Shown: one piece after another, positions 1 to 64,000 of the stretch
Numbering within the stretch: position 1 is the first letter of the stretch
Layout: each line of letters starts with the position of its first letter
Origin: Ascidia mentula
Taxonomy: Eukaryota; Chordata; Ascidiacea; Phlebobranchia; Ascidiidae
Length of the DNA: 64,000 bases
Direction of reading: 5' to 3'
Assembly (NCBI GenBank): GCA_947561715.1
Contig: OX387197.1
Span: 3,911,001-3,975,000, forward strand
Made by a program: the position numbers and the translations under genes
The notes under the pieces: generated by a model
Database searches by the model: none
Seen by the model: the letters and a program-made list of their open reading frames with translations, nothing else
What the model was told of the DNA's origin: nothing

Positions 1-334
1 TCAATTAGTTTTGTTAATTATGAATTTGTTGCAGTACCGTCCGAATCCGGACAACCCAAAGGTGGTTGCTGAACCGCCTATCCGAGTGGTAGCGTTTAGT
101 TTAGGTATAGAGTTCCCAGGTGAACCTCACTTTAGAGTTTAGGGTTCTTGACCTTTAAAAGGCATTAGCCTTGAGGCTAGAATTTGGCAATCTCCTTTCT
201 TCTGGTTTCGAACTAATCAATCTTCCAATTTGTATTTACAGTTTTATTCTTACCAAGTGCCAACATGAAGACACAAGGCAGGCAATGTTAACTTCAATCC
301 TTTTCACATAAGCAGTTTACTTGGCAAACGATAG

Positions 335-350
335 AGTATAGTATAGTATA
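335..350. repeat. Short (AGTAT)n microsatellite
   Basis: About three copies of the pentamer agtat occur in the first 570-bp unit. The neighbouring copies keep only one or two, so the tract has changed length between units. Confidence 0.6.
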
Positions 351-1358
351 GAATGCCAGGCACAGCACTTGCAAACGCAAACGATGGTCAGACAAAATGG
401 CCGCGCCAGACAGCCGTATGAAACAACGTTGTACAACATACATTGAAGGCAAAGCACACTGGCGTTGACATGGTCAGACTTGGGCCAACGCCAGTCGCCA
501 TCAAACTGGAAATAACACACAACACAATGACCAATTTGGCTTTCGTGACATAGCAATGTGACCTTTTTGCATCAATTAGTTTTGTTAATTATGAATTTGT
601 TGCAGTACCGTCCGAATCCGGACAACCCAAAGGTGGTTGCTGAACCGCCTATCCGAGTGGTAGCGTTTAGTTTAGGCATAGAGTTCCTAGGTGAACCTCA
701 CTTTAGAGTTTAAGGTCCTTGACCTTTAAAAGGCATTAGCCTTGAGGCTAGAATTTGGCAATCTCCTTTCTTCTGGTTTCGAACTAATCAATCTTCCAAT
801 TTGTACATACAATTTTATTCTTACCAAGTGCCAGTATGAAGACACAAGGCAGGCAATGTTAACTTCAATCCTTTTCACATAAGCAGTTTACTTGGCAAAC
901 GATAGAGTATAGAATAGAATTCCAGGCACAGCACTTGCAAACGCAAACGATGGTCAGAGACAAAATGGCCGCGCCAGACAGCCGTGTGAAACAACGTTGT
1001 ACAACATACATTGAAAGCAAAGCACACTGGCGTTGACATGGTCAGACTTGGGCCAACGCCAGTCGCCATCAAACTGGAAATAACACACAACACAATGACC
1101 AATTTGGCTTTCGTGGCGTAGCAATATGACCTTTTTGCATCAATTAGTTTTGTTAATTATGAATTTGTTGCAGTACCGTCCGAATCCGGACAACCCAAAG
1201 GTGGTTGCTGAACCGCCTATCCGAGTGGTAGCGTTTAGTTTAGGCATAGAGTTCCTAGGTGAACCTCACTTTAGAGTTTAGGGTGCTTGAACTTTAAAAG
1301 GCATCAGCCTTGAGGCTAGAATTTGGCAATCTCCTTTCTTCTGGTTTCGAACTAATCA

Positions 1359-1846
1359 TGTAACAGCGAAAAGTTGCCCCTTAACGTTTATTTCATATTT
1401 TTTGCCAATAGAAATCTTGCATGTTTTAACACAAGATTTAAACGATCCGTTTGGCCCGTCGTATGTGTCAAACTAGTAACAATTTGTATCTGTTTTAAGT
1501 AGCAATAATCCTTATTATTTTCTATTTGAATTAAAGGAATTAGGAGTTAAATTAACCGAACAATTTATAACACGCGGTGAAGTTTCTTAAAGTCACAAGT
1601 ATTCGGTGAGTGTTTACAATGGCGTCTCATTGCTTCAGTTAGTAACTCTTTTTCTGTTTCTTGTGGAAAACGCATGTATGCATATGTATCTACACATGTA
1701 TCTGTGCTCTCAAGTCGATCAATATATCCTTGATGATAGTACATGTTGTTTGAGATTCTTATAGTTGACTAGTTTTCGCCGCCAAGACAGCAGTGAATAT
1801 GCTGTTAAACACAGTGACTGTTTTAAACAAAAATACGGCAGTCACA
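1359..1846. mobile_element. Solo LTR of an LTR retrotransposon, TSD AATCA
   Basis: A 488-bp block interrupts the third 570-bp unit. It begins TGTAACAGCG and ends GGCAGTCACA, the TG...CA ends usual for long terminal repeats. It is flanked by a perfect 5-bp duplication AATCA at 1354-1358 and 1847-1851. The uninterrupted neighbouring units serve as empty sites containing a single AATCA. No internal gag or pol coding is present, so the simplest reading is a solo LTR left by recombination between two LTRs. The superfamily cannot be told from the LTR alone. Confidence 0.8.
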
Positions 1847-2076
1847 AATCAATCTTCCAATTTGTATTTACAATTTTATTCTTACCAAGTGCCAACATGA
1901 AGACACAAGGCAGGCAATGTTAACTTCAATCCTTTTCACATAAGCAGTTTACTTGGCAAACGATAAAGTATAGAATAGAATTCCAGGCACAGCACTTGCA
2001 AACGCAAATGATGGTCGGAGACAAAATGGCCGCGCCAGACAGCCTTGTGAAACAACGTTGTACAACATACATTGAA

Positions 2077-2762
2077 GGCCGCATCTCACAATTAAATCCT
2101 AAAATTTGAGTTTTACAAGTCATTTGTCATTGTGCACCTGGTTACAGTTTTCTCTTGTGGTGTACAAACAGCCCCGGGGCGGCCCCAAGACAGTTACAAG
2201 ACATCTAATTCTTAATGAATTGTGTAGAGGAGGGTTGGTGGCTTCACTTAATCGCAAATGGAGGGTACTTTCTGTGATTCATTTTTTCACAAAACAAACC
2301 TACACTTTTTTCTGCTTTTTAGGCCAAAATAATGGCCAACAGAGGGGCAAAATGCCCCCGGGGGAGCAGTTAAAGTAGTTATTTCGATTATAAATTTGGC
2401 CAGAATTCCTAGGCAAGGGTCGGCACTAACAGAAAATCACAAATTGACCATACTTTCTGTGATTCATTTTTTCACAAAATCAACCTCAATATTTGGGTAG
2501 TTTTTTAGCTACATGTTCAACAGCACCCTCTACCAATTTACTGCCTGACTAATAACCCTGAAAACCATAGTAAAACTGCCCCAAACACGCTGAAAATCGC
2601 CCTGGCAACAGCCTGTGCATCTGCGCTCATTCAAACAAAACACTGGCGCCCATGCATGACCCATTGCATTGTTACACATAATTTTACTCTGTTACGCAGG
2701 AGTTCGAGAAGGCCATTTCCCAACCGGGAAAGTCTTTTCTATAGAAATACAGAGATGCGGCC
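2077..2762. mobile_element. 686-bp non-autonomous DNA transposon, TIR GGCCGCATCTC
   Basis: This is the second insertion in the third 570-bp unit. It has perfect 11-bp terminal inverted repeats GGCCGCATCTC, flanked by TGAA at 2073-2076 and 2763-2766. Neighbouring units give the empty site (cattgaaggcaaag). Because GGC also follows the left TGAA, a 7-bp duplication cannot be ruled out. There is no transposase. Its interior is homologous, in reverse orientation, to the start of each unit in the 33.5-48.0 kb array, and its left end matches that array's right end. The two are therefore members of one family. Confidence 0.82.
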
Positions 2763-2966
2763 TGAAGGCAAAGCACACTGGCGTTGACATGGTCAATCTT
2801 GGGCCAACGCCAGTCGCCATCAAACTGGAAATAACACACAACACAATGACCAATTTGGCTTTCGTGACATAGCAATATGAACTTTATGCATCAATTAGTT
2901 TTGTTAATTATGAATTTGTTGCAGTACCGTCCGAATCTGGGCAACCCAAAGGTGGTTGCTGAACCG

Positions 2967-4842
2967 CTCGAGACGACATTTGGGGTCGCTATGAAAAATT
3001 CTCGGCTTTTCGTTTGTTTGCTTGAAAAGGCGGTTTGGTGTTTGACACGCTCCGTTGCAACCCACGTGAGCAGCGCATGTGGTGGAACTAATTTCACGAC
3101 CCAACGGTTTTCTGAAGGTCATACACAACATATCCCTGGGGGAAAATCACCTCTTGGCCTGATTGTAAAAAACGACTTCTGCTGATATGAAAATCTTGTC
3201 TTACAACTTGTCGCATGTCATCTCAAGTAAAATAGAACACGAAAACATGGTGTCATTTCATCAACATCATGGGGGTGTAAAATATAGTTACAGCAGTTGA
3301 ATAGTTACTGTTCTTGTTGATCATGTTTAGTTTGAGATAAAATGAAGTGAAATTAAGCTCCTTGTGTTGTAAATGTTTTCACTGCTTATTTAGTTTAACA
3401 AATTTTCACCTCAGCTTGTTTTCATTGTTTTCAGGTAACGATATAACATTTCTAAGGCAAAGATAAGATGTATGACCTTTAGGAAACAATTGGATCGAGA
3501 AATTAGTTTCACTCAACGCGTTAGCCAGCAACGTAGCATTAATAGTGAAACTACAAAGTCTGCAGTGCCTTGACATGTTGAAAATACATGATTTAAATAT
3601 AAACCAGCTTTACTGTTAAAGCCACGTTACTGCTTGATACGCTCTGTTGCAACACAAGTAAGCAACACGTTGGGTGAAAGTAATTTCTTGACTCAAAAGG
3701 AAAAAAATGTGATAGTTGCTGACGGAAGCTGTAACAGATCGAGAAAAACCCCAAATTACATCACAACATAAATCGCTTGATGGACTCAAGCAAAATATAC
3801 GTCGCAATGACGTTTCCACAAATACGCCCACTTTAACCCTTACGCTCTACCATACGCTGTCACTTATAACCTGAATTAGAAAAAACCTCAACCTGAATTG
3901 TCTTCGTTGCATGTTTTTAGTGTTTTACCACCTGCTGTGGTCGGAGGTCGGACTAGCACGAAAACAAGTATTGCACAATTTTATCGTCATATCTCTTTAT
4001 CGCCTCTAACGGTTACCTGCGATTTCTATGACAGCTCGTTAGTGTGGCCAAGCGACATTACATATGCGTGGCTGTCACACGAAAGACTGGCTGAAGGACT
4101 TACTTTTTATCACTCTTACGGATTTTGATAAAGGTAAGTGGTTTCGCCTCTCACGCCATCGTTCACTTTTGATTGGCTGTGTGGAGTAAATGACGTATGC
4201 CACTACATAATTTGGGTGCTTTGAAACTGAAAACAGCAAATTATTATCCCAATACGAACGTACAAGTGTCCCCTTATCAATGCATGTCAGCCGACAAAGC
4301 AGAATGCTACACTGCAAATAAAATATTCCTATATCAACCAAAATGTTTTGATAGAATATTCCAAGCTAGAATGTAAACACCCAAACGGCTAAAAAGCACC
4401 AATTTTTTGTGAAAAGGAAATAAAATTTCCGCCGCACTTAAATTGTTTTAAATGTATTATTTAATACATCAACAGCTACCAATACAAGGGTTTAAACACA
4501 AGCATTTTGACAGAAAGTAGCTTAGAGAAACGCTTACCATTGGCACAAACTGCACATCCTTTTACTAACACCTAGAGAGTCGGATATAAAAAGTTTTGCC
4601 TCCTAGGGCGCGGTATGGAACTATTTGGAAATTTCATTACCCAAGTCTTGTTTTGCCACAATTATTCAAAGCGCTTGAGGGGATAGATAAGTGTGCTGTA
4701 GTTTATAAAATATTCCAGCGCTTCTGACATTGTTGGACGCGACTCGAGACGACATTTGGTGTCGCCAATGACAACTTTTTGGCTGTTTAACTATAATTGG
4801 CTTTAAATGGTCTTGTGGGGATTATATTTTTAAAAAGCAATG
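2967..4842. repeat. Dispersed ~1.8-kb repeat, copy 1
   Basis: From about 3038 to 4835 this stretch is closely similar to 13925-15705, with shared blocks such as cacgctccgttgcaaccc and ggcacaaactgcacatcc. A short motif, ctcgagacgacatttgg, occurs near both ends of this copy (2967 and 4743) and again near 15617. Parts recur at 7985-8360 and 22260-22470. No recognisable protein is encoded. ORFs such as 3616-3831 (minus) and 4075-4341 (minus) appear in both copies because the DNA is duplicated. Confidence 0.8.
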
Positions 4843-4864
4843 ACATGAGAAACTATCAACGACA

Positions 4865-5080
4865 ATGTCAATCAACTTTATCATGTTCATCTACATGGTG
4901 GTTGCTTATTTTCTTATATACAAGCGAAGCAACCGCATGAAAGGATGCAGAAGCACTGATGTTAGCACCAGGAGGCAGAAGAGAATCACCAGGTTGATTT
5001 TGACCGATTTTTGTTGCTGGATTCCAACATATGTCTTAAGTCTAGGAGGAGTGAAGATGCCAGGAGACCCTATTGAATGA
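4865..5080 (+). pseudogene. LGR/relaxin-receptor-type GPCR fragment (TM5 to TM6)
   Basis: The 71-residue frame reads as part of a rhodopsin-family receptor. A hydrophobic helix (MSINFIMFIYMVVAYFLIYK) resembles TM5. It is followed by a basic loop with RRQKRITRLI and then LTDFCCWIPTYVLSLGG. The last block has the TD-x-x-CWIP signature of TM6 in glycoprotein-hormone and relaxin-type leucine-rich-repeat receptors, and the following PGD sits where the third extracellular loop begins. The frame then meets a stop (5078-5080), and no TM7 NPxxY is seen in any frame nearby. Upstream DNA is a dispersed repeat and carries no TM1-4. It is therefore either a relic or one exon of a split gene. The subfamily call is from memory of the motif, not a search. 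Confidence 0.55.
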
Positions 5081-6405
5081 TCCTTGGTATATCCTGACCC
5101 AAGATCTGAACATTTTGTGCATAGTTACGTTACAATGTAGACGAGTTTTCAAAACTTAAACAAACCGAAAAATGCTTTGAGATTCTGAAATTACAAAATT
5201 TGTTCCTCGGTGTTTTGTTCAATAGTTTCTATGGCATAATGTTTTCCTTTCGCAATTTACGCTTGTCCTACTGCAACAATATCAAACAATGCGCATTTAT
5301 ATGACATGATTATGCAAACATATGAACTCTTGCCGTTACACTGTCAACTAGGTACAGAAGCGGTCCAACATCAGTCTCGCTTGTGTTGCATACGTATTCC
5401 ATCTTCAATACAGATATGACAATGCAGCTGATTGTTGTGATTGGGTTGACATGTCTTACGTAACTTCCTGGTACGTAAGTTGAAGCACGTGGGCGAAATC
5501 ACTACGCCAAACGATCCAAAGTATTCGTCATGTAATACAGGTGTTATTCAAAGTGGTGCTTATTGTTGAGAATTAGTTGCAATTATCAAAGTTTCGGAGG
5601 ACAACACTTTTCGGCATTTAGTGAGGTGTAGTATTTATAGTTGGCGTGCAGACGAAATATTTGTGATTTTATTCATAATTTTGTTACCAAAAAGTGATGT
5701 AACAAGAATATAGCAATAACAATTATGCGTTAACCACAGAGGAGGCTTACTGAAAAAAAAAGAAGTACTAAGCTTTGCAATTGGCAGAAATGAAACCGGA
5801 CATAGACGTTGCTACAAATTCCTAATGTACAACACTTTGTTCTGTTGATAAAGTGATAGTTAGCGAAATCAATCGGCGAAGTACTCTTCCAACATTTATG
5901 GGTTATTGTACTTAATCGTGCAATAACAGACACTGACAAACTACGGCCTGCAAACCAAATCTTGACTGCCCGTAGTTGGTATAAATTAGTGTCACTTAAG
6001 AAAACTGTAGTTTAAATGCAATTTTGTTGTTTTGCTACTTGGTGGTTAGTGTTAATTATTGCTATTAATATTATACGGTAAATTCATAAATTACACTGCA
6101 AACGCTTATTAACAACTTATCCTGGTGTTCCCATTCGCTCGCCGGTCACATTTTTATTATTTTGTGGCTAGCGGGTTTGTCCTTTTAGTGTAAACAAACT
6201 TTGTGCAAATTTGTTTTGCGAGCCAAACATGCGCGGAATCAATGCGTTGCATCATTTTGCAAAGATTAAAGTTCCACAACTTGTGACTTTCAACATGCGT
6301 CATGCGCATAAAGGTATTTGGAATAAAATATATATTTATGGCTTTTATATTGGTGTGAAAATGTAACAATGTGACTGGTTTTTGTCAAAATTTTTTTACA
6401 TTTAG
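5081..6405. other. No supported gene; possible upstream PARP exon only
   Basis: No conserved protein was recognised. One open stretch, about 6188-6312 on the plus strand, lies between an acceptor-like tccttttag and a donor-like AAAG|GTATTT. It ends in phase 1, which would fit the first visible PARP exon. Its translation resembles nothing I know, so it is not called as an exon. Confidence 0.3.
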
Positions 6406-7245
6406 CTTCACTTTGGGATGACATGAAGGGAAAAAATACAAGAAAAGTAAACGTTTCACCAACTTCTCAAGAATATCACAAAGTTCTTTACAAGTTTACT
6501 CAAACTTTGAAATTAAATGCAGTTACGGTAAAAATCTATTATTGATGTTTTTTCAAGATAAGCAAAGTTTAGTTACAGTTGACGCAAAACAAATACCAAT
6601 GATATGAAAGAGTTATAATCACACAAAATTACCTTACCAATACATTTAATTTTATTTGTAGCTGGCCAGAATACAAAACATTACTCTGTGGAACCAGTTT
6701 CAAGAACAGAAAAAGAAGATTGCGAAAAAAGTACCAAACCAACCTGTAACCCGCGAACTCTTCCATGGAACTGATGCTGCTACCAGTGAAATAATTTTGA
6801 AAGACATTTTTGACAGAAGTCATGCAAAAATTGGTAGGATTCGAGGTCAAAAGTACAGTTCGTGTGTTTTTACATAAAATAACCGGTAGAGGCACTCATT
6901 TCTAATTATTCATAAAATAGTTTTAAATAGTATTCAAATTGTATATTCAAGTTTCAAAACAAATTGCTTGTAGGAAAGTTTGGAAAAGGAGTTTACTTTG
7001 CTACGACCGCAAAATATTCAAACGAGTTTACAAATGAAGATTCACAAGGGAACAGATGCATGTTCTTGGCTGAAGTAATTACTGGAACTTACTGCCCAGG
7101 TAGTAGAGATTCAAGTACAGTCCCGATACAAGAAGACAATCGCCCATTCGACAGTGTTGTATACCGAATTAATAATCCCACCAGTTTTGCAATTTTTCGT
7201 GATTTCTCTGCTTATCCTTTGTATTTGCTTACTTATAAAGTATAA
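6406..7245 (+). CDS. PARP14-type mono-ADP-ribosyltransferase, three 3' exons (5' part not found)
   Basis: Three exons join in frame: 6406-6527, 6662-6833 and 6974-7245, with introns bounded by tag and ACG|GTAAAA, gtag and ATTG|GTAGGA, gtag. Together they encode the PARP catalytic domain. Exon 1 gives SLWDDM and the SxEY block, exon 2 gives RIQNITLWNQF and ELFHGTDA, and exon 3 gives GKGVYFA and YPLYLLTYKV before the stop. NAD-binding His is in HGT and Tyr in VYFA. The third triad position is a Leu (YLLTY) rather than the Glu of polymerising PARPs. The known family rule is that such H-Y-[IL] enzymes transfer single ADP-ribose units. The order and the C-terminal end match PARP10/14/15. These family members usually carry macro, RRM or WWE domains upstream. 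None is seen here, so the gene is truncated, uses distant exons or is a relic. The preceding exon must end in phase 1. Confidence 0.88.
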
Positions 7246-7512
7246 CTTTGCAACGCTGCACGTTAGTCTTTGTATCAAAAACTGGTCTGTTAATGTTGCT
7301 TTTCACTATCATAATTTCATTCATTGATCATGAAAGCTGAAAGTCGCAGAATATCGTTTGCAAATTCTGTACGATTTTTGTAGAACTGTATTATCCCTGT
7401 TATAGGTTAGTAGGACACACAGACAAACGATTGTTAATTTTCGCAAATTGTGTAGTTGAAAACTTATTGTTTTGGAATATGTTGGATAATTTTAAACAGA
7501 GAAGCCAAAGCT
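7246..7512. other. PARP 3' flank, nothing further seen
   Basis: AT-rich sequence follows the PARP stop codon. No clear AATAAA lies within the first 250 bp, and no coding potential or repeat was recognised. Confidence 0.4.
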
Positions 7513-7800
7513 ATTATGCTGTTAAGCATTCTGAGCAGACTTTTCGAACACAACTGCGTTCATCATCAGTGCGTTGTAGGAATAAGCTACAACCAAGAAA
7601 GCACTGAGGTAGGCAGGTAACTGAACGGACAAAAACAACGCAACAACACTCCTGTGCCATATTACGTGACATCAGTTACACCAGGAGGTCTCGGCAGTGA
7701 CGTCATCATTTCGGATGATTTTGTAGCCTATACCTAAATTGCACTGATGATGAAAGTAATTGTGTACGAAACGGTTGCTCAGAATGCTAAACAGTATAAT
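7513..7800. repeat. 60-bp inverted repeat with hammerhead-like core, probably Penelope-related
   Basis: Bases 7513-7572 are the imperfect reverse complement of 7741-7800, with about 168 bp between them. The right arm contains CTGATGA at 7744-7750 and CGAAAC at 7767-7772, the two conserved blocks of a hammerhead ribozyme. However, the bases between them do not form an obvious stem II. Penelope-like retroelements are known to carry hammerhead motifs in their terminal repeats, and a Penelope-type RT fragment starts 570 bp downstream. Both facts make this the likely origin. Confidence 0.55.
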
Positions 7801-7984
7801 AGTAACCGTGACCAAAGTGATTAACGAAAGCGCCTCCTTGAAGTTATTATATATGCGCTGTTTTGCAAAGCGCCAGTTAAAAACTAATCTTACTCATCAC
7901 ATGACCACCTATGAAACCAATAAAATGAAGTGACGTAATAATGTCAACAACGACAGTTGATTAAAAACACAGCACACAACGCCA

Positions 7985-8360
7985 AAGTGACACAAATGTA
8001 ATTTATCAACAACATGAGAGCGTAAAATTTATTCACAGAATTTTAAATAGTTACTGAAATGAAGTCAATTGAAATAATGCACCCTATGCTCTAAATATTT
8101 TCGCTGTTCTTTTTTCACATACTAGTTTTAAATGTCAGAAAAACAAACAATGCAAGCATAAGTTGTATGATCTTTATGAAACTGTTGAGTCGAGAAATTA
8201 GTTTCACCTAACGAGCAGCTCACTTCTGTGGCAACCGAGCGTGTGAAACAGAAACGTAGAATTAATACAGAGAAGCTAGTTCAACTGCAAAGTCAGTGGT
8301 GGGTTGACATGAAAAAACTTGATTTAAATTGACCATCTTAGCTGTAAATCGCCGTAGCTG
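7985..8360. repeat. Diverged copy of the 3.25-3.6 kb / 14.15-14.5 kb dispersed repeat
   Basis: Shared landmarks are atcaacaacatg, gagcgtaaaat, tagttactg and gagtcgagaaattagtttcac. They occur in the same order as at 3260-3520 and 14155-14420, with many substitutions and gaps. The stretch separates the inverted repeat from the Penelope-type RT fragment. Confidence 0.55.
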
Positions 8361-8370
8361 CTAGTTTTAG

Positions 8371-8638
8371 AGACGCTACGTGGATGACACATTCGTGGTC
8401 GCGCAACGGAATGACGTGCAGTCGCTGCTCCAGCATGAAAACTGTATCGAACCGAACACATAGTTTACAATGGAGCGGTAGTAGGGGGGGGGGGGGCGAG
8501 TTATCCTTTTTAGATGTTCATGTTCGAAGAGAAGAGCAGGGGACTCTATTAACAAGGGTGCACCGCAAGCCCACACACTCCAACAGGTATCTTTCGTTTC
8601 GTTCCGCGCACCCGATCGCACACATGAGGGCGGTATGA
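8371..8638 (+). pseudogene. Penelope-like element reverse transcriptase fragment, frameshifted
   Basis: Reading from 8371, the first frame gives RRYVDDTFVVAQRNDVQSLL, which holds the YVDD catalytic motif of reverse transcriptase. After about 30 residues a TAG interrupts it. A tract of 13 G (8484-8496) shifts the frame, and from about 8499 the next frame gives ELSFLDVHVRREEQG and then HRKPTHSNRYL. The pair FLDV...YRKPT(H)xxRYL is the signature of the Penelope-like RT thumb region. The fragment ends at a stop after HMRAV (8638). There is no upstream palm/fingers region and no GIY-YIG endonuclease. It is a dead 5'- and 3'-truncated copy. Confidence 0.82.
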
Positions 8639-8639
8639 C

Positions 8640-9169
8640 GCTCATTGTATACTCCGGCCAAATTGCTAATAACAGGTGACGCTGAAGAACAACAAGAGGT
8701 GGGTTTCGTTGGTGAAGCGTTATCCCCGCTCCTTTCTCCGGCTAAATCGTGGCTTAAGGCGGTGTTGTGGTGAGGGGCAACTATAGGATAGGGTTTTCTT
8801 ACGGTGATTTTGGAACGCGAGTCCAACAGGTACAAGAGGATGTTTTTTTTAAATGCGTTTGCGTTGTCACTCAGTGACAAAAAACAAACCCTGTTTCCCC
8901 CAGTGTACACACACTTGTTATAGGCAATTCTGCCCTTGCACCTCGTGCACTCCAAAAACAATGATAATCCGTATTGGTTACTGTTAATTGTAGTGTAGAT
9001 GTGTCCGCCCAGCCTCTCCTTATTGTTCTTCATTTCTTTCTTTTTACTGTGGCGTTTTTTCTCAGTTTGTGCGCCTCAAAATTGTCCACGTTGTATTGTT
9101 CACATTTTCTGCAGGAGGCATGACAACCGAAACGTGAGCCATATTGCAGCAAAAAAATGGCTGGCTGTG
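8640..9169. other. No supported gene (long antisense frame only)
   Basis: A 171-codon open frame on the minus strand (8518-9033) overlaps the antisense of the Penelope RT and matches no family I recognise. The rest of the stretch has no splice-bounded exon with known content. Confidence 0.35.
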
Positions 9170-9463
9170 TCAGTATTGATTTAGTTTGCATTCATGTCTC
9201 CCCACCTCATCATTACGTGTTGTAATCGAGATGAAAGTTAGACAAAAATATGTTTTCAAAATCCTTGCAGACTTTATTGTGATGTCTAAAACTTCTCGAT
9301 CAAGTATATATGGATTAAATTTGTATTTTCCTGGAAATTCGAAAATGATTATTTTTAGGGTTGGCAACTGCATGGCCAAACTTGAGTCTACGCGATCAGA
9401 AATGGGTTTACTGGAAACTACACACATTAACACAAGGGCAGGCATAGCACCAGTGACGAACAA
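9170..9463 (-). other. Open frame with weak resemblance to a BAF-like HhH exon
   Basis: The minus-strand frame contains FPGKY at about 9333-9347, a motif also present in gene B exon 2 (FPGKYQNDP). It is followed by an EVLDI block where gene B has EVPGI. The glycine-rich turn needed for an HhH is lost. A related DNA stretch (agttag-caaaaatatg) lies at 48425-48450, next to gene B. It may be a decayed member of the family. Chance similarity is equally possible. Confidence 0.22.
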
Positions 9464-10230
9464 TGTGACCTTTTTGCGACCTTATATTACTAATTAAAAA
9501 AATCTGAAATTGACACAGCTTCGAGACACAAAACCAGTCTTGGTGACTATAACAGAAATACAAGTCGCCATCAAGTCGTTATCTTTCTTAATTTTTCCTT
9601 ACCCCAAAGCCAACTGAAACGATGATATTTAAAAACAAACGGGTCTGATGAGTCTATTTCTGGATGTACAATTATCGCTATTACCTTTAAAAAAGAGCTG
9701 TCTTTTGAAAAGAAACTGCAAGTTTCAAAAAACTTGTATACATGACACTGCAACGATCAACGTAGTACGCGACGCTTCACTTTCTGCGAATTATGAGTCG
9801 TAAAACCTAACAAGCATGTGTTATTGAGTGCCAGGTCCAGTACTTGCAAAGCACGTTAGAAAAGGAAATGCATAACTAGCGGAGTGTGTAAACATCTTTT
9901 GGTTCAAACAACTTGGAAAATTCATAAAGTCCGGTAATGTTTGTTTGCAGCGACTTCTTCCTGCCACTTGTCACAAGTTACTGGCGTAGATCAAGTAGTG
10001 ACGTAGATCAAGCTCCAAACTGACAACGGCGCTGTACAAAAGTTCAAAACCGGCCAATCTTCGTATTTGGCAAAAGTTCCGTGGTTTGGCAGTTGACATC
10101 AGACTGGACCCACAATTTTTTATTGTCTCCATGTCCTCTTTCTTCCGCTTCTGTTGTATTATGAAAGTGCACCTTCCACACTGATAGCATCTTAGTTCAC
10201 TCGCGGCACCAATTTGCAACATCGGATTTT
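9464..10230. other. No feature recognised
   Basis: Both strands carry only short frames without recognisable motifs, and no repeat family seen elsewhere in the window could be matched. Confidence 0.35.
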
Positions 10231-10242
10231 CTTAAATTATGA

Positions 10243-10266
10243 CTGATGAGGACCGAGACAGGAAAC
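10243..10266 (+). ncRNA. Degenerate hammerhead-ribozyme-like core
   Basis: CTGATGAG is followed by GACCGAGACAGG and AAAC. In a working hammerhead, GACC would pair with GGTC across the GAGACA loop and be followed by GAAAC. Here the sequence reads GACC-GAGACA-GGAAAC, so two pairs and one core base seem to be missing. It looks like a decayed copy of a mobile hammerhead rather than an active ribozyme. Confidence 0.3.
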
Positions 10267-10481
10267 GTTAAAAAAACTATGATCTTTTTAAGTTTAACAT
10301 AGAATCGTTGACGTGGAGGCATGTAAAATATATACAGCAGTAAAACAGTAGAAAGATAGTGCCATTGCCAGCGAAGTGTGGAAACTGAACTTAAAAACAC
10401 AACAGTTTACGAAAGCGTTAGCACGGTCGTCGCCAGTGACGAAACATTACAGTTATTTTGCTCCCGTTTATGATAGTCCCT

Positions 10482-10797
10482 ACCGTATTAACTCGATTGT
10501 AAGCCGCCCTCGGTTATGAGCCGCACGTAAATGTTAAAGGCAAAGTTAGGTGCCCTACAATAACAATTGTCGTTTAAAATTGTTAGGTACGCTGATAACT
10601 GTGTGTGATAAAATGTATTGGCAAGGCAGAGCGTATTAAAGGTGAATTTCATTGAAATTCAGAGCCGCAGACAAATTATCGGCGTGACATTAAATAATTC
10701 ACGCCGCCCTTGAATATTAGCCGCCCTCGAATATTAGCCGCACAAACGGTAGGATAAAAAACTTTATAAGCCGCGGGATACAATCGAGTAAATACGG
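10482..10797. mobile_element. MITE with CCGTATT-ACTCGATTGTA inverted ends
   Basis: The left end (taccgtattaactcgattg) and the right end (caatcgagtaaatacggt) are inverted copies of each other over about 20 bp. The inside is rich in the phrase gccgccct/tattagccgc. The element is about 315 bp, has no ORF and no convincing target duplication beyond a possible TA/TT. Similar inverted ends are widespread in invertebrate genomes, which supports a mariner-like non-autonomous element. Confidence 0.75.
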
Positions 10798-10913
10798 TTC
10801 TCAGTTTGAACTATAAAATGAAGAAGAAACAGGCATAATAGCATTCTTCAAATGAGTTTAAATATATATGAAAAGGATTTTTTTCGGATTATCAGCATGG
10901 ACTAAAGCTACAT

Positions 10914-11240
10914 TTACAAATGACACGACACCCATTTCGCCAAACCGTTGTAAATTGCCACTGCGTAGCAATTTGCAATCTGTAGAGATTTCATGTGGGA
11001 AACGAAAGCGTTCATATCTTCATTATGTAGTAAATAATACCCGAGTAACTGCGATGCCTGAGTAGAAGATATGTCTTGATTATATTTTTCAATGAATACA
11101 CTCATATAACTCACCTTTGTGTATCCGCCACTCGCTAACAGACCGGCATTAACAGGACCGACTCCAGGTAAACTGAGTACGGAAGCTCCCATTATTGGTC
11201 TTTGAACAAAAGTGGTGTGAACGCGACTGTTCGTTGCCAT
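10914..11240 (-). CDS. BAF-like protein A (barrier-to-autointegration factor family), two exons
   Basis: The unspliced frame is 108 codons, but it contains a strong donor, ACAAAG|GTGAGT, at 11115/11114 and an acceptor, TTCTACTCAG, ending at 11058. Removing this 57-nt phase-0 intron leaves 42 + 47 = 89 residues, exactly the length of human BAF. Residues 19-42 (ASVLSLPGVGPVNAGLLASG and onwards) align with the BAF helix-hairpin-helix around its GIG turn. Exon 2 (ASQLLGYYLLHNEDMNAF...) aligns without gaps with the BAF C-terminal half, including the N/K-E-D-[ML] block. BAF is a small dimeric double-stranded-DNA-binding protein of chromatin and the nuclear envelope that also limits retroviral autointegration. 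The start ATG (11240) follows ATAA and leaves an N-terminus similar in length to BAF. Overall identity is low, so function is inferred from the fold, not from close orthology. Confidence 0.78.
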   Translation of the reverse strand: MATNSRVHTTFVQRPIMGASVLSLPGVGPVNAGLLASGGYTKVSYMSVFIEKYNQDISSTQASQLLGYYLLHNEDMNAFVSHMKSLQIANCYAVAIYNGLAKWVSCHL

Positions 11241-11690
11241 TTATATTCTGTTCCAAGTCAATATATATCAGTGAAATATTTGGTTGAGTTAAAGAGGCAT
11301 CATCATGCTTCTGCCTTTAAAAAGAAATAGTTAGCTTTATTTCAGGGAAAGCAGTGATAAAGAAAAAGGGAAACCGCGTCATAATATGTCGCAAAAATGT
11401 ACTAATACAAAATATAGTCAAAGTACATTTCTTAACGGTCAACAACACACGCGTTCTTGTAAAGCCCATCTAAGAGGAATTGTTTCCCAAATATAGGCCT
11501 AAACCGTTTTTTATTTCAAGTATGGCTAAATGTAATGTCTTGGCATACAAAGTAAAAATTCAGTTCAGTGAACGTCATTGTTTAAAAGTATAAGGGAAAT
11601 ATTTGTTGTAGACAAAACGTGATCGCTTGTGTTGTTATGTGAAAAATGTATCACAAAGTCATTTTCACGTTGCTAATACCAAATCCTTAT
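11241..11690. other. Upstream region of gene A, no other feature
   Basis: About 450 bp upstream of gene A's start has no ORF with recognisable content. A TATA-like atatat lies at about 11262-11270, a short distance upstream of the start codon. Whether it is a promoter cannot be decided here. Confidence 0.3.
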
Positions 11691-13265
11691 CCAGTAAAAC
11701 GACAAACGTCCTGGATGATGTGTAACAACAAGATTGGTTGAAAATTTCCAGAATTAATGATTGACCAACGAACGGCAAGATCACAAAACGTCTCCGATCA
11801 ACACCGTTATTTAATCGGGTTGGTGGAGGGCCAGAGGTTGGATTGCAACACGGCAATAAATCACAGCGTGCCTGGACAACAAACTCTCTGTACCCATAGA
11901 GTCTGTTTGAAAAACATCCGCAACAAGAAATTAACATTATTAACCTTCCAAATTACATATTCTGACCATATTGCACAGTCAAAACTTAAATTTATTTTGA
12001 AAAAAGTCATTTCTTCCTGCTATAGCTGCTGCAACCAACCTCTCAATTGCGATGACGAGTTGGTCGGTATCATAGCAATTAATTTTTTGCGCCATGTTGT
12101 CCGACAAAACTTGCAATGACCCATACACTGGGGAACAACACGTTAAAAACATATCCTGGCAACGCTTCACTGAAGGCAGTTTGTCACTTTTGTTCTGGCG
12201 CGCTTTGATTTATTGCATATAGTGTTGCAATTTAACATACGCCCTCCACAAAGTGATCGGTGCCGTTTTAATAACTCGATGTTTGTTGGTTAATCATTAA
12301 TTCTGAAACATTGGAAAACAACATGTTGCAATAAATAGTGCAACACTTCGCTTGTTTTGAAAACTTGAAAGTACCATGAGTTTCACAGCTCATTTGGACT
12401 GTCCTATTTCGTTTACGCCAAACTTCACAAGTCATTTCAAGTTTTTGAATGAATTTACATAGTGTCGTAATATCAGCATTTTCACGCGATGTGTGCTGGT
12501 TAGGTGAAGATTCCAGGACAAATGTTCGTTAAAACACAGCTTTTGGTTCTAAACGTTTTTCGTTCTTGACCCAAAAAAAGCCACTGTAATGATTGCAGTG
12601 GTATAAGAAGCAGGCGCTTCAAAATTACTACCGTGTTTTCTAATTTTACACAAAATTACGAAACTTTTATCAAAACCATTGGTGAACACTCGCGGCACTA
12701 CTGACACAGTTAAAGAAACCTTGGTCTATTGTGCGTAGTTACTGATTGAATATAAAGTTACAAAACGTTTGTTAAACTATAGCAAAAAGGGCCACAAAAC
12801 ACACGTGAGAATAAACGTAATAAACCACCAGAGAATTGCTTTTTTACATATTGCCCGCATCCAAGTCCTGTGTTTATCTTCAATTTAATTCTAAACGTTT
12901 ACATATCAGTAAATTACTTAAACTCCTTATTAAAATATGCTGACACAAATATTACGTTGTTATTGCTGCCATACGTGACAATTTTGCAACGTACTGATAT
13001 ATCCTAGTTCAATAGTAAACGAACCTTCGGTAAACATAAGTCCACGTTTAACTGTGCCAATTTTTTTGCAAATTTAGCGCAACAATCGATACATCACTCA
13101 AACCAAATGCAGATCACCAATATTGGTGTGTCACTACACTGTTCCTTATCTATTTAGTAACGAAAAGTGTTTGGTCCGCGCAAGAATTTAAAGCTAGATA
13201 CAAAATATGAGAGACAAAACCACTGCGCACAACACCTTACCGTAAGGAAAAGTTGGACCAACTGT
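11691..13265. repeat. Dispersed copy of the 3.17-kb repeat family (partial)
   Basis: From ccagtaaaacgacaaacgtc to ccgtaaggaaaagttggac, this 1.57-kb block is similar to parts of the units at 54.9-57.2 kb and 58.1-61.1 kb. Landmarks are the gattggttgaaaatttccag arm, the gcggaggttggattgcaaca segment and tggtccgcgcaagaatttaa. Only one arm of the unit's 38-bp palindrome is present here. No protein is encoded. Confidence 0.8.
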
Positions 13266-13465
13266 GGGCAACGGCGGTTGGTTTTCAACAATAACCTTCT
13301 TTAGCAACGACGTTATGATGAATGCGGATCACTTGGTTAAAAGACTCGGACAAAAGGTTCGTGGCGTCAAAGACAGGTGGTATGTTGACATAAGCCCGGC
13401 TCTACCTTTGCGGTATTTAGAATCTATTTAGACAAGTCCATACCTGAGCAGCGTTTGCAAGAGAT

Positions 13466-13735
13466 ATCTCCACCCTGCCATTGGTATTCATCGTATGTTG
13501 TTTTTATTTCGTGAGAAGAGTGACACGCGAAACTCGCAACTTTCTAGCGTTCGGAAAAATATTTCCACCCTACCATTGGTATTCATCGTATGTTGTTTTT
13601 ATTTCGTGAGAAGAGTGACACGCGAAACTTGCAACTATCTAGCGTTCGGAAAAATATTTCCACCCTACCATTGGTATTCATCGTATGTTGCTTTCATATC
13701 GTGAGAAGAGTGACACGCGAAACTCGCAACGAACA
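13466..13735. repeat. 95-bp minisatellite, about 2.8 copies
   Basis: The motif ccattggtattcatcgtatg recurs with a 95-bp period (for example at 13495, 13590 and about 13685), with a few substitutions per copy. A single related unit, with its 5' and 3' flanks, lies at 48060-48330. The tandem state is therefore a local expansion of one block of a dispersed repeat. Confidence 0.85.
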
Positions 13736-13920
13736 AATAATCCTTGTTTTAACGTTGAATAACTTTTATACCTGTATAACTTTTATACATGTATAACACT
13801 TATACATGTCTCAAATTCGAAATGTTTTAATATACATGAAATATGAAATTGGGAAATTAATGTTCATACTGACATCATTGGGACGTTTAGGTTGAAAACA
13901 TTCGTGTGTAAGAAACATGG

Positions 13921-15705
13921 CATGTTGGACACGCTCCGTTGCAACCCATGTAAGTTGCGCATGGGGTGACAATTATTTCTCGACCCAATGGTTTTCTGAA
14001 GGTCATAAGGGCCACAATATACCCACCTATAGAGAAAACCTCATCTCTCGGCCTGATCGCAAAAAACGCCTACTGCTGATATGAAAATCTTGTCTCAAAA
14101 CTTGTCGCATGTCATCTCAAGTAAAACAGAACACGAAAAAATGGTGTAATTTTATCAACATCATGGGGGTGTAAAATATAGTTACAGCAGTTGAATAGTT
14201 ACTGTTCTTGTTGATCATGTTTAATTTGAGATAAAATGAATTGAAATAATGCTCCTTGTGTTGTAAATGTTTTCACTGCTTATTTAGTTAATTTTTTTTT
14301 TAAGTGAGACAAAATTTTCACCTCAGCTTGTTTTTATTGTTTTCAGGTCACGAAAAAAAAATTTCTAATGCAAAGATAAGATGTATGGCCTTTAGGAAAC
14401 AATTTAATCGAGAAATTAGTTTAACTCAACGTTAGCCAGCAACGTAGAATTAATAGTGAAACTAAAAAGTCTGCGATGCCTTGACATGTTGAAAATACAT
14501 GATTTAAATATAAACCAACTTTACTGTTAAAGCCACGTTACTGCTTGACACGCTCTGTTGCAACACAAGTAAGCAACACGTTGGGTGAAAGTAATTTCTT
14601 GACTCAAAAGGAAAAAAAATGTCACAGTTGCTGATGGAAGCTGTAACAGATCGAGAAACCCCCAAAATTACGTCACAACATAAATCGCTTGGAGTCACGC
14701 AAAAAATACGTCGCAGTGACGTTTCCACAAATACGCCCACTGTAACCCTTACGCTCTACCATACGCTGTCACGTATAACCTGAATGAGAAAAAACCTTAA
14801 CCTGAATTGTCTTCGTTGCATGTTTCTCTTTATCGCCTCTAACGGTTACCTGCGATCTCTATGACAGCTCGTTGGTGTGGCCAAGCGACATTACATATGC
14901 GTGGCTGTCACGCGAAAGACTGGCTGAAGGACTTACTTTTTATCACTCTTACGGATTTTGATAAAGATAAGTGGTTTCGCCTCTCACGCCATCGTTCACT
15001 GTTGATTGGCTATGTGGAGTAAATGACGTATGCCACTACATAACAGAGAGATAGTCCGTTGAAGTGTGCACACGTAACAATATAATTTTGGGTGCTTTGA
15101 AACTGAAAACAGCAAATTATTATCCCAATACGAACGTACAAGTGTCCCCTTATCCATGTATGCCAGCCGCCAAAGCAGAATGCTACACTGCAAATAAAAT
15201 ATTCCTATATCAACCAAAATGTTTTGATAGAATATTCCAAGCTAGAATGTAAACACCCAAACGGCTATAAAGCACTAAATTTTTGTGAAAAGGAAATAAA
15301 ATTTCCGCCGCACTTAAATTGTTTTAAATGTATTATTTAATACATCAACAGCTACCAATACAAGGGTTTAAACACAAGCATTTTGACAGAAAGTAGCTTA
15401 GAGAAACGCTTACCATTGGCACAAACTGCATATCCTTTTATCAACACCTAGAGAGTCGGATATAAACAGTTTTGCCCCCTAGGGCGCGGTATGGAACTAT
15501 TTGCAAATTTCATTACCCAAATCTTGTTTTGCCACAATTATTCAAAGCGCTTGAGGAGATAGATAAGTATGCTGTAGTTTTTAAAATATTCCAGCGCTTC
15601 TGACATTGTTGGACGCGACTCGAGACGACATTTGGTGTCGCCAATGACAACTATTGGGCTGTTTAACTATAATTGGCTTTAAATGGCCTTGTAGGGATTG
15701 CATTT
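13921..15705. repeat. Dispersed ~1.8-kb repeat, copy 2
   Basis: Colinear with about 3038-4835. This copy contains an extra segment (15042 onward, after cactacataac) that forms the left arm of an inverted repeat whose other arm lies just beyond the copy's right end. Confidence 0.8.
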
Positions 15706-15836
15706 TTTAATATAAAAATTAAGTTTGACAAGGGACACTGTACGCTCGTATTGGGACAATAATTTGATGTTTTCAGTTTCAAAGCGCCCAAATTTGTGTT
15801 GTTATGTGTGCACCCTTCAAGAGACCATCTCTCTTT
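15042..15836. repeat. ~110-bp inverted repeat arms (15042-15151 and 15729-15836)
   Basis: The right arm is the reverse complement of the left arm with moderate divergence. For example, gggtgctttgaaactgaaaa at about 15090 pairs with ttttcagtttcaaagcgccc at 15771-15790. The 578-bp interval holds the end of the dispersed repeat. This may be a foldback or MITE-like element nested in the repeat. Confidence 0.6.
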
Positions 15837-16840
15837 TCCCACGATGCATTTTGTTTGCCAAACAACAAAACAAAAGATGTAAGCCAAACCAACGGACTTT
15901 GTTCTGAAATCCAGAGATTCTCTAACTCGCAACGGCCTGGTTCCTCTTTTTAAGTTTCCAGGAGTGTATAGTGCAACAATTAAAAAAATGTTTGAAAAAA
16001 TGACGACAAATAACATGCAAAGTCAGGCTTCGTTTACCAAAAATTGCAAAAAACTTGGTTGTGTGCATAAAATATCAAGGCGTTACGTACATTTACCGAA
16101 ATAAGGTTCACTAGCATCGCAATCCTACATGGCTATGCGAAAGCAAGGTATCACTTCTGCGTTTTACCGAAGGTATTATGTTTCCTGCTTTGGTCAAATT
16201 AAATTAAATGTTCGATGTGTTACAAGGGTAATGTTTCAATGTTTTATCTTTGCAAGATTATCGACGCACCAAAATCCAAAATTTACCAACAGAAAACTTG
16301 CAATTTTTATTTCATATTATCTGGTTGTGTTGGTAACGTAAGTCAAGGCTCTCGACCAGTATACACCAAGTTCAAAACCTGTTCAGGCTTCCATTTTCTT
16401 GTAATTCTACTCATGTGATCTGTTTCGATAAGCCCAAAGCTCTCATTTACTTCTAAGTACGTTTAGTTACAAAGAATATGAACTTATACTACCGTTCATA
16501 AATATTGACACTTTACGTCCGTTCTGAGACTATAAGAGCGCATTTTGATATTTCTCTACTGAAGGCTTAGCTTGTGACATAAGAAATAAAAAAAAAACTA
16601 GTGAGAATGTTTCTGAGCCTCGATTTCAAACGCATGTCACAAGTGGTGCCAACAACAAATTAATCCTTAAAAGTTCATTGATATCATCGCCACACATATC
16701 GGGATTTATGCTCGGAATAACTGGATTCTAATCTCAGCGGGTTGAAAAAACATTTCCGAAGTTCTATATGCGGGTTTCGAGCCCAGGATGTCCTTATAGT
16801 TAAAATCCCTGTAAATGAAAAGAATATGTACGCATTTTTA
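15837..16840. other. No supported gene
   Basis: Two overlapping plus-strand open frames (16129-16418) have no recognisable motif. A short piece (gctatgcgaaagcaaggtat) resembles sequence near 53365, so part of this stretch is repeat-derived. Confidence 0.35.
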
Positions 16841-16843
16841 CGA

Positions 16844-16917
16844 GCTTTCGCGGGTACCTCTCATTTCATCAAATGAAAAGGGTCACACCTCATAAAACTA
16901 GAGGTACTCGCGAAAGC
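16844..16917. repeat. 18-bp hairpin, gctttcgcgggtacctct arms
   Basis: 16844-16861 pairs with 16900-16917 with one mismatch. The 38-bp loop contains a second small palindrome (tttcatcaaatgaaa). The hairpin is GC-rich in an AT-rich setting and lies about 190 bp beyond the 3' end of gene D (minus strand). It could be a foldback element or a structured RNA. Confidence 0.6.
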
Positions 16918-17106
16918 TTGTGTTTTTGGAAAATAAAAGCCAGTCTTCTCAGAAGAATGGCAAATCAGGATAATTCAGTTCATAAACACATGACTATTAC
17001 GACACATTTCATAACACATTTATTACAGGCATCGGTCATGTTATAAACACACAGGTCAGGCAACTACTAATAAGTACACTTCTATACATATCCCTCATAA
17101 TTTAGT

Positions 17107-19334
17107 TTAATCACTTGTCGACTTTTTATGTGTCGATGTTTTGCCACCATTTACACTGAAATAAATCTCGAAACCCCAAAAGGTTTCATCGGCCCAATGA
17201 GGGTTGACCTTCAAAACATGATATGTTTCCATGAATTCCTTTACAACATCTTCGCGATATCCTCCATGTTTTATGTATATGTCGAAAAGATCTTCAATCT
17301 GACGCAAAAATATCGGGCATCAATAAACTTCATCACATCAACTTTGAGCTAATGTTTACTGGGTATTTTTAACAAATTATCAGGTACAACAGAACAAGGC
17401 CAACTAAGTCTCCTTTCATATTTAGCACGATTTTAGTACATGGTTCTATAAATGAATGTTTTTAAATAGTAAAAATTTTTCCTGACTTTCTTATTGATGG
17501 GAACCTGTGCCAGATTAACCTTAAGGATTATGCCTTGCGACAGCCAAAAACGCTGCCACTTACAAGTTCTGAATTAAAGAGGCTGAACGTTCAACAGGGT
17601 TTTTTTAACCGCATTCTTGGTAAGCGCTATGTTCAGGCGGTTTGTCATAAATTGCCTCGGGTCCAACAGAGTATAAAAAAGATAATTTTCAAAAACTTTT
17701 AAAGGGTTCGGGTTTTTTTACACATTTTTACATTTTTTTAAAAGTAGAGTATTTTTTGAGATTCATCATTTGTCAACATGGTCAATATCTCCCATAACAG
17801 AAAGAACATCGCATAAAACTTTCAATACCGTTTTCCCGGCCTCTGTTAGATGTGCATCACGTATACCGGGGAAATCCTTCTTTTTCATATCCTTAATATC
17901 TTTGTAGAGATATTCATCCCTCTTAATTCCCTGCGAAAAATTAATCGAATCGTTTTATCGCAAGCATGTAAATTACCAATACTTACTAAGTAGCCGACGC
18001 GTTGATATAAGGGATCCAAGTCCTGCAAAAATTCTTTGCTTTATTGCTGTTTCGATTTTCATGGAAATATTAAGCTTGTTTTATTTTGTTTATATACTTG
18101 TGTGTGTGCCCCGAAAAAAAAACTTACTTCGTATGTTTTAATTGAGTCATCTTTTGGTTCATCCTTGATCGCCTGTTAAAATATTTTTTAATGACTGACT
18201 TAATGAATTATAAAAAACACGTTTATATTTTCTTATACTTTCGGGCCAATAAGATATTTGACGGCTTTACTTAAATACTCTACACAAATTTGATCTGGAA
18301 TGCGCACTTCTTACGTGATCTTTACAGTAGTTGTTAGGAAAAGGCGGGCTTTTCTTACGATAAGTAAACTTCGTAATATGGCGGAAATATCTGCGAATGA
18401 CTGCAAAAACGTGTGAAAATTCAAAACACTTTTTGTGGACCAGCGAAATTTAAACTAAAGTAAAATAAACAGAATATGCTAACTTTTTGACCCAACAATA
18501 TGAGCTTTGTGCCTTATTTTATGTTAAAAGATAAAATCCTTGCACTCTCCCGTCTAGTGTTTGCCCGAACCCAATTGTACGTGTTTTGCGAAAGTGGGGT
18601 TAATGGACAAAAATAAATGAACTGTATACCATGACGACCTCTCCAATGATTTTCAGCCTCCGCCTAGAATAATCTTATGGCGCTTTACCGCAAACAAGCC
18701 TTTAGCACAAGCCTAAATCCTCACACAATCATCGTTTGGGGTCTCTTACGTAATCATTAATTTTTTTACATAGTTCAATAGACTATGTATAGATATAACT
18801 GTATTTTGTTCAGCGATGAATGGTAAGTGAGTTTTAGTTATTAAGGAAATGCATTTACCAAATATTGCAACGAAAAGCCCTTATTGTAATAAAACATTTT
18901 ATTGCAAAGCAAATGTTCTTCAATGTTATGATTCAATGTTATGATAGAAATGTCAATATGTGCAAATGTTATTTACTTTTTTCTTTATTGCTGAGTTTGG
19001 AGGAAATATTTAATAAAAAACTTAATTTGCTTGGTGTCTTTGAGCTTGGTCGACTGTTAAATTTTTTTTTTTTACTGCATAACGAATTTTTAAAAACATT
19101 ATATAGTTTTATACAATTTCGTTTCAGTAACATATACATTGCTAACTTATTGATATCGATGGTATGCTTCTTACCATTTTATTAAGATCGTCTGAGAGGG
19201 AATTATCCGCATCCTGCAAAATCAAAGTTTAAAATGTTGTTGACAAACTAAGTTGTTTAATTACTTACAGTCTTGTGAGATGAAGTTGAACTATTAGGGT
19301 CTTTTGGCTGTAGTTTTGGTTTTTGAGATGACAT
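17107..19334 (-). CDS. BAF-like protein D with spliced N-terminal extension, six exons
   Basis: Six exons, all joined in phase 0: 19334-19269, 19213-19175, 18172-18128, 18022-17987, 17930-17829 and 17298-17107. Donors are GTAAGT/GTAAGA except the fifth (ACG|GTATTG), and all acceptors end CAG. The total is 159 residues. Exon 1 begins MSSQKPKLQP, exons 2-4 are 13, 15 and 12 residues of polar, acidic sequence, and exon 5 ends in the HhH-like KKDFPGIRDAHLTEAGKT. Exon 6 (63 residues) carries EDVVKEFMETYHVLKVNPHW, which aligns with the BAF C-terminal helices and with gene C exon 3, also 63 residues. The turn reads PGIR rather than GIG, and the helix after it is shorter than in BAF. An alternative is read-through of exon 5 to a stop about 20 codons on. 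The tail has a basic stretch (STHKKSTSD). Confidence 0.7.
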
Positions 19335-20500
19335 TTCAGTGTTTATCCTAAAGCTTATCTATACGAAACAAAACCAATAAATAGTAACATTTAGCTTTTT
19401 CTGTTTACGAAATAGATATGGTTGAAAACGTAGTTGGAAATTATTACAGCAGTTTTAAGGAAATTATTACAGCGGGTTTGGTGAAATATCTGCGAAATTG
19501 TAATCGATCAAATCTAGTGTTGTCAGACGTGGTGTCTCTTGTTTCCTTGAAGCATCGCTGATCATGTGCAACGACACCGTATGGTCGAGTTACTAGTTTC
19601 TCCTCAATACAATACATCAGTTCGCAACATGACCATTGACGCAAAAAAAACAAATGTTCGCTGCGTCTAACAAGGAATAATACGTCACAACATTGTTACT
19701 AACCAGATTCAAACCCACAAAAAAGGGCAATTCCTCAAAAAAGAGACTGCAATAGTGTAACGAACGATTTGGTTTTGAATTGTAACAACCTGCAACACTA
19801 AACGGTAGATAAATTGAAAATTATTATCCGCCTGCGAACACACCAAGTGTCGCTGTTCACAGTTAAGTGTCTATGTCTTCTGGATATAATCACATATTGT
19901 ACAATATGCAGGCGAGACATATCGATGTTGCTTATATATGCATGTCAGTAGCCGCAGTAGAACGCTTGACTACCAATAAAACATTCCTATCTCAAATTCA
20001 AAGTTTTTAATTAAAAATGTTTATGCTTGAGAAAATTTAATAGATTGGTTGCCACTGTGTCACCGTACATAGATATGTTCAAGAAATGTACGTATTGGTC
20101 ATTGTCTCATCAAGACTTCGTTAATATGACGTAATTGAACAAAGCCACGCGATATTAATGACACGACTTCTTCCTTCAATAGCTTTCGCGTAGGAGAAAC
20201 TAACAATGAAGCAACAGCAGCACAACAAGACTGTAACCAAAAATGCTTCGGATTTTCGTGTCATAATGGTAATGCATGATTTCGTAATACTGGCTAGTCA
20301 AGTGGCATCCTGTCTTTAAATTGCGCGAACTAAAAGAACAGCACATGGTGCATCATCGTTAACCTTATTCGTTCTTAGATTAGAGCAAACGAGATAGCTA
20401 ATTTCCTTTGCGGGTCGCTAGGCGGGTGGGATTATCAGCCAACAAATAAACAGGTTAACACACGAACAAACTCATCCGATTTCACAGCATCAATTATAAC
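19335..20500. other. Gene D upstream region, repeat fragments only
   Basis: No exon was recognised. Pieces around 20335-20420 (gaacagcacatggtgcatca) match 27311-27340 and 28631-28660, so the stretch is partly dispersed repeat. Confidence 0.4.
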
Positions 20501-20539
20501 ATAGACTGTCAAATACACAAGATCATTACAAAAAACTCC

Positions 20540-20960
20540 AAACAAATTTATCTGACGCTATGTTGGAGTGCGAAAAATGACTCAGCCCAGCGACTTATAC
20601 ATATAACTGATAACAAAGCTAATACAACTGCTGGTTTGTTAGACGCGGTATGTGTTGTTCCCGTAAAGCGTCACTGATCATATTGCAAACAGATCTTTGG
20701 GTCGAGAACCGAGTTTCGCCCCAAACACAATAAACTTCCGTTCGCAACATGATCGTTAACACTTCGAAAATGGTTGAGAATATTCAAACCAATCATTGTT
20801 ACATTGTTGACCTAAACGGTTTTCTTTGCTTATCGAAGCGTCACACTGGTCGTATTACATACAGAACCGTTCACCGCCAGTTTATCAGATGCTATTTTGT
20901 TGCAGACGTGTACGACCTTCGCCCCAACACAATTCAGAACCGTTTGGACGAGAAATGAGT
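20540..20960. repeat. Copy of the 27.5-29.1 kb dispersed repeat
   Basis: Landmarks aactgataacaaagctaata, gttcccgtaaagcgtcactg, aatggttgagaatattc and ttgttgacctaaacggtttt occur here and at 27553-27780 and 28866-29100 in the same order and strand. A short internal duplication follows (gtttggacgagaaatgagtt), also seen at 21710. Confidence 0.75.
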
Positions 20961-22130
20961 TTCACCCCAACTTAACTTGAATTGTAATTCCGTTTACATA
21001 ACAAATCATAGCGAATTCGAATGCGCTTTCCTCAATCACTCCTCCCGTTTTTTTCGCAAGAGGAGCTCCAGAACTCTTAATCGCTCTCGCGGTCAATCCA
21101 TTCGAAGGAGGTGTATTGAATTCGCTTCACTTTTACAACATTTCGAAAACAGATAAACAGAAGGGGTTGCAGGTGTGCGCTTTTGAATTTGTCGCATTGC
21201 ATCAGGTAACGACAAAATAACAAAAGATTTGTGCTTAACACTCGATTTAAAGTTGCTGTAACCGTTTACTTTTCGTGCTATGTTGAGGAATCCAGCAGAC
21301 TAAAACGTTTTAGTGCAATTCTTCTCTTGTCTTCCTGACATAGTTCAAGAGAACGTCACAGATTTTTAGATGTTTGCCTATTGTACAACGTTCATCAGTA
21401 AATATTAACAACGAAAATCACTCATGAAAAATACATTCGAGTTGTAAATTAGATTGAAATGTTTCAATTCGTCTTGAACACGGCTAAAATGGGCTTACGC
21501 CAAAACACACACAAATGCAAGAACATTTTAAAATGTCGCAGCTACCTAAACGAGATTAAAACGAATATTACATCCTTGTATAAACCAGACCAATGTGGAA
21601 AATAACATATATTTGTAAAATTTGGATTCAAACCAATCACCGTTACATTGTTGGACGCCATGTTTTTTCGCTTCGTCGAAGCGGCATCTATCGTATTACA
21701 AACAGAACGGTTTGGACGAGAAATTAGTTTCACCCGACACAATTATTCAACCAAAACCTGATCGGTGTCGCTAGAATGCGGTGACTTTCAAACTGCGCTT
21801 GGTGACGCTATGGTGTGTCAGTTTAAGTTTACAAGGACGTCACGCAACAAATTAAACAAACATAAGTTACTTTTTTGAACCATATTAGGGGAAAGGTAAA
21901 GTCAGCATTCTGCGACTAAATTTTGGTTGACTGATGAGAGAAAACGTGATATTTACCGAGGAAATATTTCATCCAAAATGCGGTAAATTTAAAGCAGGTA
22001 ATCGTTGTTGTATCAAACATTCCATGCACTGTTTTGCAGAATAACTTCAAGCGAAAAACGCACATCAAAATATAAACCTCGATTACGATGCACAAAAACT
22101 TCTGAAAACCATATTATTAAGAACATGATA
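20961..22130. other. No supported gene
   Basis: The stretch has diverged repeat pieces (caccgttacattgttggacg at about 21637 resembles 20797) and otherwise unique AT-rich sequence. No motif-bearing frame was found. Confidence 0.35.
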
Positions 22131-22132
22131 CC

Positions 22133-22235
22133 ACACCGGGATTTGAACCCACGATGTTCAGGGCACTAATCTGATCTGGTTTTCTGCTTCATATTGCCCG
22201 ATGCTGCCACTCGCCCGCCTTCTTGGGTTGATTTC
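22133..22235 (-). repeat. tRNA-derived SINE or tRNA pseudogene
   Basis: On the minus strand GGTTCAAATCC (22150-22140) is a perfect RNA polymerase III B-box inside a T-arm-like GGGTTCAAATCCCGG. About 50-60 nt before it, GAGTGGCAGCATCGG resembles an A-box. The acceptor ends do not pair, so this is not a functional tRNA. It lies against a block (22240-22470) of the 4.5-kb dispersed repeat. Confidence 0.55.
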
Positions 22236-22239
22236 GTTC

Positions 22240-22475
22240 TGGGCACAAACTACACATCATTTTAACGCCACCTAGAGAGCATGCCATTAAAAGATTTTAT
22301 ACCCCTAGGTAGCGGAGTGGTACGTTTTGGGTATCTCATAGTCCGCACCGCACTCGACGAGGAAGATTGCAGAGTAAAACATTGGTACAAAAACCTTTAG
22401 TTAGTTATTAACTGAGTATAAAAAATACGAGCGCTTGTGAAACTGTTGGACGCGACTGGAGACGAAATTTTCTGG
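22240..22475. repeat. Fragment of the 1.8-kb dispersed repeat
   Basis: The phrases gggcacaaactacacatc, cacctagagagc, cccctaggtagcgg and ttggacgcgactggagacga match 4545-4760 and 15420-15630 in order. Confidence 0.7.
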
Positions 22476-22494
22476 TATCCTAAATTTGGCTTTC

Positions 22495-22524
22495 CGTTTG
22501 TTTGTTTGTTTGTTTGTTTGTTTA
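22495..22524. repeat. (GTTT)n microsatellite
   Basis: About seven uninterrupted GTTT units follow tttcc. The same locus in related repeat copies (3005-3020) has only one or two units. Confidence 0.85.
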
Positions 22525-22529
22525 CATGA

Positions 22530-23430
22530 AAAGGCGGTTTGTTATCAGCAATAACCAGGTTTGGCAACGATGCTATGTTGAATGGAGTTGTGTATGCACT
22601 CGTATGTGCTTGAATCAGCTATTTCATACATGAGCAACGTAGTGAAAAGAAAATATCAACCATTATATCAGATGGGTGGTGCCAAGCGAAACTTATTTCT
22701 TTTATTTCTTTGCATTGCTCCCTGAAGGTGGAATCATTATTAAAATGCACATACAGTCGCTTGAAAGATTACTAGTGTGCTAAAAGATTATTTTATGCTT
22801 CTTTTTAAAATTTGTTGTTCAAATAGTGGCTCAGATATTGTTTCAAAGAAACCAAAGTACATCGCGTGACAGCTCGACAAGCGAAGAGCCGCCTCTGTTT
22901 GCTCAAATATATTTACTTTACACAGAGCAAATTAATAGGTTAACTATAAACAGGTTGGGTAAAAGCTTGATAGTTCAAAGGTTAGCGATAAATCAATTTT
23001 CCTATGCAATGTCTTTATAAATTGCTGCAACCAGTGGAAATAAAGAAAATCAAAGAAAGAAAAAAAAAAGGTTAAATTGTTCGAAGCGCGTTAGTGGCGA
23101 GTAACTTCTACCGCGTGCCAGTTGTTAGTTAAGTGGCCGAGACTATAGTTGGGTGGCAAAAGCATAATACAGAGGATAATGAAAGCGAATATTGACAACG
23201 AATTCCAGAGTAAAGTGCGAACAGATATTTAACAAGTTACAACGAAAAAAAGGTTTGTCGTCGAGCCGGATGCCTGAAGACTGCGAGTTTCGCCGGAAAG
23301 CCTAACACCGTCTGCAGCCTTCGGTGTTCTAATTGTGTGAAGAATTGAGTAGGGAAACATGCGTGTTGCTGCAAGGTATATTAGTCTATCATTAAATCAT
23401 AACCACACAAAAATATTTTTTCATTTTTTT
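22530..23430. other. Repeat fragment then unique sequence, no gene
   Basis: 22545-22690 carries the block ggtttggcaacgatgctatg found again at 48958 and 49962. The ORF at 22826-23020 is partly the reverse complement of sequence at 52980-53050, which is itself repeat. No conserved protein was seen. Confidence 0.4.
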
Positions 23431-23434
23431 TCCT

Positions 23435-24300
23435 TTGCTGGATATGGATGATCTTACAAAGGGATTATCTTCATTGGTTCTACAAATATGTACTTGGTTA
23501 ATATTTTGCCTTACTGTACATTACAGCAATATATTTCAGAAAAACAAACGTCATTTGTAATTTTTTTTTTTCGCCTGGAATTAGTCTAATCAAATAGAAC
23601 TGGACCTTACTTACCAATAAAGGGAATCGCTTTGTAAGATCATCCATATCCAGCAAATTTAAATACACAATTAAGCAACAAACATTTTGTGCACTTTTTC
23701 GTAATTACTGAAAGAAAAACCAGACCGAAGTAAGGCAACTTTTCTATTTTTGGACCGCCCAGAGAGTAAATGCAATTACATGTTGTTTGCCAAGTACCTG
23801 CCAAGTACCTGCGAAGTACGGACAGAAAACCAACTTATATTAACTGCCGTGCTAGAATATGATCAATAAACACATCATTTTCGTCCATTATACCAACGAA
23901 CTTTATATAAGATCTAAGTTACATTTTTTTTACATACAACGAAAGTGTGACATACTTTAGTTAACATAAACGGAGTAATCCAAAACATTTTCATTCATAG
24001 GATTCATCATCACATTATGTTTACACTATCAACGTGCAAGTGTAAGAGCTACTCAACTGTGATTACTCCAAAAAACAACAGCGTATGCGAAGACTGAAGG
24101 GACTAACACAAACTATAGCGCATCGTTGAAGTGTAAACCTCTGTAATTATGATTATCTCTAACCTCAAGAGCAACATTTTGAGATTTGGTCAATGAGTTC
24201 GACGCCACAGGTAAGTGATTATCTTGCGCCAATACAAATATTGTTCGTGTTTGACAAATATTTACAAGGCAAACAAAAAAACATCAACACTGTTATTTAA
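23435..24300 (-). pseudogene. Broken 5' copy of BAF-like gene C with an inverted extra exon 1
   Basis: 23476-24300 is colinear with gene C's intron 1, exon 1 and upstream DNA (25735-26290). On the minus strand exon 1 (23647-23615) reads MDDLTKRFPLL before a perfect GTAAGT donor. Where gene C exon 2 should follow, there is instead a third exon-1 copy on the opposite strand (23444 onward, MDDLTKGLSSLV). The two exon-1 copies form an inverted repeat with ~140-bp spacing. HhH and C-terminal exons are absent, so no BAF-like protein can be made. Confidence 0.65.
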
Positions 24301-24976
24301 TCGCAACTTACACAACTGATTTACCCTTTGGCCCCTTGCACTGTACGGTAAACGCTGGCGACAAAACGACCACTACCAAAGACAAAGTAATGAACAAAGT
24401 AATGTTGTGCTGATTAAGCTGAATGATTTATAACGGATGTGGTGACTTGCATTAAATGTATCGGTGAAACCACTCATCTTAACTATTGTTTTAAAAGGAA
24501 ACAAGTCCACGGCATGCAACCACTAATATATATGATGTTATTCAAATTAGCCTACATACTAATCAAACTTGTCTTGGCTAAACTACCTATCCGCAAAATT
24601 TTTGATACAAAAATCTTTTCTGTTTTGTATGATTTTAAATAAATTTTATTTGCAATTACAACGATAGAATAATGCACAGAAAAGTCTAACATCAATAGTT
24701 GTCATAAATCGTTGCAGTTTTGCAGAAAAAAGACGCCATTTTTGTGGGTCAATCTTGACAATGACATTTTGCAATTATATTTCACTTTGTTTATTAGAGT
24801 AAATACCCCGAGCAGAATCGAAATTTTATTGTTCAGTTTACTTTTGGAGGTCTGTGAACACATGACGAAATAAGTCTATGTCGCCGAGAAAGTTTGGGAT
24901 ATCTTTACGTGAAGAAAAATATACCGTATTGAAAGTAGTAAACTGGTAAGAAGGGAAAATATAGCTGTAGGGCTAA
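24301..24976. other. No supported gene
   Basis: An open plus-strand frame (24439-24642) has no recognised motif. The sequence directly downstream of gene C's stop (24977) is AT-rich with aataaa-like words, but no polyadenylation site can be assigned with confidence. Confidence 0.35.
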
Positions 24977-25902
24977 TTATATTTCCAATTTAACTTTGGA
25001 TGAACAATTATCTCCACCATCTTGATTTTGTTGGCGATGTTCAGTAAAAGCCTGATAGGTTTGTTCAGCCCAGTAAGCATTCTTTTTTGAATTTTGGCAA
25101 TTCTTCTTCCAAAAGTTTACAAATTCCTCTCGATTCATGTCAACCACCTTATTATACATTTCTTGCACCTTAAACAGTAAAAAAAAGAAAACCGTTTCAA
25201 AATGCCGAGGATTAAATTGTATAGCCTTTCGAACTCAGTAAGTTGATTTATTTTTCTCCTGAAGCCTGTGCAAGCAGCCAAATTTTATCAAAAAAATCAT
25301 CAACATTTTTATTCGTCTATGACGTCATAATAATGTTTAGAAAACAAGACAACTTGTTCCTGCTGTGCAGTAGACAGTATATAAACAAAGTGAGCCAATA
25401 ATAAGATTTTAGTGAGCTGTATACAGGTGGCCATCACTACTTCGACCTATGAGGTCTCAACAGTGCAGCTTGGTGTGATTCTTCTGGACGACTCTGCCGA
25501 CCAAACAGTTTGCATAGTCACCACTAAGTGGAAGCCTGGCCGTTTGGTCGGCAAAGTCGTCCACAAGAGTAGGCATTAAAAATTAGGCCGTAAACAAATA
25601 AATTTTGTCTGAAACACCGTACCGTAAAACCACTGTCGGCCATAAATGTTGAGTATGCCTTATCCATGCCCGGTACATCAGTCCATTCCATATCCGCAAG
25701 AGGTTTCTTGAGAAACTTATCTTTTTTAAGATTCTGCAAATATGTACTTGGTTAATATTTTGCCTTACTGTACATTACAGCAATATATTTCAGAAAAAAC
25801 GTCACTTGTCGTTCATTTTGTTTCGCCTGGAATTAGTCTCATCAAATAGAACTGGACCTTACACACCAGCAATGAAGAAAAGCTCTTTGTAAGATCATCC
25901 AT
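24977..25902 (-). CDS. BAF-like protein C, three exons
   Basis: Exons are 25902-25867 (MDDLTKSFSSLL, donor GTGTGT), 25733-25623 (acceptor TTTGCAG, donor ACG|GTACGG) and 25168-24977 (acceptor TTTAAG). Both introns are phase 0. The product is 12 + 37 + 63 = 112 residues. Exon 2 carries KKDKF, like the QKHRDF start of BAF, and then the HhH-like WTDVPGMDKAYSTFMADSG. Exon 3 carries REEFVNFWKKNCQNSKKNAY and WAEQTYQAF, matching the BAF C-terminal helices (DLFREWLKD...). The second turn glycine of BAF's GIG is Asp here, so DNA binding may be altered. A hydrophilic tail of about 20 residues extends past the usual end. The 5' half is duplicated at 23.4-24.3 kb. Confidence 0.75.
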
Positions 25903-26290
25903 ATCCAGCAAATTTAAATACAGAATATTAAGTGCAATTTTTCCGTAATTACTGAAAAAAAAACAGACAAAAAAACAACTTTTCTGTATGGGAACGCCCA
26001 GAGAGTAAATGCAATTACGTGTTGTTTGTTTATTGAACATATTCTACCCAGAGAGTAAATGCAATTACAAGTACCTGCGAAGTACGGACAAAAAGATTAA
26101 CATAAACTACAGCGCATCGTTGAAGTGTAAACCCCTGTAATTATGCATTATATCTAACCTCAAGAGCAAAAGTTTGAGATTTGGTCAATGAGTTCGACGC
26201 CACAGCTGAGTGATTATCTTACGCCATTACAAATATGGTTCGTGTTTGACAAATATTTGCAAGGCAAACAGAAAAACATCAACACTGTTA
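25903..26290. repeat. Gene C upstream DNA, duplicated at 23.65-24.3 kb
   Basis: Shared blocks include gagagtaaatgcaattac, gcgaagtacggacaaaa, cagcgcatcgttgaagtgta and agttcgacgccacag. In the other copy the last block is followed by GTAAGT, and here by CTGAGT. The sequence gagagtaaatgcaattac is itself repeated within this copy (25991 and 26051). Confidence 0.7.
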
Positions 26291-26700
26291 TTTATTCGGG
26301 TTTGTAGAGTGGCGGAGGTTGGATTGCAACACGGCAATAAATCGCAGTGTGTCTGCGGACAACAAATTCTCTGTACTCATAGCGTTAACATAATTAACCT
26401 CCCAAATTACTTGCATGTATACTATACTGACCATATTGCAGAGTCAAAACTTAAAAATATTTTTAAAAAGGCAATTCTTCCTCCTGGTTGCTGCAACAAC
26501 CTCTCATTTGCAATGATGACTTGGTTGGTATGTCATGCATAAAAATTAATTTTATTTACAACATGTTGGCAAACAAAGTTAAACTTAAAATGGCCAACGC
26601 TGGAAAACAACATGTTGGATCATATCGTGGCAAAGCTTCGCTAAAGGCAAGTTGTCACGCGAAATAAATACGCCCATTGTTAAGCAAATATATTTCAGAA
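26291..26700. repeat. Fragment of the 3.17-kb repeat family
   Basis: The segment gcggaggttggattgcaaca, followed by cggcaataaatcgcag, gaccatattgca and ctgcaacaacctctcatttg, matches 11830-12060 and 55780-56000. Confidence 0.75.
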
Positions 26701-26819
26701 AATTTAGGCGACTCCCCGCTTGAAAATTGTCACGCGATGCACTTTTATTTCAGAAACCTAAAAAAGTATGTGTATAGGCAACAACAAAAAACTAAATAAT
26801 CTCTTAGCATTGACTTGTG

Positions 26820-29760
26820 AAGCTTGCAAAACAATTCACAGACAGCAAACAAACAGGGAAGCATGTGTAGAAACGCATACGATTGCACAGTGTCTGTTAT
26901 ATAAGTTGTTAGAAATACACATTATTGTACAAAACTTCAAACAAATTTCTACAACGCTTAGTTGAAATGTTAAACATGACTCTTGTCCCGGGTCTTATAT
27001 ATATTCGATGATATTGACTTACTTCAAAACAAACCTCAAATATTCGTAGTTTGTTAAAATTTATGTTTAAATCTTCACTGGCAGTTAAACAAATGCTTTC
27101 TATCGCGTTGCAAATTCAACCTCTGTTGCACATTATATTCGTTTCAGCTTACCCGGAAGCGTATCATTAATTTTCTTTCGGGTTTTATAATTTGATTTTG
27201 ATGGTTATGCTACGTATTCACAATAAACTATTACGCTCGCATTTTGCTACAGAAAGATATAATGTTCTGTAAGTTCTGTAACATCTTGTCTTTGTATTGC
27301 GCAAAGTCAAAGAACAGCACATGGTGCATCATCTTTAACCACATTTGTTCTTGGATAAGAGCGAACCACATTTCCTGGGGCAGTCGCTACGCAATTCACA
27401 GCCAGCAAACAAACAGGCAAGCATGTGTAGAAACGCATACGATTGCACAGTGTCTGTTATATAAGTTGTTACAAACACACATTATTGTACAAAACTTCAA
27501 GCAAATTTCTACAACGCTTAGCTGAAATGCTAAACATGACTCTGTGCCGGGTCTTATATATACAACTTATAACAAAGCTAATATAATCGATGGTTTGTTA
27601 GACCCGGTATGTGTTGTTCCCGTAAAGCGTCACTGATCATATTGCAAACCGTTCGTTGGGTCGACAAACAAGTTTCGCTCCAAACACAATAAACTTCCGT
27701 TTGCAACGGGAAGGCTTCAAAAATGGTTGAGAATATTCGAACCAATCATTGTTACATTGTTGACCTAAACGGTTTTCTTTGCTTTGTCATGCAGCCAGCT
27801 CGTTATTACATTGGAGTTGACTGACACCTCCGTTAAATTAACATATTTCTAACAAAATAGTCGATGATATTGGCTTACTTCAAACCAAACCTTAAATATT
27901 CGTAGTTTGTTAAAATTTCTGTTTAAATTTTCACTGGCAGTTAAACAAATGCTTTCTATCGCGTTGCAAATTCAAACTCTGTTGCACATCATATTCGTTT
28001 CAGCTTACCCGGAAGCGTATCATTAATTTTCTTTCGGGTTTTTATAATGAGGTAAATGACGGAGTCTAATTCGCAGCAAAGCATCGGATATTTTGATTTT
28101 AATGGTTATGCTACGTATTCACAATAAACTATTACACTCGCATTTCGCTACAGAAAGATATGATGTGTCGTTGATTGTGTGATTAAAGGTGAAACAAAAT
28201 CCTGTGACATTATTTTGTGTAGAAATGTACGTAGTGGTTAGGTCTCATCATGTTTTGTGCTCATAACGTTTTCGTAACCTCACATGCCATCTTATGATAA
28301 ATGTTGTACATTAAAAAAAATTATATTTTCAAGTCTTGCAGTGCAAAACGAAAATCGTTAAGAGGGTGTCACCGCCTCATCAAAGACTACGTTAACGTAT
28401 GACGTAATTGAACAAAGGCACGCTTTGTTTAAGCAACACATCCACACCCTCTTAACGGTTTTCGTGTAAGAGCAATTGGTACCTCAAAGCAACGAAATAA
28501 CGCAACAGCAACATACCAACGCAACAACCAAAAATGCTTCATGCATGGTTTAATGTCATAATCGTAATACTTGACAACATAGGACAGACTAGTTCTGTAA
28601 CATCTTGTCTTTGTATTGCGCAAAGTCAAAGAACAGCACATGGTGCATCATCGTTAACCATTTTTGTTCTTGGATAACAGCGAACCACATTTCCTGGGGC
28701 AGTCGCTACGCAATTCACAGCCAGCAAACAAACAGGCAAGCATGTGTAGAAACGCATATGTCTGTTATATAAGTTGTTAGAAACACACATTATTGTACAA
28801 AACTTCAAACAAATTTCTACAACGCTTAGCTGAAATGCTAAACATGACTCTGTGCCGGGTCTTATATATACAACTGATAACAAAGCTAATATAATCGATG
28901 GTTTGTTAGACGCGGTCTGTGTTGTTCCCGTAAAGCGTCACTGATCATATTGCAAACAGTTCGTTGCGTAAAGAAACGAGTTTCGCCCAAACACAATAAA
29001 CTTTCGTTTGCAACGGGATCGTTAACACTTCTAAAATGGTTGAGAATATTCGAACCAATCATTGTTACATTGTTGACCTAAACGGTTTTCTCTGCTTTGT
29101 CATGCAGCCAGCTCGTTATTACATTGGAGTTGACTGACACTTCCGTTGAATTAACATATTTCTAACAAAATAGTTGATGATATTGGCTTACTTCAAACCA
29201 AACCTTAAATATTCGTAGTTTGTTAAAATTTCTGTTTAAATTTTCACTGGCAGTTAAACAAATGCTTTCTATCACGTTGTCATTCCACCTCTGTTGCACA
29301 TTATATTCGTTTCAGCTTACCCGGAAGCGTACCATTAATTTTCTTTCGGATTTTATAATGAGGTAAATAACTGAGTCTAATTCGCAACAAAGCATCGGAT
29401 GATTTGATTTAGATGGTTATGCTACGTATTCACAATAAACTATTACGTTCGCAATTTTCTACAGAAAGATATGATGTGCTGTTGATTGTGTAATTAAAGG
29501 TGACACCAAATCCTGTGACATTAATTTATGTAGAAATGTAGGCTACGTAGTGGTTAGGTCTCATCATGTTTTGTGTTCATAACGTTTTCTTAACCTCACA
29601 TGCCATCTTATGATAAATGTTGTGCATTAAAAAAAATTATTTATTAAGCCTTGCAGTGCAAAACGTTTGTGAGGCTGGTGATAACCTTTGCAAATGAACA
29701 ACCTCGAATAAGTTTGACCTACGCCGTCCCTACGCACGAAACAATATTTTTCCTTAAAAC
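26820..29760. repeat. Three related repeat blocks in direct order (~1.3-kb unit)
   Basis: The block with aagcatgtgtagaaacgcat recurs at 26860, 27418 and 28738. The block attcgtagtttgttaaaattt recurs at 27040, 27900 and 29213. A full unit of about 1.32 kb is seen from 27290 to about 28580 and again from 28590 to about 29640. The first copy is shortened. No coding content was recognised, and the 93-codon frame at 27244-27525 is inside the repeat. Confidence 0.8.
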
Positions 29761-29767
29761 CATTTTT

Positions 29768-30735
29768 AAGCATGAGCCTTGGGGTTAGAATTTGGCAATC
29801 TCCTTTCTTCAGGTTTCGAACTAATCAATCTTCCAATTTGTATTTACAGTTTTATTCTTACCAAGTGCCAATATAAAGACACAAGGCAGGCAATGTTAAC
29901 TTCAATCCTTTTCACATAAGCAGTTTACGGCACAGCACTTGCAAACGCAAACGAACTTGGAGAGAAAATGGCCGCACCAGTCAGGTGTGTGAAACAACGA
30001 TGTACAACATACATTGAAGACAAAGCACACTGGCGTTGATATGGTCAGACTTGGGCCAACGCTAGCAAACTGGACATAACACGCAACACAATGAACAATT
30101 TGGGTTTCGTGAAACAACAATATGACCTTTATGCATCAATTAGTTTTGTTAATTATGAATTTGTTGCAGTACCGACTATCCGAGTGTATCATACACCATA
30201 AAATATAAAGTAATTAATAGTAATTTATGCTCGCGATAAGAATGTTGCACAAAACTAACCACACTTCTTCAAGGAGGTTGCTGAAACCTTTAATTTAAAA
30301 CCGGTAAAAACTGGTGAGTTGTTTAAATGTGGGTTCTGGTTTCGAACTAATCAATCTTCTAATTTGTATGTACAATTTTATTCTTACCAAGTGCCAATAT
30401 GAACACAAGGCAGGCAATGTTAACTTCAATCCTTTTCACATTAGTAGTTTACGTGGCAAACGATAGAGTTTAGAATAGAATGCCAGGCAGCACTTGCAAA
30501 CCATGTTAGAGAGAAAATGGCCGCGCCAGTGAGTGTGTGAAACAACGTTGTACAACATACATTGAAGGTCAAGCACCATGGCGTTGACATGGTCAGACCT
30601 AGGCCAACGCCAGTCGCCAGTAAACTGGAAATAACACACAACACAATGACCAATTAATTATGAATTTGTTGCAGTACCGTCCGAATCTGGGCAACCAAAG
30701 GTAGTTGCTGAACCGCCCATCCGAGTGTATACACC
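29768..30735. repeat. Two diverged dispersed copies of the 570-bp repeat
   Basis: 29768-30190 and 30328-30735 each run from agaatttggcaatctcctttc (second copy from ctggtttcgaactaatcaat) to the gcagtaccg block of the 1-2966 array. Each is followed by sequence related to the other's flank (gtgtat..acaccataaaataa). The pair therefore arose as a tandem duplication of repeat plus flank. Confidence 0.8.
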
Positions 30736-30768
30736 ATAAAATAAAAAGTAATTATTGGTGAAATTCAT

Positions 30769-30950
30769 ATGGCGTCTATAAAGATAATATGTCTGCATGA
30801 CACAGACTGGAACTGCAGTTTCAAAACAAATAGTTCATTTATGCTCGCGATAAGAATGTTGCACCCGAAGATGCCACGAAGCGACAAAACTAACCACACT
30901 TCTTCAAGGAGTGTGCCGAAACTTTTAATTCAAAACCGGTCAAAAACAGG
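30769..30950 (+). other. Candidate orphan first exon with strong donor
   Basis: From ATG at 30769 a 60-codon frame runs to AAAAACAG|GTGAGT at 30950/30951, a strong 5' splice site (phase 1). The protein (MASIKIICLHDTDWNCSFKT...) is not recognised. The second half of this exon and the same donor appear, with deletions and a stop, at 30228-30335. No downstream exon was found before the convergent gene E. It may be a relic carried by the duplication. Confidence 0.3.
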
Positions 30951-30982
30951 TGAGTTGTATTATTGTTGGTCCACTTTACTCT

Positions 30983-31967
30983 TCACAACAGTATTAAGGC
31001 AGGTAAATCTTTTAAGGCATTGTATGTAGATACTGCTTTCAAGGGCAAAATACGACATGTGACTAAAAGGAAGTTACAAAATGCCACAAGATCACACTTG
31101 CATACAAGAGAAAACACCACATGTAGATCCTTTGCCTGAAATAAAATATTCTATGGTTAATAATGTCACAATTTGGACGCCAGTTATCGTTTAATGTTCT
31201 AAATTCCTTTACTATTCTTTAATCAATCGGGTAAACTACAAAACGTTTGTTATTACTCCAATTGTCATATACATATCTACGACATCATACAAATGTGGGG
31301 TTACCTCTGGAACGCGGTTTAAAATTGACCATTGAACACCAATATAACATGAGTTGCCATACCGTTCTTATTTCAAAGATTTGTCTTTGTTTATATGAAC
31401 GGTTCGTCCTTATTTTGACATCGCAATTAGAAAAAAGTCATCATGTTGAAACACCAAGATAAATATTTTTTTGAGTTGTCCTTTTTTTCAGTTTTACGTG
31501 AAATTAACATCAAAATTAAAAAAAAAACTGCTATTTTACTAAGAAAATACCAAAAATAATGAACAATACCGTTGTAATGTTGAATTGTCTCAGTTTTGCT
31601 GCAGACGCTGTTCCGATTCCAGGAACGATTGAAACCGAATCTCCTGGATTTATTGCATATAGCGTTGGAAATTCGATCTCCTTTTTGGTCTGAACGTTGA
31701 TTGTAAAAGTTCAGTGAACAATTTAAACTTGCTACATAGAAGCCTTATCACCTGGTTCTGGGGATTTTCTGGTGGATCTTCGGGAAAAGAAATATTTAAA
31801 CTACCCAAAGTATGAGTAAGTTGATCAATCGGAGTCTGAAAAAATACATGCGAATTAAGACGTTGGGTACAACTTAAAGTAAGGTTTTACAAACGATGAT
31901 TGCTATTATACAAATATATATTATACCACTTGCTTACAGGTTGTAATGGTAAACTTCCATCAGTCAT
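30983..31967 (-). CDS. BAF-like protein E, four exons
   Basis: Exons are 31967-31938 (MTDGSLPLQP, donor GTAAGC), 31835-31752 (donor GTGATA), 31689-31570 (donor ACG|GTATTG) and 31135-30983. All acceptors end CAG and all introns are phase 0. The product is 10 + 28 + 40 + 50 = 128 residues. Exon 3 contains SIVPGIGTASAAKLRQFNIT, the best HhH match in the window after gene B, with the full P-G-I-G turn. Exon 4 (AKDLHVVFSLVCKCDLVAFC...) aligns with the BAF C-terminal half, including the start-of-exon Ala and the hydrophobic V-[VL]-x-x-[FL]-[SL]-[LV] run. Exon 3 and gene B exon 2 are both 40 codons. Exon 2 is an acidic, proline-rich linker with no counterpart in BAF. The last exon lies about 30 bp from the orphan exon donor on the other strand. 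Confidence 0.77.
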
Positions 31968-33186
31968 TCTGTTGCAGCTTTAATATACTCCTGCATTAGA
32001 GAATATACAGTTATTTACGCATTTAAACAAGGTTAGAAGTACAAAATTTTTGGTGGAATATGTTAGATCTGTATTATTTCGTAAGCTGATTTTTAAGAAA
32101 TAATGTAGCGATTTCGTGTCAAATCTTTGATGTTTTTAAAAATTAAGATCAACCCCAGCATCATTTTGCAAACTACCAACAAACAACAAAATCGGAACCA
32201 AAGGAATTAAATTTGATCCAAAGTTTTCCTATCCAAACCCTTTTAGTATTTTGTCGGTATAAATTGGGCAAACATTTTGAGAAAGCACAAGTATAAAAAG
32301 ATCCAGTCGTTCTCAAACGCCGCTCGTAAAGAAGGAACTTGTTGACATATACCAGCACCATCTTACAAAATCGGTTTTAGGTCTGGGGTAAAAATATTGC
32401 GGTAAATTTTCTGTTTGTAATCTTATTAAAACTAAAGTGTCTTAAGTCAATATAACACACGTGGAAAATATTATTCTTAATTTTCTGGATAAATTCACAA
32501 TTCACAGACCAGGAAATCCGTTCAGGCGTTCTTCTTACGTAGACAAGTCGGTTCACGAGAGAATTGATGTTTTGAAATGACACACTCTAAAGCAAACAAT
32601 GTGTGTAATGTGTGGGTTCTCTACGTTTGTCTAACAGTGTATCACTTAAGGTTTTTTTCATGTGACTGCGTTCCAGGCGAAGGTAAAAAACCTAAAATAA
32701 TACCGACGATTTAGTTTACTTTAGTCTTGTTGATTTCTTTGACTACAAGGTTACGGTATCATTTTTTGCATATTTTTAGATTGCAAAAACGTCATCAGAG
32801 CAACTTTATTCGAAATAGGCATATTTTTGTGAGGAAACAGATTACAAACAACTCTTCTTCTTATAACAAGTAAATATTGCACTAACTGCTCACAGGATGT
32901 TTAGTACAAAGGCTAACATACCGTACATCTGACTAACAAAACATATCTTTTAAAATGTAAGAGGATGCCACGCAATTAACTGCTTAATGACAAACGGTTT
33001 CGTTTCAGAAAGATCACAACACGTACAATGGCTCGTATCGGTTTGACTTTAAAGCGCCGACAAAGTCCTTTAACTGTCTGGGTTGTTACGATTAAAAAAA
33101 AATGCTTTGAAACATTCAATTTCAAATGGAAAAACATGTTAAAACATCATTTTACAAGCGATACAAACAGGTATCATAGGTAAAAA
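31968..33186. other. Gene E upstream region, no gene recognised
   Basis: Minus-strand frames at 32173-32361 and 32377-32583 have no known motif and no HhH turn. No internal repeat match was noticed. Confidence 0.35.
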
Positions 33187-33506
33187 GAAGCCTGATTGCA
33201 AGGAAGAATTATCAACACCTGCAGATGGCCATGGACAGTAACATTTAACAGCAATTTACTTCATTCAACAATGACTGATACAGAAACATAAAATTAGCCA
33301 GATTCCCTAATTCCTAAATCCACATATTTCGTAAATTTATGCAACAATTTTTCACCAAGAAATATAACAATGCCATAAATTTAACTCTAGGTTGTCTGAC
33401 GCTGCGTTGGGCAATGACTGTATGTTCTTTGCTTCCATTATTAAAAATCTACTTTCTTTGGTTTGCTCAGAACGGTGGTTGGACATCAATCAACAAAGCT
33501 GTTGAC
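33187..33506. repeat. Copy of gene B's upstream DNA
   Basis: From atggccatggaca through aacaatgactga..cagaaa, ggttgtctgacg..gcgttg and ggttgg..atcaacaaa, this block is colinear with 49640-49960, just upstream of gene B. The big transposon-like array begins at its right edge (TTAA at 33507-33510). Confidence 0.6.
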
Positions 33507-33510
33507 TTAA

Positions 33511-36500
33511 GACTGCATATCAGTAATTCTATTAAAATAGTTTTGCCCGCAGGGAATGCCCGTCTTGTACTCCTGCGTCATAGAGAGTCTCAGTTTCGTC
33601 ACAAGGCAACCGGTGATGCATTGGGGTCAATTTTCTGGTTGAATGAGCAAGCAGTCACATGGTGTAGCCAGGGCGATTTTCAGCGTGTTTGGTGCAGTTT
33701 TAGTGCATTTTTTGCTCTTCTCAGTCAGTCAGACGTTCGGTGCAGGGTGCTGTGGAAAGTTTAGTTGAAAAACCATCAAAATGTTCAAGGGGATGTAGCT
33801 CAAAATTGAATCACAGAAGGATACCTTAATTTGTGATTTTATGTTAGGCCCGCCTCTTGGCTACGCAGTAAGGTGAAAATTAGTTGCAAGATAGTTGCTT
33901 AAAGCACCCCCTAGGGGTCATTTCGGCCCCCGATCAGTCATTATTTTAGCTAAATGGGCTGCAAAAAAATGTAAGATGGTTTTGCGAAAAAATGAATCAC
34001 AAAAACCTCATCCAATTTGCAATTTAATGTTGGCCCTAACCCTTTTCTACGCAATGGCAAAAAAAATTGTTACAGGAAAGTTCTTTGGTTGCCCCCTGGG
34101 ACTGTTTTTGCTATCCTATAGGACAAAAGATCCTCCTGGAGGCTCCTCAGATCCTTGCTGTGTTTTGGCAGATGCAGCTGCAATCATTTTTTTATCTCTA
34201 TGAATAGTACCAGTAGATCTTCATGGGTCACTGACCACAGGAAATGTTGTTGGCAAAAAAGCAAATCACTCTGCATGAACAGTCCACAACACATTTCGGG
34301 TTGATTTTACCACAGAGCTTTGATGATTTTTCTTCATTTATCATGGCATTTTTGCATTAGCTGTCTTTTTCCCAATATCAATTTGGCTTAATAATAATGC
34401 TTGCAATTGCTCAAATCAAATGTTACTACACTTTACGTTGTCATAATTAATTAACAAAATTACTTATTTAACTCTGAGCTATATTTATTACCCCAGAGAG
34501 AAGTGGTCCATTACCATATGAATGGTGCTTCATACGAACAGATTCACTGCTCACACCATTGAAACCGAAGCAATTTTCAACATATTCTGGGTATGTGCTA
34601 CTATTTTACCAATAAAGTAGCTCCTAGTTTGGTTTATCAATTGATTTTAAGCAAATAATTGCATTGCATGGTCTTGTATGCAAGTTAATAACACAATTCT
34701 CATGTAATTTTCATGGTGTTGAGATGTTTATAATTTCCTACCACAATGCATGCCCCCTAATTGGCCTTTGGATGTTGATTAATTAACACCTGTGTCATGT
34801 AATTAAGTATTGGACATGCAGATAATTGTTGCATGACTGCCTTGTGATATTTGGTTCCATTCTATGTGACCGGTTTGGGGCCTGAAGCATCATCCTCTGC
34901 CTATCAGTTGTCTTGGCGGTAACTCTGTTGACAAGGCCATTTTCTGTTGTTTAGGTGGTGTTAGTAAAACAGCTACAACTCTGGATCCGATGATCAAACA
35001 GGTGTGAAACTTCACAATGTAATAGTTGAATGGCTCATGTATTGGACTTCAGAGAACAATTGCGATTCTGGGCAGGTGCGCCACTATTTAAGGGAAATTA
35101 GCCATTCTGTAAACTGCGCAATGTGTGTCAAATTTATGCTTAAATTTGTAAGTTTATGTATTTCGAAGAACATGGAGAGGTTTTGAAGCATCTCCAGTCA
35201 CTTATTGCCACCTAGTGACAAAAAAACATTTTTTCAATGCTTTATGTGCATGAATATGTGTGGCCAGTTCTTCAATCACAGGCATTCAAATGGCCCAAAA
35301 AATTGGTTTAAGCGCATGAATTCTCTGTCTGAACAGTCCACAACACATTTCGGGTTGATTTTACCACAGAGCTTTGATGATTTTTCTGCATTTATCATGG
35401 CATTTTTGCATTAGCTGTCTTTTTCCCAATATCAATTTGGCTTAATAATAATGCTTGCAATTGCTCAAATCAAATGTTACTACACTTTACGTTGTCACAA
35501 TTAATTAACAAAATCACTTATGTAACTCTGAGCTATATTTATTACCCCAGAGAGAAGTGGTCCATCACCATATGAATGGTGCTTCATACGAACAGATTCA
35601 CTGCTCACACCATTGAAACCGAAGCAATTTTCAACATATTCTGGGTATGTGCTACTATTTTACCAATATAGTAGCTCTTAGTTTGGTTTATCAATTGATT
35701 TTAAGCAAATAATTGCATTGCATGGTCTTGTATGCAAGTTAATAACACAATTCTCATGTAATTTTCATGGTGTTGAGATGTTCGTAATTTCCTACCACAA
35801 TGCATGCCCCCTAATTGGCCTTTGGATGTTGATTAATTAACACCTGTGTCATGTAATTAAGTATTGGACATGCAGATAATTGTTGCATGACTGCCTTGTG
35901 ATATTTGGTTCCATTCTATGTGACCGGTTTGGGGCCTGAAGCATCATCCTCTGCCTATCAGTTGTCTTGGCGGTAACTCTGTTGACAAGGCCATTTTCTG
36001 TTGTTTAGGTGGTGTTAGTAAAACAGCTACAACTCTGGATCCGATGATCAAACAGGTGTGAAACTTCACAATGTAATAGTTGAATGGCTTGAAAGGTTTT
36101 GAAGCATCTCCAGTCACTTATTGCCACCTAGCAACAAAAAAACATTTTTTCAATGCTTTATGTGCATGAATATGTGTGGCCAGTTCTTCAATCACAGGCA
36201 TTTAAATGAGAACAATTGCGATTTTGGGCGGGTGCGCCACTATTTAAGACCGCATATCAGTAATTCTATTAAAATAGTTTTGCCCGCGGGGAATGCCCAT
36301 CTTGTACTCCTGCGTCATAGAGAGTCTCAGTTTCGTCACAAGGCAACCGGTGATGCATTGGGGTCAATTTTCTGGTTGAATGAGCAAGCAGTCACATGGT
36401 GTAGCCAGGGCGATTTTCAGCGTATTTGGTGCAGTTTTAGTGCATTTTTTGCTCTTCTCAGTCAGTCAGACGTTCGGTGCAGGGTGCTGTGGAAAGTTTA

Positions 36501-39500
36501 GTTGAAAAACCATCAAAATGTTCAAGGGGATGTAGCTCAAAATTGAATCACAGAAGGATACCTTAATTTGTGATTTTATGTTAGGCCCGTCTCTTGGCTA
36601 CGCATGAAAATTAGTTGCAAGATAGTTGCTTAAAGCACCCCCTAGGGGTCATTTCGGCCCCGATCAGTCATTATTTTAGCTAAATGGGCTGCAAAAAAAT
36701 GTAAGATGGTTTTGCGAAAAAATGAATCACAAAAACCTCATCCAATTTGCAATTTAATGTTGGCCCTAACCCTTTTCTACGCAATGGCAAAAAAAATTGT
36801 CACAGGAAAGTTCTTTGGTTGCCCCCTGGAACTGTTTTTGCTATCCTATAGGACAAAAGATCCTCCTGGAGGCTCCTCAGATCCTTGCTGTGTTTTGGCA
36901 GATGCAGCTGCAATCATTTTTTTATCTCTATGAATAGTACCAGTAGATCTTCATGGGTCACTGACCACAGGAAATGTTGTTGGCAAAAAAAGCAAATCAC
37001 TCTGCATGAACAGTCCACAACACATTTCGGGTTGATTTTACCACAGAGCTTTGATGATTTTTCTTCATTTATCATGGCATTTTTGCATTAGCTGTCTTTT
37101 TCCCAATATCAATTTGGCTTAATAATAATGCTTGCAATTGCTCAAATCAAATGTTACTACACTTTACGTTGTCATAATTAATTAACAAAATTACTTATTT
37201 AACTCTGAGCTATATTTATTACCCCAGAGAGAAGTGGTCCATCACCATATGAATGGTGCTTCATACGAACAGATTCACTGCTCACACCATTGAAACCGAA
37301 GCAATTTTCAACATATTCTGGGTATATGCTACTATTTTACCAATAAAGTAGCTCCTAGTTTGGTTTATCAATTGATTTTAAGCAAATAATTGCATTGCAT
37401 GGTCTTGTATGCAAGTTAATAACACAATTCTCATGTAATTTTCATGGTGTTGAGATGTTTATAATTTCTTACCACAATGCATGCCCCCTAATTGGCCTTT
37501 GGATGTTGATTAATTAACACCTGTGTCATGTAATTAAGTATTGGACATGCAGATAATTGTTGCATGACTGCCTTGTGATATTTGGTTCCATTCTATGTGA
37601 CCGGTTTGGGGCCTGAAGCATCATCCTCTGCCAATCAGTTGTCTTGGCGGTAACTCTGTTGACAAGGCCATTTTCTGTTGTTTAGGTGGTGTTAGTAAAA
37701 CAGCTACAACTCTGGATCCGATGATCAAACAGGTGTGAAACTTCACAATGTAATAGTTGAATGGCTCATGTATTGGACTTCAGAGAACAATTGCGATTCT
37801 GGGCAGGTGCGCCACTATTTAAGGGAAATTAGCCATTCTGTAAACTGCGCAATGTGTGTCAAATTTATGCTTAAATTTGTAAGTTTATGTATTTCGAAGA
37901 ACATGGAGAGGTTTTGAAGCATCTCCAGTCACTTATTGCCACCTAGTGACAAAAAAACATTTTTTTAATGCTTTATGTGCATGAATATGTGTGGCCAGTT
38001 CTTCAATCACAGGCATTCAAATGGCCCAAAAAATTGGTTTAAGCGCATGAATTCTCTGTCTGAACAGTCCACAACACATTTCGGGTTGATTTTACCACAG
38101 AGCTTTGATGATTTTTCTGCATTTATCATGGCATTTTTGCATTAGCTGTCTTTTTCCCAATATCAATTTGGCTTAATAATAATGCTTGCAATTGCTCAAA
38201 TCAAATGTTACTACACTTTACGTTGTCATAATTAATTAACAAAATCACTCATGTAACTCTGAGCTATATTGATTACCCCAGAGAGAAGTGGTCCATCACC
38301 ATATGAATGGTGCTTCATACGAACAGATTCACTGCTCACACCATTGAAACCGAAGCAATTTTCAACATATTCTGGGTATGTGCTACTATTTTACCAATAT
38401 AGTAGCTCTTAGTTTGGTTTATCAATTGATTTTAAGCAAATAATTGCATTGCATGGTCTTGTATGCAAGTTAATAACACAATTCTCATGTAATTTTCATG
38501 GTGTTGAGATGTTCGTAATTTCCTACCACAATGCATGCCCCCTAATTGGCCTTTGGATGTTGATTAATTAACACCTGTGTCATGTAATTAAGTATTGGAC
38601 ATGCAGATAATTGTTGCATGACTGCCTCGTGATATTTGGTTCCATTCTATGTGACCGGTTTGGGGCCTGAAGCATCATCCTCTGCCTATCAGTTGTCTTG
38701 GCGGTAACTCTGTTGACAAGGCCATTTTCTGTTGTTTAGGTGGTGTTAGTAAAACAGCAACAACTCTGGATCCGATGATCAAACAGGTGTGAAACTTCAC
38801 AATGTAATAGTTGAATGGCTTGAAAGGTTTTGAAGCATCTCCAGTCACTTATTGCCACCTAGCAACAAAAAACATTTTTTCAATGCTTTATGTGCATGAA
38901 TATGTGTGGCAAGTTCTTCAATCACAGGTATTTAAATGAGAACAATTGCGATTTTGGGCGGGTGCGCCACTATTTAAGACCGCATATCAGTAATTCTATT
39001 AAAATAGTTTTGCCCGCGGGGAATGCCCGTCTTGTACTCCTGCGTCATAGAGAGTCTCAGTTTCGTCACAAGGCAACCGGTGATGCATTGGGGTCAATTT
39101 TCTGGTTGAATGAGGAAGCAGTCACATGGTGTAGCCAGGGCGATTTTCAGCGTGTTTGGTGCAGGTTTAGTGCATTTTTTGCTCTTCTCAGTCAGTCAGA
39201 CGTTCGGTGCAGGGTGCTGTGGAAAGTTTAGTTGAAAAACCATCAAAATGTTCAAGGGGATGTAGCTCAAAATTGAATCACAGAAGGATACCTTAATTTG
39301 TGATTTTATGTTAGGCCCGCCTCTTGGCTACGCATTAAGGTGAAAATTAGTTGCAAGATAGTTGCTTAAAGCACCCCCTAGGGGTCATTTCGGCCCCCGA
39401 TCAGTCATTATTTTAGCTAAATGGGCTGCAAAAAAATGTAAGATGGTTTTGCGAAAAAATGAATCACAAAAACCTCATCCAATTTGCAATTTAATGTTGG

Positions 39501-42500
39501 CCCTAACCCTTTTCTACGCAATGGCAAAAAAAATTGTCACAGGAAAGTTGCTTTGGTTGCCCCCTGGGACTGTTTTTGCTATCCTATAGGACAAAAGATC
39601 CTCCTGGAGGCTTCTCAGATCCTTGCTGTGTTTTGGTGGATGCAGCTGCAATCATTTTTTTATCTCTATGAATAGTACCAGTAGATCTTCATGGGTCACT
39701 GACCACAGGAAATGTTGTTGGCAAAAAAGCAAATCACTCTGCATGAACAGTCCACAACACATTTCGGGTTGATTTTACCACAGAGCTTTGATGATTTTTC
39801 TTCATTTATCATGGCATTTTTGCATTAGCTGTCTTTTTCCCAATATCAATTTGGCTTAATAATAATGCTTGCAATTGCTCAAATCAAATGTTACTACACT
39901 TTACGTTGTCATAATTAATTAACTAAATTACTTATTTAACTCTGAGCTATATTTATTACCCCAGAGAGAAGTGGTCCATCACCATATGAATGGTGCTTCA
40001 TACGAACAGATTCACTGCTCACACCATTGAAACCGAAGCAATTTTCAACATATTCTGGGTATGTGCTACTATTTTACCAATATAGTAGCTCCTAGTTTGG
40101 TTTATCAATTGATTTTAAGCAAATAATTGCATTGCATGGTCTTGTATGCAAGTTAATAACACAATTCTCATGTAATTTTCATGGTGTTGAGATGTTTATA
40201 ATTTCCTACCACAATGCATGCCCCCTAATTGGCCTTTGGATGTTGATTAATTAACACCTGTGTCATGTAATTAAGTATTGGACATGCAGATAATTGTTGC
40301 ATGACTGCCTTGTGATATTTGGTTCCATTCTATGTGACCGGTTTGGGGCCTGAAGCATCATCCTCTGCCTATCAGTTGTCTTGGCGGTAACTCTGTTGAC
40401 AAGGCCATTTTCTGTTGTTTAGGTGGTGTTAGTAAAACAGCTACAACTCTGGATCCGATGATCAAACAGGTGTGAAACTTCACAATGTAATAGTTGTATG
40501 GCTCATGTATTGGACTTCAGAGAACAATTGCGATTCTGGGCAGGTGCGCCACTATTTAAGGGAAATTAGCCATTCTGTAAACTGCGCAATGTGTGTCAAA
40601 TTTATGCTTAAATTTGTAAGTTTATGTATTTCGAAGAACATGGAGAGGTTTTGAAGCATCTCCAGTCACTTATTGCCACCTAGTGACAAAAAAACATTTT
40701 TTTAATGCTTTATGTGCATGAATATGTGTGGCCAGTTCTTCAATCACAGGCATTCAAATGGCCCAAAAAATTGGTTTGAGCGCATGAATTCTCTGCCTGA
40801 ACAGTCCACAACACATTTCAGGTTGATTTTACCACAGAGCTTTGATGATTTTTCTGCATTTATCATGGCATTTTTGCATTAGCTGTCTTTTTCCCAATAT
40901 CAATTTGGCTTAATAATAATGCTTGCAATTGCTCAAATCAAATGTTACTACACTTTACGTTGTCATAATTAATTAACAAAATCACTCATGTAACTCTGAG
41001 CTATATTTATTACCCCAGAGAGAAGTGGTCCATCACCATATGAATGGTGCTTCATACGAACAGATTCACTGCTCACACCATTGAAACCGAAGCAATTTTC
41101 AACATATTCTGGGTATGTGCTACTATTTTACCAATATAGTAGCTCCTAGTTTGGTTTATCAATTGATTTTAAGCAAATAATTGCATTGCATGGTCTTGTA
41201 TGCAAGTTAATAACACAATTCTCATGTAATTTTCATGGTGTTGAGATGTTCGTAATTTCCTACCACAATGCATGCCCCCTAATTGGCCTTTGGATGTTGA
41301 TTAATTAACACCTGTGTCATGTAATTAAGTATTGGACATGCAGATAATTGTTGCATGACTGCCTCGTGATATTTGGTTCCATTCTATGTGACCGGTTTGG
41401 GGCCTGAAGCATCATCCTCTGCCTATCAGTTGTCTTGGCGGTAACTCTGTTGACAAGGCCATTTTCTGTTGTTTAGGTGGTGTTAGTAAAACAGCAACAA
41501 CTCTGGATCCGATGATCAAACAGGTGTGAAACTTCACAATGTAATAGTTGAATGGCTTGAAAGGTTTTGAAGCATCTCCAGTCACTTATTGCCACCTAGC
41601 AACAAAAAACATTTTTTCAATGCTTTATGTGCATGAATATGTGTGGCCAGTTCTTCAATCACAGGCATTTAAATGAGAACAATTGCGATTTTGGGCGGTT
41701 GCGCCACTATTTAAGTCCGCATATCAGTAATTCTATTAAAATAGTTTTGCCCGCGGGGAATGCCCGTCTTGTACTCCTGCGTCATAGAGAGTCTCAGTTT
41801 CGTCACAAGGCAACCGGTGATGCATTGGGGTCAATTTTATGGGTGAATGAGCAAGCAGTCACATGGTGTAGCCAGGGCGATTTTCAGCGTGTTTGGTGCA
41901 GGTTTAGTGCATTTTTTGCTCTTCTCAGTCAGTCAGACGTTCGGTGCAGGGTGCTGTGGAAAGTTTAGTTGAAAAACCATCAAAATGTTCAAGGGGATGT
42001 AGCTCAAAATTGAATCACAGAAGGATACCTTAATTTGTGATTTTGTGTTAGGCCCGCCTCTTGGCTACGCAGTAAGGTGAAAATTAGTTGCAAGATAGTT
42101 GCTTAAAGCACCCCCTAGGGGTCATTTCGGCCCCGATCAGTCATTATTTTAGCTAAATGGGCTGCAAAAAAATGTAAGATGGTTTTGCGAAAAAATGAAT
42201 CACAAAAACCTCATCCAATTTGCAATTTAATGTTGGCCCTAACCCTTTTCTACGCAATGGCAAAAAAAATTGTCACAGGAAAGTTCTTTGGTTGCCCCCT
42301 GGGACTGTTTTTGCTATCCTATAGGACAAAAGATCCTCCTGGAGGCTTCTCAGATCCTTGCTGTGTTTTGGCAGATGCAGCTGCAATCATTTTTTTATCT
42401 CTATGAATAGTACCAGTAGATCTTCATGAGTCACTGACCACAGGAAATGTTGTTGGCAAAAAACCAAATCACTCTGCATTAACAGTCCACAACACATTTC

Positions 42501-45500
42501 GGGTTGATTTTACCACAGAGCTTTGATGATTTTTCTTCATTTATCATGGCATTTTTGCATTAGCTGTCTTTTTCCCAATATCAATTTGGCTTAATAATAA
42601 TGCTTGCAATTGCTCAAATCAAATGTTACTACACTTTACGTTGTCATAATTAATTAACTAAATTACTTATTTAACTCTGAGCTATATTTATTACCCCAGA
42701 GAGAAGTGGTCCATCACCATATGAATGGTGCTTCATACGAACAGATTCACTGCTCACACCATTGAAACCGAAGCAATTTTCAACATATTCTGGGTATGTG
42801 CTACTATTTTACCAATATAGTAGCTCCTAGTTTGGTTTATCAATTGATTTTAAGCAAATAATTGCATTGCATGGTCTTGTATGCAAGTTAATAACACAAT
42901 TCTCATGTAATTTTCATGGTGTTGAGATGTTTATAATTTCCTACCACAATGCATGCCCCCTAATTGGCCTTTGGATGTTGATTAATTAACACCTGTGTCA
43001 TGTAATTAAGTATTGGACATGCAGATAATTGTTGCATGACTGCCTTGTGATATTTGGTTCCATTCTATGTGACCGGTTTGGGGCCTGAAGCATCATCCTC
43101 TGCCTATCAGTTGTCTTGGCGGTAACTCTGTTGACAAGGCCATTTTCTGTTGTTTAGGTGGTGTTAGTAAAACAGCTACAACTCTGGATCCGATGATCAA
43201 ACAGGTGTGAAACTTCACAATGTAATAGTTGTATGGCTCATGTATTGGACTTCAGAGAACAATTGCGATTCTGGGCAGGTGCGCCACTATTTAAGGGAAA
43301 TTAGCCATTCTGTAAACTGCGCAATGTGTGTCAAATTTATGCTTAAATTTGTAAGTTTATGTATTTCGAAGAACATGGAGAGGTTTTGAAGCATCTCCAG
43401 TCACTTATTGCCACCTAGTGACAAAAAAACATTTTTTTAATGCTTTATGTGCATGAATATGTGTGGCCAGTTCTTCAATCACAGGCATTCAAATGGCCCA
43501 AAAAATTGGTTTAAGCGCATGAATTCTCTGCCTGAACAGTCCACAACACATTTCAGGTTGATTTTACCACAGAGCTTTGATGATTTTTCTGCATTTATCA
43601 TGGCATTTTTGCATTAGCTGTCTTTTTCCCAATATCAATTTGGCTTAATAATAATGCTTGCAATTGCTCAAATCAAATGTTACTACACTTTACGTTGTCA
43701 TAATTAATTAACAAAATCACTCATGTAACTCTGAGCTATATTTATTACCCCAGAGAGAAGTGGTCCATCACCATATGAATGGTGCTTCATACGAACAGAT
43801 TCACTGCTCACACCATTGAAACCGAAGCAATTTTCAACATATTCTGGGTATGTGCTACTATTTTACCAATATAGTAGCTCTTAGTTTGGTTTATCAATTG
43901 ATTTTAAGCAAATAATTGCACTGCATGGTCTTGTATGCAAGTTAATAACACAATTCTCATGTAATTTTCATGGTGTTGAGATGTTCGTAATTTCCTACCA
44001 CAATGCATGCCCCCTAATTGGCCTTTGGATGTTGATTAATTAACACCTGTGTCATGTAATTAAGTATTGGACATGCAGATAATTGTTGCATGACTGCCTC
44101 GTGATATTTGGTTCCATTCTATGTGACCGGTTTGGGGCCTGAAGCATCATCCTCTGCCTATCAGTTGTCTTGGCGGTAACTCTGTTGACAAGGCCATTTT
44201 CTGTTGTTTAGGTGGTGTTAGTAAAACAGCAACAACTCTGGATCCGATGATCAAACAGGTGTGAAACTTCACAATGTAATAGTTGAATGGCTTGAAAGGT
44301 TTTGAAGCATCTCCAGTCACTTATTGCCACCTAGCAACAAAAAACATTTTTTCAATGCTTTATGTGCATGAATATGTGTGGCCAGTTCTTCAATCACAGG
44401 CATTTAAATGAGAACAATTGCGATTTTGGGCGGTTGCGCCACTATTTAAGTCCGCATATCAGTAATTCTATTAAAATAGTTTTGCCCGCGGGGAATGCCC
44501 GTCTTGTACTCCTGCGTCATAGAGAGTCTCAGTTTCGTCACAAGGCAACCGGTGATGCATTGGGGTCAATTTTATGGGTGAATGAGCAAGCAGTCACATG
44601 GTGTAGCCAGGGCGATTTTCAGCGTGTTTGGTGCAGGTTTAGTGCATTTTTTGCTCTTCTCAGTCAGTCAGACGTTCGGTGCAGGGTGCTGTGGAAAGTT
44701 TAGTTGAAAAACCATCAAAATGTTCAAGGGGATGTAGCTCAAAATTGAATCACAGAAGGATACCTTAATTTGTGATTTTGTGTTAGGCCCGCCTCTTGGC
44801 TACGCAGTAAGGTGAAAATTAGTTGCAAGATAGTTGCTTAAAGCACCCCCTAGGGGTCATTTCGGCCCCGATCAGTCATTATTTTAGCTAAATGGGCTGC
44901 AAAAAAATGTAAGATGGTTTTGCGAAAAAATGAATCACAAAAACCTCATCCAATTTGCAATTTAATGTTGGCCCTAACCCTTTTCTACGCAATGGCAAAA
45001 AAAATTGTCACAGGAAAGTTCCTTGGTTGCCCCCTGGGACTGTTTTTGCTATCCTATAGGACAAAAGATCCTCCTGGAGGCTCCTCAGATCCTTGCTGTG
45101 TTTTGGCAGATGCAGCTGCAATCATTTTTTTATCTCTATGAATAGTACCAGTAGATCTTCATGAGTCACTGACCACAGGAAATGTTGTTGGCAAAAAAGC
45201 AAATCACTCTGCATGAACAGTCCACAACACATTTCGGGTTGATTTTACCACAGAGCTTTGATGATTTTTCTTCATTTATCATGGCATTTTTGCATTAGCT
45301 GTCTTTTTCCCAATATCAATTTGGCTTAATAATAATGCTTGCAATTGCTCAAATCAAATGTTACTACACTTTACGTTGTCATAATTAATTAACTAAATTA
45401 CTTATTTAACTCTGAGCTATATTTATTACCCCAGAGAGAAGTGGTCCATCACCATATGAATGGTGCTTCATACGAACAGATTCACTGCTCACACCATTGA

Positions 45501-47942
45501 AACCGAAGCAATTTTCAACATATTCTGGGTATGTGCTACTATTTTACCAATATAGTAGCTCCTAGTTTGGTTTATCAATTGATTTTAAGCAAATAATTGC
45601 ATTGCATGGTCTTGTATGCAAGTTAATAACACAATTCTCATGTAATTTTCATGGTGTTGAGATGTTTATAATTTCCTACCACAATGCATGCCCCCTAATT
45701 GGCCTTTGGATGTTGATTAATTAACACCTGTGTCATGTAATTAAGTATTGGACATGCAGATAATTGTTGCATGACTGCCTTGTGATATTTGGTTCCATTC
45801 TATGTGACCGGTTTGGGGCCTGAAGCATCATCCTCTGCCTATCAGTTGTCTTGGCGGTAACTCTGTTGACAAGGCCATTTTCTGTTGTTTAGGTGGTGTT
45901 AGTAAAACAGCTACAACTCTGGATCCGATGATCAAACAGGTGTGAAACTTCACAATGTAATAGTTGTATGGCTCATGTATTGGACTTCAGAGAACAATTG
46001 CGATTCTGGGCAGGTGCGCCACTATTTAAGGGAAATTAGCCATTCTGTAAACTGCGCAATGTGTGTCAAATTTATGCTTAAATTTGTAAGTTTATGTATT
46101 TCGAAGAACATGGAGAGGTTTTGAAGCATCTCCAGTCACTTATTGCCACCTAGTGACAAAAAAACATTTTTTTAATGCTTTATGTGCATGAATATGTGTG
46201 GCCAGTTCTTCAATCACAGGCATTCAAATGGCCCAAAAAATTGGTTTAAGCGCATGAATTCTCTGCCTGAACAGTCCACAACACATTTCAGGTTGATTTT
46301 ACCACAGAGCTTTGATGATTTTTCTGCATTTATCATGGCATTTTTGCATTAGCTGTCTTTTTCCCAATATCAATTTGGCTTAATAATAATGCTTGCAATT
46401 GCTCAAATCAAATGTTACTACACTTTACGTTGTCATAATTAATTAACAAAATCACTCATGTAACTCTGAGCTATATTTATTACCCCAGAGAGAAGTGGTC
46501 CATCACCATATGAATGGTGCTTCATACGAACAGATTCACTGCTCACACCATTGAAACCGAAGCAATTTTCAACATATTCTGGGTATGTGCTACTATTTTA
46601 CCAATATAGTAGCTCTTAGTTTGGTTTATCAATTGATTTTAAGCAAATAATTGCATTGCATGGTCTTGTATGCAAGTTAATAACACAATTCTCATGTAAT
46701 TTTCATGGTGTTGAGATGTTCGTAATTTCCTACCACAATGCATGCCCCCTAATTGGCCTTTGGATGTTGATTAATTAACACCTGTGTCATGTAATTAAGT
46801 ATTGGACATGCAGATAATTGTTGCATGACTGCCTCGTGATATTTGGTTCCATTCTATGTGACCGGTTTGGGGCCTGAAGCATCATCCTCTGCCTATCAGT
46901 TGTCTTGGCGGTAACTCTGTTGACAAGGCCATTTTCTGTTGTTTAGGTGGTGTTAGTAAAACAGCAACAACTCTGGATCCGATGATCAAACAGGTGTGAA
47001 ACTTCACAATGTAATAGTTGAATGGCTTGAAAGGTTTTGAAGCATCTCCAGTCACTTATTGCCACCTAGCAACAAAAAACATTTTTTCAATGCTTTATGT
47101 GCATGAATATGTGTGGCCAGTTCTTCAATCACAGGCATTTAAATGAGAACAATTGCGATTTTGGGCGGTTGCGCCACTATTTAAGTCCGCATATCAGTAA
47201 TTCTATTAAAATAGTTTTGCCCGCGGGGAATGCCCGTCTTGTACTCCTGCGTCATAGAGAGTCTCAGTTTCGTCACAAGGCAACCGGTGATGCATTGGGG
47301 TCAATTTTATGGGTGAATGAGCAAGCAGTCACGTGGTGTAGCCAGGGCGATTTTCAGCGTGTTTGGTGCAGGTTTAGTGCATTTTTTGCTCTTCTCAGTC
47401 AGTCAGACGTTCGGTGCAGGGTGCTGTGGAAAGTTTAGTTGAAAAACCATCAAAATGTTCAAGGGGATGTAGCTCAAAATTGAATCACAGAAGGATACCT
47501 TAATTTGTGATTTTGTGTTAGGCCCGCCTCTTGGCTACGCAGTAAGGTGAAAATTAGTTGCAAGATAGTTGCTTAAAGCACCCCCTAGGGGTCATTTCGG
47601 CCCCGATCAGTCATTATTTTAGCTAAATGGGCTGCAAAAAAATGTAAGATGGTTTTGCGAAAAAATGAATCACAAAAACCTCATCCAATTTGCAATTTAA
47701 TGTTGGCCCTAACCCTTTTCTACGCAATGGCAAAAAAAATTGTCACAGGAAAGTTCTTTGGTTGCCCCCTGGGACTGTTTTTGCTATCCTATAGGACAAA
47801 AGATCCTCCTGGAGGCTCCTCAGATCCTTGCTGTGTTTTGGCAGATGCAGCTGCAATCATTTTTTTATCTCTATGAATAGTACCAGTAGATCTTCATGAG
47901 TCACTGACCACAGGAAATGTTGTTGGCAAAAAAGCAAATCAC
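33511..47942. repeat. 2.735-kb tandem repeat, five full units and a partial sixth
   Basis: Each unit has three parts: X (~755 bp, the body of the TTAA element), Ya (~1055 bp, from about 34277) and Yb (~915 bp, from about 35332). Ya and Yb share their first ~750 bp, including tgaacagtccacaacacatt and ggatgttgattaattaacac. The sixth unit has X only. Copies are nearly identical. The plus-strand frames that recur in each unit (about 113, 75 and 60 codons) persist because of this identity and resemble no protein. The three right-hand units share private variants (gggcggttgcgcc and tcaattttatgggtg). Confidence 0.93.
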
Positions 47943-48011
47943 CCAGTATGGGTATTAATGGTGATAGCCTTCAAAACTAGATTTCGGGGATTTAATAACT
48001 GATATGCGGCC
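33511..48011. mobile_element. 14.5-kb TTAA-flanked transposon expanded by internal tandem repeats
   Basis: The left end GACTGCATATCAGTAATT and the right end (reverse complement GGCCGCATATCAGTTATT) match at 15 of 18 bases. TTAA flanks both sides (33507-33510 and 48012-48015). The ends and the inside match the 686-bp element at 2077-2762. Between them lie units starting at 33511, 36248, 38978, 41715, 44450 and 47185 (spacing 2730-2737 bp). Each unit restarts with TTAA plus the left terminal repeat, but the right end occurs only once (47943-48011). No transposase is visible. TTAA duplication is typical of Kolobok and piggyBac elements, but the superfamily is undecided. Confidence 0.82.
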
Positions 48012-48015
48012 TTAA

Positions 48016-48340
48016 GCGGATCAGTAGGTTAAAAAGACACTCGTACAAAAAGGAAAGAGACCTAAAAGCCAGGAGGTTTGTTGCCATATGTCTGGCGCTA
48101 CCTTTTCGAATATTCAAAACAAGTCCAAACCTGAGCAGTGTTCGGAAAAATATTTCCACCCTACCATTAATAGTCATCGTAAGTCATTTACATTACGTAA
48201 GAATAGTGTCACTCGAAACTCGAATCTTTTTCCAACGAACAAATAATCCTTGTTTTAATGTTAAATAACTCTTATACCTGTATAACACTTATTCATGTCT
48301 CAAATTCGAAATCTTCTGATATATGTAAAAATTAGGAACC
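48016..48340. repeat. Single-copy relative of the 13.4-13.8 kb block
   Basis: The landmarks gacaagtcca..cctgagcag, ggaaaaatatttccacccta, caaataatccttgttttaa and cttatacctgtataacactt occur in order in both places. The 95-bp segment is present once here and tandem there. Confidence 0.75.
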
Positions 48341-48373
48341 ATAACTACAGTGTGCAGGGCCAGTTCGTTAATA

Positions 48374-48559
48374 TTAGTTTACATGACCTTTCCGGACCTT
48401 CAACATCATACAGTTTTGAAAATAAAAGTTAGTCAAAAATATGCTTTCCGAGATTCCACGTGTTGTCATTATATTTTCTCTCACAATCTTGTCTATGTAA
48501 ACCCTAAAATGAACACCAATTCTTGGGATTTCAAGTGTATTTTTTTCCATTGTATACAT
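48374..48559 (-). other. Possible decayed HhH exon downstream of gene B
   Basis: The minus-strand frame (MEKNTLEIPRIGVHF...) contains IPRIG, which recalls a P-G-I-G turn. Its DNA shares about 30 bp with the 9.24-9.27 kb frame (agttagtcaaaaatatg). No proper donor follows. It starts 11 bp after gene B's stop codon. Confidence 0.2.
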
Positions 48560-48569
48560 GTGAGGTTAT

Positions 48570-49533
48570 TCACAAATCATCAAAAGCATGAAATGCCTTC
48601 CGTGCATGTGCAAGAAAGGCTTCTGTCGATTTGACTAGAATCCCACAAAAGTAATCTTCGTTGTCCTGGCATACTTTACGTAGTTGGTGTAGGTGATATG
48701 CCTGTGACAAATTGAATTTGGGTTAACAATGCAGCAAATATTTCCTAATAATTTCGTCATATTTCATTTCATTTTTTTTCGCAAAATAAACATGATTTGG
48801 ATTTGGATTACCGTAGAAATTCCAAAATAATTTTATCTCTCTTCTGTAAGTTTTCTACACCAGGAACTTCCCCAAGTTATTTGTTCGTAACTCTTGTTAT
48901 ATAAGTCAACGTTTCGTTTGTTTGGTGAGAGCGGCGGTTGGTTATCAACAAAATCAGGGTTTGGCAACGATGCTATGTTGAATGCAGTTGTGTATGCACT
49001 CGTACAGTATGGATGGCTTCGTTCTCATAATTTTTTATATTTACGCAGATTTGACAGTTTTAGTTTTTCACAACGGTTCAACATCTGTTGTATGTTGGTG
49101 TTATCATATTTTAATACCGTGAAGATCCCATATTGGTTTAAATACTTTGATGTATGTTTTCCGATGCCAGGAACTTCTTCAACAGAAATGTTTGGATCAT
49201 TCTGGTATTTTCCAGGAAATGCCCTCATTTTTTGATTCTGAAAACAGACCAAAAAACTTAATACACAATAAATAGAATACTTTATTCAGCGGTTTAGAGT
49301 TATTTAGTTTCAGTGTGCCTGATGCATTCGACTATTCAGAAAAATATTATCGCAAAAAAAATATTGTTTGAAAAAAAGTAACATAAATATATCTGGCGTA
49401 AATATTTTGATAGAAAGATATTTATACTGTGTAGATGTTAATAGAAAAAACAGTTGAGTTGCAAAAAACTTTTATCAATGCAAAAAATACGCACCTCGTT
49501 TGGTTCCGGTGCAGCTGCTTGTGGTTGTTCCAT
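48570..49533 (-). CDS. BAF-like protein B, three exons
   Basis: Exons are 49533-49495 (MEQPQAAAPEPNE, donor GTGCGT), 49237-49118 (acceptor TTTTCAG, donor ACG|GTATTA) and 48701-48570 (acceptor GTCACAG), all phase 0. The product is 13 + 40 + 43 = 96 residues, close to the 89 of BAF. Exon 2 starts NQKMRAF, resembling the SQKHRDF of BAF, and continues to EVPGIGKHTSKYLNQYG. The 17 residues from the first G of GIG to the exon end match BAF in length. Exon 3 (AYHLHQLRKVCQDNEDYF...) matches the BAF C-terminal exon from its first AY through the D/N-E-D block. Intron 2 (416 nt) holds a dispersed repeat and a second, frameshifted HhH exon (48870-48812). Exon 3 might therefore originally belong to that copy. 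Without splicing, exon 2 runs on to a stop at 49025. Confidence 0.78.
48812..48870 (-). pseudogene. Frameshifted duplicate HhH exon inside gene B intron 2
   Basis: Minus strand: GAAGTTCCTGG starts EVPGVENLQKR, then the frame is lost. The last bases (AATTATTTTGGAATTTCTACG, donor GTAATC) match gene B exon 2's end in a different frame. The segment is 59 nt against 60 nt in gene B, a 1-nt deletion. Confidence 0.55.
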
Positions 49534-50085
49534 TTTAGGCAAATTTTCGAAATTGATTGTTGACTAATTTTTTTTTAATACCTGCTGTCAAATGCAGGAA
49601 TATCACAACTTCGAACACACAAGAAAGGAGTGTAATTACAACATCAAGATGGCCATGGACATTAATATTTAGATGTAACATACCTTGTGTAACAATGACT
49701 GACACAGAAAAAATAAAAGAATTTCCCAAATTTAACTTACATATTTCCTAAATCTAAGTAACGAGAATCTGCATCTGTCTGACTAAATCTGCGATCTAAG
49801 TCAGACAATTTGTTAAAAAAAGTGAAACGAGAATCTGCTATAAGTTGAAGTCTTGGTTGTCTGACGTAGCGTTGAACAAATGACTACTGCGTCTTGTTTG
49901 TAACTCTTGTCATTTAAGTTTGTTTGGTGAGAGCGGCGGTTGGTTATCAACAAAATTCAGGTTTGGCAACGATGCTATGTTGAATGGAGTTGTGTATGCA
50001 CTCGTATGTGCCTGAATCAGCTTTTTCATACATGAGCAACGTAGCGAAAAGAAAACATCAACCATTGTGTCGGACTTAACATTGA
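49534..50085. other. Gene B upstream region with dispersed repeat block
   Basis: 49640-49960 recurs at 33215-33505. 49915-50070 recurs at 48905-49010 and 22545-22680 (gagagcggcggttggttatc and tttggcaacgatgctatg). No other coding sequence was seen. The promoter of gene B would lie here, but no element can be named. Confidence 0.45.
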
Positions 50086-50886
50086 TCTGATCCAAAATAA
50101 TAAAACAATACAAAATTACCGTAACATGTTACACACAGTGCAACACTAATTGATCACATTTACACCAATAACATCATCAATCACCACACATCTGGAATCA
50201 TAAAACATGACATTAGTGATTTCTTTCCTGTATTTCTGGTTGCACACAGCTTAGGACTAACCAAAACCATACATTTTGATCAAGCAACTAGAGATCTACA
50301 AAAGCTTAACATAGATAATTTTCTAGAAGAATTAGAAGATGCTCTCACTCCATACTATGAAAGGTGGAACAGTCAATCCACACCCAAAAGTGATTTTGAA
50401 ACCTTTAGCATGGTATTTGACAGGATCATTAACAGACATGCCCCGATTCGCAAGAAAACAAGAAGGGAAAAATGAATACAAAACAAACCCTGGATGACAA
50501 AAGGTATTTTAACATCAATTAAAAACAAAAAGAAAATATTTTTAAAAATGCTAAAAACTCCATGCCACACCTTGAAAAATGAATACAAATTATCTCGAAA
50601 CACACTAAATCACACAATTGCCACAGCAAAGCATAACTATTTTCACCACAAACTCACAGTTAGTGCCAACAATTCCAAATCCACTTGGCAAGTAATTCGT
50701 GACCTTGTAAATATAAAACGTAAAAAGTGTAACACCATAGGCAAACTGAATATTGAGGGAAATTCAATTACAGACACCATGCTGATTGCTGAGCACTTCA
50801 ATAATTTTTTTTCAACTATTTCAACTAAATTTTTTCAACCATCTGCAACAACATGCCACTCACAGAAAATGATTGGACCAAAAAAT

Positions 50887-51665
50887 TCCGGTATAAGGTT
50901 GTTTGTACAAAATAAAAGCTTGCGACTCGCTTTGTAGCAACATTTATCGGCGAAAGTACGTGACGCCCATACATATGGCTTGGCGGTTTAAAAAAGCGGC
51001 GGGCGACGGTCGGGTTGGAGTAAGTAATCGTTGGATTTAGCATAGCATCTCCGACTGAATTGATTCAACTTTGATTTCATTCGATAGTGGGATGGTATAA
51101 GGTTGTTTGTGCAAAAGAAAAGCTTGCGACTCGCTTTGTAGCAACATTTATCGGCGAAAGTATGCACCAGAGCACCCCTAAACCGTGTTTACAATGGGGG
51201 GTGTAGGGTTGAAGTGTATTCGGCTCTTACAACGGCAGCTCAATGTGTTTTTAGACATGTTTAATATTTTTGGAAAGCTTGATTTTTGAGCTTTCGTATG
51301 GTTGTAAATTGAAACTTGGGCCATGACGATAAAAGAAGTTATTAGGGAAAAATCGATATTTTTTCATGTTTCAAAAATATAAATTCATTTTTCTGCACAA
51401 GCCCCAGCGAATTTTTCAAAAGTATTGATATCGTTTGAAAGGGTTTAGCGCGTAGAACGAAGCGAATCTTGTTTTCATGACTTATGTCATAATACGCATA
51501 TGATATTAATAACCGAATATGAATATATATTTTTGTAATAATTTTGATATTGTTGGAAAGGTCAGCCTATGATCTGTATCGTGTGAAAAAATCATGCCGC
51601 TACCTCGTAAGGTGGCCGAGTAACCCGCAGTCAAAGTTTTGTTAACTGGCGTTTTTTTTGTCAGC
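50887..51665. repeat. ~780-bp unrelated insert in the LINE with 69-bp direct repeats
   Basis: Sequence between ccaaaaaattcc and the resumed RT does not belong to the LINE. It contains two 69-bp direct repeats, 50890-50958 and 51094-51162, which begin ggtataaggttgtttgt and end cggcgaaagta and differ at about three bases. It also carries a GC-rich block (gcggcgggcgacggtcgggt). No terminal inverted repeat or ORF was found. Part of the RT is missing on its right side, so it replaced LINE sequence. Confidence 0.65.
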
Positions 51666-51899
51666 TAATATCCCTCTGGTAAAATTTACAATGAGCTATT
51701 GTTGAACAGTGAAAACAATCTTGTATCATGCTGCATATCGTTAGATTTATCAAAAGCATTTGACACAGTTGATCACAAAATACTACTCTCCAAAATGGAT
51801 AAATTATTTGGCAAGGGGAATTCACAATTATTTCAATCCTACTTGTCAAACAGACACCAATACACAGTTGTTAATGGCATCAATTCATCACTTGCACCC

Positions 51900-51940
51900 A
51901 TGACATGTGGAATTCCACAAGGTGGAATTCCACATGTCAT
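51900..51940. repeat. Perfect 19-bp palindrome inside the RT domain
   Basis: ATGACATGTGGAATTCCAC, the three bases AAG, then GTGGAATTCCACATGTCAT. The left arm is the normal coding sequence for the MTCGIPQG motif. The right arm is its exact reverse complement placed before CALGPLLF, and it shifts the reading frame. Confidence 0.95.
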
Positions 51941-52745
51941 GCACTAGGACCACTCCTCTTCCTGATGTACATTAATGATCTGCCTCTAGCTAAAACATTT
52001 TCCACCACCTTATTTGCCGATCACACATGCCTCATCATGGCAGCTGACAACACAGTATCTTTAAAAACAAAAACAAACAATGCTTTAAAACATGTATCCA
52101 ATTGGATTGGCGGTAACAAACTAACACTAAACACTAGCAAGACCTCATACATCCTGATCGGTAAAAACACCACAAACACCCATTTCTCTGTTCAGTTAGA
52201 TCAAATTCCAATATTACGTAAATCAGAATTCAAATACCTAGGTGTTATTCCCCAAGACAACCTTCACTGGACCAGTCACATTCAACACTTGGAGACTTCC
52301 CTGGCACAATTCTGTGGTGTAATGTATAAATTAAGGAAATGGGTAAAACTACAAACGCTTATGGTTGCCTATTATGGCTGTGTCTACTCGAAGTTACAAT
52401 ATGCAATCACCTGCTGGGGTTTTGGAAATGCAAAGGCCTTTCACCACTTAAATGTTGTACACAATAATATTCTTCGCACTGCAACCTATAACAAGGCAAC
52501 ATGTCATGTTACACCCATATACAAAACCCTTAAAATTCTAAAACTTCCTGAAATTGTCAACTAAAAACAGCTCAAATTATGCACAAGCACCACTTTAATC
52601 AATTACCTTTGTTTTTCAAAACCTTTGTTCAATTATTTTATTCCAATAATGAAGTCTCTATTTGCCCAGAATACGCTGCTGTAACAAGGTCCCAAAATTT
52701 GGAATGAATTACCGCAAAAAATGAAAAACTCGGCAAAATTTATTC

Positions 52746-54180
52746 TTATCTAGTAAAACGACAAACGTCCTGGTTGATGTGTAACAACACGATTGGTTGA
52801 AAATTTCCAGAATTAATGATTGACCAACGAACGGCAAACCTCAAAATGAAAATCAACACCGTTGTTCGATCGGTATGTTTGTGAAAGGGCGGAGGTTGGA
52901 TTGCAACACGGCATTAAATCACAGGGCGCCTGAACAACAAATTCTTTGTACCCATAGCGTCTGTTAGAAAAATATGCGCAAACAGAGGCGGCTCTTCGCT
53001 TGCCGAGCTGTCACGCGATGTACTTTAGTTTCAGAAATTTGGAACAATATCTAAGTAACAATTAGAACAACAAATTCGGAAAAAAAGCACAAAATAACCC
53101 TGGTAATTTAGACGAGAGTCGTCACTATCTTTTTAGACTTTGTATGCATTTCAATGTGAATCCAAAAACTTCACAGTAACCCTCGCAAGTTAGCATTGTT
53201 CCTTAGCTATTACTGCAAAGTTTCCCGAGCTTTTTGCGTAAAGGCGCAGTTGGATGACCTTCAACATTACCGCATAATCAACATATTGCCCTAATTGGAT
53301 GAACGAATTGCTTTGATTCTGGGCTAAATGTTCAAAATACGCAGTGGGGCGATACTACCTTGCTATGTGAAAGCATGGCATTACTTCTGCGTTGTTCAAA
53401 ATACCATAGCTTTTAGTTTCAAACGTTCTTTGTTCTAACATATCGTTATGTGAAAAAGCCGATTACAGTAAAAATTGCAGTGGTATAATATACAAGCGCT
53501 TGTAATTTATTACCGCTTTTTCAATTTTACACAACATATTGCGCAACATTTTTTACAGAAAATTGGTGTAAACTTGTGACACACTTGAGCGGTTTGGGAA
53601 GCCTTGGTTTATTATGCTTGTTTTCTGACTAAATATGAACAATTTTACTAAACATTTATTAATTCATCGCCAAAAAGGATAACAAAAGATACGTGGGAAT
53701 AAAAGTAACAAGACAAAAGCTTTTTCTATTGCCCGTATCCATGTCCTTTGTTTTCTTGATTTTAATTCTAAACGTTAAAATATCAGTAAATTACCTAAAC
53801 TCTTGTGTCACTACACTCATTCCTTTTCTATTTATTAACGAACTTAAAATGTTTGGTCCGCGCAAGAATTTAAAGCTAGATACAAAATATGAGAGACAAA
53901 ACCACTGCGCACAACACCTTACCGTAAGGAAAAGTTGGACAACAGTGGGCACGTCAGCAAAAAAACTATAACCGTAGTTTGGAAATGAACAAAGTGTACA
54001 GCTCTCAAACTCCCTCTAGTTAGTTGCTACTTATATATTTCGATTACTAGAGGGCGGTATTGTGTGCTTTCGTAAATCTCATTTTCAGAGTGCAAAAAAA
54101 CTATGAATCAATATTAAATATATTCACCTATATTTAACCATTTTGTTGAAATCTTAGAATAATGTGCAATCAATCTTTTG
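52746..54180. repeat. Fragments of the 3.17-kb repeat family
   Basis: 52750-53060 carries the tagtaaaacgacaaacgtcc, gattggttgaaaatttccag and gcggaggttggattgcaaca blocks. 53700-54180 carries tggtccgcgcaagaatttaa, the ccctctagt..actagaggg hairpin and the lead-in to the next unit. The open frame at 53693-53971 is within repeat sequence. Confidence 0.75.
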
Positions 54181-54799
54181 AAACGGACAAATCACTGGTT
54201 GACGGACGTTGCAAATCTCTAACTTATGGACCTTTTTAACAGGAGCTTTGTACATCACGCACAATCGAATCACTTGTCGGAACGTTCACGCAAACCTTGA
54301 CCAGATTCAACGGGTGAAAATGGCCGCATTTTAATTACTGCCGTAGTTGGGTTGTTAAGTCGCAAAAAAAACATTCAAATCCATTAGTCGATATTCTGCA
54401 GAATCCGGATTAAATCCTAGTCTTTGATGGCGACTTTTTTTGGATGATTGTCAAAGTACTTGTTTTGCAACAAATATCGTTTAACATTTCTTCTGTGCGC
54501 TAATTATGACGGTTTCCACGCGCCAAATTGAGTCAATGTAGCATTTACTGCCAGTATGATTGTTCGTTTGATAAATGTGCACATATTCGTCATATTCGTA
54601 TTCGGTCGGGGACCTCGTTATTAAATTTGCTGTTAGAGGAATGTGTAGAACTAACGCTGCCGTATTGCAGCGAAGCGAATAAATTGCAGTCTCGTCGTGT
54701 TTCTGATTTGTGTTGACCGGAATTGTCATTCCATGTATGTCACGCAAGAAATTATTACAATGTTTCGCCAGTGTGTTAAATGTACGCAGCACATACAGT

Positions 54800-54932
54800 A
54801 TTCTGGAAAATTTCAACCAATCGTGTTATTACACATCGTCCTGGACGTTCTCTACTTTTAAGTTTGCCAGCTTGCCAGGAAAATCTTCCTGGATGATGTG
54901 TAATAACACGATTGGTTGAAAATTTCCAGAAT
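54800..54932. repeat. 38-bp inverted repeat (cruciform/hairpin), unit 1
   Basis: 54800-54837 (attctggaaaatttcaacca onward) pairs with 54895-54932 with about one mismatch across a 57-bp spacer. Solitary right arms occur at about 11715-11756 and 52778-52816. Confidence 0.85.
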
Positions 54933-57900
54933 TAATGATTAACCAACGAACGGCAAGACCTAAAACGCCGCCGATCACACCGTTGTTCGATCGGTATGTT
55001 TGTGGAGGGGCGGAGGTTGGATTGCAACACGACAATAAATCACAGCGTACCAGAACAATAAATTCTCTGTAACCATAGCGTCTGTTTAAAAAACATCCGC
55101 AAACAGAGGCGGCTCTTCGCTTGCCGAACTGTCACGCTATGTACTTTAGTTTCAGAAATTTGGAACAATATCTGAGTAACAATTAGAACAATAAATTTGA
55201 AAAAAAAGCATAAAATAACCCTTAAGCACACTAGCAATTTAGATGAAGGTCGTCACTATCTTTTAAGCGACTTTATGTGCATTTTAATGGTTATTCCACC
55301 TAGAGGGAGCAATGCAGTGAATCCAAGAACTGTACAGTAACCCCATAGCATCAAGTTAGCACTGTTCCTTAGCTATTACTGCTAATAGCTATTACACAGT
55401 TGGATGATCCTTAACATTAACGCATAATCAACATATAGCCCCAATTGGATGAACAAAAGGCATTGATTCTGGGCTAAACGTTCAAAATGCGAAAGCTTTT
55501 AGTTCCAAATGTTCATTGATCATATCATCATGTGGAAAAAGTCGATTACAGTAAAACTTGCAGTGATATAATATACAAGTACTTGCAATTTACTATCGCT
55601 TTTTCAATTTTACACAACATATTGCGCAACATTTTTATAAAATATTGGTGTAAACTTGCGACACACTTGAGCGAGAAACCTTGGTCTATTGGACATGTTT
55701 CCGGAGTAAATATGAACAACTTTGCGAAACATTTGTTATCACACCGTTGTTCGAACGGTATGTTTGTGGAGGGGCGGAGGTTGGATTGCAACACGACAAT
55801 AAATCGCAGCGTACCTGGACAACAAATTCTCTGTACCCATAGCGTCTGTTTAAAAAACATCCGAAACAAGAAATTAACATCATTACCCTCCCAAAATACG
55901 TATCTGACCATATTGCACAGTCAGAACTTAAAATTATTTTGAAAAAAGTCATTTCTTCCTACTAGTTGCTGCAACCAACCTCTCATTTGCGATCACGAGT
56001 TGGTCGGTATCAAAGCAATTAATTTTTTGCGCCATGTTGTCCGACAAAACTTGGAATGACCGATACACTGGGGAACAACACGTTAAAAACATATCCTGGC
56101 AACGCTTCACTGAAGGCAGGTTGTCACTTTTGTTCTGGCGCGCTTTGATTTATTGCATATAGTGTTGCAATTTAACCTACGCCCTCCACAAAGTGCTTGA
56201 CCAAATAACGTTCTTGATCGGTGGCATTTCAAAACCTCGTATTTGTTGGTTAATCATCACTTCTGGAATATTGGAAAACAACATGTTTCAACAAATGGTG
56301 CAACGCTATACCATTAGTTACACGTTTTTTTTGGACTGTCCTATTTCGTTTACGCCAAACTTCCCAAGTCATTTCAAGTTTTAAATGAATTTATATAGTA
56401 TCGTAATATCAGCAGTTTAATGCGATGTATGTTGGTTAGGTGAAGATTCTAGGATAAATGTTCGTTAAACCGCACTTTTGTTTTCAAACGTTTTTCGTTC
56501 TTGACCCAAAAAAAGCCGCTGTAATAATTGCAGTGGTATAAGAAGCAGGCGCTGGAAAATTATTACCGTTTTTTCTAACTTTACACAACATTACGAAACT
56601 TTTATCAAAACCATTGGTGAGCCCTTGCGGTACTACTGACAAAGTTTAAGAAACCTTGGTCTATTGTGCATAGTTACTGATTGAATATGAACATTACAAA
56701 ACCTTTGTTAAATTATCGCAAAAAGGACAACAAAACACTCGTGAGAATAAACGTAACAAACGACCAGACAAAAGCTTTTTGTACATATTGCCCGTATCCA
56801 TGTCCTGTGTTTATCTTGATTTTAATTCTAACTGTTTAAATATCAGTAAATCACTTAAACTCTTTATTAAAATATGCTGACACAAATATTACGTTGCTAT
56901 TGCTGCCATACGTGACAATTTTGCAACGTACCGATATATCCTAGGTCAATAGTAAACGAACCTTCGGTAAACAAATGTCCACGTTTAACTCTGCCAAATT
57001 TTTGCAATTTTAGCACAACAATCGTCACTTAAACCAAATGCAGATCACCAATATTGTTGTGTCACTACACTTATTCCTTATCTATTTATTGACGAACTTA
57101 AAATGTTTGGTCCGCGCAAGAATTTAAAGCTAGATACAAAATATGAAAGACAAAACCACTGCGCACAACACCTTACCGTAAGGAAAAGTTGGACCAAATT
57201 TAGGCACGTAAGTAAAAAAAAACTATAACTGTAGTTTGGAAATGAACAAAATGTACAGCTCTCAAACGCCCTCCAGTTAGTTGCTACTTATATGTTTTTA
57301 TTACTAGAGGGCGGTATAGTACGCTTTCGTAAGTCCTACTACTGAGTGCAACGGACAAATCACTGGTTGACGGACGTTGCAAATCTCTAAAAACTTATGG
57401 ACCTTTTTAACGGGAGCTTTGTACATCACGCACAATCGAATCACTTGTCGGAACGTTCACGCAAACCTTGACCAGATCCAACCGGTTAAAATGGCCGCAT
57501 TTTAATTACTGCCGTAGTTGGGTTGTTAAGTCGCAAAAAAAGATTCAAATCCTTTAGTCGATATTCTGCAGAATCCGGATTAAATCCTAGTCTTTGATGG
57601 CGACTTTTTTTGGATGATTGTCAAAGTACTTGTTTTGCAACAAATATCGTTTAACATTTCTTCTGTGCGTTAATTATGACGGTTTCCACGCGTCAAATTG
57701 AGTCAATGTAGCATTTACTGCCAGTATGCGTGTTCGTTTATTAAATGTGCACATATTCGTCATATTCGTATTCGGTCGGGGACCTCGTTATTAAATTTGC
57801 TGTTAGAGGAATGTGTAGAACTAACGCTGCCGTATTGCAGCGAAGCGAATAAATTGCAGTCTCGTCGTGTTTCTGTTTTGTGTTGACCGAAATTGTCATT

Positions 57901-57969
57901 CCATGTATGTCACGCAAGAAATTATTACAATGTTTCGCCAGTGTGTTAAATATACGCAGCACATACAGT

Positions 57970-58102
57970 ATTCTGGAAAATTTCAACCAATCGTGTTATT
58001 ACACATCGTCCTGGACGTTCCCTACTTTTAAGTTTGCCAGCTTGCCAGGAAAATCTTCCTGGATGATGTGTAATAACACGATTGGTTGAAAATTTCCAGA
58101 AT
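57970..58102. repeat. 38-bp inverted repeat (cruciform/hairpin), unit 2
   Basis: Same structure as in unit 1, exactly 3170 bp downstream: arms 57970-58007 and 58065-58102. In the third unit the sequence breaks off at the start of the left arm (about 61816). Confidence 0.85.
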
Positions 58103-61100
58103 TAATGATTAACCAACGAACGGCAAGACCTAAAACGCCGCCGATCACACCGTTGTTCGATCGGTATGTTTGTGGAGGGGCGGAGGTTGGATTGCAACAC
58201 GACAATAAATCACAGCGTACCTGGACAACAAATTCTCTGTAACCATAGCGTCTGTTTAAAAAACATCCGCAAACAGAGGCGGCTCTTCGCTTGCCGAACT
58301 GTCACGCTATGTACTTTAGTTTCAGAAATTTGGAACAATATCTGAGTAACAATTAGAACAATAAATTTGAAAAAAAAGCATAAAATAACCCTTAAGCACA
58401 CTAGCAATTTAGATGAAGGTCGTCACTATCTTTTAAGCGACTTTATGTGCATTTTAATGGTTATTCCACCTAGAGGGAGCAATGCAGTGAATCCAAGAAC
58501 TGTACAGTAACCCCATAGCATCAAGTTAGCATTGTTCCTTAGCTATTACTGCTAATAGCTATTACACAGTTGGATGATCCTTAACATTAACGCATAATCA
58601 ACATATAGCCCCAATTGGATGAACAAAAGGCATTGATTCTGGGCTAAACGTTCAAAATGCGAAAGCTTTTAGTTTCAAATGTTCATTGATCATACGTATC
58701 ATCATGTGGAAAAAGTCGATTACAGTAAAACTTGCAGTGATTTTATATACAAGTACTTGCAATTTACTATCGCTTTTTCAATTTTACACAACATATTGCG
58801 CAACATTTTTATAAAATATTGGTGTAAACTTGCGACACACTTGAGCGAGAAACCTTGGTCTATTGGACATGTTTCCGGAGTAAATATGAACAACTTTGCG
58901 AAACATTTGTTATCACACCATTGTTCGATCGGTATGTTTGTGGATGGGCGGAGGTTGGATTGCAACACGACAATAAATCGCAGCGTACCTGGACAACAAA
59001 TTCTCTGTACCCATAGCGTCTGTTTAAAAAACATCCGAAACAAGAAATTAACATCATTACCCTCCCAAATTACGTAGTCTGACCATATTGCACAGTCAGA
59101 ACTTAAAATTATTTTGAAAAAAGTCATTTCTTCCTACTAGTTGCTGCAACCAACCTCTCATTTGCGATAACGAGTTGGTCGGTATCAAAGCAATTAATTT
59201 TTTGCGCCATGTTGTCCGACAAAACTTGGAATGACCGATACACTGGGGAACAACACGTTAAAAACATATCCTGGCAACGCTTCACTGAAGGCAGGTTGTC
59301 ACTTTTGTTCTGGCGCGCTTTGATTTATTGCATATAGTGTTGCAATTTAACCTACGCCCTCCACAAAGTGCCCGATCAAATAACGTTCTTGATCGGTGGC
59401 ATTTCAAAACCTCGGTATTTGTTGGTTAATCATCACTTCTGGAATATTGGAAAACAACATGTTTCAACAAATGGTGCAACGCTACACCATTAGTTACACG
59501 GTTTTTTTGGACTGTCCTATTTCGTTTACGCCAAACTTCCCAAGTCATTTCAAGTTTTAAATGAATTTACATAGTATCGTAATATCAGCAGTTTAATGCG
59601 ATGTATGTTGGTTAGGTGAAGATTCTAGGATAAATGTTCGTTAAACCGCACTTTTGTTTTCAAACGTTTTTCGTTCTTGACCCAAAAAAAGACACTGTAA
59701 TAATTGCAGTGGTATAAGAAGCAGGCGCTGGAAAATTATTACCATGTTTTCTAAGTTTACACAAAATTACGAAACTTTTATCAAAACCATTGGTGAGCCC
59801 TTGCGGTACTACTGACAAAGTTTAAGAAAATTTGGTCTATTGTGCATAGTTACTGATTAAATATAAAGTTACAAAACGTTTGTCAAACTATCGCAAAAAG
59901 GGCCACAAAACACACGTGAGAATAAACGTAACAAACCACCAGTCATAAGCTTTTTTACATATTGCCCGTATCCATGTCCTGTGTTTATCTTAAATTTAAT
60001 TCTAAACGTTTACATATCAGTAAATTACTTAAACTCCTTATTAAAATATACTAGCGCAAATATTACGTTGTTCTTACTGCCAGACACAATATTGGCACCC
60101 CATCCCTCAATGAGAGGTTAATGATGTTGACTTCCAGTAACGCATGCTTTTCTAGCATTGCAGGTTTACAGAATAAATTGTTCTGGCGCGCTGTGATTTA
60201 TTGCATATTTGTAATTCAACCTACGCCCTCCATAAAGTGCTTGATCAAATAACGTTCTTGATCGGTGGCATTTTAAAACCTCGGTGTTTGTTGGTTAATC
60301 ATTAATTTTGAAGTATTGGAAAACAACATGCTGCAACAAATAGTGCAACACTTCGCTTGTTTTGAAAACTTGAAAGTACCATTAGTTTCACGGCTTTTTT
60401 GGATTGTCGTAGTTCGTTTACGCCAAACTTCACAAGTCATTTCAAGTTTCAAATGAATTCATTTTTTATCTTAATATCAACAATTTAACGCGATGTGTGT
60501 TGGTTAGGTGAAGATCCTAGGACAAATGTTCGTTAAACCACACTTTTGGTTCTAAACGTTTTTCGTTCTTGACCTAAAAAAGCCGCTGTAATAATTGCAG
60601 TGGTATAAGAAGCAGGTGCTTGAAAATTATTACCGTGTTTTCTAATTTTACACTACATCACAAAACTTTTATCAAAACCATTGGTGAACACTCGCGGTAC
60701 TACTGATACAGTATAATTCTAAACGTTTAAATATCAGTAAATCACTTAAACTCTTTATTAAAATATGCTGACACAAATATTACGTTGCTATTGCTGCCAT
60801 ACGTGACAATTTTGCAACGTACTGATATATCCTAGTTCAATAGTAAACGAACCTTCGGTAAACAAAAGTCCACGTTTAACTCTGCCAAATTTTTTGCAAA
60901 TATAGCACAACAATCGTCACTTAAACCAAATGCAGATCACCAATATTGGTGTGTCACTACACTGTTCCTTATCTATTTATTAACGAACTTAAAGTGTTTG
61001 GTCCGCGCAAGAATTTAAAGCTAGATACAAAATATGAGAAACAAAACCACTGCGCACAACACCTTACCGGAAGGAAAAGTTGGACCAAATGTAGGCACGT

Positions 61101-61816
61101 AAGCAAAAAAAAACTATAACTGTAGTTTGGAAATGAACAAAATGTACAGCTCTCAAACGCCCTCCAGTTAGTTGCTACTTATATGTTTTTATTACTAGAG
61201 GGCGGTATAGTACGCTTTCGTAAGTCCTACTACTGAGTGCAACGGACAAATCACTGGTTGACGGACGTTGCAAATCTCTAAAAACTTATGGACCTCTTTA
61301 ACAGGCGCTATGTACATCACGCGCAATCGAATCCTTTGTCGGAACGTTTCGTACAAAAATAATTCAAATCGCATCACCTTTAGTCAATATTCTGCGGAAT
61401 CCTGTTTAAATCCCAGTTTTCGATGGTGACTTTTATTTTCAGAATGATTGTCAAAGTACTTGTTTTACCACAAATATCGTTTAACATTTCTTCTGTGCGC
61501 TCATTATGCTGGTATGCCTGGCGCCTAACAAGATTCCACACGCCAAATTGAGTCAATGTAGCATTTACTGCCAATATGCGTATTTGGCGTCCATTTTCAG
61601 ATTCGATTAAATATGCAAATATTCGTCATATTCGTATTCAGTCTCGCTATTAAATTTGCTGTTAGAGGTTTATGTAGAAATAACGCTGCCGTATTGCAGC
61701 GAAGCGAATAAATTGCATTTTCGTCGTATTTCTGTTTTTGTATTGACCGGAGTTGTCATTCCATGAAAATTATTACAACGTTTCACCAGTGTGTTAAATA
61801 TACGCAGCACATACAG

Positions 61817-62460
61817 GACCTCCTTTATTTATCCCAGTGGCTCATAAGTATTAAAAGTAGACAGGAAAGAATGGGTTTTGCTTTACAATCCATTCCATCT
61901 CTAAATAATCTCACACCAGCTCTCAAGAGTCCTGAAGGTGGAGAAACAAAAAACTTGCAGAGAAGCGACTGCTTGTTGTATTGGAAGAATAGCTCGCTAA
62001 AACATACACAACATCCTATGTGCATATAAATCAACACCAAACAATCGCATGCAGTGGAATGCAAAAAATTTTAGTAAGTATGATTTGGCTTTAAAATATA
62101 TAATGAACAAAGAAAACGAACGATAAACCTTTCCAGGTTCAGCTTTATTTGACGTAAATTTTCATGGCACGAAACCTATTTCGCAATGTATTTTTTTTTT
62201 TGCAAAATCATTGATTTGATTTCAATCATTTTATAAATTTGAATATCCTTTTGCAAATCAGTTTCAAAATATTTTAAAATCTTGAGTCAAAACGCTTGTA
62301 TTTGTTGAATACATTTTATTCCTTAATCAGCATCTTCAATTCTTATTTAAATAAACACAAGCATTTTTACACAAGATAAAAATTATTGAAGCTTCCACTT
62401 TTGTCACGTAAAAGTAGCGTTGCTGAAATAGGTGGATTTCGTGAAAAAATGTCTTAATAT
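61817..62460. other. Unique segment replacing the middle of the third 3.17-kb unit
   Basis: After acgcagcacatacag the repeat unit is replaced by about 645 bp of sequence not seen elsewhere in the window. The unit then resumes with a short local duplication (cttaatatcaacaatttaac twice, about 62453-62500). The 88-codon plus-strand frame crossing its left border (61763-62029) has no recognised motif. The segment is AT-rich with no terminal repeats seen. Confidence 0.5.
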
Positions 62461-64000
62461 CAACAATTTAACATTTTTTATCTTAATATCAACAATTTAA
62501 CGCGATGTGTGTTGGTTAGGTGAAGATCCTAGGACAAATGTTCGTTAAACCACACTTTTGGTTCTAAACGTTTTTCGTTCTTGACCTAAAAAAGCCGCTG
62601 TAATAATTGCAGTGGTATAAGAAGCAGGTGCTTGAAAATTATTACCGTTTTTTTCTAACTTTACACAACATTACGAAACTTTTATCAAAACCATTAGTGA
62701 ACACTCGCGGCACTACTGACACAGTTAAAGAAACCTTGGTCTATTGTGCATAGTTACTGATTGAATATGAACATTACAAAACCTTTGTTAAATTATCGCA
62801 AAAAGGACAACAAAAACGTGAGAATAAACGTAACAAACGACCAGACAAAAGCTTTTTGTACATATTGCCCGTATCCATGTCCTGTGTTTATCTTAATTTT
62901 AATTCTAAACGTTTAAATATCAGTAAATCACTTAAACTCTTTATTAAAATATGCTGACACAAATATTACGTTGCTGTTGCTGCCATACGTGATAATTTTG
63001 CAACGTACCGATATATCCTAGTTCAATAGTAAACGAACCTTCGGTAAACAAAAGTCCACGTTTAACTTTGCCAAATTTTTTGCAAATATAGCACAACAAT
63101 CGATACATCACTCAAACCAAATGCAGATCACCAATATTGGTGTGTCACTACACTGTTCCTTATCTATTTATTAACGAACTTAAAGTGTTTGGTCCGCGCA
63201 AGAATTTAAAGCTAGATACAAAATATGAAAGACAAAACCACTGCGCACAACACCTTACCGTAAGGAAAAGTTGGACCAACTGTGGGCACGTAAGTAAAAA
63301 AAAACTATAACCGTAGTTTGGAAATGAACAAAGTGTACAGCTCTCAAACGCCCTCTAGTTAGTTGCTACTTATATATTTTGATTACTAGAGGGCGGTATT
63401 GTGTGCTTTCGTAAATCTCATTTTCAGAGTGCAAAAAAACTATGAATCAATATTAAATATATTCACCTATATTTAACCATTTTGTTGAAATCTTAGAATA
63501 ATGTGCAATCAATCTTTTGAAACGGACAAATCACTGGTTGACGGTCGTTGCAAATCTCTAACTTATGGGCCTTTTTAACAGGAGCTTTGTACATCACGCA
63601 CAATCGAATCACTTGTCGGAACGTTCACGCAAACCTTGACCAGATTCAACGGGTGAAAATGGCCGCATTTTAATTACTGCCGTAGTTGGGTTGTTAAGTC
63701 GCAAAAAAAGATTCAAATCCTTTAGTCGATATTCTGCAGAATCCGGATTAAATCCTAGTCTTTGATGGCGACTTTTTTTGGATGATTGTCAAAGTACTTG
63801 TTTTGCAACAAATATCGTTTAACATTTCTTCTGTGCGCTAATTATGACGGTTTCCACACGCCAAATTGAGTCAATGTAGCATTTACTGCCAGTATGCGTG
63901 TTCGTTTATTAAATGTGCACATATTCGTCATATTCGTATTCGGTCGGGGACCTCGTTATTAAATTTGCTGTTAGAGGACTGTGTAGAACTAACGCTGCCG

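What the first reader, a model, noticed from the sequence alone, without database searches (positions are those of the whole stretch)
10914..49533. Cluster of five divergent BAF-like genes on one strand
Five hand-spliced minus-strand genes (A, D, C, E, B) each join an HhH exon (LPGVG, FPGIR, VPGMD, VPGIG and VPGIG turns) to an exon matching the C-terminal half of barrier-to-autointegration factor. A and B are 89 and 96 residues against 89 in human BAF. From general knowledge, most animals have one or two BAF genes, so a spread of five plus relics in 40 kb would be an unusual expansion. BAF cross-bridges DNA and limits autointegration and foreign DNA, so a role in genome defence or specialised chromatin is a reasonable inference, but not shown.
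Basis: partly seen in the sequence, partly recalled or inferred. Interest (0 to 1): 0.88.

Follow-up and report, generated by a model that had tools for sequence, protein, structure and literature searches.

The report
Cluster of diverged sea-squirt BAF genes
A sea squirt carries a row of at least eleven much-changed copies of BAF, a small DNA-bridging protein, and some of the newest copies are changing fast, which hints at a specialised job that has not been tested here.

Summary
The genome matches Ascidia mentula kaAscMent1.1. The five hand-spliced genes exist at the stated places, with GT-AG phase-0 introns at, or within one codon of, the place where this animal's ordinary BAF gene is interrupted. 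Pfam SAM_BAF: A 57.3, B 27.4 and C 25.9 bits pass the cut-off (25); E 22.9 falls short; D has no match and is linked only through relatives F and C. With profiles built without window genes, A, E and C exceed all of 60 shuffled windows, B all but one; D is not found. Six more such genes on the same strand lie outside the window: 11 in 114 kb. Chromosome 2 holds ordinary BAF, one close relative and a partly decayed family (11 first-exon loci, 4 with both exons open). Most old pairs tested show purifying selection; the two youngest (B/B', C/C') change amino acids about as often as silent sites. DNA-contact residues are patchily lost. Best reading: repeated DNA-level duplication of BAF genes, then change of function. 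Genome defence is possible, not shown; a BAF-modulating or germline role is open too. Expression, fold, binding: untested.

The parts
11115..11240 (-). gene A, exon 1 (start codon, HhH, LPGVG)
   Evidence: Pfam SAM_BAF 57.3 bits for the joined protein; the genome search, without my splicing, gives 42.9 bits for both exons in the frame
10914..11057 (-). gene A, exon 2 with stop
   Evidence: intron 57 nt, GTGAGT...CTCAG
18128..18172 (-). gene D, candidate upstream exon (15 codons), begins like an exon of B'
   Evidence: likeness to the B' exon at C1:3865920-3865885 seen by eye; tentative
17987..18022 (-). gene D, candidate 36-nt micro-exon
   Evidence: F (C1, outside the window) has an AG..GT stretch of 36 nt in the same place; tentative
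17829..17930 (-). gene D, HhH exon (FPGIR)
17107..17298 (-). gene D, C-terminal exon with stop
   Evidence: F's exon 54% identical, E 1.4e-10
25867..25902 (-). gene C, candidate first coding exon (12 codons from an ATG)
   Evidence: no AG acceptor directly before it; tentative
25623..25733 (-). gene C, HhH exon (VPGMD)
   Evidence: SAM_BAF 25.9 bits joined
24977..25168 (-). gene C, C-terminal exon with stop
   Evidence: second copy C' at C1:3871239-3871436
31752..31835 (-). gene E, candidate upstream exon (28 codons)
   Evidence: tentative
31570..31689 (-). gene E, HhH exon (VPGIG)
   Evidence: SAM_BAF 22.9 bits joined, below the cut-off of 25
30983..31135 (-). gene E, C-terminal exon with stop
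49495..49533 (-). gene B, first exon (13 codons from ATG)
49118..49237 (-). gene B, HhH exon (VPGIG)
   Evidence: SAM_BAF 27.4 bits joined
48570..48701 (-). gene B, C-terminal exon with stop
   Evidence: second copy B' at C1:3865594-3865261

Best explanation
The cluster is a lineage-specific family of BAF-domain (SAM_BAF, helix-hairpin-helix) genes on chromosome 1 of an ascidian, made by repeated DNA-level duplication of intron-containing BAF genes. Shown: 11 two-exon genes on one strand in 114 kb (5 in the window), shared intron, amino-acid constraint between most old pairs tested, and near-equal silent and amino-acid change in the two youngest pairs. Inferred: the proteins fold like BAF and dimerise. 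The groups have different surfaces: A, G, I and H are BAF-sized; A, G and I keep the glycine at position 47 but lack most DNA-contact residues; C/C'/D/F keep N70 and mostly K6 and carry a short insert in the second exon (C, C' and D also a longer tail); E/B/B' are a third group. My bet for the mechanism is that the BAF-sized ones pair with BAF or one another and tune its DNA bridging or partner binding in a specialised setting such as the germline, with DNA capture (including mobile DNA) more likely for the C/D/F and E/B groups.
For: SAM_BAF matches; BAF chains are the top 7 PDB hits of the family profile, E 1.3e-24 to 4.7e-22, other HhH proteins follow from 9.2e-4 (the profile includes this animal's own BAF); hold-out scan against 60 shuffles; GT-AG phase-0 intron in 11 of 11 chromosome-1 genes and in ordinary BAF; pS above pN in old pairs: D/F 0.70 vs 0.32, C/F 0.83 vs 0.40, A/G 0.75 vs 0.45, A/I 0.91 vs 0.46, G/I 0.78 vs 0.47, E/B' 0.72 vs 0.51, E/B 0.68 vs 0.49, D/C 0.64 vs 0.48; duplication C/C' 97% over 1046 bp; residue table; LEM domains, the partner family, give 3 hits at E <= 0.001, so no parallel expansion was seen.
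Against: No transcript was seen. D and F have no SAM_BAF match; E and C' are below the cut-off. The chromosome-1 genes do not form one clade: a chromosome-2 member groups with C/C'/D/F (96/97) and 0 of 200 bootstrap trees make the cluster one group, so it may have more than one founder; the proteins are short and H and B are long branches. H against ordinary BAF shows no significant constraint (pS 0.59, pN 0.54, p 0.33); B/B' and C/C' fit relaxed selection as well as diversification. In neutral simulations (substitutions only) 9.7% of B sequences stay free of stops at the B/B' distance and 50.5% of C at the C/C' distance, so open frames alone are weak proof for those pairs. The N-terminal exons of C, D, E, F and I are unresolved; I has no ATG in its first known exon. 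The only structure model had mean pLDDT 48.9 and says nothing. The functional part rests on residue loss and precedent only.
Confidence: 0.72

Rival explanations
1. Genome defence: the paralogs are DNA-coating factors that diversified against mobile or viral DNA, each binding foreign extrachromosomal DNA or pre-integration complexes.
For: Ordinary BAF lowers transposon autointegration and is described as acting against poxvirus (PMC3952818, abstract lines and passages); the two youngest pairs have pN about equal to pS; the locus is rich in repeats and holds a reverse-transcriptase fragment below the Pfam cut-off.
Against: In that paper BAF protects the transposon rather than the host. DNA-contact residues are eroded in A, G, H and I. 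No neighbouring defence gene was seen, but only 10 of the 35 window frames of 100 or more codons were scanned.
Confidence: 0.2
2. Germline or sex function: the cluster makes BAF-L-like or Banf2w-like proteins acting in gamete chromatin or sex determination.
For: Both vertebrate paralog papers that I read in part are of this type: mouse BAF-L in spermiogenesis (PMC8877947, passages) and an extra banf2 copy in cichlid females (PMC8268354, abstract and passages). Fast change in recent copies is common in reproductive genes (recalled).
Against: No expression or sex-linkage data here; [quoted passage not shown]
Confidence: 0.3
3. Mostly non-functional debris: a decaying array of duplicated BAF copies with one or two live genes.
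For: The chromosome-2 family is visibly decaying: of 11 first-exon loci, 4 have both exons open with GT-AG; C/C' and B/B' show no constraint.
Against: 11 of 11 chromosome-1 genes keep both exons open and splice sites, although the old pairs tested are only 27-45% identical; at distances of 0.41 (D) and 0.52 (A) 2.9% and 2.5% of neutral simulations stay open even without indels; pS well above pN in most old pairs.
Confidence: 0.12
4. The copies belong to a mobile element or a virus that carries a BAF domain.
For: Many copies in blocks with nearby repeats.
Against: Shared blocks around the chromosome-2 copies range from about 0.4 to 5 kb and their ends differ between most pairs, judged by eye; one scan of viral contigs, with two patterns from BAF-like rows that would miss diverged relatives, confirmed none of 6 pattern matches; ten of the longer window frames gave only a sub-threshold reverse transcriptase. 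Terminal repeats and target-site duplications were not searched.
Confidence: 0.04

Closest known systems
BAF (BANF1, barrier-to-autointegration factor)
   Same: Pfam SAM_BAF, HhH turn, 89 residues for A; same intron position as this animal's own BAF gene
   Different: 14-33% identical to this animal's ordinary BAF in the 10 aligned (human BAF: 64%), DNA-contact residues patchily lost, small N-terminal exons in B and B' and perhaps in C, D, E, F, many copies
BAF-L (BANF2) of mammals
   Same: a diverged paralog beside an ordinary BAF
   Different: one gene in mammals (recalled); here 11 in a row; expression and partners unknown; no sequence comparison made
banf2/banf2w of cichlid fish (PMC8268354)
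   Same: recent copy-number change of a BAF paralog, with amino-acid changes in the new copy
   Different: two to five copies per diploid there, the female copy with three substitutions and one residue fewer (abstract); here mostly deep divergence

Membership tests
BAF / SAM_BAF (PF02961) | profile match above curated cut-off of 25 bits | tested here: inconclusive
   Chromosome-1 joined proteins: met by A, G, I, H, B, B', C (7 of 11); not met by E 22.9 and C' 22.5; no match for D and F
BAF / SAM_BAF (PF02961) | HhH turn with glycine at position 25 | tested here: met
   9 of 10 chromosome-1 proteins aligned (H has lysine); B' is not in that table but has VPGIG
BAF gene structure | phase-0 intron after the codon for position 41 | tested here: met
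   GT-AG phase 0 in 11 of 11 chromosome-1 genes; position within one codon of that in ordinary BAF in the 10 aligned, B' by eye; the joins were chosen by hand, and the human gene was not checked
BAF as DNA-bridging protein | DNA-contact residues K6, H7, N70, R75 | tested here: not met
   none of 10 keeps all four; K6 5 of 10, H7 2 of 10, N70 4 of 10, R75 1 of 10; this animal's ordinary BAF itself lacks R75
BAF | dimer, LEM-domain and lamin binding | not testable with these tools
   only a proxy: G47 kept in A, G, I (3 of 10); its role in dimerisation is recalled
BAF | BAF fold | tested here: inconclusive
   single-sequence model of A's open frame (intron included) had mean pLDDT 48.9
BAF-L / BANF2 | orthology to vertebrate BANF2 | not tested
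   no BANF2 sequence was compared

The most novel reading that the evidence does not exclude
This ascidian has turned BAF, normally a near-invariant nuclear-envelope protein, into a rapidly diversifying multigene system (at least 17 genes with both exons open in this genome) that takes part in a genetic conflict, against mobile or viral DNA or between the sexes or gametes, by forming different BAF-fold dimers.
Probability: 0.2. Interest if true: 0.85.

Novelty: new variant of a known kind. Interest (0 to 1): 0.6.

Why it matters
BAF is usually thought of as a single, strongly conserved gene (recalled). A chordate with a row of deeply diverged, partly fast-evolving BAF genes beside an ordinary copy would allow direct tests of which BAF functions (DNA bridging, LEM and lamin binding, dimerising, curbing foreign DNA) can be split off. 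I found no report of it: full-text searches for barrier-to-autointegration with tunicate (0 papers), with gene family expansion (0), with Ciona (2), with gene duplication and paralogs (6), for BANF1 with paralog and lineage-specific (2) and for BAF-L and BANF2 (6) listed none with such a family by title and start of abstract; other subscription papers and preprints are not in that library.

Tried and rejected
A direct search with human BAF in the window found nothing convincing (best E 3.1): the copies are too diverged. Protein database searches with A and with alignment A1 (107 candidates, none at E <= 0.01) found no homologue; A1 contains ordinary BAF and still found none, so that database seems to lack animal BAF and the result says nothing about other ascidians. 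The anchored splice scan recovered only A; I then used a looser pair scan. A viral origin was checked once: nothing. Comparing upstream regions of the paralogs by short peptides gave noise, and its output was cut. AF2 on A's open frame was uninformative; no fold search was run. A MAFFT alignment of exon pieces misplaced the second exons and was not used. In the chromosome-2 comparison the intron length shown for L035 joins exons of its two copies and is not used. A paper search for named BAF mutants gave 0 papers; a search for the assembly length gave one unrelated paper; PMC11811190 held none of the residue names asked for. Other ascidian genomes could not be searched, so whether the expansion is shared is unknown.
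Full report
Where it is. The genome searched as G000 has contigs of 27,920,005 (C1, holding the window at 3911001-3975000), 19,883,144 (C2) and 19,461 bases (C79). These agree with chromosomes 1 (27.92 Mb) and 2 (19.88 Mb) and the 19.46-kb mitochondrion of Ascidia mentula kaAscMent1.1 (PMC11109543, passages read). Of six mitochondrial codes tried on COX1, the ascidian one gives glycine where I expect it (recalled). Total length here is 195.8 Mb in 79 contigs against 197.0 Mb in 95 scaffolds in the paper, so the two are not the same set of sequences.

What is there. Five minus-strand genes A, D, C, E, B have an HhH exon and a C-terminal exon joined by a GT-AG phase-0 intron of 57, 530, 454, 434 and 416 nt. 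This animal's ordinary BAF gene (C2:6716618-6716121) has a phase-0 intron of 234 nt at the same codon. Pfam SAM_BAF scores are A 57.3, B 27.4, C 25.9 (cut-off 25), E 22.9 (E 1.2e-4), D none.

Chance. With two exon profiles built from ordinary BAF, human BAF and outside relatives, none from the window, the four best same-strand pairs in the window are A, E, C and B; the fifth, on the plus strand, has 8.8 bits. In 60 dinucleotide shuffles the best pair reached 18.7 once and 13.7 next; B scores 18.4, so one shuffle exceeds it; C (20.2), E (30.3) and A (68.1) exceed all. A reversed copy of the 164-kb region gave at most 5.7 bits for exon 1 and 7.3 for exon 2. D fails this test. It is joined to the family by F, whose second exon finds D's at E 1.4e-10, 54% identity, and by a clade C, C', D, F (100/99), of which C passes Pfam. 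Genes B and C each have a second copy in the genome with both exons open.

Extent. Same strand, same contig, outside the window: B' (C1:3866203-3865261, modelled with five exons, SAM_BAF 34.1 bits), C' (3871991-3871239, 22.5 bits), I and H (3902399-3902066, 46.5 bits; 3902831-3902482, 45.5 bits), F (3905302-3903145, no SAM_BAF match), G (3979506-3979148, 56.1 bits). With the window's five this is 11 genes between 3,865,261 and 3,979,506. The stretch examined by exon profile was C1:3861001-4035000.

Elsewhere. C2:19.326 Mb has a close BAF relative (86.0 bits). C2:16.11-16.86 Mb has 11 loci with a matching first exon, plus shorter fragments. Two pairs among them (16.794/16.854 and 16.815/16.817 Mb) encode identical proteins. 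Of the 11, 4 have both exons open with GT-AG; one has an altered donor, three have stops, one has no second exon found, and for two only the first exon was seen. So at least 17 BAF-type genes have both exons open: 11 + ordinary BAF + the 19.326-Mb gene + 4. Search counts are lower bounds by the tool's own statement. The SAM_BAF profile rang in 0 of 14 control genomes at E <= 0.001 and in 2 of 14, none over the cut-off, at E <= 10. LEM domains gave 3 hits.

Evolution. Pairs aligned end to end, pS/pN: D/F 0.70/0.32, C/F 0.83/0.40, A/G 0.75/0.45, A/I 0.91/0.46, G/I 0.78/0.47 (p 2e-5 or less each), E/B' 0.72/0.51 (p 0.003), E/B 0.68/0.49 (0.01), D/C 0.64/0.48 (0.026); H with ordinary BAF 0.59/0.54 (0.33). 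Young pairs: B/B' 0.28/0.25, C/C' 0.03/0.04 (12 changes). These 11 pairs were chosen by me and share members; other pairs were not tested end to end. In the chromosome-2 family three distinct proteins give dS 0.09-0.14 and dN 0.05-0.06. Neutral simulation (substitutions only) keeps frames open in 9.7% (B at 0.26), 50.5% (C at 0.04), 2.9% (D at 0.41) and 2.5% (A at 0.52) of 2000 runs each. The tree of 14 short proteins supports C/C'/D/F (100/99), these with one chromosome-2 protein (96/97), E/B (90/95) and human with ascidian BAF (84/96); five inner branches are open, H and B are long branches, and the cluster as a whole is not one clade.

Residues. PMC8606531 (passages) names K6, H7, N70 and R75 in DNA binding. 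Among 10 chromosome-1 paralogs aligned half by half (B' left out): K6 in C, C', D, E, B; H7 in A, G; N70 in C, C', D, F; R75 in B. Ordinary BAF here has K6, H7, N70 and asparagine at 75. Position 47 is glycine in A, G, I. Identity to ordinary BAF in that alignment is 14-33% (G 33, A 31, H 26, I 25, B 25, C and C' 22, E 21, D 15, F 14). The C/D/F and E/B groups are hard to align, so single columns there are unsure.

Mechanism. Shown: gene structure, family, duplication, constraint in most old pairs. Inferred: BAF fold and dimers; A/G/I/H as modulators of BAF, C/D/F and E/B groups as altered DNA binders. Precedents, each seen in passages, are BAF-L in mouse spermiogenesis (PMC8877947), banf2w in cichlids (PMC8268354), and BANF1 in transposon autointegration (PMC3952818). 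I put a BAF-modulating or germline role ahead of genome defence, without proof.

Novelty. The BAF domain is old and known. A diverged BAF gene cluster of this size with added N-terminal exons is not described in the listings I saw; hence a new variant of a known kind.

Noticed in passing
window 33507-47950: Tandem array of a unit of about 2735 bp, about 99% identical between copies, with an inner 767-bp block repeated at 1054 bp and a 122-aa open frame on the plus strand in four copies (132 aa in the first); the 132-aa frame has no Pfam match. It lies between genes E and B.
   Followed up: partly
window 51875-52561, + strand: Fragment resembling a reverse transcriptase (RVT_1, E 8.4e-6, below cut-off).
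   Followed up: no
window 53804-57336, 57347-60094, 63141 onward: Repeat family of 2.7-3.5 kb, 96-98% identical between copies, reaching past the window end.
   Followed up: no
C2:16.11-16.86 Mb (loci L029-L036): A second, partly decayed BAF-like family in a segmentally duplicated region on both strands.
   Followed up: partly
C1:3863624-3863719 (L043) and C1:3983103-3983234 (L023), - strand: Weak matches to the BAF-like second exon just outside the known genes (E 0.003; E 0.049, and 1.0); possibly relics or chance.
   Followed up: no
C1:3865920-3865885 (L042) and window 18172-18128: Small upstream exons of B' and D begin alike (AG, then a KDE-containing peptide), hinting at a shared charged N-terminal extension.
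   Followed up: partly
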